40,718 nucleotides of DNA from the IMG/VR virus record IMGVR_UViG_3300033145_001914, positions 1-40,718 of that record. One strand, given 5' to 3'. The position numbers were made by a program, and so were the translations under genes. Below, in pieces: positions 1 to 40,718 of this stretch (the stretch's first letter is position 1; each line of letters begins with the position of its first letter). This DNA comes from a virus. The notes under the pieces are model-generated. The model had not been told where the DNA came from and did not search any database. It worked only from the letters and a program-made list of their open reading frames with translations.

Positions 1-93
1 CATTCGTTCTTGTATATTGCATAGTCCGACATTTAAACCATGTATTCTTGCAACATCTAAATTTCTTGCTCTATATCCAGGATGTTCTCTCAT
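1..93 (-). CDS. partial small protein, runs off left edge
   Basis: An open frame starts at an ATG at 91-93 and continues past the window edge, giving 31 visible residues that begin MREHPGYRARNLDVARIHG. A GGAGA ribosome binding site lies about 7 nt upstream of the ATG, which is why this start is chosen. No domain is recognisable in the visible part and the function is unknown. Confidence 0.45.
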   Translation of the reverse strand, partial: MREHPGYRARNLDVARIHGLNVGLCNIQERM

Positions 94-167
94 TATAAAT
101 CTCCAATGGCTAACGAATTTAGCTGACTTGCCGCTGTTTTTCGCGGTCAAGTCAGCGGCTTGTTATA

Positions 168-377
168 TTACGTTTTTAAAAAATATGGCGGAATCCCTTG
201 AATATTCATTATATTTCCTATTCTTACATAGCGTATATAGCCATAAATTATTGCTGGTTTCCAAAACTGCCACCATTTCTTTTCGGTATATATCCACGTA
301 GCGATTTCTCCATCTTCATAATCCTCCAATAAAGATGGTACTTGATTTTTCTTATCAATTTTGACGGTATTTTCCAT
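168..377 (-). CDS. small hypothetical protein, Trp-rich
   Basis: This frame encodes about 69 residues from an ATG at 375-377. A GGAGGG motif lies 11-13 nt upstream; an in-frame ATG 21 nt earlier has no good site. The middle holds a tryptophan-rich stretch (EKKWWQFWKP) followed by a hydrophobic segment (AIIYGYIRYVRIGNI), suggesting a small membrane-associated or folded protein. It overlaps the gene at 248-538 in another frame by about 130 nt, so either a frameshift joins the two or one of them ends earlier. Function unknown. Confidence 0.4.
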   Translation of the reverse strand: MENTVKIDKKNQVPSLLEDYEDGEIATWIYTEKKWWQFWKPAIIYGYIRYVRIGNIMNIQGIPPYFLKT

Positions 378-538
378 AATGGTGTGGACTCCCTCCATAT
401 CTTTACATTACCGTGCCGTGGACACACAAACCTGTGCCAGCACCCTGGGTTTTTAATTATATATGTTTCATTGCTATCATCTAAAGCTTTTTTTGTTTTT
501 TTCTCACACTCACACAAAGAATCCATAAATTTCCCCAT
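248..538 (-). CDS. small hypothetical protein with cysteines
   Basis: The start is an ATG at 536-538 preceded by AAAGGA at a good distance; the frame gives 96 residues. The first half (MGKFMDSLCECEKKTKKAL, then an NPGCWHRFVCPRHGN stretch) looks like real protein with four cysteines that could bind metal. The last 40 residues are Lys/Arg-rich and lie over the better-looking frame at 168-377, so they may be a shadow. A frameshift near 370-380 fusing the first half of this frame to the other one is possible. Function unknown. Confidence 0.4.
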   Translation of the reverse strand: MGKFMDSLCECEKKTKKALDDSNETYIIKNPGCWHRFVCPRHGNVKIWRESTPLWKIPSKLIRKIKYHLYWRIMKMEKSLRGYIPKRNGGSFGNQQ

Positions 539-566
539 AGTTTGTGTCCTTTTAAAATATAACAGG

Positions 567-827
567 TTAATAGACGGAAAACTCATCCATCTGCCCCGCA
601 TTAAGCTCCAAATTTTCCAGCGGAGTAAGCCGTTTTCTCAACGCCGGCAGGATCTTATTTATTCGTTCATAATCTTCGATTTGAAGCTTGAGCGAATTGT
701 TTTTTGTTTGTAGAGCTTCAACCTGGTACCTTAGCGTATTATTTTCTTTCGCTACATTTATCAAACAATAGGCTGAAAAAGCAAACATTAATAACAGACA
801 AAAAGTAGCTAATGCCTTGTCTAACAT
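567..827 (-). CDS. small membrane-anchored coiled-coil protein
   Basis: The 86-residue product begins with one hydrophobic segment (about residues 8-26, ATFCLLLMFAFSAYCLINV) followed by a heptad-like coiled coil (about residues 28-65) and a short tail. GGAGGAC lies 4 nt before the ATG. A single N-terminal anchor plus coiled coil is also seen in phage i-spanins, but there is no lysis gene nearby and no second spanin, so this is only a resemblance. Exact function unknown. Confidence 0.65.
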   Translation of the reverse strand: MLDKALATFCLLLMFAFSAYCLINVAKENNTLRYQVEALQTKNNSLKLQIEDYERINKILPALRKRLTPLENLELNAGQMDEFSVY

Positions 828-842
828 CTTAGTCCTCCGATC

Positions 843-1193
843 TCAAATCTTAGCCAATTTTTTATATGATAAATTGAGTTTGTTGATTAAATACCAACAA
901 TATTGTTTAGTTATTCCAACTTCTTTTGCTATTTCTGTTCTTGTTTTATTTTTTGTATTGATTGCAAGAATTGCTTTTATTGCTTTTGATGGTTGTCTGT
1001 GCCCTTTTGGTAATATTTTTATTCCATCGTCTTTCAAGGCTTTTAGTATTAGAGGCGCAGAAATGTAAATTATCTGACTAATTTTATGAGATGACATTTT
1101 AGAATATAAAGCCTCCAGAAATTCTTTACGGGTTTTATAATTTGTTTTGTAATCTCTGTTATATGCCAGTCGGGTTCCTTCCCAGTCAATCAT
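843..1193 (-). CDS. helix-turn-helix protein
   Basis: This is a 116-residue basic protein. The C-terminal half contains a typical helix-turn-helix pattern, TRTEIAKEVGITKQYCWYLI (about residues 84-103), and an earlier segment (KISQIIYISAPLILKALKDD) looks like a second one. The ATG overlaps the stop of the upstream SbcC-C gene as ATGA, so it is probably translationally coupled. It may be a DNA-binding regulator or a fragment of an endonuclease-type DNA-binding module; no catalytic motif is visible. Confidence 0.6.
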   Translation of the reverse strand: MIDWEGTRLAYNRDYKTNYKTRKEFLEALYSKMSSHKISQIIYISAPLILKALKDDGIKILPKGHRQPSKAIKAILAINTKNKTRTEIAKEVGITKQYCWYLINKLNLSYKKLAKI

Positions 1194-1795
1194 ACTATCT
1201 TTGATATCCCTTTTTCAATTTCAATTTGGAATACTTTGTCTGCCCCTTCAATCAATGATTCGGAATGGCTTACCATTATGATCTGTAATTTCAGTTTTTC
1301 AGATAATTCCTTTAACATAATACTTGCTTTGATTTGATATTCTTTTGAGAGAAAACGAAATGGTTCATCCAAAATTAATACATTTCTGGGTTTAGATTGC
1401 GTTAACGACCATATTGCTACCCGTAATGCCATTGCTGCAATATCTACTGCCCCGCCTCCACTGCTTGCAAGAGGATCAAATAATTCTCTGTTCTTTTCAA
1501 ACAAAAGGTCGCACTCCGTTTTGCCTCTACGGATCACAAAATTACATTTCAATTTATAAGGATCCTCAAATACAGCAGCAAGGGCAAGAGATACGATTTC
1601 TGAGAGCCTGTAGTTTAACTCATTTTGCGTTTTTTGGGCAACTAATTGAATTATCGCCTGAGCCTGATCAGTATTAATGATTTCAGAAGCGATATTTTCT
1701 TCTTCCGTTTTGGCCGTTTTCAAATCAATTTCAAGTTGATTTCTTGATCCCTTTTTTCTTTCCAACTTTTGTCGGAAAATATCAATCCCAGTCAT
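1190..1795 (-). CDS. SbcC/Rad50-type ATPase, C-terminal lobe as a separate protein
   Basis: This 201-residue protein carries the C-terminal half of an SMC/Rad50-type ATPase: a short coiled coil (about residues 1-55), an ABC signature-like segment LASSGGGAVDIAAMAL (about 110-125), Walker B NVLILDEPF (about 140-148) and an H-loop MVSHSES (about 175-181). There is no Walker A; that lies on the separate protein at 3435-4628. The two would have to associate to make a working ATPase with the SbcD-like nuclease encoded between them. It overlaps the upstream coiled-coil gene by 14 nt. Confidence 0.85.
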   Translation of the reverse strand: MTGIDIFRQKLERKKGSRNQLEIDLKTAKTEEENIASEIINTDQAQAIIQLVAQKTQNELNYRLSEIVSLALAAVFEDPYKLKCNFVIRRGKTECDLLFEKNRELFDPLASSGGGAVDIAAMALRVAIWSLTQSKPRNVLILDEPFRFLSKEYQIKASIMLKELSEKLKLQIIMVSHSESLIEGADKVFQIEIEKGISKIV

Positions 1796-2021
1796 AGTCT
1801 GCCTCTAATCCTTCAATTCCTTTTGTCAGAGCGACTTCTTTTTCATCTAATTCTTTATTCATTTTATCAAGTTTTGTTTCTGCTTCCTTGAGAGTTTTGC
1901 ATCCAAAGTCTTTTTTTAGCGTTTCATATAATTGATCTTTCCTCCCCTGCAATCTTTCAATGTCTGTTTTAGCTTTGTCGATTTTTTCCTTCATTGAGAT
2001 CAAGCGTTCAGATGTATTCAT
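1782..2021 (-). CDS. short coiled-coil protein between SbcD and SbcC-C
   Basis: The 79 residues are almost wholly predicted coiled coil rich in Lys and Glu (for example EKIDKAKTDIERLQGRKDQ). It starts at an ATGA overlap with the SbcD stop and ends 14 nt inside the SbcC C-terminal lobe gene. Position and composition suggest it supplies part of the descending coiled-coil arm missing from the split SbcC, or links the two halves. That role is inferred from context only. Confidence 0.65.
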   Translation of the reverse strand: MNTSERLISMKEKIDKAKTDIERLQGRKDQLYETLKKDFGCKTLKEAETKLDKMNKELDEKEVALTKGIEGLEADYDWD

Positions 2022-2944
2022 ATTTCCATTGCCCTCCAGATTTTGTTTCGCACAGATTCTTTTGTGCGATTGCTGTTGAAATACTCTTCCAAGTTGCTCT
2101 CAAAACTCAGACCAATTTCTATATCGGACGATATACGGGATACAAAAGCTTCCATACGTTTATCTCGCTCTTGTTTGTCTTCAATATGTACCCTATTAAC
2201 AACGCTTTTTTTAATAGGCAAATAAACTGTTTCAACAGTATTTGTATCTGCGAACCACTTGTAAACTCTGGGCTTATGATCGATCTGGGCTGCTGTCATG
2301 CGCATCATGCTACCAGGGTTTACAAGCAATCTTCCATCATATTCGGCAACAAACGGGGTGTGATTATCTCCGCATAAAATTAGACTATATCCAGGAAGCT
2401 TTTTGAGTAAAGCATTTCCTTTTGGCGCTTTCTGGCCTGGCCACAACGGCTTATTCTCAATTACCATTTGATGAGTCATTGCAACTTTCAACTGTTTCTT
2501 TTTGCTCTGTGCATCCGTAATTTGTTTTCCGTAGGAAAATGGATGTAGGGTGCAAATATCGTCCATTGTTAATTCTCCTTGGATTATAAATAAGGCCATG
2601 CTACTATGTAATACTCCGCACCCGCTTTTCAACCAATAATCCAAACGATGCTCTGGAAGATCATGTTGACCGAGGATTCCAACGATATCAATTTCATATT
2701 TATTGACTAAAGCGATAACCTTTTCCAATAACCAGTTTGGCCATTGACTTTTGTTTCCAATGTCGCCAGCCACGAGCAATGGGCATTCATTATTTTTACA
2801 TATTTGAAAAATGAATTCTAACTTACTGAATTGCGTTTCTAAATAATCATCTGTACGGCACATAGGAACATCAGATCGAATATGGAGATCCGCTGCCAAT
2901 ATAGCTGTTGCTTTTTTTGTTTGTGGAGTTCTTGTTCTTCTCAT
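2018..2944 (-). CDS. sbcD: SbcD/Mre11-type metallophosphoesterase nuclease
   Basis: The 308-residue protein has calcineurin-like phosphoesterase motifs in order: AADLHI (D-x-H, about residues 17-22), VAGDIGN (G-D, about 58-64), GILGQHD (G-N-H-D variant with Gln, about 90-96), THQM (about 152-155) and LCGDNHTPF (G-D/H-x-H, about 191-199). With the SbcC-like ATPase halves on either side it should form the Mre11-Rad50/SbcCD (T4 gp47-gp46) end-processing nuclease used in recombination. It starts in an ATGA overlap with the gene at 2941-3216. Confidence 0.88.
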   Translation of the reverse strand: MRRTRTPQTKKATAILAADLHIRSDVPMCRTDDYLETQFSKLEFIFQICKNNECPLLVAGDIGNKSQWPNWLLEKVIALVNKYEIDIVGILGQHDLPEHRLDYWLKSGCGVLHSSMALFIIQGELTMDDICTLHPFSYGKQITDAQSKKKQLKVAMTHQMVIENKPLWPGQKAPKGNALLKKLPGYSLILCGDNHTPFVAEYDGRLLVNPGSMMRMTAAQIDHKPRVYKWFADTNTVETVYLPIKKSVVNRVHIEDKQERDKRMEAFVSRISSDIEIGLSFESNLEEYFNSNRTKESVRNKIWRAMEI

Positions 2945-3216
2945 AATTTTATACCATTGATTTGATCAATTATTTTTTGAGCTTCTCTTCTCAGATATCT
3001 TTCAAGGGGTTCATATTCATTTTTATCTTCATCAAATTCTCTTTCGTCTTCATCTGAAAACCATATCCTATGATATCCCATAAATATTATTATAATTGAA
3101 AATCCATCTGTTCTAAGTTCAAAAAACGGATATGTTAGCCCGAAGCGCTCAAGATGTTCAAAGACTTCTCCATTTATTTTTTCAACTATCTCGATAATTT
3201 CTTTATAGTTATCCAT
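2941..3216 (-). CDS. acidic hypothetical protein
   Basis: A 91-residue protein with a very acidic stretch (FSDEDEREFDEDKNEYEPLE). GAGGAG sits about 8 nt upstream of the ATG, inside the 53-bp direct repeat that also contains the end of the SbcC-N coding sequence. It ends in an ATGA overlap with the SbcD gene. No family recognised. An acidic small protein inside an SbcCD operon could be an accessory factor, but nothing in the sequence proves it. Confidence 0.65.
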   Translation of the reverse strand: MDNYKEIIEIVEKINGEVFEHLERFGLTYPFFELRTDGFSIIIIFMGYHRIWFSDEDEREFDEDKNEYEPLERYLRREAQKIIDQINGIKL

Positions 3217-3266
3217 TATTTAATCTCCTCTTCCACATAGCGGGCAAATATCCGGCATCATTTTAT
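3214..3266. repeat. 53-bp direct repeat, copy 1 (relic of SbcC-N 3' end)
   Basis: This segment is identical to 3429-3481. On the minus strand it encodes the last 13 codons of SbcC-N (MMPDICPLCGRGD plus stop), then a GAGGAG ribosome binding site and a start codon. Here the SbcC codons are no longer joined to the gene, so this copy is a relic that still supplies the ribosome binding site for the gene at 2941-3216. Confidence 0.95.
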
Positions 3267-3431
3267 TTCCAGGTCTGTATCTGTAATAATTGTTTTGTGC
3301 AAGAAATCTCCCTTTTCTGCTGTGCTGATTCTCTCAAAGTGAATATTATTTATTTCACAGCCTGTCTCCTCTTCAAAATTTTGAACTATATTTGACAATA
3401 AATTTAAAAATTTTTCTTTTGGATTTTTCAT
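3258..3431 (-). CDS. short hypothetical protein between the 53-bp repeats
   Basis: A 57-residue frame (MKNPKEKFLNLLSNIVQNFE...) starts at an ATG at 3429-3431 with GAGGAG about 8 nt upstream, and stops at 3258-3260 just inside the downstream repeat copy. It is not similar by eye to its neighbour at 2941-3216. Because it is bracketed by the duplicated SbcC-N end, it looks like an inserted or duplicated segment. Function unknown. Confidence 0.55.
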   Translation of the reverse strand: MKNPKEKFLNLLSNIVQNFEEETGCEINNIHFERISTAEKGDFLHKTIITDTDLEIK

Positions 3432-3481
3432 TATTTAATCTCCTCTTCCACATAGCGGGCAAATATCCGGCATCATTTTAT
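3429..3481. repeat. 53-bp direct repeat, copy 2 (true SbcC-N 3' end)
   Basis: This copy is identical to 3214-3266 and starts 215 bp away from it. It contains the true 3' end of the SbcC-N gene, its stop codon, and the ribosome binding site and ATG of the 57-codon frame at 3258-3431. Confidence 0.95.
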
Positions 3482-4628
3482 CAAAGACATAGGATAGCTT
3501 GGACATGTCTTTTATTTTTCTTTGTAATTCTTCATCAAGATTATTAATATCATATACAAGCCCGCTTAAATTCTCATTTTTTCTTTCTAACTTAACAAAA
3601 TTTTGCTGTAATTCTATCAATTCAATCACTTGTTTTTCTGAATTTGTTAATTTCAATAAGCCTTTTTCTTCTTTTTCGTTATTAATTATTTCATTCTGGA
3701 GCTCTCCCAGCTTGGTAAACATATCATCTTGAACATCTATATCTTTATCCAGTGCAATCAGATCAGTTACTTGTTTTTCAAAATTAGAAAGTTGTATTTT
3801 TGCCTGCAAAGAAACTTCTAAATCATCAATATTACTCTTAGTCTCATTCAGGTTATTTACAGAATCAATCTGAACATTAATCTCTTTATCTAAGATGATC
3901 AAATTATCTACATCTTGATTGTATGCAAGTATTATACCTGTTTTTTTCAAAGAGAGGTCAACTGTATAGATGTTATCTATAACACAATGTAAATCAATGA
4001 TTAGGCCGGTTGTTTTGGATATTTGATTGCTTATAGTTTCCAGATTTACAATATTCTTTTCTGCATCCGATAACCACTCATATTTTTTTAGTTCTTCTTG
4101 TTTGCTTGCAATTGTACTTTGCGCATTGAGCAATAGGTTCTGTTCTTGTTTTCTTATACGAGCAATATTTTTCAACGCAACATCAATTATATCTAATTTT
4201 ACTGCTTGATTGAGAATACGGCCAACTTCACCTGCGGATGAACTCAAAAGAAAAGGAGAATCCATTTGCCTTTGAATATTGATATCAGATATATTTAAGA
4301 GATTTTCAATTTCTTCAGGAACATTTGCTCCAAAAGCCCTGAATTCAATTTTTTTTGAATCTTCAGGAGCAACTATATATAGATTTTCTTTTCCTTTTTC
4401 TCTGGATATAGTTTTATTTTCAAGCTTAATGCCAACAGCAGTATCCCCGCCCCAGTTTGAACGGAAAGATTCCCCGCCTGGCTTATTTGTAATTCCCCAA
4501 AGCAAAGCCCTTAAAATCGCACTCTTACCACTGTCACTTGCGCCTATGATTACTGAAACCCCAGGATCAAATTGTAATTCTGTTGACTTCCAACTTTGGA
4601 AATTCTGAATTTGGAGTGATTTAATCAT
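3435..4628 (-). CDS. sbcC: SbcC/Rad50-type ATPase, N-terminal lobe with zinc hook
   Basis: The 397-residue protein starts with a Rad50/SbcC ATPase N-lobe: IKSLQIQNFQSWKSTELQF, then Walker A IGASDSGKSA (about residues 28-37) and a Q-loop-like NIQRQMDSPF (about 115-124). A long coiled coil follows (about 150-385). It ends at the zinc-hook motif CPLC followed by GRGD and stop. A full-length SbcC would continue through a return coiled coil to the signature and Walker B motifs; here those are on the protein at 1190-1795. It should pair with the SbcD at 2018-2944. Confidence 0.88.
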   Translation of the reverse strand: MIKSLQIQNFQSWKSTELQFDPGVSVIIGASDSGKSAILRALLWGITNKPGGESFRSNWGGDTAVGIKLENKTISREKGKENLYIVAPEDSKKIEFRAFGANVPEEIENLLNISDINIQRQMDSPFLLSSSAGEVGRILNQAVKLDIIDVALKNIARIRKQEQNLLLNAQSTIASKQEELKKYEWLSDAEKNIVNLETISNQISKTTGLIIDLHCVIDNIYTVDLSLKKTGIILAYNQDVDNLIILDKEINVQIDSVNNLNETKSNIDDLEVSLQAKIQLSNFEKQVTDLIALDKDIDVQDDMFTKLGELQNEIINNEKEEKGLLKLTNSEKQVIELIELQQNFVKLERKNENLSGLVYDINNLDEELQRKIKDMSKLSYVFDKMMPDICPLCGRGD

Positions 4629-4815
4629 GGTCTATCCCCGTAAGATAATATTCAAAGAAGTCCTCAACTTCTGCCCAGTGGTAAAGGTCTTTTATTTTTT
4701 CAATCTTTTTCATTATGATAAACAGAGTTTCTAAATCAATTTTAAATTCATCTGCTATTTGTTTTGCTTGTGTTAAAAACATATTATATCTGTATTTTTG
4801 ACCTTGTGTCATCAT
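4621..4815 (-). CDS. small hypothetical protein
   Basis: The 64-residue product overlaps the SbcC-N start by 8 nt and its ATG overlaps the stop of the upstream 53-aa gene (TGATG). The sequence is helical and rich in aromatic residues (DLYHWAEVEDFFEYYLTG). There is only a weak GAGAG site, consistent with translational coupling. No family recognised. Confidence 0.6.
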   Translation of the reverse strand: MMTQGQKYRYNMFLTQAKQIADEFKIDLETLFIIMKKIEKIKDLYHWAEVEDFFEYYLTGIDHD

Positions 4816-4973
4816 AGACTTCTAACTCTCTTTTTTGACTGTTGATATTGCTGCCTACGCCCTATGCAACGAATAACCCCTGTTTTACTATTCCTTATAT
4901 ATTTTCTTTCTTTTGGAGAAAAATCAGTTCCATAAATTTCTTTTCTGAGTTCTTTTGCTTTTTTGCCTCTCAT
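4812..4973 (-). CDS. small basic hypothetical phage protein
   Basis: A 53-residue frame starts at an ATG at 4971-4973 with AGGAGA 4 nt upstream and stops overlapping the next start. It is strongly basic: MRGKKAKELRKEIYG at the start and IGRRQQYQQSKKR near the end. Short, basic proteins of this general pattern occur in phage replication regions, but no function is known to me. Confidence 0.6.
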   Translation of the reverse strand: MRGKKAKELRKEIYGTDFSPKERKYIRNSKTGVIRCIGRRQQYQQSKKRVRSL

Positions 4974-4982
4974 GTTTCTCCT

Positions 4983-5279
4983 TTATTTTGGTTTTTCAAA
5001 AGTGAATTTTACATGATTTGTAGCCAAATGAGATATTAAATCCATAACGGTCATTTTGCATAATTCATTTATATCCCAGCCAACTCCGCTGGCTTCATAT
5101 ACAGCTTTTCTTAATGAAGCATACATTTCGACTGCCCCTATTACTACTGGCTCAATACTTTCAACCGCCTGTTCAGGATAAAGCTTCAAAACCGCTTCCT
5201 GAATTAAACGTAAATCGTGGCCATTTTCAAATAATTCTATAGCTAATTTTATTATTTGTGTTCTGATTTCATCATTCAT
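4983..5279 (-). CDS. hypothetical protein
   Basis: A 98-residue, mostly helical, mildly acidic protein (MNDEIRTQIIKLAIELFENG...). An AAGG element lies upstream of the ATG. It directly follows the tRNA-like gene at 5304-5418 in transcription order and is probably co-transcribed from the promoter at 5435-5464. No recognised domain. Confidence 0.6.
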   Translation of the reverse strand: MNDEIRTQIIKLAIELFENGHDLRLIQEAVLKLYPEQAVESIEPVVIGAVEMYASLRKAVYEASGVGWDINELCKMTVMDLISHLATNHVKFTFEKPK

Positions 5280-5303
5280 TTGCCTTATTCCTTTTTATAA
5301 GTT

Positions 5304-5418
5304 GCTGGGAGCAGGATTCGATTATTCTGCTGATTGTTCCTTTAACAATCAAAGCGAAACTCCAGTATTAGTAGGCGCTACCTATGTTCCTTTTGTTTCT
5401 TGGCATTACTTTCCCAGC
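5304..5418 (-). tRNA. tRNA-like gene with aberrant loops (class II)
   Basis: The ends form a 7-bp acceptor stem, GCTGGGA with TCCCAGC, identical to the one at 8857-9014. A T-arm-like segment (GCAG...ATCGAAT CCTGC) precedes the 3' strand, but its loop is about 3 nt too long and one pair is mismatched. A 6-bp hairpin, GATTGT with ACAATC and a 7-nt loop, sits where a class II variable arm would be. A GGTAGCGCC D-arm-like segment is preceded by extra sequence. At 115 nt it is longer than a normal tRNA. The anticodon cannot be assigned with confidence; it may be a decayed tRNA, an interrupted tRNA or a tRNA mimic. Confidence 0.5.
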
Positions 5419-5434
5419 AATTTTTTATATTTAT

Positions 5435-5464
5435 ATTATACAATATTATTGACAATTTTTAAAA
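5435..5464 (-). promoter_or_regulatory. phage-type promoter, TTTTAAAAA / TTGTATAATA
   Basis: On the minus strand TTTTAAAAAT is followed 14 nt later by TATAAT in the extended context TTGTATAATA. It overlaps the last codons of the endonuclease VII gene and precedes the tRNA-like gene at 5304-5418. The same arrangement recurs six more times in the window at operon heads. Confidence 0.65.
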
Positions 5465-5957
5465 GTTTTTTTAATTCTTTAGTTATACGCCCATTTTTTG
5501 GATATTTAGGAAGCTTTTTTCTTTTGGGATACATTTTAAAATAATGCTTGCAAATCTTATTGTATTGCCTTTTCCCGATTTTTTCTGGCCTCGGCTTTTC
5601 GTTTGGATGAATATATTTTTGTTCCATTGGAGGGTTCTCAATATAATCTGCCAAATTTCTTAATGCTTCCGGCAAGGAAATATTGAGTTTATGCAATCCA
5701 TATCTTTTGAAGGCATTTGTAACTTTGCCTTCCCAACTATTCGCTTGTCTATGTAAGGAGCCCCTAAGAAGACCTTTTCCATCTTTTCCAAGTTTACTTT
5801 CTTGGATTTCCTTTTTAGTGATGTGTTTGTGATCTATAACGGCATCTTTGTATTCAATTTTTTGTTTTAATATAGGACAAATTTTATTTTGTTTTTCCCA
5901 TTGTTGAAAGCGAAGATTTGCAAGCTGGGGATAAGTTATTTGTTTGAGTTCAGGCAT
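5436..5957 (-). CDS. recombination endonuclease VII-like (Holliday junction resolvase)
   Basis: The 173-residue protein matches T4 gp49-type endonuclease VII by motif order: an N-terminal helical segment, a CP-x(n) segment in place of the first zinc pair, VIDHKHIT (catalytic DH-x-H region, about residues 41-48), GKGLLRGSLHRQANSWEG (corresponding to the V-R-G-L-L-C-x-x-C-N-x-x-E-G block) and a C-terminal IHPNEKP. The cysteines that bind zinc in T4 are largely replaced (Ser/His/Arg), so the structural zinc site may be lost or altered. It resolves branched DNA before packaging in T4. It abuts the recombinase gene. Confidence 0.75.
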   Translation of the reverse strand: MPELKQITYPQLANLRFQQWEKQNKICPILKQKIEYKDAVIDHKHITKKEIQESKLGKDGKGLLRGSLHRQANSWEGKVTNAFKRYGLHKLNISLPEALRNLADYIENPPMEQKYIHPNEKPRPEKIGKRQYNKICKHYFKMYPKRKKLPKYPKNGRITKELKKLLKIVNNIV

Positions 5958-7070
5958 TTACTTGAATTTCCTTTCCCTCTTTAATCTCAGGGATTCTTCA
6001 ATTTCCAGCCATATCTTTCCTGTAATTTGTTGTAGCTTTTTTTGCAGCTTCTGGGTTTCAATTATTTCAATTAAATTCTTTTTGCTCATAGTATCGAAAT
6101 CAGGGGAGGAAATTCCTGCGTTTGTTTTCTTCCAATATCCAGCAGAAACCAGAAAATCAATACAACTTGCAACGCAATCTACTCCATAATCATAGAAAAT
6201 ATCAAATTCAACATCTCTTAGTTTACCAGTAATTTTATTTTTCTTAACCTTAGCAATAATTTTATGCCCAATTTTCCTTTTTTGTTTTTTGACTTCTTTG
6301 TCAATTGATTTTTTTAAGTTTAACCAAACTTGATGAGTACTATAGAAAAATGGCGCCATGCCACCGCTGGTTGTTTTCTTTGAACCAAAAGTAACGCCAA
6401 TATTCGCTCGTTCTTGCTGGACAATGAAAAGGGCACTTTTAGTATGTTTGAGTTGATTATTAATCATTCTTAGTGTTTCACCAATGGCTTTCGCCTTCTC
6501 TGTTTTGTAGCTTCCTTTTAGTTCTTTTACTGCTTCTGGATCTTTTGCTTTGATAAGTGCCTGCCGATATTCTTTCTTTAATTCCTCATCCGTTGTCAAG
6601 CTGTCAAGACTGTCAAGAATATAGATAAATGGTTTTTCTTCTTTTGTCCTCGTCAGAATATTTGCCTTGAAATCCTGGATTGTTTCACTGTGTAAGGGTT
6701 CTCCATCTTCATTTTTCTGAGGAGCAATCATTCTTTTTGTTAAACCATTTCCAAATAAATATTTGATATCAAAACCATCACAGGTTTCTTCTCCGTCATC
6801 ATAAATAAGATCATAGTCATCAAATCGTTTGTCATTGACGCATTCAGCCAGCATTGTGAGCATAAGCATTGTTTTACCGCTGGCTGAACCTCCTGGAAGA
6901 GTTACAATCCTGCCAAGCGCAAAGGCTCCATAGGGATTATCTGTACAAGCAAGATTCAACATCGTGCTTCCTGATGGGATTAGAATTGAATTATCAATTT
7001 TCTTTCTTTCAATCTTTTTGCCTGCACTTTCCTCTACTTGTTCAGATAATTTTCTACGACGCCTTTGCAT
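5958..7070 (-). CDS. RecA/UvsX-type recombinase
   Basis: The 370-residue protein has a RecA-fold core: Walker A LPGGSASGKT (about residues 57-66), a catalytic glutamate region DDGEETCDGF (about 90-99), Walker B FIYILDSLDSL (about 147-157) and an FIVQQERANIG segment after it. The TSGGMAPFFYSTHQVWLNL stretch matches the region of the DNA-binding loops. A basic N-terminus and a charged C-terminal helix flank the core. It should form filaments on ssDNA and exchange strands, acting with the gp32-like SSB, endonuclease VII and SbcCD encoded around it. Its start overlaps the HTH gene at 7054-7269. Confidence 0.88.
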   Translation of the reverse strand: MQRRRRKLSEQVEESAGKKIERKKIDNSILIPSGSTMLNLACTDNPYGAFALGRIVTLPGGSASGKTMLMLTMLAECVNDKRFDDYDLIYDDGEETCDGFDIKYLFGNGLTKRMIAPQKNEDGEPLHSETIQDFKANILTRTKEEKPFIYILDSLDSLTTDEELKKEYRQALIKAKDPEAVKELKGSYKTEKAKAIGETLRMINNQLKHTKSALFIVQQERANIGVTFGSKKTTSGGMAPFFYSTHQVWLNLKKSIDKEVKKQKRKIGHKIIAKVKKNKITGKLRDVEFDIFYDYGVDCVASCIDFLVSAGYWKKTNAGISSPDFDTMSKKNLIEIIETQKLQKKLQQITGKIWLEIEESLRLKRERKFK

Positions 7071-7269
7071 TTGGGTTTCCTTTTATTAGCATTGAGGTTA
7101 ATTGTTGCTTGTTTATCCACCACCGCCCGCCTATCATTTTGCCTATATTATATTTCTGTATCCATGAGATAAGCGTTGGCAATGAAACGCAAATTTGGCC
7201 TATTTCCTGAACGATTTTCAATGCTTCACTCGTTCCTATTAATTCAGGGTTTATTTGATTATTTGCCAT
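7054..7269 (-). CDS. small MerR/excisionase-like helix-turn-helix protein
   Basis: The 71-residue protein has a winged-helix pattern: LIGTSEALKIVQEIGQICVS, then LPTLISWIQKYNIGK and a wing with GGRWWINKQQL. This layout is typical of excisionase/MerR-like DNA binders. GGAGA lies upstream of the ATG. It overlaps the recombinase start by 17 nt and follows the SSB gene directly, so all three are probably one operon. Target unknown. Confidence 0.65.
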   Translation of the reverse strand: MANNQINPELIGTSEALKIVQEIGQICVSLPTLISWIQKYNIGKMIGGRWWINKQQLTSMLIKGNPNAKAS

Positions 7270-8463
7270 TTACTTTCTCCTCGACCGTCTTCTGCCTGAA
7301 GAAGGTTCGTCAGTACTGGAGTCTCCAGATTTACGACGGCTTCGACCTTGTGTTTTTTCTTTCTTTGTATCCTTTTCCTTTGCTTCTGTTACTTCCTTTG
7401 CTTCTGTTTCTTTAGTCTCCTTTTTTAATTCATCTTGCTTTGCAGCACAAGCCTGAAAAATATCTTCTTCACAATTTTCACAATCAGAGTCATTTGGATC
7501 ACAATCAACTCCGAATTCTTTTCCGACAGGACATGTATCCCAAGGAACATCATCTATTTTCCCATGAGTCTCCATCTCTTCTTTTTCATCAAATCGTTTG
7601 CGGGTTCTTCCTGTAGTTTTTCCTTCTGTCTTTACTTCCTCTGAATGAGTTTTTGCAGCTTCCTCTTCCGTATCGTTATCGTCCATTCCCAGATGAGCTT
7701 TTGCCACCTCTTCGTAGGTTGGGATAACAAGCATTTTATCCAGAGGAAAAGTTTTATCCAGAATATTGTCTTTATATTTGTCTCTGGGCTGGAAGGAAAT
7801 TGAATGAGCCTCAACAAAAGAATTTTTACCCAGCTTTTTCTCTCTCCCTTTAAACTCAATAGATGAGCCCTCTTCCAAATCACTGAAAGTTACGAGCCCT
7901 TCATCTTCTGTTTCCATTGCTTCTTGTAACATTTCCTCGAACAGGTAATATGAAACATCCTCCCATAGCATAATTGAGGTATCAGGAGTATCGTAATCAA
8001 ATATATTGTAAAAGCATCTCCAGCGGGGTTTAAGAGCCTGTATTTTTTTGGTATCTTGCTCTTCATCGTCTTTGTCCCATTCCGCATACATCTCTTCGCA
8101 AAGAGGGCATTTTTTGCCGAAGGCAAGCCTATTGCAAAGAAAAACATCATTGTTTTCCCCGACTCCATAATGAACGGGGATTTCCAGTTTGTAATCTGTA
8201 AATCCTACTTCCAAGCCGATTGCCGTACCGGAAACACTTCTGAGATTCTTGTACCAATCTTGCGTAATTTCAAAAGGTAATATGTCGATGTAGTTGCTTT
8301 CTTTACCGGATTTGATTTCATATTTGGCTATTTTTCTATCTCCTGCTTTTGAAAAATCAAGTACTGATTTCTTTCCCAATCCTCGCTGCCCTCTTTCGTT
8401 AACTCCTCTTTTCGTTCTCTTTCTTAATGCTTCTCGTCTTTGTTCTGCTGATATTCTCGGCAT
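7270..8463 (-). CDS. gp32-like single-stranded DNA-binding protein
   Basis: The start is the ATG at 8461-8463 (MPRISAEQRREAL...), which has GGAGA 6 nt upstream; a longer frame would add nine residues without a good site. The protein has about 397 residues. The core contains a zinc-type CPLCEEMYAEWD and aromatic-rich OB-fold-like segments (RWRCFYNIFDYD), as in T4 gp32. A second Cys cluster (CDPNDSDCENCEEDIFQAC) lies near residue 330. The C-terminal 60 residues are alternately acidic and basic, ending in RRRSRRK, unlike the purely acidic tail of T4 gp32. It should coat ssDNA for the replisome and recombinase. Confidence 0.75.
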   Translation of the reverse strand: MPRISAEQRREALRKRTKRGVNERGQRGLGKKSVLDFSKAGDRKIAKYEIKSGKESNYIDILPFEITQDWYKNLRSVSGTAIGLEVGFTDYKLEIPVHYGVGENNDVFLCNRLAFGKKCPLCEEMYAEWDKDDEEQDTKKIQALKPRWRCFYNIFDYDTPDTSIMLWEDVSYYLFEEMLQEAMETEDEGLVTFSDLEEGSSIEFKGREKKLGKNSFVEAHSISFQPRDKYKDNILDKTFPLDKMLVIPTYEEVAKAHLGMDDNDTEEEAAKTHSEEVKTEGKTTGRTRKRFDEKEEMETHGKIDDVPWDTCPVGKEFGVDCDPNDSDCENCEEDIFQACAAKQDELKKETKETEAKEVTEAKEKDTKKEKTQGRSRRKSGDSSTDEPSSGRRRSRRK

Positions 8464-8599
8464 TTTGTTTCTCCTTTCTTTTTTCCTCAAAGAATGTTTT
8501 AACCGATATTTTAGTTCCTATTCTTATAACAATTGCAAACAAAATGAAAGCAATCATTACAAAAGGAATCCACTGTAGTATTTCAAAAAATGTTTTCAT
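8399..8599 (-). CDS. possible small membrane protein overlapping the SSB start
   Basis: The 66-residue frame has one clear hydrophobic helix (WIPFVMIAFILFAIVIRIG, about residues 10-28) followed by a strongly basic tail. It overlaps the SSB start by 65 nt, and the SSB ribosome binding site lies within it. Its own ribosome binding site is weak. The transmembrane pattern argues for a real gene, the overlap against it. Confidence 0.4.
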   Translation of the reverse strand: MKTFFEILQWIPFVMIAFILFAIVIRIGTKISVKTFFEEKRKEKQNAENISRTKTRSIKKENEKRS

Positions 8600-8603
8600 A
8601 ATC

Positions 8604-8825
8604 TTAAATGATGATTAATCCTTTGTCTTTCACTTTGCTTTCGACAAAAGAGATATTGGTCTGAACCTGGATATTATCTCCTTCCGGGGTTAACTTGCAT
8701 GATAAAGAAATGGATACTTCATTCATTTTTTCATACGCTTTATCTATTTCCGGTTGATAATCTTTAAGATGTTTGCCAATTTGCTTTTCAATTTCTTTTA
8801 TAACTTCCATTGTAATTTCTGCCAT
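8604..8825 (-). CDS. hypothetical protein
   Basis: The 73-residue protein starts with a good ribosome binding site (AAGGAGA, then ATG). It has an N-terminal amphipathic helix (EVIKEIEKQIGKHLKDYQPE) and a beta-strand-rich C-terminal half (SISLSCKLTPEG...). It lies directly 3' of the tRNA-like gene at 8857-9014. No family recognised. Confidence 0.6.
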   Translation of the reverse strand: MAEITMEVIKEIEKQIGKHLKDYQPEIDKAYEKMNEVSISLSCKLTPEGDNIQVQTNISFVESKVKDKGLIII

Positions 8826-8856
8826 TTGTTTTCTCCTTTTTGTTTTTTAATTTATT

Positions 8857-9014
8857 GCTGGGAGCAGGATTTGAACCTGCAATGACCAATGTAGTCAATG
8901 GAGCAGGGTCATGAGTCATTACTTCACTTTACACCTAACTCCTGCGTCTATCCAATGACAAGCAGGTAACAAGATATTATCTCATTCTACACTTGTCAAT
9001 TCCACCATCCCAGC
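8857..9014 (-). tRNA. class II tRNA-like gene (Leu-like) with D-loop and anticodon-loop insertions
   Basis: Acceptor stem GCTGGGA/TCCCAGC and T arm GCAGG-TTCAAAT-CCTGC are perfect. The D-arm start TGGTGGAATTG and its continuation GATAGAC match bacterial tRNA-Leu, but about 40 nt, containing a GACAAG/CTTGTC hairpin, separate them. The anticodon stem GCAGG/CCTGC encloses about 32 nt instead of 7; the 5' part AGTTAGG suggests anticodon UAG (Leu). A variable arm with TGAC/GTCA pairing follows. Total length is 158 nt against about 85 for normal tRNA-Leu. It is either an intron-bearing tRNA, a pseudogene or a mimic. Confidence 0.65.
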
Positions 9015-9020
9015 AATTGA

Positions 9021-9515
9021 TTATTTCCTTGTCCTTTTATTCATCGTTTTTCTTGCACTTTGCGTTGCCTCATCTCTGCTCTTTACAGCAATGTCTTTGC
9101 CTGGTTCGATTTGTCGTTCTTCAGTTGGAGAAGAGAAGTAATTCCCAGACCATAGCTTGACTTCATTTTCCAGGGCATTTTTGCGGTCATCAAAAGCTTT
9201 CAATGCGTTCTTTGCCATGTTCAATTCGTATTCAGCATCAATTTGTTTTTCTTTAACGGCAATATGCGTTTCATTTTCAATACAAAAAGCATCAATTTGC
9301 TGTACTGTGGCTTTTGCATTTTGAGATTTGCATTCCTGAATTAAGCGGGCTTTTACAGTTGCAAGCTCTTCTCCCACTTTTTTCAAAACTCGGTCAAGAT
9401 AAGATACTTCACTGGCATATTTGTATCTTGTACTTGCGTGAGTACGCCATTCCTCGTGCAGATTGTCCAAATCCATATTTAGATCTTCTTCAAAACTCAA
9501 ATTTTCTTCTGTCAT
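9021..9515 (-). CDS. coiled-coil protein, possible recombination mediator
   Basis: A 164-residue, highly helical protein with an acidic N-terminus (EENLSFEEDLNMDLDNLHEE) and a long coiled coil containing WRTHASTRYKYASEVSYLD and KVGEELATVKARLIQECK. The pattern of a YA/L-rich helix followed by Lys/Ala coiled coil is reminiscent of UvsY-type recombination mediators, and the recombinase and SSB genes lie just downstream. That assignment is a guess from context; no diagnostic motif is visible. GAGGAG precedes the ATG. Confidence 0.55.
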   Translation of the reverse strand: MTEENLSFEEDLNMDLDNLHEEWRTHASTRYKYASEVSYLDRVLKKVGEELATVKARLIQECKSQNAKATVQQIDAFCIENETHIAVKEKQIDAEYELNMAKNALKAFDDRKNALENEVKLWSGNYFSSPTEERQIEPGKDIAVKSRDEATQSARKTMNKRTRK

Positions 9516-9536
9516 TTGTTTTCTCCTCTTTAGTTA

Positions 9537-11405
9537 TTAGATTAATAAATCAATTATGGTGTTTTTCTCCAAATTTTCAGGAGACAGATCAATATCATAC
9601 TTTTTACTATCTTGTACTATTTGATTTCCTGCCTTTGCCAATATGTCGTTTAGGCTAATCGTGTTTCTATAAAAATCAAAAAGATATTGTTTGCTATGTT
9701 CAACAAACGGATTGCCAGATACGGTTATTGATTTTCCGATATTAACTTCAGTAAAATAAAACCGACATTCTTTTGTTGTAACTGTTAACAGCCCTAAAAT
9801 CTTTTGCTTCTGCATAATTTTCGTTTTGGCAATGGATAGAACATTGTCAGGGTTCACCATGTAGTTTTGCCCAAAGTTCTTGGCCTTTTCTTTTGCAACA
9901 ATTATTTTAAATGGAATCTCAACTGAATCATCATAATTATAATAATTCACAAACAAGATATAAGAATCCATCTTCTGCTTTTTCACATAAAACAATTCAG
10001 AAGCTCCGTTTGGAGCATCGGTCATATCGCCAGAAAATAAAACAGTTCTATCTTCTGTTCTATACCCACTGTCCCATCCAATTTTACCATTTTGGTTTAT
10101 CATTGACAAATCAAGATCAATACGGTTGTCATTTACGTTTTCCCAGTAAATGCCAACAATCATATCTCGTGGAATAGAGATATACGTTCCCGAAGGAAAA
10201 TAGTCTGTAAATTGTTTTTCTGTTGCTGGCAACATATAAACTATATGCTTAGGAATGTAGATTTTCTTGTTCCTAACTTTTATGCCATCGACGATAGAAT
10301 CCAACACAATATTTAATATTTCTCCTGCTTTCTTTTTATTTTTGAATTGAAAATCTTCTGCCCAACCTTGTCCATTTCTTATCCTGTACAAAATAGATTC
10401 GGGGCTTTTTGTTCGGAATTTTAGTGCATAAGCCAGCCGGATTCGTCTGAATAAATTGACTCGAACAAGCTCTGCTTTTAACTTGTCTATATCTATCTTA
10501 ACATCATTCTTGAGTTTAGCCGTAATTTCATTAAGATAATCTTCAGGCATTGGTTTGTGATATGTTTTGGCAAGCTTTCTGATTTTATTAATAATAGTGC
10601 ACAGCCCACTGTTGGTCTTGAAGGCTAAAAAAATTGGCTTGTATCTATTGAATATCTCTGCCAGTTTTTCCAGACCATATTTCATTTTATATTTATTGAA
10701 TAGTTTGAGTGCAGATATATTCTTGCTGGCTTTAATCGCCTCCAATGTAGCCCTATCTTTGATCAAAAGCGTTTTATCTGTTGATTTATAAATCACATAT
10801 CTCAGAAACTCGCTTGGATTACTTGGGAACAAATCTAAATAATCATAAAGAATAATTTTGGTTTCTTTGTTCTTAATGGAGCTTATATCTGAATCGTCTA
10901 TGTCGACAAAAAGTGCAATATTTATTACATCATTTATTGTATCTTCTTTCAGAGCAACCCCCGTTTGCAACAAAGCCAGTATTTTTTCTTTTAATTCAGC
11001 TTTTGTGTAGCCTCTTATAACTGTAAGCGTTATACCTTCACTATCTGGAAGTTCTAACTTTTCATTAGGAATGTAAACGGAATCCTTATCATAAATTCCT
11101 AATGCCTCAAAATCATAAGCGGTAAAGTAATGGATTAGTTGCTCTATAACAAGCTGTTCAATGCTTGCTTCTTTGATTTTCTTCCATGATTTGTGAAAGG
11201 AACTATTCATCTGTTCTGCTGTCAGAGCTATTTCTTTGGCTATAATTGGAATCGATCGAATAAGCTCTTTTTCAGAATAGTTGGCAATGATTTCTGAAGA
11301 AAAGATAAAACCTTTTCTTATGGTTTTCTTTAAAATTGTTTTATTTTGTTTCTTTTTTTTCTCTGTAATTGGTAATGCTTTGAACAATCTGATTGAAGCT
11401 TTCAT
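9537..11405 (-). CDS. large protein with C-terminal TerD-like domain
   Basis: The start is the ATG at 11403-11405, with GGAGG 6 nt upstream; a longer frame adds four residues. The product is about 622 aa. The first roughly 370 residues are helical and repeat-like (HEAT-like by eye). The C-terminal third contains GIYWENVNDNRIDLDLSMI followed by VLFSGDMTDAPNGASELFYV, resembling TerD-family folds (D-L-D-x-S and S-G-D motifs). TerD domains bind calcium and occur in stress and phage-defence operons. The gene follows the interrupted tRNA at 11481-11598. Role here unknown; a Ro60/TROVE-like RNA-binding role cannot be excluded but no MIDAS motif is seen. Confidence 0.6.
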   Translation of the reverse strand: MKASIRLFKALPITEKKKKQNKTILKKTIRKGFIFSSEIIANYSEKELIRSIPIIAKEIALTAEQMNSSFHKSWKKIKEASIEQLVIEQLIHYFTAYDFEALGIYDKDSVYIPNEKLELPDSEGITLTVIRGYTKAELKEKILALLQTGVALKEDTINDVINIALFVDIDDSDISSIKNKETKIILYDYLDLFPSNPSEFLRYVIYKSTDKTLLIKDRATLEAIKASKNISALKLFNKYKMKYGLEKLAEIFNRYKPIFLAFKTNSGLCTIINKIRKLAKTYHKPMPEDYLNEITAKLKNDVKIDIDKLKAELVRVNLFRRIRLAYALKFRTKSPESILYRIRNGQGWAEDFQFKNKKKAGEILNIVLDSIVDGIKVRNKKIYIPKHIVYMLPATEKQFTDYFPSGTYISIPRDMIVGIYWENVNDNRIDLDLSMINQNGKIGWDSGYRTEDRTVLFSGDMTDAPNGASELFYVKKQKMDSYILFVNYYNYDDSVEIPFKIIVAKEKAKNFGQNYMVNPDNVLSIAKTKIMQKQKILGLLTVTTKECRFYFTEVNIGKSITVSGNPFVEHSKQYLFDFYRNTISLNDILAKAGNQIVQDSKKYDIDLSPENLEKNTIIDLLI

Positions 11406-11445
11406 TTTTTCCTCCAATTAAAAGGCGGAAGGTAATATCGCCAAT

Positions 11446-11470
11446 GATTTTTATAGGAACCTTCTATGCC
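11446..11470. repeat. repeat copy 1 of ATTTTTATAGGAAC..TATGCC motif
   Basis: The plus strand reads ATTTTTATAGGAACC followed by TTCTATGCC. The motif occurs three times within about 210 bp, at 11446-11470, 11524-11547 (inside the tRNA anticodon loop) and 11629-11653. This copy lies between the tRNA and the TerD-like gene, in its 5' untranslated region. Confidence 0.85.
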
Positions 11471-11480
11471 TTATTTTGTT

Positions 11481-11598
11481 TGGGAAGGAAGGTAGGAATC
11501 GAACCTACGACCACCGGTTCCAAATTTTTATAGGAACTTTATATGCCATAAGCGAAAAGTAAAAAAATACCGGTGCTCTACCACTGAGCTACTTCCTT
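11481..11598 (-). tRNA. tRNA with a 50-nt anticodon loop (43 nt too long) and encoded CCA
   Basis: All canonical parts are present: acceptor AAGGAAG/CTTCCTT, D arm GCTC-AGTGGTA-GAGC, anticodon stem CCGGT/ACCGG, T arm GTAGG-TTCGATT-CCTAC, discriminator C and an encoded CCA. The anticodon loop, however, is 50 nt (11519-11568) instead of 7. If the extra 43 nt were removed the loop could read ATTTGGA (anticodon UUG), but the cut sites are ambiguous because ATTT occurs at both ends. The insertion carries the middle copy of the ATTTTTATAGGAAC repeat. The length is too short for a group I intron. Confidence 0.8.
11524..11547. repeat. repeat copy 2, inside the tRNA anticodon loop
   Basis: ATTTTTATAGGAAC followed by TTTATATGCC on the plus strand. 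It makes up about half of the extra sequence in the anticodon loop of the tRNA at 11481-11598, and shares the ATAA continuation with copy 3. Confidence 0.85.
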
Positions 11599-11628
11599 CA
11601 TAAGGGGCGAAGAGTATTATCTTAACAG

Positions 11629-11653
11629 GATTTTTATAGGAACTCTCTGTGCC
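11629..11653. repeat. repeat copy 3, upstream of the tRNA
   Basis: GATTTTTATAGGAACTC followed by TCTGTGCC on the plus strand, between the promoter at 11673-11701 and the tRNA. It would lie near the 5' end of the primary transcript. Confidence 0.85.
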
Positions 11654-11672
11654 CATAAATTACTTATACTAT

Positions 11673-11701
11673 ATTATACAATATTTTTTTTATTTTTAAA
11701 A
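11673..11701 (-). promoter_or_regulatory. phage-type promoter for the tRNA/TerD-like operon
   Basis: The minus strand has TTTTAAAAAT followed by a spacer ending ATTG and then TATAAT (TTGTATAATA context), the same arrangement as at six other operon heads. Transcription would begin just upstream of the repeat-bearing tRNA. Confidence 0.65.
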
Positions 11702-11731
11702 TTATTTAATCTTATTTAATCTTATTTAATC
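11702..11731. repeat. three tandem copies of a 10-bp unit at a stop codon
   Basis: The plus strand contains TTATTTAATC three times in a row. On the minus strand this is GATTAAATAA repeated, placing the stop codon and its context of the gene at 11712-11951 in triplicate. It is probably slippage. Confidence 0.85.
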
Positions 11732-11951
11732 TTACCCGTAAAACCTGAATTGCTTTAATGGTTCTTCCGATTTTCTCTGCTATAATCCTGTCTGAATATT
11801 TCTTGTTCATAATCATATTGATTTCATCAATCGTGTATCTTTGGCGACTGTTGTATGCGTCTTTTTCAAACTGTTTATAATATCTCTGCTTCCCCTTCTG
11901 CCATATTGCATTATGCCTTTTGCGCCATACTTTGTTATTTTTGTAGCTCAT
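11712..11951 (-). CDS. small SANT/Myb-like helix-turn-helix protein
   Basis: A 79-residue basic protein: WRKRHNAIWQKGKQRYYKQF, then YTIDEINMIMNKKYSDRIIA and EKIGRTIKAIQVLRVRLNK. The last block is the pattern of phage SANT/Myb-like or resolvase-type HTH proteins (S-D-x-x-I-A-x-x-I-G-R-T-x-x-A-I-Q-x-x-R). Its start lies 3 nt after the stop of the HNH gene. It probably binds DNA; target unknown. Confidence 0.65.
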   Translation of the reverse strand: MSYKNNKVWRKRHNAIWQKGKQRYYKQFEKDAYNSRQRYTIDEINMIMNKKYSDRIIAEKIGRTIKAIQVLRVRLNKIK

Positions 11952-11953
11952 AA

Positions 11954-12673
11954 TTAATCCAATGACTGATAAGAATAGCCATATTTCTCCGTCATAATAG
12001 ACCGATATAATAATTGATGTTGTTTTCTATTTTTATTTGCTCTTGAATTACAACTTGTACACAAGGTTATTAAGTTCCAAGGATGACAATTTTTCTTGAT
12101 ATAATCAATATGGTGAATAGTTAAAGGTAAATGATTGCATTTACCCCAACAATCAGGATTTTGGCATTTGTTATTGTCTCTGTCTTTTATATTCTTTTTA
12201 TATTCTTTATCTAACCAAACATCACAATATGGTTCTGCTGTTACTCCTCCTTGCCAATTTCCATTGTGTTTTCCTCTGCTTTCATGCCCATCAACAAATC
12301 GATTATATTTTCCGGTACATCTATTAAATTTAGTCTTTTTATTGCATAGTCCACATTCGCAAATTGGGGCTGATTTATCTTTTTCTTTTTTATGTTTATC
12401 TTCTCCATATCTTGGATTATTTTTGCCTTTACATTGATGAGTATAAAGATATTTGTTCCATTGGTTTTTATATTTGTTCCATTTAACTTTTTCTTTACAC
12501 CCACAAGCGCATAACGGAGCTTCTGAATCAGAAGGGCGTTCCTTAAAATTCCTACCTCTTGAATGATGTTGCGACAAAAATTTATTCCATTCATTACGCC
12601 AATATGCCCATGTAACTCTTTTTCCACAACCGCAGGCACAAAGCGGCCCGATTGTTCTCTTAAATTTACCCAT
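11954..12673 (-). CDS. HNH homing endonuclease (cassette 1)
   Basis: The start is the ATG at 12671-12673 with GGAGG 7 nt upstream and the structured leader 21 nt upstream. The 239-aa product has three N-terminal Cys-rich modules of the form C-x-C-G-C...W-x-x-F-x-x-H (CACGCGKRVTWAYW, CACGCKEKVKWNKY, CECGLCNKKTKFNR), probably zinc-based DNA-binding modules. An HNH domain follows: CQNPDCW, LTIHHIDYIKKN, PWNLITLCTSCNSRAN. It lies between the clamp loader and a small HTH gene. Its last residues, YQSLD, resemble the FQTLD end of the clamp loader, perhaps a captured remnant. Confidence 0.88.
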   Translation of the reverse strand: MGKFKRTIGPLCACGCGKRVTWAYWRNEWNKFLSQHHSRGRNFKERPSDSEAPLCACGCKEKVKWNKYKNQWNKYLYTHQCKGKNNPRYGEDKHKKEKDKSAPICECGLCNKKTKFNRCTGKYNRFVDGHESRGKHNGNWQGGVTAEPYCDVWLDKEYKKNIKDRDNNKCQNPDCWGKCNHLPLTIHHIDYIKKNCHPWNLITLCTSCNSRANKNRKQHQLLYRSIMTEKYGYSYQSLD

Positions 12674-12693
12674 GTTTAATCCTCCAAATAAAA

Positions 12694-12760
12694 AAGCCTG
12701 AGAGGGAATCGGGTCAATAATAACCCCTTCATGCATTACTACATGAAGACTCTCAGGCTT
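12694..12760 (-). ncRNA. 67-nt three-way-junction leader RNA, copy 1
   Basis: On the minus strand: P1, AAGCCTGAGAG pairing with CTCTCAGGCTT (11 bp); a 1-nt joint; P2, CTTCATGTA-GTAA-TGCATGAAG (9 bp, GNRA tetraloop); P3 directly adjacent, GGGTT-ATTATT-GACCC (5 bp); a 6-nt joint; then the P1 3' strand followed by a T-run. The structure is shared, with compensating changes, by three other copies. The T-run after P1 makes it terminator-like. It lies 21 nt before the endonuclease ATG. Confidence 0.85.
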
Positions 12761-12797
12761 GCTATTTGAATTAATTATTATTGTACGATTCAACATG

Positions 12798-12826
12798 AGT
12801 ATAATTTACCTATTTATAAAAATCAA
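12798..12826 (-). promoter_or_regulatory. sigma-70-like promoter of HNH cassette 1
   Basis: TTGATT and TATACT separated by 17 nt on the minus strand. The expected transcription start lies about 30 nt before the structured leader. The cassette thus brings its own promoter, distinct from the TTTTAAAAA-type phage promoters. Confidence 0.75.
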
Positions 12827-12836
12827 GGATTATTTT

Positions 12837-13754
12837 TTAATCTAAAGTTTGAAAAGCAGCTAATACTATTCCTGGAAAACCCGTTTGAAATATTGAAACA
12901 CTAAAACAATCTAATATCAAGGCCGCCTTTGCATCTTCACCATTAAGCAATACAGCGGACATATATCCAATAACAGCTCTTCTTATCTTTTCCGGTTCAC
13001 TGCTTTTTAACCCCTTCAGGATCTCTGATATCTTTTTCCAAGATGCATTTTTAAGCATGGCTTGACAAAGTTCTCTAACTTCTTTTTTTAGCTCTGTTTC
13101 TCCTATTGCATCCAACATTTTGCCCGTAGAATCTAAATCAATTACTTTATCTAATGTAACCAGAGCTTCACGGGGAGAACCAAGACAAGATTCAATTATC
13201 TCTTCAATTACTTCTTTTGCAATATCGCATTCTTCTTCTTTTAAAACCCATTCCAAAAGTTCTTTAATTTGATCGTCTTTTAATAATTTGACTTCATAAT
13301 GAGTACATCTTGATCTAACAGTCGGAATAATTTTGCTTAGTTCTGTAGTGCAAAGAATAAAATAAACATGAGAAGGGGTATCTTCCAGCGCCTTTAATAA
13401 GCCTTCTTGAAATTTAGGAGAAGATCCATGTGCTTCATCAATAAGCCAAACTCGACATTTAGAACCCGGTTCAAATGGAAGATAATGCATATTCTGTCTA
13501 ATTTGTCTTGCTACATCAATATTTCCACATTGTACCGCATCAAGTTCTATGAAATCACCCGATGTAATTTTGCATTTTATCGCTGATGATATAAGTCTGG
13601 CAATAGTTGTTTTTCCACAACCTCGTGGCCCATGCAGCAATATTGCATGGGGGCAATCTTCGTTTTCAATTTTATTTTGCACCACTTCTACAGTTGCCTC
13701 ATTACCGATAATTTCAGAAAAACTTACAGGTCTGTATTTATGATATAAAGACAT
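12837..13754 (-). CDS. dnaX: clamp loader ATPase (DnaX/RFC-like)
   Basis: The 305-residue AAA+ protein begins SLYHKYRPVSFSEIIGNE, the classical clamp-loader N-terminus, followed by Walker A HGPRGCGKTT (about residues 42-51), Walker B VWLIDEAHG (about 103-111), sensor 1 FILCTTE and the arginine-finger SRC motif VRSRC (about 147-151). The C-terminal collar region is short. It would load the beta clamps encoded at 20009-21055 and/or 22885-24369. The ThyX gene lies immediately upstream. HNH cassette 1 lies immediately downstream. Confidence 0.9.
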   Translation of the reverse strand: MSLYHKYRPVSFSEIIGNEATVEVVQNKIENEDCPHAILLHGPRGCGKTTIARLISSAIKCKITSGDFIELDAVQCGNIDVARQIRQNMHYLPFEPGSKCRVWLIDEAHGSSPKFQEGLLKALEDTPSHVYFILCTTELSKIIPTVRSRCTHYEVKLLKDDQIKELLEWVLKEEECDIAKEVIEEIIESCLGSPREALVTLDKVIDLDSTGKMLDAIGETELKKEVRELCQAMLKNASWKKISEILKGLKSSEPEKIRRAVIGYMSAVLLNGEDAKAALILDCFSVSIFQTGFPGIVLAAFQTLD

Positions 13755-13758
13755 TTAT

Positions 13759-14406
13759 TTATTCTCCTTTTATATTATCAAAGATTACCGGAACTTTTTC
13801 TTTTAGCTCTTTCAATAATGGTAGCATTAATTCTCTCATCTGCGGATGGGCAGCCTTTGAAGTTCTAAGCTTAAAAACATGCAACCATTCTCGAACATTG
13901 GCCGTCATTACAATTTCCGTTTTAAGAGAATTGGGAAGGACAGAACGAGCTTGCTGAGGAGACCAGCCTAATTCAAGGAGATCAATATAATCTATCTCTG
14001 CTGTTAGCATAGCATTAAGCCATATCTTAGATGGAGAACAAAGCAATTCTGAGGGATCTTCAAACTTATACTCGGCAACTCCTAAATCTTTACACCAAGG
14101 AGGAATAATAAAAGTAACTCCTCCTTTGTAATTACAATATCTTGTTGATTCCTGAGAGTAAGCAGCCAGTCTATGCCTTACAATTTCATGAGTGACTCCC
14201 TTATCACAAACGAATCGCACTGACATAAAAGCGTGTTCGATTACTGAAAGATGTCCTCTCTTCATTACCATCTTAACAAACTTCTCAGCACTTCCCTTTG
14301 TTATTTTATCCTCTGATTTGTAACAGGTTCGACCTGCCGCTTCAATTGTTTCAAGCGGCTTCGGTGAAATAAATAAAATCTTATGACTTGGTTTTATTAA
14401 TCTCAT
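13759..14406 (-). CDS. thyX: flavin-dependent thymidylate synthase-like (ThyX)
   Basis: The 215-residue protein has the ThyX signature RHRLAAYSQESTRY (about residues 77-90), preceded by GHLSVIEHAFMSVRFVCD and ending in a typical WLHVFKLR segment followed by AHPQMRELM. ThyX methylates dUMP using flavin. In phages with modified DNA a homologue can instead make a modified pyrimidine precursor; the DUF1599-like and MazG-like genes upstream fit either dTMP supply or base modification. A phage-type promoter lies just upstream at 14429-14458. Confidence 0.9.
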   Translation of the reverse strand: MRLIKPSHKILFISPKPLETIEAAGRTCYKSEDKITKGSAEKFVKMVMKRGHLSVIEHAFMSVRFVCDKGVTHEIVRHRLAAYSQESTRYCNYKGGVTFIIPPWCKDLGVAEYKFEDPSELLCSPSKIWLNAMLTAEIDYIDLLELGWSPQQARSVLPNSLKTEIVMTANVREWLHVFKLRTSKAAHPQMRELMLPLLKELKEKVPVIFDNIKGE

Positions 14407-14428
14407 TTTTATTTTCTCCTTTTTATTT

Positions 14429-14458
14429 ATTATACAATGTCTTCCTCGTTTTTTAAAA
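14429..14458 (-). promoter_or_regulatory. phage-type promoter for thyX
   Basis: The minus strand has TTTTAAAAAA, a spacer ending CATTG, then TATAAT. The site overlaps the last codons of the gene at 14430-14726 (the stop codon is part of the -10). The thyX start is 23 nt beyond. Confidence 0.6.
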
Positions 14459-14726
14459 TTCTTTGTACGACTTTTTTCAAAATCAAATATCCGATCAAAT
14501 CTGTAACCGTATCTTCTTTAATGTCTTTATGGTCTCTGTTTTTTATTCTGGATAACTTATCATCAATTCGGACATTAATTTGTTCCATGTTACTTGCTGA
14601 ACTAAAAATCCGAGGAGGTTCAATCGCAGAATTTCCATACTCTTTATTTTTTTGCAAAAGAATAGATTCAATCTTTCTACATTCTTCAGATATCATTTCC
14701 TGTACTTGTTGTATTTTTGATTTCAT
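14430..14726 (-). CDS. DUF1599-like nucleotide-modification-associated protein
   Basis: The 98-residue protein has a central KNKEYGNSAIEPPRIFSSAS followed by VRIDDKLSRI and EDTVTDLIGYLI. This K-N-x-x-Y-G...I-D-D-K-L-x-R-I...D-L-I-G-Y pattern is that of the DUF1599 / nucleotide-modification-associated family found near phage pyrimidine-metabolism genes. The active role of the family is not established. Genes on both sides (MazG-like, ThyX) act on nucleotides. Confidence 0.7.
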   Translation of the reverse strand: MKSKIQQVQEMISEECRKIESILLQKNKEYGNSAIEPPRIFSSASNMEQINVRIDDKLSRIKNRDHKDIKEDTVTDLIGYLILKKVVQRILKNEEDIV

Positions 14727-14729
14727 CTG

Positions 14730-14987
14730 TTATTTCTCCATGTAGTACAAATTTTCAATAAATTTAATTGCCATAGCTGCTACTTGAACGGCCTCATTGA
14801 CCATCAAAAAATTCGCCATATCAAAGGATTTACTTTCTTTGATTTCACCCCATAATTCATCAACTTCCTCTTTCAGAACCCCATAGCCTTCGTGGGTTGA
14901 GTGAAATGCAGGTCTATTTATATCGGTATAACCAAGTTCAATTTTAATCATTTCTAAAACCTTATCTCTTGTCATTTTCATTTTCAT
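14730..14987 (-). CDS. MazG-like nucleotide pyrophosphohydrolase-type protein
   Basis: The sequence contains HSTHEGYGVLKEEVDELW, then EIKESKS and a helix with NEAVQVAAMAIKFIEN. This E-x-x-E-x-x-E-L-W helix is the metal-binding pattern of small MazG-like proteins. Three ATG codons follow the GGAGA site in a 6-nt repeat (AAAATG). The second, at 14985-14987, has the best spacing and is chosen here; the first would add two residues. Confidence 0.65.
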   Translation of the reverse strand: MKMKMTRDKVLEMIKIELGYTDINRPAFHSTHEGYGVLKEEVDELWGEIKESKSFDMANFLMVNEAVQVAAMAIKFIENLYYMEK

Positions 14988-15008
14988 TTTCATTCTCCTT
15001 TTTCATTT

Positions 15009-15209
15009 TTATTCATCGATATATTTTTCTAATTCCCTTTCCTCAATTAGCCATTTTGGACATAAAATAACTTTTGATTTTTCATCCAGGTTGCATAATG
15101 AAAATGGGAAATAACAACGTTGCTCATCTATTTCAACAAGCCATGAATTTTCACATGATCGAATAAATTTGTCGTACTTAATATTTACAAATTCTGCTAT
15201 TTCATCCAT
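15009..15209 (-). CDS. small hypothetical protein
   Basis: The 66-residue product has the stretch SWLVEIDEQRCYFPFSLCNL and ends WLIEERELEKYIDE. It looks like a small beta-rich fold with three cysteines. Its ATG directly precedes the stop of the upstream gene, so it is coupled to 15210-15452. No family recognised. Confidence 0.6.
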   Translation of the reverse strand: MDEIAEFVNIKYDKFIRSCENSWLVEIDEQRCYFPFSLCNLDEKSKVILCPKWLIEERELEKYIDE

Positions 15210-15452
15210 TTATTTTTCCTCATAAATAATACGCCTTGCATCTGAATATGCTGTTTCATATCCTTCTATCACCAATTTAATATCAGCACAAATCTTTTCA
15301 TCAAGGCTATCCCATGTTGTTTGGCGTCGCATAGAGAACATATTAAAAAAGCTCTCAAATTTTACATCAGGAAATTTCTTATTTAAAAATAATAAAAGAT
15401 TTTCTGAAAAAGTATCATTTAGTCGTTTATCAATTTTATCTCTTAATTTCAT
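15210..15452 (-). CDS. small hypothetical protein
   Basis: The 80-residue helical protein starts at an ATGA overlap with the DnaE gene stop. It has an aromatic-rich centre (FESFFNMFSMRRQTTWDSL). It could be a small partner of the polymerase because of the coupled start, but there is no direct evidence. Confidence 0.6.
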   Translation of the reverse strand: MKLRDKIDKRLNDTFSENLLLFLNKKFPDVKFESFFNMFSMRRQTTWDSLDEKICADIKLVIEGYETAYSDARRIIYEEK

Positions 15453-18400
15453 TTCAATAACTCCAATTTTGTTATAAAATTTTTTATCCCTTCTTGGAAA
15501 GGTTTCAAATTCTGTTTTTCATTTCTCAATACTGCTGATGGATGAACACAAAAGCATATCCATGCCCCTATATTTTCCACCCATTCGGTTGTGCCGCTTA
15601 ATTCTGTAATACCTCCTTTTCTACCCGTCAGGGTATACAATGGAATATTGCCACAGGCCAGAATCAACCTGCATTCTAATTGTTCTAACTCATAATGCAG
15701 CCATTTGTAGCACGCAGAGATTTCTATGTAAGAAGGGGTTTTGGATTGAGAAGGCCAACAATGAACACAGTTTGTCAGATGAAAAAATCTTCTATTGTAG
15801 TTATATTTTGCAAGCTCTTCCCATAATACCTGCCCTGCCTTCCCCACTGCCCCTTTGCTTTCTTTGTCTTCTTGCTTTCCAGGAGCTTCTAACAAAATAA
15901 CAACATTGTATAATCCCATAGAAGACAATACAGGTCTTTTTTTAACCTGCTTTCTCAGATTACAACCATTGCATTGAATAATTTGTTTTTCAAGACGAAA
16001 TCGTTTTCGCCGAATGATATTTTGATTTGGAATATCGAATGCAGGATTAATATTTTCTAATTTCAAAAACCAGTCTAAATGATCGGGAATGGAAGAGCAG
16101 ATTACCTTTTCCAAGTTTGGATATTTCTCTGTTTCGTTTCCTTTGAAATCAATATGAGGAAGATATTTCGATAGCGCTTTTGCAGAAGACATTTTTTCTG
16201 GGTCATCAACTTTTAATTCTTCCAATAATCTATTTAGTTTGGTATCTTGTTTTTTGGTATCATATTGTGCACCAAAAAATCCTTGTAATCTGTTTTGCTT
16301 TGCTGGTTCAAGGCATTTGTTTGCACTATTTTCACCAACACCTGTTATTTCAGCAAAAGGAACATAAATCGTATTGTTGACAAATTGCCATTTAATTGCA
16401 TCCGAATGTTTCCTTTTCGGTGGCATAATTGTATATCCTGCTTGCCTGATTTCTGATAAAAGTGAACTTTTATTTTTATTTTCATCTCTTGATTTCTCAT
16501 TCCATTCTCCGAAAGTTAAACTTGCTGCATAAAATTCTTTAGGACAATGTGATTTCAAATATGCTGTCCAGTATGCGATCAATGCATAAGCAACAGCATG
16601 AGAACGGTTAAATCCATAGCTTGACCACTTTAAAAGTCCTTCCCAAAAATCCTCTGCTTCTTTTTTGGAGAGAGTTTTCATTTTTTTGCAGCCTTGTACA
16701 AACTGTTTTCGGAAAGGATCAAAATCTTTTGCCGTTCTTTTTTTAGCAATTACTTTACGGATTTTATCCGCTGTTGATTCACTTAATCCTGCAACTTTTG
16801 AAATAACTTGCATTACTTGCTCTTGATAAACAAGCAATCCGTAAGTATCCTTTGTTACTTCTTCATACACAAGATGCTTTTCACGCCATGTTTCACCATG
16901 TTTTCTTGCAACATAGTTTTCTGTCATTCCGCTGTCTGCCGGCCCCGGCCGTGCAAGAGCAACTACCGCAACAATATCTTCAAACGAATGAATTTTCATT
17001 TTTCTGCAAAGGGCGGTGCAGGCATGACCTGATAACTGGAATATACCGGATGTATTGCCATCAGAAAGCATTTTGAAAGTTTTTTCATCTTCTAATGGGA
17101 TTTTATTATAATCAAATTCTATTTGTTTGTAATCAAGATATTTTTCCTCGAATTCCCTTTCTATAATTTTGAGAAATAAGTACTTTCCTGATTCTAAACA
17201 ATGATAAAAAGCTCTTGAATTATCTTTTGCATTTATTAGTTGTTTTGCTTCTGACAATACAGACAAAGTAGAAAGGCCAAGCACGTCCAGTTTCATCAAC
17301 CCTGGAAGATCTTCCGAGTCTTCCATGTCCCAGTTGCAAACAATTTTTTCATTTCTTTTTTCAAGAACACATCTATCGCTTTTTCTTAAGTCTTCTTTTG
17401 AAATAATTACAGCTGCGGCATGAACTCCAGCCTGTCTTGCTTGTCCTTCTAATTTCAAGGCTAAATTAGTAACATTAGGATGCTTTTTAAAAAAATATTT
17501 GCCCTCTTTTGTACCGTCGATAGATGCTTGGATAGCACTACTATTTTTTTCATTATTCCACATGGAAATGGAAGAGGCAAAAGAATTAGTATCATTTATA
17601 GAAATATTCATTACCCTACAGACATCTCTGATTGCAGCCTTACTTTTCATACTTCCAATTGTCGAAATTCCACAAGTATTATATTTACCGTAAGTATCTT
17701 CAAGATATTTGACGACTTTGCCCCGGAAACGCTTTTCAAAATCAATGTCAATATCAGGAAGACCTATACGATCATCACTAATAAATCTGGAAAATGAAAG
17801 ACTAAATACAATTGGATTTACTTGCGTTATCCCTGTTAAAAAAGAGATCAGAGATCCTGCTGCTGACCCTCTTCCAGGGCCTACCATGATGTTGTTTTCT
17901 TTTGCCCAGTTAATTAAATCATAAACAATAAGAAAATAACGTATAAAATGTTTTTTCTTTATCAGTTTAAACTCTTCCAGATACCGATCTTTATAAATTT
18001 GAGGCCAATCATTATTTCCGAATATTTTCTCGTATCCTTCCTTGCATATAGCATCTAATAAAACAGCTTCGTTTTTTACATTTTGTGCTAAAGGACTTCT
18101 TGGTAAGGATATTTCTTGTTTTGGAATTCTAAATTGAAAGCACTGTCTTGCAATCTTGATGGTGTTTTTCATTCCCTCTAAAATAATATTTTCCGACCAA
18201 TCACCCTGCTTTTGAAACGCTTCAATCATTTCGTCTGCTGTTCGTAAATGAAGGCCATCAAATCCAAATTTCCATCTTTTGGGATCATCCCATTTTTTTC
18301 GTTGTTGAATTGCAAGTAACATCTCTTGAGCTTCAGCGTCATCTTTATTTATCCAATGGCAATCGTTTGTTACACAAAATTGAATATTAGAAAACTTTTT

Positions 18401-18955
18401 AGATAACGTTTTGATTTTGGAATGGATAGTATGTTGACTGGGAATATCATGGGGCATAATTTCCCAGTATAAATTATCAGGAATTTTATTATATAATTGA
18501 AATAAAAATTCTTCCGATTTTGGCAAATTAAGAAATGAGCCCGCACAAGCCGTCATAATTATTAATCCATCAAGATGACTTAATAAAAGATTGTAATCTA
18601 TTCTTGGCCTGTAATAAAATCCCTCAAGATTTGCAATGGTCAGCATATAACAAAGATTTGCCCATCCATTTCTATTTTTGATGAGAATTGTTATGTGCCC
18701 TCTTTTTTCTTTTTTTTCTTTGATTTGAAAATTAGGAACAATATATAATTCTGCTCCAAGTACAGAATGAATATTTTGTTTTCTACATTCTTTCTGCCAT
18801 TTTATTAAGCCAGTTATATTCCCGTGATTTGTAAGAGCTATATAATTAAATCCAAGTTCTTTCGCTTTTGCAATATATTTGGTTGCACTTCCATATCCAT
18901 CTAATAAACTTAATTGATCATGCAAATGTAAATGAGAGAAGTTTTTGTTATTCAT
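15449..18955 (-). CDS. dnaE: DnaE-type DNA polymerase III alpha fused to a family-4 UDG-like domain
   Basis: The start is taken at the ATG at 18953-18955, overlapping the stop of HNH gene 2; about 1168 aa. A PHP domain opens the protein (SHLHLHDQLSLLDGYG). The palm has VGPGRGSAAGSLISFLTG and the catalytic PDIDIDF; fingers follow with GIFQLSGHA and VALARPGPADSGMTENYV, then FNRSHAVAYALIAYWTAYLK. A helix-hairpin-helix (ITGVGENSANKCLE) lies near residue 890. The last 180 residues form a different domain: CNGCNLRKQ, LLEAPGKQEDKES, VGKAGQVLWEEL, TNCVHCWP, ISACYKWL and HPSAVLRN. These match the motifs and four iron-sulfur cysteines of family-4 uracil-DNA glycosylases. Confidence 0.93.
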   Translation of the reverse strand: MNNKNFSHLHLHDQLSLLDGYGSATKYIAKAKELGFNYIALTNHGNITGLIKWQKECRKQNIHSVLGAELYIVPNFQIKEKKEKRGHITILIKNRNGWANLCYMLTIANLEGFYYRPRIDYNLLLSHLDGLIIMTACAGSFLNLPKSEEFLFQLYNKIPDNLYWEIMPHDIPSQHTIHSKIKTLSKKFSNIQFCVTNDCHWINKDDAEAQEMLLAIQQRKKWDDPKRWKFGFDGLHLRTADEMIEAFQKQGDWSENIILEGMKNTIKIARQCFQFRIPKQEISLPRSPLAQNVKNEAVLLDAICKEGYEKIFGNNDWPQIYKDRYLEEFKLIKKKHFIRYFLIVYDLINWAKENNIMVGPGRGSAAGSLISFLTGITQVNPIVFSLSFSRFISDDRIGLPDIDIDFEKRFRGKVVKYLEDTYGKYNTCGISTIGSMKSKAAIRDVCRVMNISINDTNSFASSISMWNNEKNSSAIQASIDGTKEGKYFFKKHPNVTNLALKLEGQARQAGVHAAAVIISKEDLRKSDRCVLEKRNEKIVCNWDMEDSEDLPGLMKLDVLGLSTLSVLSEAKQLINAKDNSRAFYHCLESGKYLFLKIIEREFEEKYLDYKQIEFDYNKIPLEDEKTFKMLSDGNTSGIFQLSGHACTALCRKMKIHSFEDIVAVVALARPGPADSGMTENYVARKHGETWREKHLVYEEVTKDTYGLLVYQEQVMQVISKVAGLSESTADKIRKVIAKKRTAKDFDPFRKQFVQGCKKMKTLSKKEAEDFWEGLLKWSSYGFNRSHAVAYALIAYWTAYLKSHCPKEFYAASLTFGEWNEKSRDENKNKSSLLSEIRQAGYTIMPPKRKHSDAIKWQFVNNTIYVPFAEITGVGENSANKCLEPAKQNRLQGFFGAQYDTKKQDTKLNRLLEELKVDDPEKMSSAKALSKYLPHIDFKGNETEKYPNLEKVICSSIPDHLDWFLKLENINPAFDIPNQNIIRRKRFRLEKQIIQCNGCNLRKQVKKRPVLSSMGLYNVVILLEAPGKQEDKESKGAVGKAGQVLWEELAKYNYNRRFFHLTNCVHCWPSQSKTPSYIEISACYKWLHYELEQLECRLILACGNIPLYTLTGRKGGITELSGTTEWVENIGAWICFCVHPSAVLRNEKQNLKPFQEGIKNFITKLELLK

Positions 18956-19843
18956 TATAATTGTACCCATATTTTTCAGACATAATTTCCTGATAAAAAT
19001 TAATCCATTTTGTTCTGTTCGTATTTGCTCTTGAATTACAACTTGTACATAGTGTTATTAAATTCCAAGGATCGCAATTCTTTTTGATGTAATCAATATG
19101 ATGAATTGTTAATGGTAAATGACTACATTTTTTCCAACAATCAGGGTTTTGGCATTCGTTATTATCTCTGTCTTTTATATCTTTTTTGTATTCTTTATCT
19201 AACCAAACATCGCAGTAGGGATCAGCGGCTATGCCTCCTTTCCAAGCAGAACACAAAGGGCCAATCCTACCATACATAACATTATTGCTTCCTTTACGAT
19301 CTTTACTCCATTTTGCCCGCTGTTCAAAAGTATGAACAAGGCCCAATGCATGTTGTCTTCCTGTCATAAATTTACGATGTTTTTCTTTTGTTTCAATTGT
19401 CATCTTCATGCCTTCATGTGACCTGGCTATAATTGCTTTTGCTATGGAGGAATGGAACTTGCCATAAAAATGATTTTTGCTTCCCTTCATAGATTCAGAT
19501 TTAATTTTCAATTGTTCCTCTGTATATTTATATCCAAACATGGGATGACTTTCTCCGAATCTACCTGCCATTGCTCCTGTTTTTCCATACATAGGATTAT
19601 TTTCTTTTCTGCTTTGATGTCCAGAAATAAACTTATTCCATTGTTTTCTATGTTTGCACCATTTAACTTGCTTTTGACATCCACAATTGCACAGCGGGGC
19701 TTCTGAGTCAGAAGGCCTTTTAACTCTACCCCGATGACCAAAAATAAACTTATTCCATTTTCTTTTCCATTTATCCCACTTGACCCTTTCTCCACATCCA
19801 CAATCGCACAATGGGGGAATTGTTCTTTTTTAAATCTACTCAT
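18948..19843 (-). pseudogene. HNH homing endonuclease (cassette 2), frameshifted near its start
   Basis: The ATG at 19841-19843 sits after GGAGA and 21 nt from the structured leader, as in the other cassettes, but after about nine codons the frame is lost. A run of six A (plus-strand T at 19826-19831) places the CDCGCGERVKW continuation in another frame, where two fewer or one more A would restore it. The main frame from 19811 has two C-x-C-G-C modules, NUMOD3-like segments (NNPMYGKTG, HPMFGYKYTEEQ) and an intact HNH domain (CQNPDCW, LTIHHIDYIKKN, NLITLCTSCN). It may be inactive, expressed by slippage on the A run, or reflect a sequencing error. Confidence 0.8.
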
Positions 19844-19863
19844 GTTGGATTCTCCAAATAAAA

Positions 19864-19930
19864 AAGCCTGAGAGTGATTAAAGTCGATAATGACTTCTTT
19901 ATGCATCGCTGCATAAAGGCTCTCAGGCTT
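19864..19930 (-). ncRNA. 67-nt three-way-junction leader RNA, copy 2
   Basis: P1 is identical to copy 1. P2 is CTTTATGCA-GCGA-TGCATAAAG (9 perfect pairs, GNRA loop). P3 is AAGTC-ATTATC-GACTT. Relative to copy 1, P2 and P3 differ by compensatory changes, so the pairing is conserved rather than the sequence. It ends in a T-run and lies 21 nt before the ATG. Confidence 0.85.
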
Positions 19931-19970
19931 ATAGTTATTTAGATTATTCATTATCATTTTAATCAATATA

Positions 19971-19999
19971 AGTATATTTTATTATTTGAATAAAGTCAA
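19971..19999 (-). promoter_or_regulatory. sigma-70-like promoter of HNH cassette 2
   Basis: TTGACT and TATACT with a 17-nt spacer on the minus strand, about 40 nt before the structured leader and just after the end of the clamp gene at 20009-21055. Confidence 0.75.
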
Positions 20000-20008
20000 G
20001 AAATTGTT

Positions 20009-21055
20009 TTAATTACTTAGGCAAATAGCGTGTTCAAAATCTTTACCTTTAAAGAGCAATCTTTCCCCAATGATTACACTATTAAGTTGCTTGACAATTT
20101 CTTCTAAGAAGGTTGGATGTACCTTTACACTGATTTCTTTTCTGCCATAATCAATATCAACCTTTTCAGATATAGATCCGCAAGATCCCTGTCCATAGCA
20201 AATAAGTTTGTTTGCTTTAATCGTTAGAGTAATAAACCTGTCTAAATCAAAATCAGAATCCACTAATGTAGAAACTCTGTTTATAATCTTTTCAAATGAA
20301 TCTGGCAATTTAATTTCTTTACCATTAATATCAAAAAAGTCCCATATTTTCTGAGGATACTTTATATCTGCATATACTCTACAAGAAAACATCGTATGTT
20401 CTTTATTTGTAAAATGCAGCCAGCCTTCTGTCTCGGTAAAGATTTTATACACATTATATTTGACCAGTTCTTTTGCTGCGTTTGCTGGAAGCAAGAAATC
20501 TGTTTTGACTTTGCTTTTCATTTCTTTTTTCGTCGCTCTGAAGGTATCTGTTGAAAAAATTGTTTTGCCAGTAACATAGAGGCAAGTCAACTCAGGCCGA
20601 ATCATATTTCTGGAGGCTGAAAAAAGACATAATGAAATAGAATTATTGAAGTCTTCTGGCAACGCTTGCCAATCTTTGGAGTTAATTCCGGGCGCTTGAA
20701 TAGGCTGAAGTTTGATGTCAGAATCAATTTTGATATTGGCCGTTACTGTCTTACCCTGAACACAAAATTCTCCTTTTTGTGTATCAATCAACAATTCATC
20801 ATCTTCCAGTTTGTTAAGTAATTTGTAAAATTCATCTGCTTTGACAGCACCTACAAGATGGCTTTTGAATCCTTGACTAATTGCGATTTGATCATTGTAA
20901 GTCCAGATTCTATCTTCTTCAAAGATAAAATGAGAAGATTGCTCAATAATTTCTCGTGAAGCTAATCCTGGTTTGACTTTTGTTAATACTTCGATTAATT
21001 TTTCTCTGTTGATTGTATCAATATTTATTTCTTTTGTTGTTCTTTTTCTTGGCAT
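20009..21055 (-). CDS. beta sliding clamp-like protein, first of two
   Basis: The 348-residue protein is beta-clamp-like by its three repeated segments: domain 1 with FIFEEDRIWTYNDQIAIS, domain 2 with NMIRPELTCLYVTGKTIFS then TDTFRATKKEM, and domain 3 with LDRFITLTIKANKLICYGQG and ISVKVHPTFLEEIV. The ELTCLYV...TDTFR pattern corresponds to the central-domain strands of DnaN. GGAGA precedes the ATG. A second, longer clamp-like gene lies at 22885-24369. It could act as the polymerase processivity clamp or as a specialised clamp for another partner. Confidence 0.7.
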   Translation of the reverse strand: MPRKRTTKEINIDTINREKLIEVLTKVKPGLASREIIEQSSHFIFEEDRIWTYNDQIAISQGFKSHLVGAVKADEFYKLLNKLEDDELLIDTQKGEFCVQGKTVTANIKIDSDIKLQPIQAPGINSKDWQALPEDFNNSISLCLFSASRNMIRPELTCLYVTGKTIFSTDTFRATKKEMKSKVKTDFLLPANAAKELVKYNVYKIFTETEGWLHFTNKEHTMFSCRVYADIKYPQKIWDFFDINGKEIKLPDSFEKIINRVSTLVDSDFDLDRFITLTIKANKLICYGQGSCGSISEKVDIDYGRKEISVKVHPTFLEEIVKQLNSVIIGERLLFKGKDFEHAICLSN

Positions 21056-21074
21056 TTATTTATTCTCCTTTATA

Positions 21075-21926
21075 TTATTTTATATTTACTAATTTCATTC
21101 CGTAATTATTGATGCCTTTTGGAATTTTTATCCCTTCTTTTTTAATCAATCTATTGTGTTTGAATTGTCGGTAATCAACATGATGTTGCCATCGTCCCCA
21201 TTTTCGTGTTATTTTAACAATATCAGGATGTTGCTTTCTTAATGATTCTGCCATTTTCCAACGTCCATCGTCTTCTTTTTTTACATCATTATTTCCTTGA
21301 TACAATTCATCTGTATTGCCGCCTTTCATAATCATCGTTGGCATTTTATCTGCTAAAAAAGCATTAAACAAAACAGTACACCATTTATCTTTTAAAACTC
21401 GTATTGATAAATCTGTATCTTCATTATATCTTCCTCTCCATTTATAAGGAATATCGTTTTTAATAAGAATGCAGGAATAAATACGGGTATTCAAATAAAA
21501 TGGGGGAACTTTATTTTTTCGTGGAACCAACAATTCATAGTTAAACCCTGAAATGGCAACGTTTTTATATCTATCAACAAAATCTTCAGCGGCTTTAAAA
21601 ATTGAACCAGAAGATACCCTTATTTTTAGGTTTTGATTCAATCTATAAAAAACCCTTAAATTATCATCCAGTATCCAATGTCGTTTTGTGCCTATTGATA
21701 TTGAATGCGCCCATACCCAGTTACGGGCAGGAATTGAACCTTGGCCGAGATTGCTGAAAGGCAAGGTGTATATTTTGTCAGAATCAATAACATTTGCATA
21801 TTGATCATATTCCTGTGGTTCAACTACAATATGATAAGGAACATTTATTTTTTCTAATGCTTTTGCTGTAAGCCTGCTTTTCCATCGGCCCTTTGAAATT
21901 ATGTAAATTGGATATTGTGGATTCAT
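21075..21926 (-). CDS. glycosyltransferase of the TET/base-modification-associated type
   Basis: The 283-residue protein begins YPIYIISKGRWKSRLTAKAL, then YHIVVEPQEYDQYANVI, HWILDDNLRVFY and a RYNEDTDLSIRVLKDKWC segment. The D-D-N and E-D-x-D-L-S-x-R-x-L pattern is that of the GT-A-fold glycosyltransferases found with DNA-base hypermodification genes in phages. It probably transfers a sugar onto a modified pyrimidine in DNA; no TET/JBP oxygenase is seen in the window. It starts in an ATGA overlap with the gene at 21923-22189. Confidence 0.7.
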   Translation of the reverse strand: MNPQYPIYIISKGRWKSRLTAKALEKINVPYHIVVEPQEYDQYANVIDSDKIYTLPFSNLGQGSIPARNWVWAHSISIGTKRHWILDDNLRVFYRLNQNLKIRVSSGSIFKAAEDFVDRYKNVAISGFNYELLVPRKNKVPPFYLNTRIYSCILIKNDIPYKWRGRYNEDTDLSIRVLKDKWCTVLFNAFLADKMPTMIMKGGNTDELYQGNNDVKKEDDGRWKMAESLRKQHPDIVKITRKWGRWQHHVDYRQFKHNRLIKKEGIKIPKGINNYGMKLVNIK

Positions 21927-22189
21927 TGCTTTTCATCAATATATAATTTATTTATCAATGGTTCTCTTTCTACTTTCGGATACCAAATTGATTGAGTTTT
22001 AAATGTAATTTTTTGTTTTATCAATTTCGCAAATTTTTTCATATCTTGTTTATTTTCAAAGTGAATAATAACAGATTTATATGAAGATTGATCTTCTTGA
22101 ATAAACTCTGGCATATCTTGCCAATCTTTTTCCCACCATTCAGGGACATCCAGAAAAGGGGTTAGTCTTCGTGTATTGTCTTTTGGCAT
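21923..22189 (-). CDS. conserved phage protein of unknown function (WW-x-KDW type)
   Basis: The 88-residue protein has EWWEKDWQDMPEFIQEDQSS, then IIHFENKQDMKKFAKLIKQK and TQSIWYPKVE. Proteins with this MPEFIQED...FA-x-LI...T-x-SIWYP pattern are common in phage genomes. Here it is coupled to the base-modification glycosyltransferase, so it may serve the same pathway. No biochemical function is known to me. Confidence 0.65.
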   Translation of the reverse strand: MPKDNTRRLTPFLDVPEWWEKDWQDMPEFIQEDQSSYKSVIIHFENKQDMKKFAKLIKQKITFKTQSIWYPKVEREPLINKLYIDEKQ

Positions 22190-22210
22190 CGTCTTTCCTG
22201 TCCCCTTTCC

Positions 22211-22792
22211 TTATTTCAAAGAATATTTTTTATCTTTTAACTCAACAAATCCCAAAATAACAAACGGAACAATGTAATATTTTTCTATTGTCCATTGAAT
22301 ATATGAAAGTTTTGATTCTTCTTTCCCTGGATTTGCCTTGTCGTATAAATCCTTTGCTTTTTGTGCCATTTCCTTTATTGTCTTTGGCTCTTTATCAAGG
22401 GCATCACAAAAAGCCTGTACCCGTGTATATTTTTTGAGCTTCTTTTTAGTATCAGCTTTCTTTTCAATAGGCTTTTCGATAGGCTTTTCACTTTCAATCT
22501 TTTTATCCACCTTTTTTGATTTGGGCTCGGCCTTAGGTTCAACTTTGGATTCCTTCTCAGCTTCTTCAACTTTCCCCGGCAACTCCACCCCAAGAGTAAT
22601 TAAAACCTCTTTACTTTTATCTGTAATTTCATCATCTTTCAGAAGTTCCTTTGCAGCCTCGATCAAATCCTTTTCAATCTTTGCATTAGTAATTTGCCTG
22701 TTTACTTCAATAGCGGGATCAAGCCCCATGACTTTGTTTAAGTCTTCGGCTACCGCAATCAGCACTTTTTTAGTTATTTCATCTTTTCCCAT
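22211..22792 (-). CDS. Lys/Glu-rich linker protein with C-terminal winged-helix-like region
   Basis: Of 193 residues, the first 75 are helical, about residues 76-115 form a Lys/Glu/Pro-rich linker (PKAEPKSKKVDKK, SEKPIEKPIEKK), and the last 75 (TRVQAFCDALDKEPKTIKEM ... YIVPFVILGFVELKDKKYSLK) look like a winged-helix fold. GGAGAG precedes the ATG. The promoter at 22849-22879 lies just upstream, so the gene probably opens the operon with the glycosyltransferase and first clamp. Function unknown. Confidence 0.6.
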   Translation of the reverse strand: MGKDEITKKVLIAVAEDLNKVMGLDPAIEVNRQITNAKIEKDLIEAAKELLKDDEITDKSKEVLITLGVELPGKVEEAEKESKVEPKAEPKSKKVDKKIESEKPIEKPIEKKADTKKKLKKYTRVQAFCDALDKEPKTIKEMAQKAKDLYDKANPGKEESKLSYIQWTIEKYYIVPFVILGFVELKDKKYSLK

Positions 22793-22848
22793 TTTTGTCT
22801 CTCCCTTTTATTGTTTTGATTGAATTCATATATTTCTATTATATTTCT

Positions 22849-22879
22849 ATTATACAATAATGTTCCCATTTTTAAAAAA
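22849..22879 (-). promoter_or_regulatory. phage-type promoter for the 22.8-20.0 kb operon
   Basis: The minus strand has TTTTTTAAAAAT, a spacer ending TTATTG and then TATAAT. It lies in the gap between the second clamp gene and the gene at 22211-22792. Confidence 0.65.
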
Positions 22880-22884
22880 CTAAT

Positions 22885-24369
22885 CTAAGAAAACGGCATA
22901 ATCACAAATATAGTTTCTTTGTCTTGATCTCCTGTAATTAGACAAGGAGTTTCAATATTTATAATATCCAAATTAACTATATCACTTTTCATCAAACTGA
23001 GAAAATCGACAAATTGACTTGGACAATATGTTATTTCTAAATCATCTCCATTATATTGAACAACAACGTCTTTTTTCATTTCTCCTATATCTGGATTTAT
23101 GAAAATCATTTTTAAAACATTTGTTCCAATATTTATCCCCATTCTGTAATAGTTGCTGTTTTGCATAGATGCCATTTGTTTCATGGCGTCTAACAATACT
23201 TCTCTGTCAGCAATTATAGGAAATTTATTTGTATCTCTATCAATTATATCTTGATAATTAGGAAAATCTCCCTCCAGCAATCTTATTGCAATTGTTTCAT
23301 TTTCTTTTTGGGCTATGAAAGAGTTGCCCTGTATTGTTAAAGAAATAACATTTTCAGAAGAGGATTCAAACAATTCAAATCCTTTATTTTTTCTTTTTGT
23401 CATTTTCTTATTTTTAACTTTGCTTAAAAAAGCTCTGCTCAATTTTGATAATTCACTTTTTGGAATCAAGCCACCTTCTTTTATCTCTTTTTTTATTTTT
23501 CTCATAATATTGATTTTTTCATTTGTCTGAACAAGAACTCCTCCATTTGTTGATGCCATTTGCAAAAAGGCCTGTTTCCCCTTTTTTATAGCTTTGAAAA
23601 AAGCTCCTACAATATGCATTCTTTTTTTGTCTATTTCATTTTGAGGATGGATAACAATTGCTTTGGCAATCATGTTTTTGAATACAAGAGCGTCAATTTC
23701 AATTATCTTTTTGCAATTCATTTCTTCAGGCAAAATCGGAAAATCTTCTGCATCCATACAGGCAATATTGCAAGTTGCAGAGCCATCAGAAATAGTTACT
23801 TGATATTTTTCTGGTTCAGTTATATGGATTTCTTCTGATTTCAGTTTTGAAATAAAATTTAACAACTCTTTATACGGAATTGTTATTTCTCCTGGTGTTA
23901 TAACTTTAGCGGGATAAATACCATGAAATCCGGTTTCAAGATTTGTTGCTGATATTCCAATTGTATTATCATCTTTGACTGATATAAGAATTGACGATAA
24001 TATTGCAAGAGTATGTCGTCCCGATATAATAGGTTTTATATTTGTAAGTGCATTTTGTAATATTTTTCTGTTTATTTTTATGTTAATGAGCTCTGGTTTT
24101 TCTTTTTCAATTCCAGGATACAACTTTAGAATATTATCTGGAACGGGTTTTCCCTGTCTTACGGCACAATGAATATTTTCCTCATATTTATCTTTTTCAA
24201 TTCCTAAAAATATTTCTATATCTATATCTTTAATTTTATCAGGGTTACTTTTGCAAAATTCTTCATAAGCTTCTTGAGATGATTTTCCATATCCTTTTTC
24301 AAATTGCTCTGTTACTGTTTCTCTCCATTCCTGAAAATCCATTTCCCATAATTCTTTTTTACTTAGCAT
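22885..24369 (-). CDS. dnaN: DnaN-type beta sliding clamp with N-terminal extension
   Basis: The 494-residue protein carries about 95 extra N-terminal residues (WEMDFQEWRETVTEQFEKG...) before a full beta clamp: INRKILQNALTNIKPIISGR then TLAILSSILISV, ISATNLETGFHGIYPAKVI, a middle domain with MASTNGGVLVQ, and a last domain with RLLEGDFPNYQDIIDRDTN (typical DnaN) and a C-terminal ETIFVIMPFS ending like the bacterial M-P-M/L tail. It should be the processivity clamp for the DnaE polymerase. The extension is unusual and could recruit partners. It is coupled to the gene at 24388-24603. Confidence 0.88.
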   Translation of the reverse strand: MLSKKELWEMDFQEWRETVTEQFEKGYGKSSQEAYEEFCKSNPDKIKDIDIEIFLGIEKDKYEENIHCAVRQGKPVPDNILKLYPGIEKEKPELINIKINRKILQNALTNIKPIISGRHTLAILSSILISVKDDNTIGISATNLETGFHGIYPAKVITPGEITIPYKELLNFISKLKSEEIHITEPEKYQVTISDGSATCNIACMDAEDFPILPEEMNCKKIIEIDALVFKNMIAKAIVIHPQNEIDKKRMHIVGAFFKAIKKGKQAFLQMASTNGGVLVQTNEKINIMRKIKKEIKEGGLIPKSELSKLSRAFLSKVKNKKMTKRKNKGFELFESSSENVISLTIQGNSFIAQKENETIAIRLLEGDFPNYQDIIDRDTNKFPIIADREVLLDAMKQMASMQNSNYYRMGINIGTNVLKMIFINPDIGEMKKDVVVQYNGDDLEITYCPSQFVDFLSLMKSDIVNLDIINIETPCLITGDQDKETIFVIMPFS

Positions 24370-24387
24370 TATTTTCTCCTTATTAAA

Positions 24388-24603
24388 TTAATATCTGGGT
24401 AACAGTTTTTTAATTTGTTCTTGTTCTTTTGTAGTTGTTGCATAATATAATTGATTTGACCTTGCATAAAGACTATTAGCTTTTGCTTTTAAAGAATCTG
24501 CACCAAGCTTATGTTGAGCATCAAGACGACAACCTTCATTCCATAATTTATCCCCTTGCCTGTCAAAATCTATCATTTTTTGCATCCTATCTTTTAATTT
24601 CAT
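24388..24603 (-). CDS. small hypothetical protein
   Basis: The 71-residue helical protein (KDRMQKMIDFDRQGDKLWNE...) starts in an ATGA overlap with the upstream methyltransferase stop, with AAGGAGA just before the ATG. It has Ala/Tyr-rich helical repeats (SLYARSNQLYYATT). No family recognised. Confidence 0.6.
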   Translation of the reverse strand: MKLKDRMQKMIDFDRQGDKLWNEGCRLDAQHKLGADSLKAKANSLYARSNQLYYATTTKEQEQIKKLLPRY

Positions 24604-26213
24604 TTTCTCCTTGTAAATTTTTTCTTTTTGATTTCTGGTTCTGGTAACAATAAGTTCTTTGGCGCTGTAATTCTAAAAGAACAGTTTCCAATATTCTTAT
24701 TATAGATTTTTTTATTTTCAAAAGATTCAACAATTTTTTGTTTATCAAAAGATAGCTGTTCAAAAGATTTGTATCCGTAATCTTGAGGCAACCAATCTTT
24801 ACCCTTACAAGCTGTAATGTTAAATCTGCGTCGGATATCCTCGTCTCTAAAAGTTAAATGAATAGTTCCCTTTTTGTAAACTGATATTTCAAAAAAAGTT
24901 GACAATACTTTTCTATTTTTGCCTTGTTCAAAAGCTGCCTTTAATGATTTTTCAATTGATTCATATTTCTTTCCTCCATCAAAATAACTCATAACGACAT
25001 CAATATCGTGTAGTTTAGGTTGATCTTGATAAGTCACCTCCCATTGACCTGCCCATCCTATAAAATTGTAATATGGTAAAATTACTTTTTTATTTACAAA
25101 AAATGCTTTGTTTGTTTTCCAGCCATTAAAATAATGAACATTTCCATTATGTAATTCTTTGTCCCAGGCATATTCTTTTGTAAATTCATCAAATAGATCG
25201 ACTACTGCTTCTGTCAATGTCTTTTCATATCCATTAATTAAATTGATAATAAATTGTTTAATATTGGATTCTGTAAAATCCATATATGCTTGTTTTTCAA
25301 TTTGATAATAAAACTCATCTCTTTTTTTCTTTGTAAGTCTTTTTTTAATATCATCAAGCTGGAGAACATTAGGCCAGTAGGATTTTCTAACTTCTTGCAA
25401 GAACTGATTGAGCTTGGCTTGCATAATTCGGGTTAAAGTTACATCTTCTGTATAATAGTTTGAATCTGCCTTACCATCTTGATTAGCAATCTTAATGTAT
25501 TTCGATATATGATTGTAATTCTGATAGTAATTTACAAGAGTCTCAGTTCCGATTTTTATAACTCTATTGAAATCATCAATCATATTTTTGATTTTGTCTT
25601 GAGTTTGAATTTCGTTATTAGTGTCAATTTTTTCTTGTGTGTCAGATGCCAGATTATTGGTTCCAGAAAAAAGATCATCTTCAACCTGTCTTTCAATTTT
25701 AATGTGTATAAGAGCTATTTCTACAGGTGTTTTATATTCAGCACCAAGAAAGGCGTTTGAAATGTATTCAATACTTGCATTAAGCTTCTCAAGCTCTTTA
25801 ACAAGCAATTTTCTGGTATTAGAATAAGGATTTTTTAGAGTTTCAGCATTGAGAAGAAAAATAATTTCTCCGCAATACATAATGTCAATGGCCTTCAAAA
25901 GATGCTTGTCGCCCTCGTCGAATGGTGGGTTTGCAATAATTACATCGTATTTATCGGCTCCAGCAAAAGTCAAAAAATCAGAATCAATAACACTAATATT
26001 TTTGCTTCTCAATGTTGCCTGCAATATTTTATCAATTTCAATAGCATCAAATCTATTTATTCGATAACTATATCCACCTTTAAAAAAATCAATTATATCC
26101 CCTTTACCTGCTGACGGGTCAAGATATGTTCTGGCTCCTGTATTCTGTATTTTACCAGCCATTTTCCTGATTAAGCTTTGTGGAGTGGGATAAAATGTTT
26201 TGTTTATTCTCAT
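24600..26213 (-). CDS. N6-adenine DNA methyltransferase with C-terminal DUF4942-like region
   Basis: The 537-residue protein starts INKTFYPTPQSLIRKMAGK and has SAM-binding motif I TYLDPSAGKGDI (about residues 29-40) and catalytic motif IV IIANPPFDEGDK (about 91-102), an NPPF typical of N6-adenine enzymes. After a linker near residues 180-210 the second half contains YFNGWKTNKAFFVNKKVILP, DIDVVMSYFDGG and GTIHLTFRDEDIRRRFN, matching the DUF4942 region found fused to such phage methyltransferases. The -10 of the promoter upstream ends only about 7 nt before the ATG and there is no Shine-Dalgarno, so the transcript may be leaderless. Confidence 0.85.
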   Translation of the reverse strand: MRINKTFYPTPQSLIRKMAGKIQNTGARTYLDPSAGKGDIIDFFKGGYSYRINRFDAIEIDKILQATLRSKNISVIDSDFLTFAGADKYDVIIANPPFDEGDKHLLKAIDIMYCGEIIFLLNAETLKNPYSNTRKLLVKELEKLNASIEYISNAFLGAEYKTPVEIALIHIKIERQVEDDLFSGTNNLASDTQEKIDTNNEIQTQDKIKNMIDDFNRVIKIGTETLVNYYQNYNHISKYIKIANQDGKADSNYYTEDVTLTRIMQAKLNQFLQEVRKSYWPNVLQLDDIKKRLTKKKRDEFYYQIEKQAYMDFTESNIKQFIINLINGYEKTLTEAVVDLFDEFTKEYAWDKELHNGNVHYFNGWKTNKAFFVNKKVILPYYNFIGWAGQWEVTYQDQPKLHDIDVVMSYFDGGKKYESIEKSLKAAFEQGKNRKVLSTFFEISVYKKGTIHLTFRDEDIRRRFNITACKGKDWLPQDYGYKSFEQLSFDKQKIVESFENKKIYNKNIGNCSFRITAPKNLLLPEPEIKKKKFTRRK

Positions 26214-26220
26214 AATTTTT

Positions 26221-26251
26221 ATTATACAAGATTTTCGTTATTTTTATAAAA
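26221..26251 (-). promoter_or_regulatory. phage-type promoter immediately before the N6A methyltransferase
   Basis: TTTTATAAAAAT, a spacer ending TCTTG, then TATAAT on the minus strand. The methyltransferase ATG lies at 26211-26213, so a start 6-8 nt after the -10 would give an mRNA beginning at or next to the start codon. Confidence 0.6.
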
Positions 26252-26255
26252 TATT

Positions 26256-27059
26256 TTATAAATACGGATATAATCCCTGTTTTTCAATATTTGGATTATC
26301 AATTCTGTTATCTTGAGTTTGTAATTTATCAATTCTTTTAGCAGCTATCTCGCAATACTCTTCGCCGATTTCAATGCCAATCCACCTACGATGAAGGCGT
26401 TCACAGGCTATTGCTGTTGTACCGGAGCCGAGAAAGGGGTCTAAAATAACGGCATCTGTGGAAGTCCAGCCCTCTAATATTTTCATTACAAGGTTTACAG
26501 GAAAACAGGCTTTATTTTCTTTGAGGCTTTTCCCTTTCCCAAGGCGCCATATATCCTGCATTGTGCCCCTACCAAAATAACTTTTATTAAATTGACGACC
26601 GGCTGTTGCATTTCGTTCTAATATAAGAATTAACTCACTGGCTCTGTTTAAAACGCCTTCATGCATCGCTGGTTGCCCAAAACCTTTGTCCCAAACAATA
26701 ATATCTTTTATCTCTTTGTTGAAATTTCCAATAAGTTTAAAAATAGCCTCTTTACTTCCGGTAACTATTTGAATATTCCAAAAAACTATCGGGGACAATC
26801 TCAGCATTTCAGTCAATACAAGGTTGTGAAAATTATAATATTTATCAATTGAAAGGGCATCGTCAAAATGTTTATATTTTTTACTGAAGTGTTCCGAATT
26901 TTCCCTTGTTGTATATTCTCCATTACAAATCCGGGTTCGCATGTTATACGGCGGGCTCGTAACTACCAAATCCACAGGCTCAAGTTCTGGCATTATCTCA
27001 AGACAGTCTCCATGATATAATTTGCCTAATTTTGTAGAATAATAAAACTTAGATAGCAT
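26256..27059 (-). CDS. beta-class DNA methyltransferase (TSPPY type)
   Basis: The 267-residue protein has KLGKLYHGDCLEIMPEL, then motif IV LVVTSPPYNMR (about residues 30-40), and late in the sequence motif I AVILDPFLGSGTTAIACE with GIEIGEEYCEIAAKRI. Motif IV before motif I marks the beta class, which includes N4-cytosine and N6-adenine enzymes. The present start (MLSKFYYSTKLGK) overlaps the HNH gene 3 stop. An older start, MIKPYYETKL, survives as a remnant at 27852-27899 on the other side of the HNH cassette. Confidence 0.88.
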   Translation of the reverse strand: MLSKFYYSTKLGKLYHGDCLEIMPELEPVDLVVTSPPYNMRTRICNGEYTTRENSEHFSKKYKHFDDALSIDKYYNFHNLVLTEMLRLSPIVFWNIQIVTGSKEAIFKLIGNFNKEIKDIIVWDKGFGQPAMHEGVLNRASELILILERNATAGRQFNKSYFGRGTMQDIWRLGKGKSLKENKACFPVNLVMKILEGWTSTDAVILDPFLGSGTTAIACERLHRRWIGIEIGEEYCEIAAKRIDKLQTQDNRIDNPNIEKQGLYPYL

Positions 27060-27684
27060 TTAATCTACTCCTAAAATAATTTGTCCAACACTTTCTATTA
27101 TAATTTGTTTTCATATGACAACTCCTGCATAATGAAACAAGGTTATTAATTTCTATATTTTTCTTAACATAATCTATATGATGAATATCTAACTTTTTAT
27201 CCTCTGTTTTTTCACATAACTGACAAATATTGCTATCAATTTGCCTAACTTTATTTTTATAATTAGCATTAAAATCTATAGGATATGGCTCAAATGAAAT
27301 TCCACCCATCCAATTAGGAGACATCTCTCCACAAGTACCATACATTGGATTGTTTTTTTCGGTACGGGTTATAGAGCAATGCTTCTTAAAGCAATTCATT
27401 GAACAAAACAAAGTTCCTTTTTTAGTTAACGGTACAAAGAATATTTTTTTACAAATTGGACAAAGTTTTTCTTTATAGGTAATTGGTAGGGAAGTTCTTT
27501 TGAGCCATGCTTTTTTCATACCTATAGACTGTTTTTGTCTATGAGCAAAAGAAAACCGCTTATTTTTATTGTTATGTCCAGTAATAAACTTATTCCAAAT
27601 ATATGGAGATAATTTACTCCTTGTAACTTTTTCTCCGCAACCGCAGGCACACAAAGGTGGAATCGTCCTTTTAAATCTACTTAT
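27049..27684 (-). CDS. HNH homing endonuclease (cassette 3), apparent AUA start
   Basis: The position matching the ATG of the other cassettes (21 nt from the leader, 7 nt after GGAGG) is an ATA at 27682-27684. From there 211 residues follow: one C-x-C-G-C module (CACGCGEKVTRSKL), a CPICKK...CSMNC zinc-like pair, a NUMOD3-like NNPMYGTCGEM and an HNH domain (CQLCEKT, KLDIHHIDYVKKN, NLVSLCRSCHMK). The frame is also open through the leader to an ATG at 27807, but that ATG falls at the promoter -10. Initiation at AUA, or loss of expression, are both possible. Its end overlaps the methyltransferase start. Confidence 0.8.
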   Translation of the reverse strand: MSRFKRTIPPLCACGCGEKVTRSKLSPYIWNKFITGHNNKNKRFSFAHRQKQSIGMKKAWLKRTSLPITYKEKLCPICKKIFFVPLTKKGTLFCSMNCFKKHCSITRTEKNNPMYGTCGEMSPNWMGGISFEPYPIDFNANYKNKVRQIDSNICQLCEKTEDKKLDIHHIDYVKKNIEINNLVSLCRSCHMKTNYNRKCWTNYFRSRLNAI

Positions 27685-27704
27685 GTCTAATCCTCCAAAT
27701 GAAA

Positions 27705-27771
27705 AAACCTGAGAGTGAATAGTGTTAGCAACAACACCTCTATGCGTCACCGCATAAAGACTCTCAGGTTT
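27705..27771 (-). ncRNA. 67-nt three-way-junction leader RNA, copy 3
   Basis: P1 has one compensated change relative to the others (AAACCTGAGAG with CTCTCAGGTTT). P2 is CTTTATGCG-GTGA-CGCATAGAG (9 pairs, GNRA loop). P3 is GTGTT-GTTGCT-AACAC, five pairs that differ from every other copy yet still pair. A T-run follows. Confidence 0.85.
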
Positions 27772-27808
27772 TAATAAATTTTGATTGTTTGCTATACTAT
27801 TCAACATA

Positions 27809-27837
27809 AGTATAATTTATCTTTTTATAAAAATCAA
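27809..27837 (-). promoter_or_regulatory. sigma-70-like promoter of HNH cassette 3
   Basis: TTGATT and TATACT with a 17-nt spacer, almost identical to the promoter of cassette 1, about 38 nt before the leader. Confidence 0.75.
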
Positions 27838-27851
27838 GTATTATTTTATAT

Positions 27852-27899
27852 TTAATTACCTTCTTGTGCTAATTTTGTTTCATAATATGGTTTAATCAT
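27852..27899 (-). pseudogene. remnant of the original methyltransferase 5' end
   Basis: A 15-codon frame reads MIKPYYETKLAQEGN and then stops. Its first ten residues match the present methyltransferase start (MLSKFYYSTKLGK) at the Y-Y-x-T-K-L core, with TATTAT and ACAAAATTAG shared at DNA level. Its ATG overlaps the stop of the 54-aa gene as ATGA, the usual gene junction here. It therefore looks like the old start of the gene, cut off by insertion of HNH cassette 3. Confidence 0.75.
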
Positions 27900-28060
27900 T
27901 CCATTATTTCCTTTGCAACCTCTTCACAATAATCTCCCGCAACACTTAGCCATACAGATATTATTTTAAAATTGTATTCTCTCTCATCCAAACTATCATT
28001 TACTAATTCAATAACCTTATTCAGTTTGTATCTCTGTTCCTCTGTCAATTCTGTTGTCAT
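27896..28060 (-). CDS. small acidic hypothetical protein
   Basis: A 54-residue frame starts at an ATG at 28058-28060 with GGAGG 6 nt upstream: MTTELTEEQRYKLNKVIELV ... WLSVAGDYCEEVAKEIME. It is acidic and helical. It lies between the DnaB-type helicase gene and the methyltransferase remnant and ends in an ATGA overlap with that remnant. Function unknown. Confidence 0.55.
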   Translation of the reverse strand: MTTELTEEQRYKLNKVIELVNDSLDEREYNFKIISVWLSVAGDYCEEVAKEIME

Positions 28061-28069
28061 TATTTCCTC

Positions 28070-29479
28070 CTAATCATCTTCTCTTGCCAATCGACTTGAA
28101 AGATAAGGCCTTCCGATTTTTAATTGATGAAGAATAGTTATACTTTGCGTTAAATCAAAATAATCGTCTCGTTGTTTCATTATCATTGCCTTCATAATGC
28201 CTTTCTTTTTATCCTCCGGAGATATATTTATCGCCATCCCTCCGTCGCATAATTCCAGTTTCGCAATAGCCTCCGCCCAGTCCCCTTGTTTGATCGCTTT
28301 CCCCGTCCTCGCTGTGTTAGATTGGCTGGCTGTTACAACAAGGCAATTTCTCTTTTGTGCCATTGCTTTATGCGCCTCCCAAATATCACTAAGTTGATGC
28401 CTTCTTTGCTGTCTTGTATCATCTGGTTTTACTTTATCTGCATAATCCGTGACAATCACGTCGGGCACAAAATTTTCATAGTGTTCAAGATTATACAAAT
28501 AAGCATCAATATCACTCATTGTAACTGTACGGGATGGATAAGTAATAAGTTTGAAGGTGTTTCCTCTAACGATTGCCGACCTCTTGAGTGCTTGACTTTT
28601 TTGCAATGCATTCTGAATTGTTAATTTTTTTCTTGTAATCGTTTTATAGTTTACATTTCCTTGCCTGTCAAAAAAAGGAATTTCTAATTCTCCTTCCCAT
28701 TTTTTTGTCGGTTGTCCATTAATCCAGTGCTGAATACGCCGGGTCATTTGTCGCTCTGACATTTCCATGCTGATAAAAACAACATTTAATCCAGCAAATA
28801 AAGCCCTCAAAGCAGTTAGCATCAACCACCATGATTTTCCGGTTCCTGAAGACCCTACGAAGGCAAATAGCCATCCTCTTTCAAATGTCCCGATTGTTTC
28901 TCCCAAAACTCCTGGTAGCTTGAAAAGCAGATCCCCTGAAGAATTGTCCAATGCAGACGCAATAACTTTTGAATCTGTAATTGGATTGACGCCTTTTGTT
29001 TTCATACGAGTAACTCTTGTATAGCCTTTCACAAGAGCTTCTGCTTCTTCAACTCTACCTCCGATTAATGCCTTTTTAATTTCTGTTGTTAGATTTTTAA
29101 GGGAAACTTCTCTGAAATGTTTTTCTGCTTTATCCAGAATGTAGCTTGCATTGAATGTTTCACTTTTCGTATATTCATTGGAAATATCCAGAAGAAAATC
29201 TTCGACCATTTTGGCTTCATCCGGATCAGGGATGCTGTCCTTTTGGTCTTTGAAAATATCTTCAATTTGTTTTTTGGGAGCAACTTGATATTTTTTATAA
29301 TAATCTAAAACCCAGCGAGCAACCGTCTGTGCAAAAGGAATTCTAAGACAGCCCTCCTGATAAATTGGGAGAATGCCCTGCAGGAATTCCGTGCTGACTA
29401 TCATACCGGTAATGATAGATCGTTCAAATCTTCCGTCCGGTGCCTTCTCCCGTGAAACAATATTGCCAATTACAGACAT
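28070..29479 (-). CDS. dnaB: DnaB-type replicative helicase
   Basis: The 469-residue protein has an N-terminal helical domain, then a RecA-like core: RGWLFAFVGSSGTGKSWWLM (Walker A, about residues 200-219), VVFISMEMSERQMTRRIQHW (motif H1a), VIVTDYADKVKPDD (Walker B), CLVVTASQSNTARTGKA (Q-containing H3) and KQRDDYFDL near the end. This is the motif order of DnaB and T4 gp41 helicases. It would unwind the fork with the DnaG-type primase at 34166-35071 and be loaded by the initiator-like protein at 31633-32910. Confidence 0.88.
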   Translation of the reverse strand: MSVIGNIVSREKAPDGRFERSIITGMIVSTEFLQGILPIYQEGCLRIPFAQTVARWVLDYYKKYQVAPKKQIEDIFKDQKDSIPDPDEAKMVEDFLLDISNEYTKSETFNASYILDKAEKHFREVSLKNLTTEIKKALIGGRVEEAEALVKGYTRVTRMKTKGVNPITDSKVIASALDNSSGDLLFKLPGVLGETIGTFERGWLFAFVGSSGTGKSWWLMLTALRALFAGLNVVFISMEMSERQMTRRIQHWINGQPTKKWEGELEIPFFDRQGNVNYKTITRKKLTIQNALQKSQALKRSAIVRGNTFKLITYPSRTVTMSDIDAYLYNLEHYENFVPDVIVTDYADKVKPDDTRQQRRHQLSDIWEAHKAMAQKRNCLVVTASQSNTARTGKAIKQGDWAEAIAKLELCDGGMAINISPEDKKKGIMKAMIMKQRDDYFDLTQSITILHQLKIGRPYLSSRLAREDD

Positions 29480-29529
29480 TTATTTTCTTTCATATTAACC
29501 TTTTTTCAATATTTTGCAATTATAGGCAT

Positions 29530-29700
29530 TTATTCTGTTTCTTCTGTTAATTTAGATGGGGTAGATAATTTAGATGGGTTTTCATATTTTCTAAACGTGC
29601 ATAAATCACATTCCCATATTCCATTTTGCTTTGTAATGTTGCCTCCACATTTGCAAGGATAGCTTTCTGTTATATTTTCAGGAATTTCATCAAATGGCAT
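29530..29700 (-). CDS. small zinc-ribbon protein
   Basis: A 56-residue frame starts at an ATG at 29698-29700 behind a near-perfect AAGGAGGT site. It contains two cysteine pairs, YPCKCGGN and ECDLCTFRKY, forming a zinc ribbon. A 13-bp direct repeat near the end duplicates PSKL (PSKLSTPSKL). Small ribbons of this type are often nucleic-acid-binding; no specific role is known. It lies directly upstream of the helicase gene. Confidence 0.65.
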   Translation of the reverse strand: MPFDEIPENITESYPCKCGGNITKQNGIWECDLCTFRKYENPSKLSTPSKLTEETE

Positions 29701-29724
29701 TGCCTACCTCCTTAGTTCTACTAT

Positions 29725-29988
29725 TTAATTTTCTTTTTTTAGTTCTTTTAGTTTTTTTAGTTCTTTTTGACTTTTTATAGGCCAATTGCTTAATGTCCAT
29801 ATTTTTTCAGCATTAGCTTCTACAAATTCGTTATAAGTCGTTGTATGTTTTTCCAAATTTTCTTCTGCATTTCGAACTTCCCTTGCTAACCAATTTAATC
29901 GCAATTGAAGCATAGTACTGTCTTCTTTGTCTAAACGAAATTGCACATCACTTTTAATACACTTTACCATCGTTTCTTTTGTTACCAT
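29725..29988 (-). CDS. small coiled-coil protein
   Basis: The 87-residue protein is mostly helical with heptad spacing (LQLRLNWLAREVRNAEENLE) and ends in a run of K-x-L repeats (KSQKELKKLKELKKEN). AAGGAG lies 7 nt before the ATG. It follows the tandem array at 30015-30239. Function unknown. Confidence 0.6.
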   Translation of the reverse strand: MVTKETMVKCIKSDVQFRLDKEDSTMLQLRLNWLAREVRNAEENLEKHTTTYNEFVEANAEKIWTLSNWPIKSQKELKKLKELKKEN

Positions 29989-30014
29989 ATTGTTTCTCCT
30001 TTCTTAATGTTGTT

Positions 30015-30239
30015 AGTTGCGCAAGGTTTCAGTAGGTTTCATCGATTGAATAGATCGCAGTTAAAAAATAGATTTCATCCGTCCATTAGCTCGCAATTAA
30101 AAAATAGATTTCATCAAAAGGATAGCTCGCAACGTCAAGATAGATTTCATCTCTCTTTTAGCTCGCACACTGGGAATAGACTTCATTTTGGCATTAGCTC
30201 GCAGAAAAATGATAGATTTCATATGCCCTCTGGCTCTTC
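30015..30239. repeat. tandem array with 36-bp period made of two alternating conserved boxes
   Basis: The plus strand repeats TAGATTTCAT (10), 8 variable nt, TAGCTCGCA (9), 9 variable nt. The first box occurs at 30033, 30069, 30105, 30141, 30177 and 30213, exactly 36 apart; the second at 30051, 30087, 30123, 30159 and 30195, with degraded copies at 30015 and 30231. The two boxes share TAG-N-T-N-N-CA, so the underlying period is 18 bp. On the minus strand it reads as 12-residue repeats beginning MKSI with RA in the middle. The array overlaps the end of the gene at 30219-31052. It resembles an iteron array; it is not a CRISPR array. Confidence 0.9.
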
Positions 30240-31052
30240 AAAATAAAAAGGCTTAATATATCCGGTATGCCCCATTATCACCATTGAATAAGGCTCTGTC
30301 ACAGACTTCTTGTCAAGTGTTCTTGCCACTGTCCAGAAATGAGCAAGAAACAATTTGACCATGTTATTCTTTGCTTTGTTATGCCTCCAGCCCTTTGAAA
30401 TATCCGGCTGACTCTTTTCATACTTAGCTTTTTCAGAAAGCAAAACAGCTTTATAAAGATGGTCTGGCTGTTGCTTATTAAAACTCTCTCCAATTAGAAA
30501 ACCAAGTCTCCGGCCATTTGTTGACCAATTTAACTGCTCTCCCTTCTTACGTTTTCGCATAGCACCATCTTGAATATCCCGTCCCATATATGCCCACCAT
30601 TTAGAGATATTCGGGAAGTCTTTATATCCAAGCATATAGTCGAGGTTGCCTTCACCTTTCACGCTCTTTTCGCATTTCGGGCACCAATAAGTTCTGTCTT
30701 TTTTCTCAAGAACCGTTACGCAATCTTTGCAAATGGGAATGTATTTATAATAATACAGCATTATCAATTCGGCTGCCATTACGTTACCGATTCCAGGGAC
30801 ATTTTTTAACCATAAATTCCATACGTCCCATGCCGGAAGTTCTTTGCCAATCAATCTTGAAATTCGGCCTTTGATTGTTTCAAGCCCTTCTTCTTTTTCT
30901 TCACCATGTAAAATCCTATCAAATTTCACAGGATGATCCCCTGGGAGCGACTGCAACCTGTTTTTTGTCGCTGCCATCATGTTTGTAAGTGATTCATACG
31001 TTCTAATCAAATAATTCAAATAAGCAATACTGTTTTTGTCTGCATTTGCCAT
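30219..31052 (-). CDS. helix-hairpin-helix protein resembling the IS110 transposase C-terminal domain
   Basis: The start is the ATG at 31050-31052 with AGGAGG upstream; 277 aa. Helical N-terminus, then a helix-hairpin-helix LKNVPGIGNVMAAELIMLY (about residues 88-106), a zinc ribbon CKDC...CPKC (about 112-135), KWWAYMGRD, and RRLGFLIGESFNKQQPD followed by a helical C-terminus. The P-G-I-G...A-x-x-L-I...Y-x-G...LR/LG-x-L order is like the C-terminal half of IS110-family transposases, but the N-terminal DEDD catalytic domain is absent. It may be a DNA-binding protein. Its 3' end runs into the tandem array. Confidence 0.65.
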   Translation of the reverse strand: MANADKNSIAYLNYLIRTYESLTNMMAATKNRLQSLPGDHPVKFDRILHGEEKEEGLETIKGRISRLIGKELPAWDVWNLWLKNVPGIGNVMAAELIMLYYYKYIPICKDCVTVLEKKDRTYWCPKCEKSVKGEGNLDYMLGYKDFPNISKWWAYMGRDIQDGAMRKRKKGEQLNWSTNGRRLGFLIGESFNKQQPDHLYKAVLLSEKAKYEKSQPDISKGWRHNKAKNNMVKLFLAHFWTVARTLDKKSVTEPYSMVIMGHTGYIKPFYFEEPEGI

Positions 31053-31121
31053 CTCGGCCTCCTTTTGTTTTGTTAAAAAATTGTTTGTCAAAAATTAATA
31101 GTTTTTTTCTTTATATTTTGT

Positions 31122-31151
31122 ATTATACAATATCTATTTTATTTTTAAAAA
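31122..31151 (-). promoter_or_regulatory. phage-type promoter before the helix-hairpin-helix gene
   Basis: TTTTTAAAAAT, a spacer ending GATATTG, then TATAAT on the minus strand, 70 nt before the ATG at 31052. Same class as the six other sites. Confidence 0.7.
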
Positions 31152-31230
31152 TACTTTGAAATTTAAGTTTTAACGGCATTTTTCAAGAAAAGGCATATCC
31201 AATATATATGTTTAGAAATGAACCCCTTTA

Positions 31231-31605
31231 TTAGACGGCAAAAGCCTTTGTAAAACCATGTTTCTTTTGATGTATATCTTTAGCCAGTCTTGCCTTTCCA
31301 AGTCTTAAGGCGAGTTCCGCTTTTCTTTCGTCACTCATTTTGAAATTTGGATTTTTTCCAAGGCGATATGGAAATAAAAGACAGCTTTTTGTTGAGCATT
31401 CCAGAACAGCTTGGGAACTGCCGCACATACAATGCAGGCAAAATTTCCTGATGATCTTTACAGACGGCCTGCCTTTGCCCTGCCTGTATTTAAAAAACAA
31501 GCAAGCTGTACCATCAAGAAGCTTATTACCCTTGCAATCCTCAATTTGATAACCTGTTCCAACACATTGAACACAATGCTTATGTATGGCTTCGCCCGGT
31601 GTCAT
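31231..31605 (-). CDS. Cys-rich conserved phage protein (putative zinc-binding)
   Basis: The start is the ATG at 31603-31605, with GGAGGGG 7 nt upstream; 124 aa. It has two similar Cys modules: HKHCVQCVGTGYQIEDCKG with CLFFKYRQGKGRPS, and KFCLHCMCGSSQAVLECSTK with CLLFPYRLGKNP. Such duplicated C-x-x-C...C...C-x-x-(F/Y)-x-Y-R-x-G-K modules form a conserved phage family that I cannot tie to a function. It probably binds two zinc ions. It follows the initiator-like gene. Confidence 0.7.
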   Translation of the reverse strand: MTPGEAIHKHCVQCVGTGYQIEDCKGNKLLDGTACLFFKYRQGKGRPSVKIIRKFCLHCMCGSSQAVLECSTKSCLLFPYRLGKNPNFKMSDERKAELALRLGKARLAKDIHQKKHGFTKAFAV

Positions 31606-31632
31606 TTTTAACCCCTCCATTTTGTATTTAAA

Positions 31633-32910
31633 TTAATCCCGTGATTCCCAGTCAGAATCATTGACCCATCCCCCACTTTTAATTTCAACTTTTACAGAAG
31701 CAAGTGAATCTTCCAGCTCCCTGACAAACATTTTGAATATTTTTGAATTGATATTCAAATTATCATCTTTCACACCCTTCATCCAGCCGCCCCACCATTC
31801 TGTAACGCAAATAGCAAAATACCAAACCAATCTTTTTAACGGGTTTATTCTGGATTGAACCATATTTAATCCGTAAAGACTGTAGTCAATTTTATCTGTC
31901 CATTCCTGCCACGTGACAAGAGCATTAAAAATCTTGATTTTATCTGGTTTATGATGAGGAAGCCAGATATCAGATTTTAGTAATTCTTGCGTATTAGCTT
32001 CAAACTCCCTTTGCCATTCATCCATTGATTTGTCGTTTTCATATTCATATCTATCTCTGGGAACAAATGTTTTAGGAATAAGCGGAAAACCGGATTCAGA
32101 TAATTGTTGGGGTTGTTGTTGAGGTTGAGTAGTTGTTTTGGAATTGTTTTTAAAATTATTGTTTAAGGGATTTGCTTCATCAACAAATTTATGCAATCCC
32201 CTTTGAAGGAAATCTTCCATCGTCCAGGTATAACTCCAAAGATAATCTGGAGAGTGTAAAACAGTTGCATAATTTTGGAAGGCCTTGAATATTTCTTCTT
32301 GGGTATAATCTTTTAATGCTTTTTTTATAGAGGTTTCTTTTTTGGATGTTATTTTTTTATGAATGATAATTTTATTTTTATTCCAATTTTCCAAAAAAGG
32401 AGTATATATATTATTTTCTATTTCATTACTTATTTCTTTATCTATTTTATTAAGAGAATTATTATAAGGCTCTTTGATTTTTTTAATAGGGGGTTTTGAT
32501 TTTTTTAAAATAACACCCCTATTAATTTTTTTATATACCTCTATTAACATCTCTTCATATTTTTTAAGATAATCTTTGTCAATAAAAATACGTCTGACCT
32601 GCATTCCATCTGCTCTTTGGGTTATAATGACCTTCAAAAAGCCAAAGTTTTTTAACGTAGATATTGCATTGGATACTGTTTGGCTTTTTAAATTAAGAAA
32701 ATTGGATAAATATCTATTACAAGCCCAACATCCATCTTCTGTGGCAGATAGATTATTTATGATCCCAAAAAGAATTTTTTCTGTGCTTGATAATCCAGAA
32801 TGAAATAAGACTTCAGCAGGGATTACAATATTTGGTAATCCGAATTCGTTTCGAGGAGTTCTATTTAAGGTGTCTTCTTCGTCTTGGCTCCGTTGTTTCT
32901 TCTTTGACAA
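31633..32910 (-). CDS. replication initiator / helicase-loader-like protein (winged helix, DnaD-like)
   Basis: The frame opens at a TTG (32908-32910) without a Shine-Dalgarno; about 425 aa. The N-terminus has a winged-helix pattern (PAEVLFHSGLSSTEKILFGI, NRYLSNFLNLKSQTVSNAIS, LKNFGFLKVIITQR). A Lys-rich linker follows, then a DnaD-like segment YTQEEIFKAFQNYATVLHSP with YLWSYTWTMEDFLQRG. A Gln-rich stretch (TTTQPQQQPQQLSE) precedes a C-terminal aromatic-rich region. This layout is that of phage primosome initiators that bring in the helicase. A strong AGGAGG/ATG at 32929 is in a different frame: one T too many at 32911-32914 would explain it. Confidence 0.7.
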   Translation of the reverse strand: MSKKKQRSQDEEDTLNRTPRNEFGLPNIVIPAEVLFHSGLSSTEKILFGIINNLSATEDGCWACNRYLSNFLNLKSQTVSNAISTLKNFGFLKVIITQRADGMQVRRIFIDKDYLKKYEEMLIEVYKKINRGVILKKSKPPIKKIKEPYNNSLNKIDKEISNEIENNIYTPFLENWNKNKIIIHKKITSKKETSIKKALKDYTQEEIFKAFQNYATVLHSPDYLWSYTWTMEDFLQRGLHKFVDEANPLNNNFKNNSKTTTQPQQQPQQLSESGFPLIPKTFVPRDRYEYENDKSMDEWQREFEANTQELLKSDIWLPHHKPDKIKIFNALVTWQEWTDKIDYSLYGLNMVQSRINPLKRLVWYFAICVTEWWGGWMKGVKDDNLNINSKIFKMFVRELEDSLASVKVEIKSGGWVNDSDWESRD

Positions 32911-32929
32911 AATGTTTTCTGTGTCTCAT
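32861..32929 (-). CDS. short upstream frame overlapping the initiator start
   Basis: An ATG at 32927-32929 sits 7 nt after AGGAGG, the best site in this area, but opens only 22 codons (MRHRKHFVKEETTEPRRRRH...) before a stop inside the initiator gene. It is either a translated leader peptide coupled to the initiator, or the true start of that gene with a one-base shift in a T run. The adjacent structured leader makes translational control plausible. Confidence 0.45.
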   Translation of the reverse strand: MRHRKHFVKEETTEPRRRRHLK

Positions 32930-32963
32930 TTAATACCTCCTATGACAAGGTTAAAAGATATTT

Positions 32964-33102
32964 GTTAATGTCCAGCAAGCGGTCATAGCACTTACTGGAC
33001 ATTAACAGAGTAGTTAATCGGTGTGGCAGATATTAACAGGATATCTGCCGGGGATCACCGACTTTGAAATTTGCGACTGAAGAGCGGCCAGGGACTTCAG
33101 TC
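32964..33102 (-). ncRNA. three-hairpin structured leader upstream of the initiator gene
   Basis: This lies in the 276-nt gene-free stretch 32930-33205. In minus-strand order: hairpin 1 at 33075-33102 (GACTGAAG/CTTCAGTC); hairpin 2 at 33019-33060, an outer CGGTG/CACCG around GGCAGATAT/ATATCTGCC; hairpin 3 at 32964-33006, 18 continuous pairs starting GTTAATGTCCAG with a 7-nt CTATGAC loop. It is locally far more GC-rich than the surroundings. It could be a regulatory leader or a separate small RNA. No known family recognised. Confidence 0.75.
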
Positions 33103-33131
33103 AAAACAATGGAGAAAAACACATTTTCAAT

Positions 33132-33160
33132 ATAATAAATAATAAAAAGTTAAAAATCAA
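33132..33160 (-). promoter_or_regulatory. sigma-70-like promoter for the three-hairpin leader
   Basis: TTGATT and TATTAT separated by 17 nt on the minus strand, about 30 nt before hairpin 1. It resembles the endonuclease-cassette promoters rather than the TTTTAAAAA type. Confidence 0.6.
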
Positions 33161-33205
33161 GAGAAAAATTAATTTATTTTTTGGAATCAAAAACTATAAT
33201 ATCTA

Positions 33206-34147
33206 TTATAAATATTTCTCAACGGTTTCAATAATAAAATTATCCCAAAATTTTCTATCGGCCTTTTTAGGCAAGGTACTTGTTTTTGACAGGGTTTCCA
33301 CATGAGACATAACTAACTCAAGTGTTGGGGCAACTATCCTTTTATAGTCAAACTCGCCCTGCTTTACTGCACGTAAAAATGGAGCCTTTTTCAGTGGAAA
33401 TGTTATTGTCCCATCTTGCAATAATTCCTGCACTTGGTATGCTGCTCTCAAAGCATGAGAAACAGCTTTCCAATCAATATTTTTATTTTCAGCAGCTTCT
33501 TTTGCCCTTTTGCCATACGTTTCATAAAACTTTGTTAGAATATCCAAAACATATCCAATCTTAGTTGTCTCTTGTATGATTTTCCCGCAAATCTGATATT
33601 GCCGAACACTATTTCTATTTGTTTCAATCATATATAAATGTTCTTCTGTTGGTAATTGGTTCCATATAGTCTTCATTTTTTCCGATTCATCACGTACACT
33701 CAAAAGTTTGATAACTTTGGCTGTAGCATTCAGACGACTTCCTTTAATTTCATATTTAGAAGCTTGCCGTTTTGCATATCCGATAAATGCTTTAAGATTT
33801 TTTGTATAAAACTTTTCTCTATTCTTAACAATCGCTTTCCATACGTCTGACGATTCTATTATCATATTGTCGGGAGCATGGAGCATATCTAATGCTACCG
33901 TTTGGCCTTCACAAGCTAATTTAATAAAATAATGTAAGGAATATATTTCTGTATCAACATCTTCAGAAGTATTTTTCTCGGCTCCTTGTTTTGTTGTACT
34001 ATTATAGCTTTTAGGAATATGCCCAAGAAATATCTGTTCTTTAGATGGCATAAAAATGCCTTTGAAATCTTTATCAGAATCAGACGTTGCCGTACCATAT
34101 AGATGCGAACCAAAAACCATTTTTACTATTGTTTTTTCAGCTTTCAT
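33206..34147 (-). CDS. nucleotidyltransferase-superfamily protein (YcgL-like)
   Basis: The 313-residue protein starts with the nucleotidyltransferase signature MVFGSHLYGTATSDSDKDFK (G-S-x-L-Y-G...D-S-D-x-D, about residues 10-29), followed by IFMPSKEQIFLG and a DVDTEIYSLHYFIKLACEG segment carrying the third acidic residue. The C-terminal half is helical. Such predicted nucleotidyltransferases occur in many phages; substrate unknown. GGAGA lies before the ATG. It is co-transcribed with the primase gene. Confidence 0.8.
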   Translation of the reverse strand: MKAEKTIVKMVFGSHLYGTATSDSDKDFKGIFMPSKEQIFLGHIPKSYNSTTKQGAEKNTSEDVDTEIYSLHYFIKLACEGQTVALDMLHAPDNMIIESSDVWKAIVKNREKFYTKNLKAFIGYAKRQASKYEIKGSRLNATAKVIKLLSVRDESEKMKTIWNQLPTEEHLYMIETNRNSVRQYQICGKIIQETTKIGYVLDILTKFYETYGKRAKEAAENKNIDWKAVSHALRAAYQVQELLQDGTITFPLKKAPFLRAVKQGEFDYKRIVAPTLELVMSHVETLSKTSTLPKKADRKFWDNFIIETVEKYL

Positions 34148-34165
34148 AATTTTTTCTCCTTTATT

Positions 34166-35071
34166 TTATAACCCAATTTCACCCATAAGTTTGTCTGCAA
34201 TATTTTGTGGTAAATCTCCCGGATCGATATCTGAAATCAGAAACGGCAAATTAATAACCTCAACAGGATTATTAAAAGCGCTTCCAATCAGAAAACCAAG
34301 TTCTCCTGCCTTCTCCTGTGCCTGTGGCTCGCCGTCAAACAGAATAAACACTTTGTCAAAATGTTTTGCAATCAATTGTGCTTGCAACTTTGTAAACGAA
34401 ATACCAAAGGTTGCCACTGTTCCAGGGCCTAAGCGCCATACATCTGTAATGCCTTCAACCACAATGCATTGTCTTTTTTGCGCTTGGTCTAAGCCATATA
34501 TGGTATGTTGATGTTGAACGATTTCCTCATCTTGGTTACAAGCAAGATATTTTTGTGGATGTTTATTGGTAATATCCCTGCATTGATAACTGACAAGGAT
34601 ATGATTTTGATAAATTGGAGCAAGAATTCGATTTTTATAAAATCCGATATGCCCTGTGGATAGCAAGCCCCATGTTGTGGCCAGTTTGTCAGGGTCAAAG
34701 TTTCTCTGTATTAAATATTTTTTTGCTCTGTTTGTTAATGATCCTGTATCAGAAGGAAATTTAATTTGAGAAGGGATGTTTTTTGGATCGTTATTCGGTC
34801 TAACAGTAGTAGAAACAGTAGAATATTTTTTTATTATGTCTTTGGCTATATTATAGTTTGTGCCCGTTAGAGCGGCGATTACTTTGGGCAATGGGTGAAA
34901 TCCACATCTATGACAGACACTATAAGCCTCATCAATATTTATCCCTAAGTGGAATCCAGCGTGACCGGTACAAAATGGGCACGGGAGGTTTGCCCATCCA
35001 TTTCTAAAATGTTTACCACTACGAGCATATTCGATATTATAATCATTGCAAAATCGTTGTGCGTCAAGCAT
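34166..35071 (-). CDS. dnaG: DnaG-type primase with zinc finger and Toprim domain
   Basis: The 301-residue protein has an N-terminal zinc module (LPCPFCTGHAGFHLGI ... YSVCHRCGFHPL), a middle primase region (RILAPIYQNHILVSYQCRDI) and a Toprim fold: CIVVEGITDVWRLG (catalytic Glu, about residue 210) and FILFDGEPQAQEKAG (D-x-E/D motif). It is shorter than bacterial DnaG and lacks the helicase-binding C-terminal domain, as in phage gp4/gp61-like primases. Its ATG overlaps the stop of the small membrane protein gene upstream. Confidence 0.85.
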   Translation of the reverse strand: MLDAQRFCNDYNIEYARSGKHFRNGWANLPCPFCTGHAGFHLGINIDEAYSVCHRCGFHPLPKVIAALTGTNYNIAKDIIKKYSTVSTTVRPNNDPKNIPSQIKFPSDTGSLTNRAKKYLIQRNFDPDKLATTWGLLSTGHIGFYKNRILAPIYQNHILVSYQCRDITNKHPQKYLACNQDEEIVQHQHTIYGLDQAQKRQCIVVEGITDVWRLGPGTVATFGISFTKLQAQLIAKHFDKVFILFDGEPQAQEKAGELGFLIGSAFNNPVEVINLPFLISDIDPGDLPQNIADKLMGEIGL

Positions 35072-35180
35072 CTCTGATTATCCTGATGAGCAATATCCCT
35101 ATACAAAGTAGAATTATTGGCAGCAGCCAAAATCTATTATCTGATATAGATTGAACAAAAGTTAAAAATATTTCCATCAT
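35064..35180 (-). CDS. tiny membrane protein
   Basis: A 38-residue frame between the gene at 35177-35434 and the primase, starting at an ATG 5 nt after AGGAGG and ending in an overlap with the primase ATG. It has one transmembrane helix (FWLLPIILLCIGILLIRII, residues 17-35). Ribosome binding site, overlaps on both sides and hydrophobic segment make it credible. Function unknown. Confidence 0.6.
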   Translation of the reverse strand: MMEIFLTFVQSISDNRFWLLPIILLCIGILLIRIIRDA

Positions 35181-35434
35181 GCTTTCCTCCTGAATTTTGG
35201 GGTATAAACCTCCCCGTTTTCGTTAATGCGTTTGCCGCCTCTGCCAATGACATCCGGGTTACTCATCCATGGCCGGTATCTAAAATCCCGCATCATTTTA
35301 ATTGCTGTATTAAAGGCATTGATTTCGTATTCTCTTTTGGTTGGTTGCGGGAGTTTAGTTTTGTCGGGTCTCAATGCCTCAAAGTTTGCATCTCCTATTT
35401 TCGGTCTTTTGTCATCAGATATCATGTCCGCCAT
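35177..35434 (-). CDS. hypothetical protein
   Basis: The 85-residue basic protein (DKRPKIGDANFEALRPDKTK ... GGKRINENGEVYTPKFRRKA) starts after a near-perfect AAGGAGG. It has a conserved-looking middle (MRDFRYRPWMSNPDVIGRGG). It directly follows the displaced 3' end of the helicase gene, so it was probably the original downstream neighbour of that helicase. Function unknown. Confidence 0.6.
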   Translation of the reverse strand: MADMISDDKRPKIGDANFEALRPDKTKLPQPTKREYEINAFNTAIKMMRDFRYRPWMSNPDVIGRGGKRINENGEVYTPKFRRKA

Positions 35435-35435
35435 T

Positions 35436-35690
35436 TTATCCTCCTTTTACTTTGCTGATTAATTCGGTAAGAACGCTGGTTGATTTGATTTCTTTACCAT
35501 CTAAAATTTGACTTAATACTTTTTGTTTTTTGCTGATGATTTCTGCAATAGATTCTTCAATTGTGTTGTTCGCGATAAGATAATAGATATTGACGCTGCT
35601 TGCATTTTGGCCGATTCTGTGGGGTCTGTCTTCAGCCTGTAAAACTTCTCCTGGAGACCTAAAGTTTATGTAGGATATACATTTTCCCAT
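35436..35690 (-). pseudogene. displaced original 3' end of the SNF2 helicase gene
   Basis: Starting within the HNH gene 4 end, this frame reads SPGEVLQAEDRPHRIGQ followed by NASSVNIYYLIANNTIEESI and an LSQILDGKEIKS tail, then stops. It matches the C-terminal 80 residues of the helicase at 36607-38586, with 65 bp identical at DNA level but a diverged tail. There is no ATPase domain and no credible start of its own. It looks like the original gene end left behind when HNH gene 4 and a substitute end entered. Confidence 0.8.
35587..35651. repeat. 65-bp direct repeat, remnant copy
   Basis: Identical to 36758-36822 over 65 bp. It encodes helicase motif VI (GEVLQAEDRPHRIGQNASSV). Sequences on both sides differ from the other copy at about the level expected of diverged homologues. 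Confidence 0.95.
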
Positions 35691-36523
35691 CGTGATTTTA
35701 TTTTTATATTTATTTGAGAGATGTTTTTATTTTTAATTACTTCTTGATAATAAGTTGTCCAATAATTACGATTTTTTTGTGTTTTTCCGTGACATCTTTT
35801 GCAAAGAGTGATTAAGTTACCTGGGTCATGATCTTGTTTGTCGTAGTTTATATGGTGTACGTCTAATAATTGATGCGGATTTTTACATTTTGGATTTTGA
35901 CATTTGTGGCTGTCTCTTGCCCTGATTTTTTCAATATACCAAGCAGCCCATCCAATAGCATATGGTTTGCTGTCAATCCCGCCCTGCCAATTAGATGCTT
36001 TTTCTCCGTTGTATTTTCCTTTAAGTGCATTACTCATTTTTTGTTTTGATTCTTTTGTATGGTGTTTATTTTTAAACGGGTTTGAATTGGTTTTAAAGTA
36101 TTTTTTTAAAGTTTGGGATATTTGCTGTTTTTGTTTTTCAGATATAATGACTTTTCCCTTTTTGGCCTTACTTATTTTTTGTTTTGTTTCTTCTGTATGT
36201 TTTCTTCCTTTGCCCGCTTTACTTATTTTTTGTTTTGTTTCTTCTGAGACTTTAAATCCTTTTTCTTTTTTTAGTTTTTCTCTTATAATTGCGGCCTTTC
36301 TCATTTTTTGTTTTGCTTCTCTTGTATGTTTTCTTCCTTTCCAAATCTTTGCTTTTGCTTTTCTCATTTCTTTGGTCATTATTTTTTTCATTGTTTCTGA
36401 AATTTTTTTTCTTTCACTTTCTGGTCTCTTTCTTCCCCTTGTATTATGTCCAGGAAGAAATTTAGCTGTTTTAGATTTAACTCTTTCCTTACACCCACAT
36501 AGACAAAATTGAAAGTTATTCAT
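35666..36523 (-). CDS. HNH homing endonuclease with NUMOD3-like repeats (helicase 3' insertion)
   Basis: The 285-residue protein begins with a C-x-C-G-C module (FCLCGCKERVKSKTAKFLPG), then about six basic repeats of the NUMOD3 kind (KGRKHTREAKQKMRKA, KGRKHTEETKQKISKA, KGKVIISEKQKQQISQ), a NWQGGIDSKPYAIGW segment and an HNH domain (CQNPKCKN, LLDVHHINYDKQDHDP, NLITLCKRCHGKT). GAGGAG precedes the ATG. Unlike cassettes 1-3 it lacks the 67-nt leader. It separates the helicase gene from its displaced 3' end. Confidence 0.88.
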   Translation of the reverse strand: MNNFQFCLCGCKERVKSKTAKFLPGHNTRGRKRPESERKKISETMKKIMTKEMRKAKAKIWKGRKHTREAKQKMRKAAIIREKLKKEKGFKVSEETKQKISKAGKGRKHTEETKQKISKAKKGKVIISEKQKQQISQTLKKYFKTNSNPFKNKHHTKESKQKMSNALKGKYNGEKASNWQGGIDSKPYAIGWAAWYIEKIRARDSHKCQNPKCKNPHQLLDVHHINYDKQDHDPGNLITLCKRCHGKTQKNRNYWTTYYQEVIKNKNISQINIKIKSRWENVYPT

Positions 36524-36558
36524 TTTTGATTTCTCCTCTTAAAATATTAATAATAATA

Positions 36559-36587
36559 TAGATATAATATTTCAAGAGAAATGTCAA
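36559..36587 (-). promoter_or_regulatory. possible promoter before HNH gene 4
   Basis: TTGACA lies on the minus strand at 36582-36587 in the gap after the helicase stop. Downstream AT-rich sequence offers only imperfect -10 boxes at 15-17 nt spacing (TATATC or TATCTA). Confidence 0.35.
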
Positions 36588-36606
36588 GCCCTATCTTCTG
36601 CTTGAA

Positions 36607-38586
36607 CTATGTATTTTTTAAAACATCTATTAATTCTTTAAAAGTGCTATTTTCTTCTATGGCTTTTCCGTCCAATATTTGGTCAAGAATATTGGCCTTT
36701 TTTTCAAGTAATTTTACAATGTCTTCTTCAATAGTTTGAGATGCTAATAAGAACCAAATATTGACGCTGCTTGCATTTTGGCCGATTCTGTGGGGTCTGT
36801 CTTCAGCCTGTAAAACTTCTCCGCTTGACCATGGAAATTCTAAGAAGCAAACATTTGATGCAGCGGTTAACGTTATCCCAACTCCTGCTGCTTTAACGTT
36901 TCCAATAAACAGCTTGATATCTGGATTGCCTTGAAATTTATCAACTACAAATTGTCTTTCCCGTAGAGATGTTGAGCCATCTAATTTAACCGCAATGTCG
37001 CCAAAATGCTCTGTTAATAGTTGGATTGTTTTTTTGTGAGTGCAAAATATAATCAGTTTTTGATCTGACTCTAAAAAATTCTCAATCCAATTTATGCATT
37101 GTTTGATTTTGCCATTGATTGCAAGCTGTTTTAATTTTTCAAAAGAAACAAGTACTTCTGCCTGTGATGCTTTTTCGGCTTTTTCTTTTCCTTCGTTTTC
37201 TTTAATCCAAGAAATTATATTTGATTCTGCATATTTATATTCTTTGTAATTGTCAATTTTAAGAGGGACAATTGATCTTGTTTTAGCAGGCAAATCTTTT
37301 AAAACGTCTTCTTTTTTTCTGCGTATCATAATGGTATTAGTTAATAGTTTATGTAGCTTAGTTGTATTTGTAGCCCCGTTGAAATCCCATCCGAATCCGT
37401 TGTGTTTTGCTCCGCAATATTCGTGGGCAAATTTCCATCTGCTTGGGAATAATCCGGGTTCGATAATTTTGATGCTGTTGTAAAATTCAATAGGGCGGTT
37501 GGTAATTGGCGTGCCGGATAAGGCAATTACGTGTTTAATTTTTTTGCAAATTTTTATAACTGCTTTTGTTCGCTGGGCTTTATTATTTTTTACCATGTGC
37601 ACTTCGTCTAATATAACGACTTTAAAATTGTATTCTTGAATTCTTTCTTCCCATTTGCCGAGAATATCGTAATTGATTATTACGATATTTCCATGCAAAG
37701 GGTTTCCGGATGTTTTATTTGGAGAGCCAGAGCAAATTTGAACGTCTGCATTTTCTTTTGTGTTTGACATCCATATATTAATTTCTTTTGCCCAGTTTAA
37801 TTTGAGACTTGCAGGAACAATTATCAGCGCCGGTCTTAATTCGGGATGTAATTGCAAATAGGCAAGTGACTGAGCAGTTTTTCCTAATCCCATGCTATCT
37901 GCAATTAACGCTCTTCCGTTTCGGTTTTCAATAAAGGCAGCCCCTTCTTTTTGAAACGGATATAAGTCCCTTTTCAGTCCTGGGATTTCCAAGTTGTGAT
38001 TAATTTCTGGTTTAACAGTTATCTTTCTGTACCATTCTTGTAAATCAGAAGAGATATCAAATTTCCATTCTGTCAGTTTTTCTGCTGCTTCAATTGATAA
38101 TGGGCATACCCAGCCAGCTTCTGGTGTTTTGACAAATCGTCTTCCAGGGAGAGTTTTTACTTTTGAAACCATCTCAAAGAATTGAGGGTCTCCTTTTGGG
38201 AACTGAAACTTAATGACAATATTGTTTTTCTCTAATGTTGCTGTTTTGATGGTTGGCAGGATTGCTTCTGTTTTTATTGGCGATAAATTCACTGGCTCAA
38301 AGCCAACTTGCTCAAGTTGCATAATGTATTTTAGCATTGTACGCTTAACATAAGGGATTTGTTTTTCAGATAGACTTCCCTTTTTCAGGAATTGTTTTGC
38401 CATGCTTGACATGAATCCTGCGTCAACGGCATTGAATCCCATTGCATTGTCGTGTTGAGTGCTGCCGGAATATTGTTCATCTGTAGTTTGGAATGAATAA
38501 ATCTTCAGTAATGCTCCGATTGCGTATTCTGTATGATTCTTAATAAGATTAATTAGGTGATCTTTTTGTTTATCAGCTTTAAGCAT
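36607..38586 (-). CDS. SNF2-family helicase (SMARCAL1/UvsW-like role)
   Basis: The 659-residue protein has an N-terminal region of about 200 residues, then SNF2 motifs: I ADSMGLGKTAQSLAYLQ, Ia ALIIVPASLKLNW, II VVILDEVHMVKN (DEVH), III HVIALSGTPITNRPIEFY, IV LIIFCTHKKT, V VKAAGVGITLTAASNV and VI LQAEDRPHRIGQ. Such phage helicases remodel forks or Holliday junctions. The start, MLKADKQKD, overlaps the GIY-YIG gene end, whose last codons carry its AAGGAG site. Both ends of the gene appear to be substitutes: older versions persist at 39536-39613 and 35436-35690. Confidence 0.9.
   Translation of the reverse strand: MLKADKQKDHLINLIKNHTEYAIGALLKIYSFQTTDEQYSGSTQHDNAMGFNAVDAGFMSSMAKQFLKKGSLSEKQIPYVKRTMLKYIMQLEQVGFEPVNLSPIKTEAILPTIKTATLEKNNIVIKFQFPKGDPQFFEMVSKVKTLPGRRFVKTPEAGWVCPLSIEAAEKLTEWKFDISSDLQEWYRKITVKPEINHNLEIPGLKRDLYPFQKEGAAFIENRNGRALIADSMGLGKTAQSLAYLQLHPELRPALIIVPASLKLNWAKEINIWMSNTKENADVQICSGSPNKTSGNPLHGNIVIINYDILGKWEERIQEYNFKVVILDEVHMVKNNKAQRTKAVIKICKKIKHVIALSGTPITNRPIEFYNSIKIIEPGLFPSRWKFAHEYCGAKHNGFGWDFNGATNTTKLHKLLTNTIMIRRKKEDVLKDLPAKTRSIVPLKIDNYKEYKYAESNIISWIKENEGKEKAEKASQAEVLVSFEKLKQLAINGKIKQCINWIENFLESDQKLIIFCTHKKTIQLLTEHFGDIAVKLDGSTSLRERQFVVDKFQGNPDIKLFIGNVKAAGVGITLTAASNVCFLEFPWSSGEVLQAEDRPHRIGQNASSVNIWFLLASQTIEEDIVKLLEKKANILDQILDGKAIEENSTFKELIDVLKNT
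36758..36822. repeat. 65-bp direct repeat, copy inside the intact helicase
   Basis: Identical to 35587-35651. It lies in the helicase motif VI coding region about 150 bp before the stop codon. Confidence 0.95.
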
Positions 38587-39373
38587 TTTGAATCTCCTTT
38601 AATCTTCTTCTTTTTTGTGATTCAGACATTTTCTTTTTTGTTTCAATTGATGCTTTTATTCCTTTGTGCGATTTAGATATTTTCTTTTTTGTTTCTTCAG
38701 AAAGTTTTTTGCCTTTATGAGAGATAGACATTTTTCTTTTTGTTTCATCTGAAAGAATTTTACCCATCAAGGTAATTGATATTTTTTTCTTAACTTCCTT
38801 AGGTCTTTTTTTACCTGTTAAAGAAGTAGATATTCTTTTTCTTGTTTCTTTAGTGACTTCATGTCCTATTGCTAATTCAGACATTTTTCGTTTAGATGTT
38901 TCTGAATGCCTTTTTCCCTTGTGTGATTTAGACATTTTTTGTTTTGTTTTTTTGAGATGTTGTTTGCCAGTATTTGTTTTTGCAATTTTTCTTTTTTGTT
39001 CTTCTGTCATTGGCTTGCCATAATTAGGATTATTTTTACCCGTTAATGCCTTTGATATTTTTTGTTTAGTTTTATTCGAGGCTTTATAATTTTCTCCTCC
39101 GGTTGTTAGATTATAGCCATCATTAAATGTATTATAGAAATCAATATAAAAAGATTCTAATTTGTTAAGTTTATTTATATCATTGCATCTATCTAATATT
39201 TTCCATGAAAAATTTTTAGGTTTATATTTTTTAATAGCACTTCCAAAATAGGTATTTTTATTTTCGTTTAAGGCATTCCAAATATGCATATATTTACGGC
39301 GTTTTAAATTTACAATAGTTTGCCCAATGTAAGACTTTCCATTAATTTTGTTTGTCGCCATGTAAATTATCAT
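38579..39373 (-). CDS. GIY-YIG homing endonuclease with NUMOD3 repeats (cassette 4)
   Basis: The start is the ATG at 39371-39373, after GGAGA and 21 nt from the leader; 264 aa. The catalytic domain is IIYMATNKINGKSYIGQT (G-x-x-YIG variant), KYMHIWNAL and ESFYIDFYNTFNDGYNLTTG. The C-terminal 150 residues are eight or so NUMOD3-type repeats (TKQKISKALTGKNNPNYGK, TKQKMSKSHKGKRHSE, TKRKMSISHKGKKLSE and so on) for DNA binding. Although its catalytic family differs from the HNH genes, its promoter and leader are of the same type. It sits before the helicase gene. Confidence 0.9.
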   Translation of the reverse strand: MIIYMATNKINGKSYIGQTIVNLKRRKYMHIWNALNENKNTYFGSAIKKYKPKNFSWKILDRCNDINKLNKLESFYIDFYNTFNDGYNLTTGGENYKASNKTKQKISKALTGKNNPNYGKPMTEEQKRKIAKTNTGKQHLKKTKQKMSKSHKGKRHSETSKRKMSELAIGHEVTKETRKRISTSLTGKKRPKEVKKKISITLMGKILSDETKRKMSISHKGKKLSEETKKKISKSHKGIKASIETKKKMSESQKRRRLKEIQNA

Positions 39374-39393
39374 ATCGAATTCTCCAAATAAAA

Positions 39394-39460
39394 AAGCCTG
39401 AGAGCGAATGAAGTCGATAGCGACCCTCCCATACCTCACGATATGAGAACTCTCAGGCTT
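39394..39460 (-). ncRNA. 67-nt three-way-junction leader RNA, copy 4
   Basis: P1 as in copies 1 and 2. P2 is TCTCATATC-GTGA-GGTATGGGA, nearly all changed in sequence but still nine pairs (two G-U) with a GNRA loop. P3 is GGGTC-GCTATC-GACTT (two G-U). This copy precedes a GIY-YIG gene, so the leader is not tied to one endonuclease family. Confidence 0.85.
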
Positions 39461-39498
39461 ATTATTAATTTGGATTGCTATCATTACCATTCAAATAT

Positions 39499-39527
39499 AC
39501 TATATTTTATTATTTAGAGAAAATCAA
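39499..39527 (-). promoter_or_regulatory. sigma-70-like promoter of GIY-YIG cassette 4
   Basis: TTGATT and TATAGT with a 17-nt spacer on the minus strand, 39 nt before the leader. Confidence 0.75.
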
Positions 39528-39535
39528 GGTTTATT

Positions 39536-39613
39536 TTAAGGTTTTAATGCTCCAATTGCATATTCATCTTTTTCTTTGATGAGAGCAAGAAGCCGGTCTT
39601 TTTCATCTTGCAT
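39536..39613 (-). pseudogene. remnant of the original helicase 5' end
   Basis: A 25-codon frame, MQDEKDRLLALIKEKDEYAI followed by GALKP and a stop, matches the present helicase N-terminus (DKQKDHLINLIKNHTEYAI followed by GALLKIY). EYAIGAL is identical, with GCATTA shared and mostly synonymous differences around it. AAGGGA precedes the ATG. It is the old start of the helicase gene, cut off within the EYAIGAL codons by cassette 4. Confidence 0.8.
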
Positions 39614-39632
39614 AATAATATCCCTTTTGTGG

Positions 39633-39845
39633 TCAATAATCCCCATCATTTAAAATGTGAGCATAAGGTATGTTTTCATCTATACTTATTAATGTATATG
39701 GTATTTTTTTGGAAGGATTTAATTTTCTTGCCTTTAATTCTTTATCCAATAATTTTTTAGCTTGTTTTTCGTCTTTAGCGACAATAACAGACGCAACTCC
39801 GACAGGATAAAATCCATCATGATCAGTACAAATAAATATTTTCAT
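39633..39845 (-). CDS. small hypothetical protein
   Basis: The 70-residue protein has the stretch MKIFICTDHDGFYPVGVASV followed by IVAKDEKQAKKLLDKELK, a beta-strand/helix layout seen in many small phage proteins. AAGGAGA is 6 nt before the ATG. It is the last gene before the helicase remnant. Function unknown. Confidence 0.6.
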   Translation of the reverse strand: MKIFICTDHDGFYPVGVASVIVAKDEKQAKKLLDKELKARKLNPSKKIPYTLISIDENIPYAHILNDGDY

Positions 39846-39846
39846 T

Positions 39847-40041
39847 TTATTTCTCCTTTTGTGTAATTTTAAAATTGTCCTTATACCCGTTAAAATGACA
39901 TCTTAACCTGTAGTTTGATATGCCCAGCAGCTTGGCAAGTTTTGCGATAAAATGTCTGTGTGCTGCTGCTGGGCATTTGGCATGTGTCCATAGTTTGTGA
40001 ATTTCGCCATACCAGTTGTATTGACTGTAGTATAGATTCAT
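39847..40041 (-). CDS. small conserved-type phage protein
   Basis: The start is the ATG at 40039-40041, overlapping the upstream stop as ATGA; a longer frame has no ribosome binding site. The 64 aa contain EIHKLWTHAKCPAAAHRHFI, then AKLAKLLGISNYRLRCHF and GYKDNF. This H-K-L-W-T-x-A-K-C-P-A-A-A-H-R pattern occurs in small phage proteins of unknown function and may be a compact DNA-binding fold. Confidence 0.6.
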   Translation of the reverse strand: MNLYYSQYNWYGEIHKLWTHAKCPAAAHRHFIAKLAKLLGISNYRLRCHFNGYKDNFKITQKEK

Positions 40042-40220
40042 TTTACGGGGGTCTCTGTTGGTTTTTGGGTTTGTTGATAAGACCATTCCATAAGTTCTAT
40101 TATTTTGGTTTTGCTGGGCAGTTTGTTTGTGTGGATTATAAAGTCAGCAAGAAGTTCGTCTAAATATTGGTGTAAAAGTATATGTCTTTGTATGTGTGCT
40201 TGATTTTCTGCTAAATTCAT
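40038..40220 (-). CDS. small helical protein
   Basis: About 60 residues from the second ATG (40218-40220), which has GAGG at a better distance than the ATG two codons earlier. It is helical, His-rich at the start (AHIQRHILLHQYLDELLADF) with a later KIIELMEWSYQQTQ. It is the first gene after the phage-type promoter at 40240-40268. Function unknown. Confidence 0.55.
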   Translation of the reverse strand: MNLAENQAHIQRHILLHQYLDELLADFIIHTNKLPSKTKIIELMEWSYQQTQKPTETPVK

Positions 40221-40239
40221 ATTCATTCCTCTATAATTT

Positions 40240-40268
40240 ATTATAAAATATTTTTTGTATTTTTAAAA
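40240..40268 (-). promoter_or_regulatory. phage-type promoter after the sigma-like gene
   Basis: CTTTTAAAAAT, a spacer, then TATAAT (here TTTTATAATA) on the minus strand. It overlaps the last codons of the sigma-like gene and leads into the small genes at 40220 and below. Confidence 0.6.
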
Positions 40269-40718
40269 GTCCAATTCCCTTTTTATCTCAATAAAAGCCT
40301 TCGTTATAGCCGGTGTTTTCCAACCCTTGAGCCTCAAATACTTCATCAGTTGATGTTTGCTGAGTCTGGGTTTTGGAATCATTGCAAGCAGATCAGCGGG
40401 CGCGTTTAAAACAATTGCCGTAATTTCCTTTGCCTCTTTTGAGAGGTTGTTAATAGCGCTTTTGAAAATGCAATTTTTTTCTTGTGTTGCTGGATTAGAT
40501 AAAGCCAACTTTTCCAATTCAACTTCAATACCATCATATCTGTTTTGGTGTTGTTTTAAAAGGTTCTTGAATTTGGATTGGATAGAGCACCAAAGCAACG
40601 TTGAGAATTTGCCTCGTTTTTCGTTGTAAGTATGCAGGCATTCTGCAAAGGCGACGTTGGCTTCTGACTCCAGCGTTTTGAGCTCAACGCCTGTTGTCTT
40701 GTGCCATGACCAAGAAAG
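40263..40718 (-). CDS. sigma-factor-like protein, partial (5' end outside window)
   Basis: The frame is open to the right edge, giving 151 visible residues. The visible N-terminal part, LESEANVAFAECLHTYNEKR followed by GKFSTLLWCSIQSKFKNLL, resembles region 2 of sigma-70-like factors (A-x-x-A-F...Y-x-x-x-x-G-x-F-S-T-x-L-W-x-x-I). The C-terminal part (KPRLSKHQLMKYLRLKGWKT then PAITKAFIEIK) looks like a helix-turn-helix. It may be a phage sigma or sigma-like DNA-binding protein that recognises the recurrent TTTTAAAAA/TATAAT promoters. That link is inference. Confidence 0.55.
   Translation of the reverse strand, partial: LSWSWHKTTGVELKTLESEANVAFAECLHTYNEKRGKFSTLLWCSIQSKFKNLLKQHQNRYDGIEVELEKLALSNPATQEKNCIFKSAINNLSKEAKEITAIVLNAPADLLAMIPKPRLSKHQLMKYLRLKGWKTPAITKAFIEIKRELDF

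Follow-up and report, generated by a model that had tools for sequence, protein, structure and literature searches.

C4-like RNA elements with matching leader targets precede homing-endonuclease genes of several families in uncultivated phages

Introduction

In the window analysed here, which is the whole of an IMG/VR virus record (40,718 bases), four homing-endonuclease genes are each preceded by a structured RNA element of 67 nt, and the question arises of what kind of RNA this is and why it should stand before endonucleases of different families. A first-pass annotation had taken the element for a leader RNA of no known kind that might serve as an attenuator, a processing signal or a ribozyme-like element. 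We examine here its structure, its relation to the leader in which it lies, the genes behind it and its likeness to known phage RNAs.

Results

All four elements are 67 nt long and lie on the minus strand (Table 1), and the fold proposed for them, consisting of P1 (11 bp), a 1-nt joint, P2 (9 bp, GNRA loop), P3 (5 bp, 6-nt loop) and a 6-nt joint, was reproduced as described. In the alignment of the four copies every one of the 100 pair cells holds a standard pair, and both sides are changed in nine of the pairs (one in P1, five in P2, three in P3), the single P1 case being the compensated change already noticed in copy 3. Shuffled controls of this alignment averaged 91% paired, structures displaced by 1-3 columns were only 29-55% paired, and the helix P1 pattern, which occurs four times in the window, was found 0 times in 100 dinucleotide shuffles. 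These counts, together with the covariation of further copies described below, bear out the claim of a structured, covarying RNA. The distance to the endonuclease start had been given as 21 nt in every case; in fact 20 nt lie between the element and the start codon. The P3 loop (L3) and the 6-nt joint (J3/1) had been regarded as unpaired, which is wrong, as both are complementary to the 5' end of the leader. Judged by this complementarity, the 67-nt element is only part of the feature, to which the target in the 5' leader also belongs. The full cassette runs from a sigma70-type promoter through a 16-nt target (b'-4 nt-a'), an A-rich linker, the 67-nt RNA, a U-tract and a ribosome binding site to the gene.

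Table 1. Parts of the four endonuclease cassettes in the window
Feature	Position	Strand	Remarks
Copy 1 C4-like antisense RNA element (P1-P2-P3-J3/1)	12694..12760	-	
Copy 1 target	12777..12792	-	S1/b' 12792-12787, complementary to J3/1; 4-nt spacer; S2/a' 12782-12777, complementary to L3
Copy 1 promoter TTGATT-N17-TATACT	12798..12826	-	
Copy 1 U-tract (TTTTATTT) and GGAGG ribosome binding site	12674..12693	-	
Copy 1 HNH homing endonuclease	11954..12673	-	frame open upstream through RNA to ATG at 12796
Copy 2 C4-like antisense RNA element	19864..19930	-	
Copy 2 target	19950..19965	-	S1/b' 19965-19960; spacer; S2/a' 19955-19950
Copy 2 promoter TTGACT-N17-TATACT	19971..19999	-	
Copy 2 NUMOD3-HNH homing endonuclease	18948..19843	-	intact ORF 18948-19811; gene end overlaps start of next gene; frameshift at A-run directly after ATG (19811-19843)
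Copy 3 C4-like antisense RNA element	27705..27771	-	compensated P1 pair
Copy 3 target	27788..27803	-	S1/b' 27803-27798; spacer; S2/a' 27793-27788
Copy 3 promoter TTGATT-N17-TATACT	27809..27837	-	
Copy 3 HNH homing endonuclease	27049..27684	-	start codon ATA instead of ATG (27682-27684); leader frame runs open into gene; frame open upstream to ATG at 27807
Copy 4 C4-like antisense RNA element	39394..39460	-	
Copy 4 target	39477..39493	-	S1/b' 39493-39488; 5-nt spacer; S2/a' 39482-39477
Copy 4 promoter TTGATT-N17-TATAGT	39499..39527	-	
Copy 4 GIY-YIG/NUMOD3 homing endonuclease	38579..39373	-	

Other parts of the window include a tRNA-like sequence (11484-11598, minus strand; 58 bits with the Rfam tRNA model) that has a 47-nt insertion in the anticodon loop and is not reported by ARAGORN, an RlaP-like nucleotidyltransferase gene (33206-34147) that suggests RNA repair, and a TET-associated glycosyltransferase gene (21075-21926) that suggests DNA base modification.

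Pattern scans of viral contigs, a protein-led search, whole-record searches and covariance models together yielded 34 distinct copies in uncultivated phages, which were used for the statistics, and two more in one record (G024). Pairing is kept in these homologues: 97.5% of the cells are paired in the 34 copies, 18 of 25 pairs show double-sided changes, and such changes occupy 165 cells, against 39 +/- 7 in shuffles. The helix P1 core was partly fixed by the search patterns used to collect copies; compensated P1 changes are also present in copies found without a pattern (L063, G024:20600 and those from the phylum Desulfobacterota). The reported lack of an Rfam match was confirmed, as no family matches the elements; permissive thresholds gave no relevant match, the HEARO/omega RNA families gave none, and three leaders compared by blastn with 50,697 phage records had no match there either. 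A self-cleaving ribozyme or processing site would be in keeping with a compact three-way junction and possible pseudoknots, but the conserved unpaired bases comprise the GNRA loop and one J1/2 base only, leaving no catalytic candidates, and no Rfam ribozyme matches. We therefore regard the suggested ribozyme-like element as highly improbable. An HDV-like topology was rejected, the catalytic residues and the junction being absent.

Divergent relatives were found in 7 of 297 genomes from the phylum of Desulfogranum japonicum, and most of them keep the b'-spacer-a' order upstream. One locus (L202) has a full promoter-target-RNA-U-tract-endonuclease cassette, another relative precedes an integrase gene, and at a third locus (L193) a divergent C4-like element is followed first by a short ORF and then by a gene with an ORF6N domain (315-1238, minus strand). 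The ORF6N domain is typical of phage antirepressors. These bridging relatives hint at Desulfobacterota as possible hosts. A sample of 299 genomes from the Bacillota-type phylum of another copy (L028) gave one weak partial match. Pattern matches in two Omnitrophota genomes (L029, L037) were rejected as members since their fold differs; they represent another recurrent hairpin (L029 5308-5374, L037 6042-6110) with a similar closing stem (CCTGAGAGATTAACC...CTCTCAGG).

The two target segments at the start of the leader, S1 and S2, match J3/1 and L3, respectively, by complementarity in nearly all copies. Among 32 copies the spacer between the segments measures 4 nt in 24 and 5 nt in 6. S1 usually begins 5 nt past the -10 box of a TTGACA-N17-TATAAT-type promoter and so should be the extreme 5' end of the RNA. 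Complementarity to a copy's own leader exceeded that to the leaders of other copies with z of 13.1 for L3 and 12.2 for J3/1 (0 of 20,000 permutations), an excess already apparent with 22 copies. Among 20 copies of equal geometry, 11 of the 12 L3-S2 and J3/1-S1 pairs are changed on both sides; because that set was selected for a 4-nt spacer, the permutation is the fair test of target pairing. The same own versus cross comparison revealed no second target downstream at the ribosome binding site (z -0.7 and 1.2). Pairing scores averaged 13.5 for own targets and 5.6 for cross pairings within a genome, with 0 of 42 cross pairings at the own level. The codes differ no more within than between genomes, which is to say that no extra divergence was seen inside genomes, and the private codes may therefore be a by-product of fast divergence.

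Such complementarity could also belong to a leader that acts in cis only, in which J3/1 and L3 would be bound by S1 and S2 of the same molecule to make a double pseudoknot, helix P1 and the U-tract would attenuate transcription, and no trans RNA would be involved. A 4-nt spacer would suit a 5-bp P3 that has to be crossed, the target is on the same transcript, the lengths of L3 and S2 vary together (r 0.77), and while helix P1 is still open the energy of P3 (-15.5 kcal/mol) is almost that of the S1/S2 pairing (-16.0 kcal/mol). We nevertheless consider this arrangement rather unlikely, given that C4 and CI RNAs, whose anatomy is the same, have an antisense action (PMC5320573, PMC4825925) and that fixed attenuation would need no more than a simple hairpin.

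T makes up 83% and A 7% of the tract that leads from helix P1 to the ribosome binding site; before the other ribosome binding sites of the window the values are 32% and 52%, respectively. The T-run recorded earlier is confirmed, and with a GC-containing stem followed directly by a U-tract, helix P1 looks like part of an intrinsic terminator. Between the -35 and -10 boxes of three further copies (L015, L172, L138) lie palindromes (TTCCAAAAGGAA, ATTCTCAAAAGAAT and TTTCTCTAAAAGAAA, respectively) that resemble repressor operators.

A reading frame is open through 24 of 24 of the 67-nt copies, where shuffling of the pairs would lead one to expect 14.0 +/- 2.4, the copies being related and not independent. 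It is open from S1 to P1 in 27 of 32 leaders, and the S1-P1 length is 2 mod 3 in 26 of 32 copies. In about half of the copies the frame enters the endonuclease in frame, and otherwise it mostly stops near the endonuclease start. Were the region mainly protein-coding, as an N-terminal extension or leader peptide with RNA structure secondary, the open frame and the preferred length would be accounted for; third-position bias is absent, however (entropies 0.95/1.05/1.01), the double-sided changes keep pairs and not amino acids, and the frame is broken in several copies with intact downstream genes (L007, L008, L016), all of which makes this explanation very unlikely. Since, in addition, most in-frame leader ATGs are situated shortly before the point at which transcription is expected to begin, and the copies are not independent, we treat the open leader frame as a lead. 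Ribosomal frameshifting at UUUUUUA was rejected, because the U-run comes after the structure and because in many copies the frames already agree, and an anti-Shine-Dalgarno role of CUCUC was unsupported where the ribosome binding site is changed (L007).

The association of the RNA with more than one protein family, as first proposed, extends to at least three nuclease families. Most copies precede genes for homing endonucleases, which are HNH proteins with NUMOD3 or NUMOD4, HNH proteins with AP2, other HNH proteins, GIY-YIG proteins or Vsr-like nucleases, the last of which show DUF559/MTES_1575 matches; one copy (L010) precedes an HTH gene, and those at two loci (L018, with two copies, and L019) precede gene remnants. 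Conversely, related HNH genes stand without the RNA at all but 4 of 79 loci, and the fifth HNH gene of the window, a NUMOD3-HNH gene at 35666-36523, is without it. A related phage (record G016) has replication genes in common with the window, yet its four copies lie elsewhere. On the strength of the unrelated nuclease families, the 4 of 79 HNH loci and the sites that differ between related phages, the RNA is best described as travelling with cassettes and not with one protein family. That it adjoins nuclease genes, some of them HNH, might recall an omega-RNA-like guide for the endonuclease, an idea that we find scarcely credible because the RNA is common to unrelated nucleases, its variable parts match its own transcript and it is without a guide-like extension.

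Discussion

From the arrangement of these sequences, we hold it fairly probable that a C4-type antisense module has been adopted by homing-endonuclease cassettes and limits their own expression. The promoter would yield mostly a short RNA ending at the U-tract, and the b'-a' target of read-through or operon mRNA could be bound by this RNA in cis as well as in trans. Such pairing would block the leader ORF, favor termination at helix P1 or do both, and endonuclease expression would as a result be low or restricted to early infection. Within one phage the antisense part of each copy fails to match the targets of the others, so that several cassettes should be able to coexist without mutual silencing, a copy-specific targeting that we liken to that of the C4 RNAs of phages P1 and P7, each specific to its own targets.

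More tentatively, and with somewhat less than even confidence, we propose that unrelated homing endonucleases have in common a mobile antisense-immunity module with a code that diverges from one cassette to the next, each cassette limiting itself without silencing its neighbours and silencing incomers of the same code. If this is true, selfish genes carry a portable off-switch, which would go some way toward accounting for a phage's tolerance of four such genes, and the natural antisense pairs with different codes would form a ready set for specificity tests. 'C4 antisense RNA' and 'homing endonuclease' were not found together in the literature searched, which was mostly that outside subscription journals.

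Comparison with known systems

Leader RNA structure that controls, or may control, homing-endonuclease expression is shared with the T4 family, in which leader hairpins (I-TevI, segB, mobE) restrain homing endonucleases, mostly by hiding the ribosome binding site; in seg43 of Aeromonas phage 25 a stable hairpin directly precedes a ribosome binding site that is left free (PMC2988022). Those structures are, however, simple hairpins with no antisense element and matching target. The isrK-orf45-anrP region of the Salmonella prophage Gifsy-1 comprises a promoter, a terminator-ended sRNA, a 45-codon leader ORF and a coupled gene behind it, and orf45 has variable amino acids and either a stop that overlaps the next start (AUGA) or a fusion to the next ORF (PMC4825925). 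The open leader frame here resembles the leader ORFs icd and orf45, but Gifsy-1 differs in that IsrK activates translation and the gene is an antirepressor (PMC4825925). The IsrK model (RF01394) found no sequence match in the leaders here.

C4 and CI RNAs, which Rfam groups in clan CL00128, are prophage immunity devices that control antirepressors or replication genes, and those of phages P1 and P4 share the arrangement described here, so that the earlier statement that no known kind of RNA fits is not supported. The P4 CI RNA is similar in size (about 69 nt, against 67 nt here) and also pairs as an antisense RNA with an upstream leader, and the P4 copy fits the Rfam C4 family (RF01695). It acts through premature termination via seqA and seqC (PMC4825925), which lie on both sides of it, whereas the elements here have an upstream target only and, unlike phages P1 and P4, are without a second target downstream.

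C4 itself is a three-stem RNA that RNase P excises; its two antisense parts cover target ribosome binding sites, and a 4-nt difference separates phage P1 from P7 (PMC5320573). The RF01695 consensus consists of helix P1, P2 with a tetraloop, P3 with a large loop, a 7-nt J3/1 and P1'. Common to the elements here and the C4 of P1/P7 (targets RF03163, c4-a1b1) are the three-way junction, the P2 tetraloop, the placement of a in L3 and b in J3/1, a b'-a' target upstream on the same transcript, and antisense parts that vary on a scaffold that is kept. In phage P1 the upstream leader reads TTGACAG, which pairs with J3/1, then 6 nt, then TGTTAGTG, which pairs with L3, and P4 has the same target order, the pairings in both phages being read by eye from the sequence. 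C4 differs in its 17-bp helix P1 (11 bp here) and in controlling an antirepressor where the elements here precede endonucleases. A GG at the 5' end of the C4 helix P1 marks RNase P processing; the elements here lack it and most copies begin the helix with AAG/AAC. Phages P1 and P4 scored 69 and 75 bits with RF01695 in a reference check, whereas the same model gave no match above its gathering cut-off to window-type elements and the element covariance model gave none to phages P1 and P4; since each model misses the other's members, the scores do not establish common descent with C4. Judged by their anatomy, the elements appear to work like C4 and are probably related to it, standing by score outside the Rfam C4 family, whose model would then miss a whole branch of RNAs of this design.
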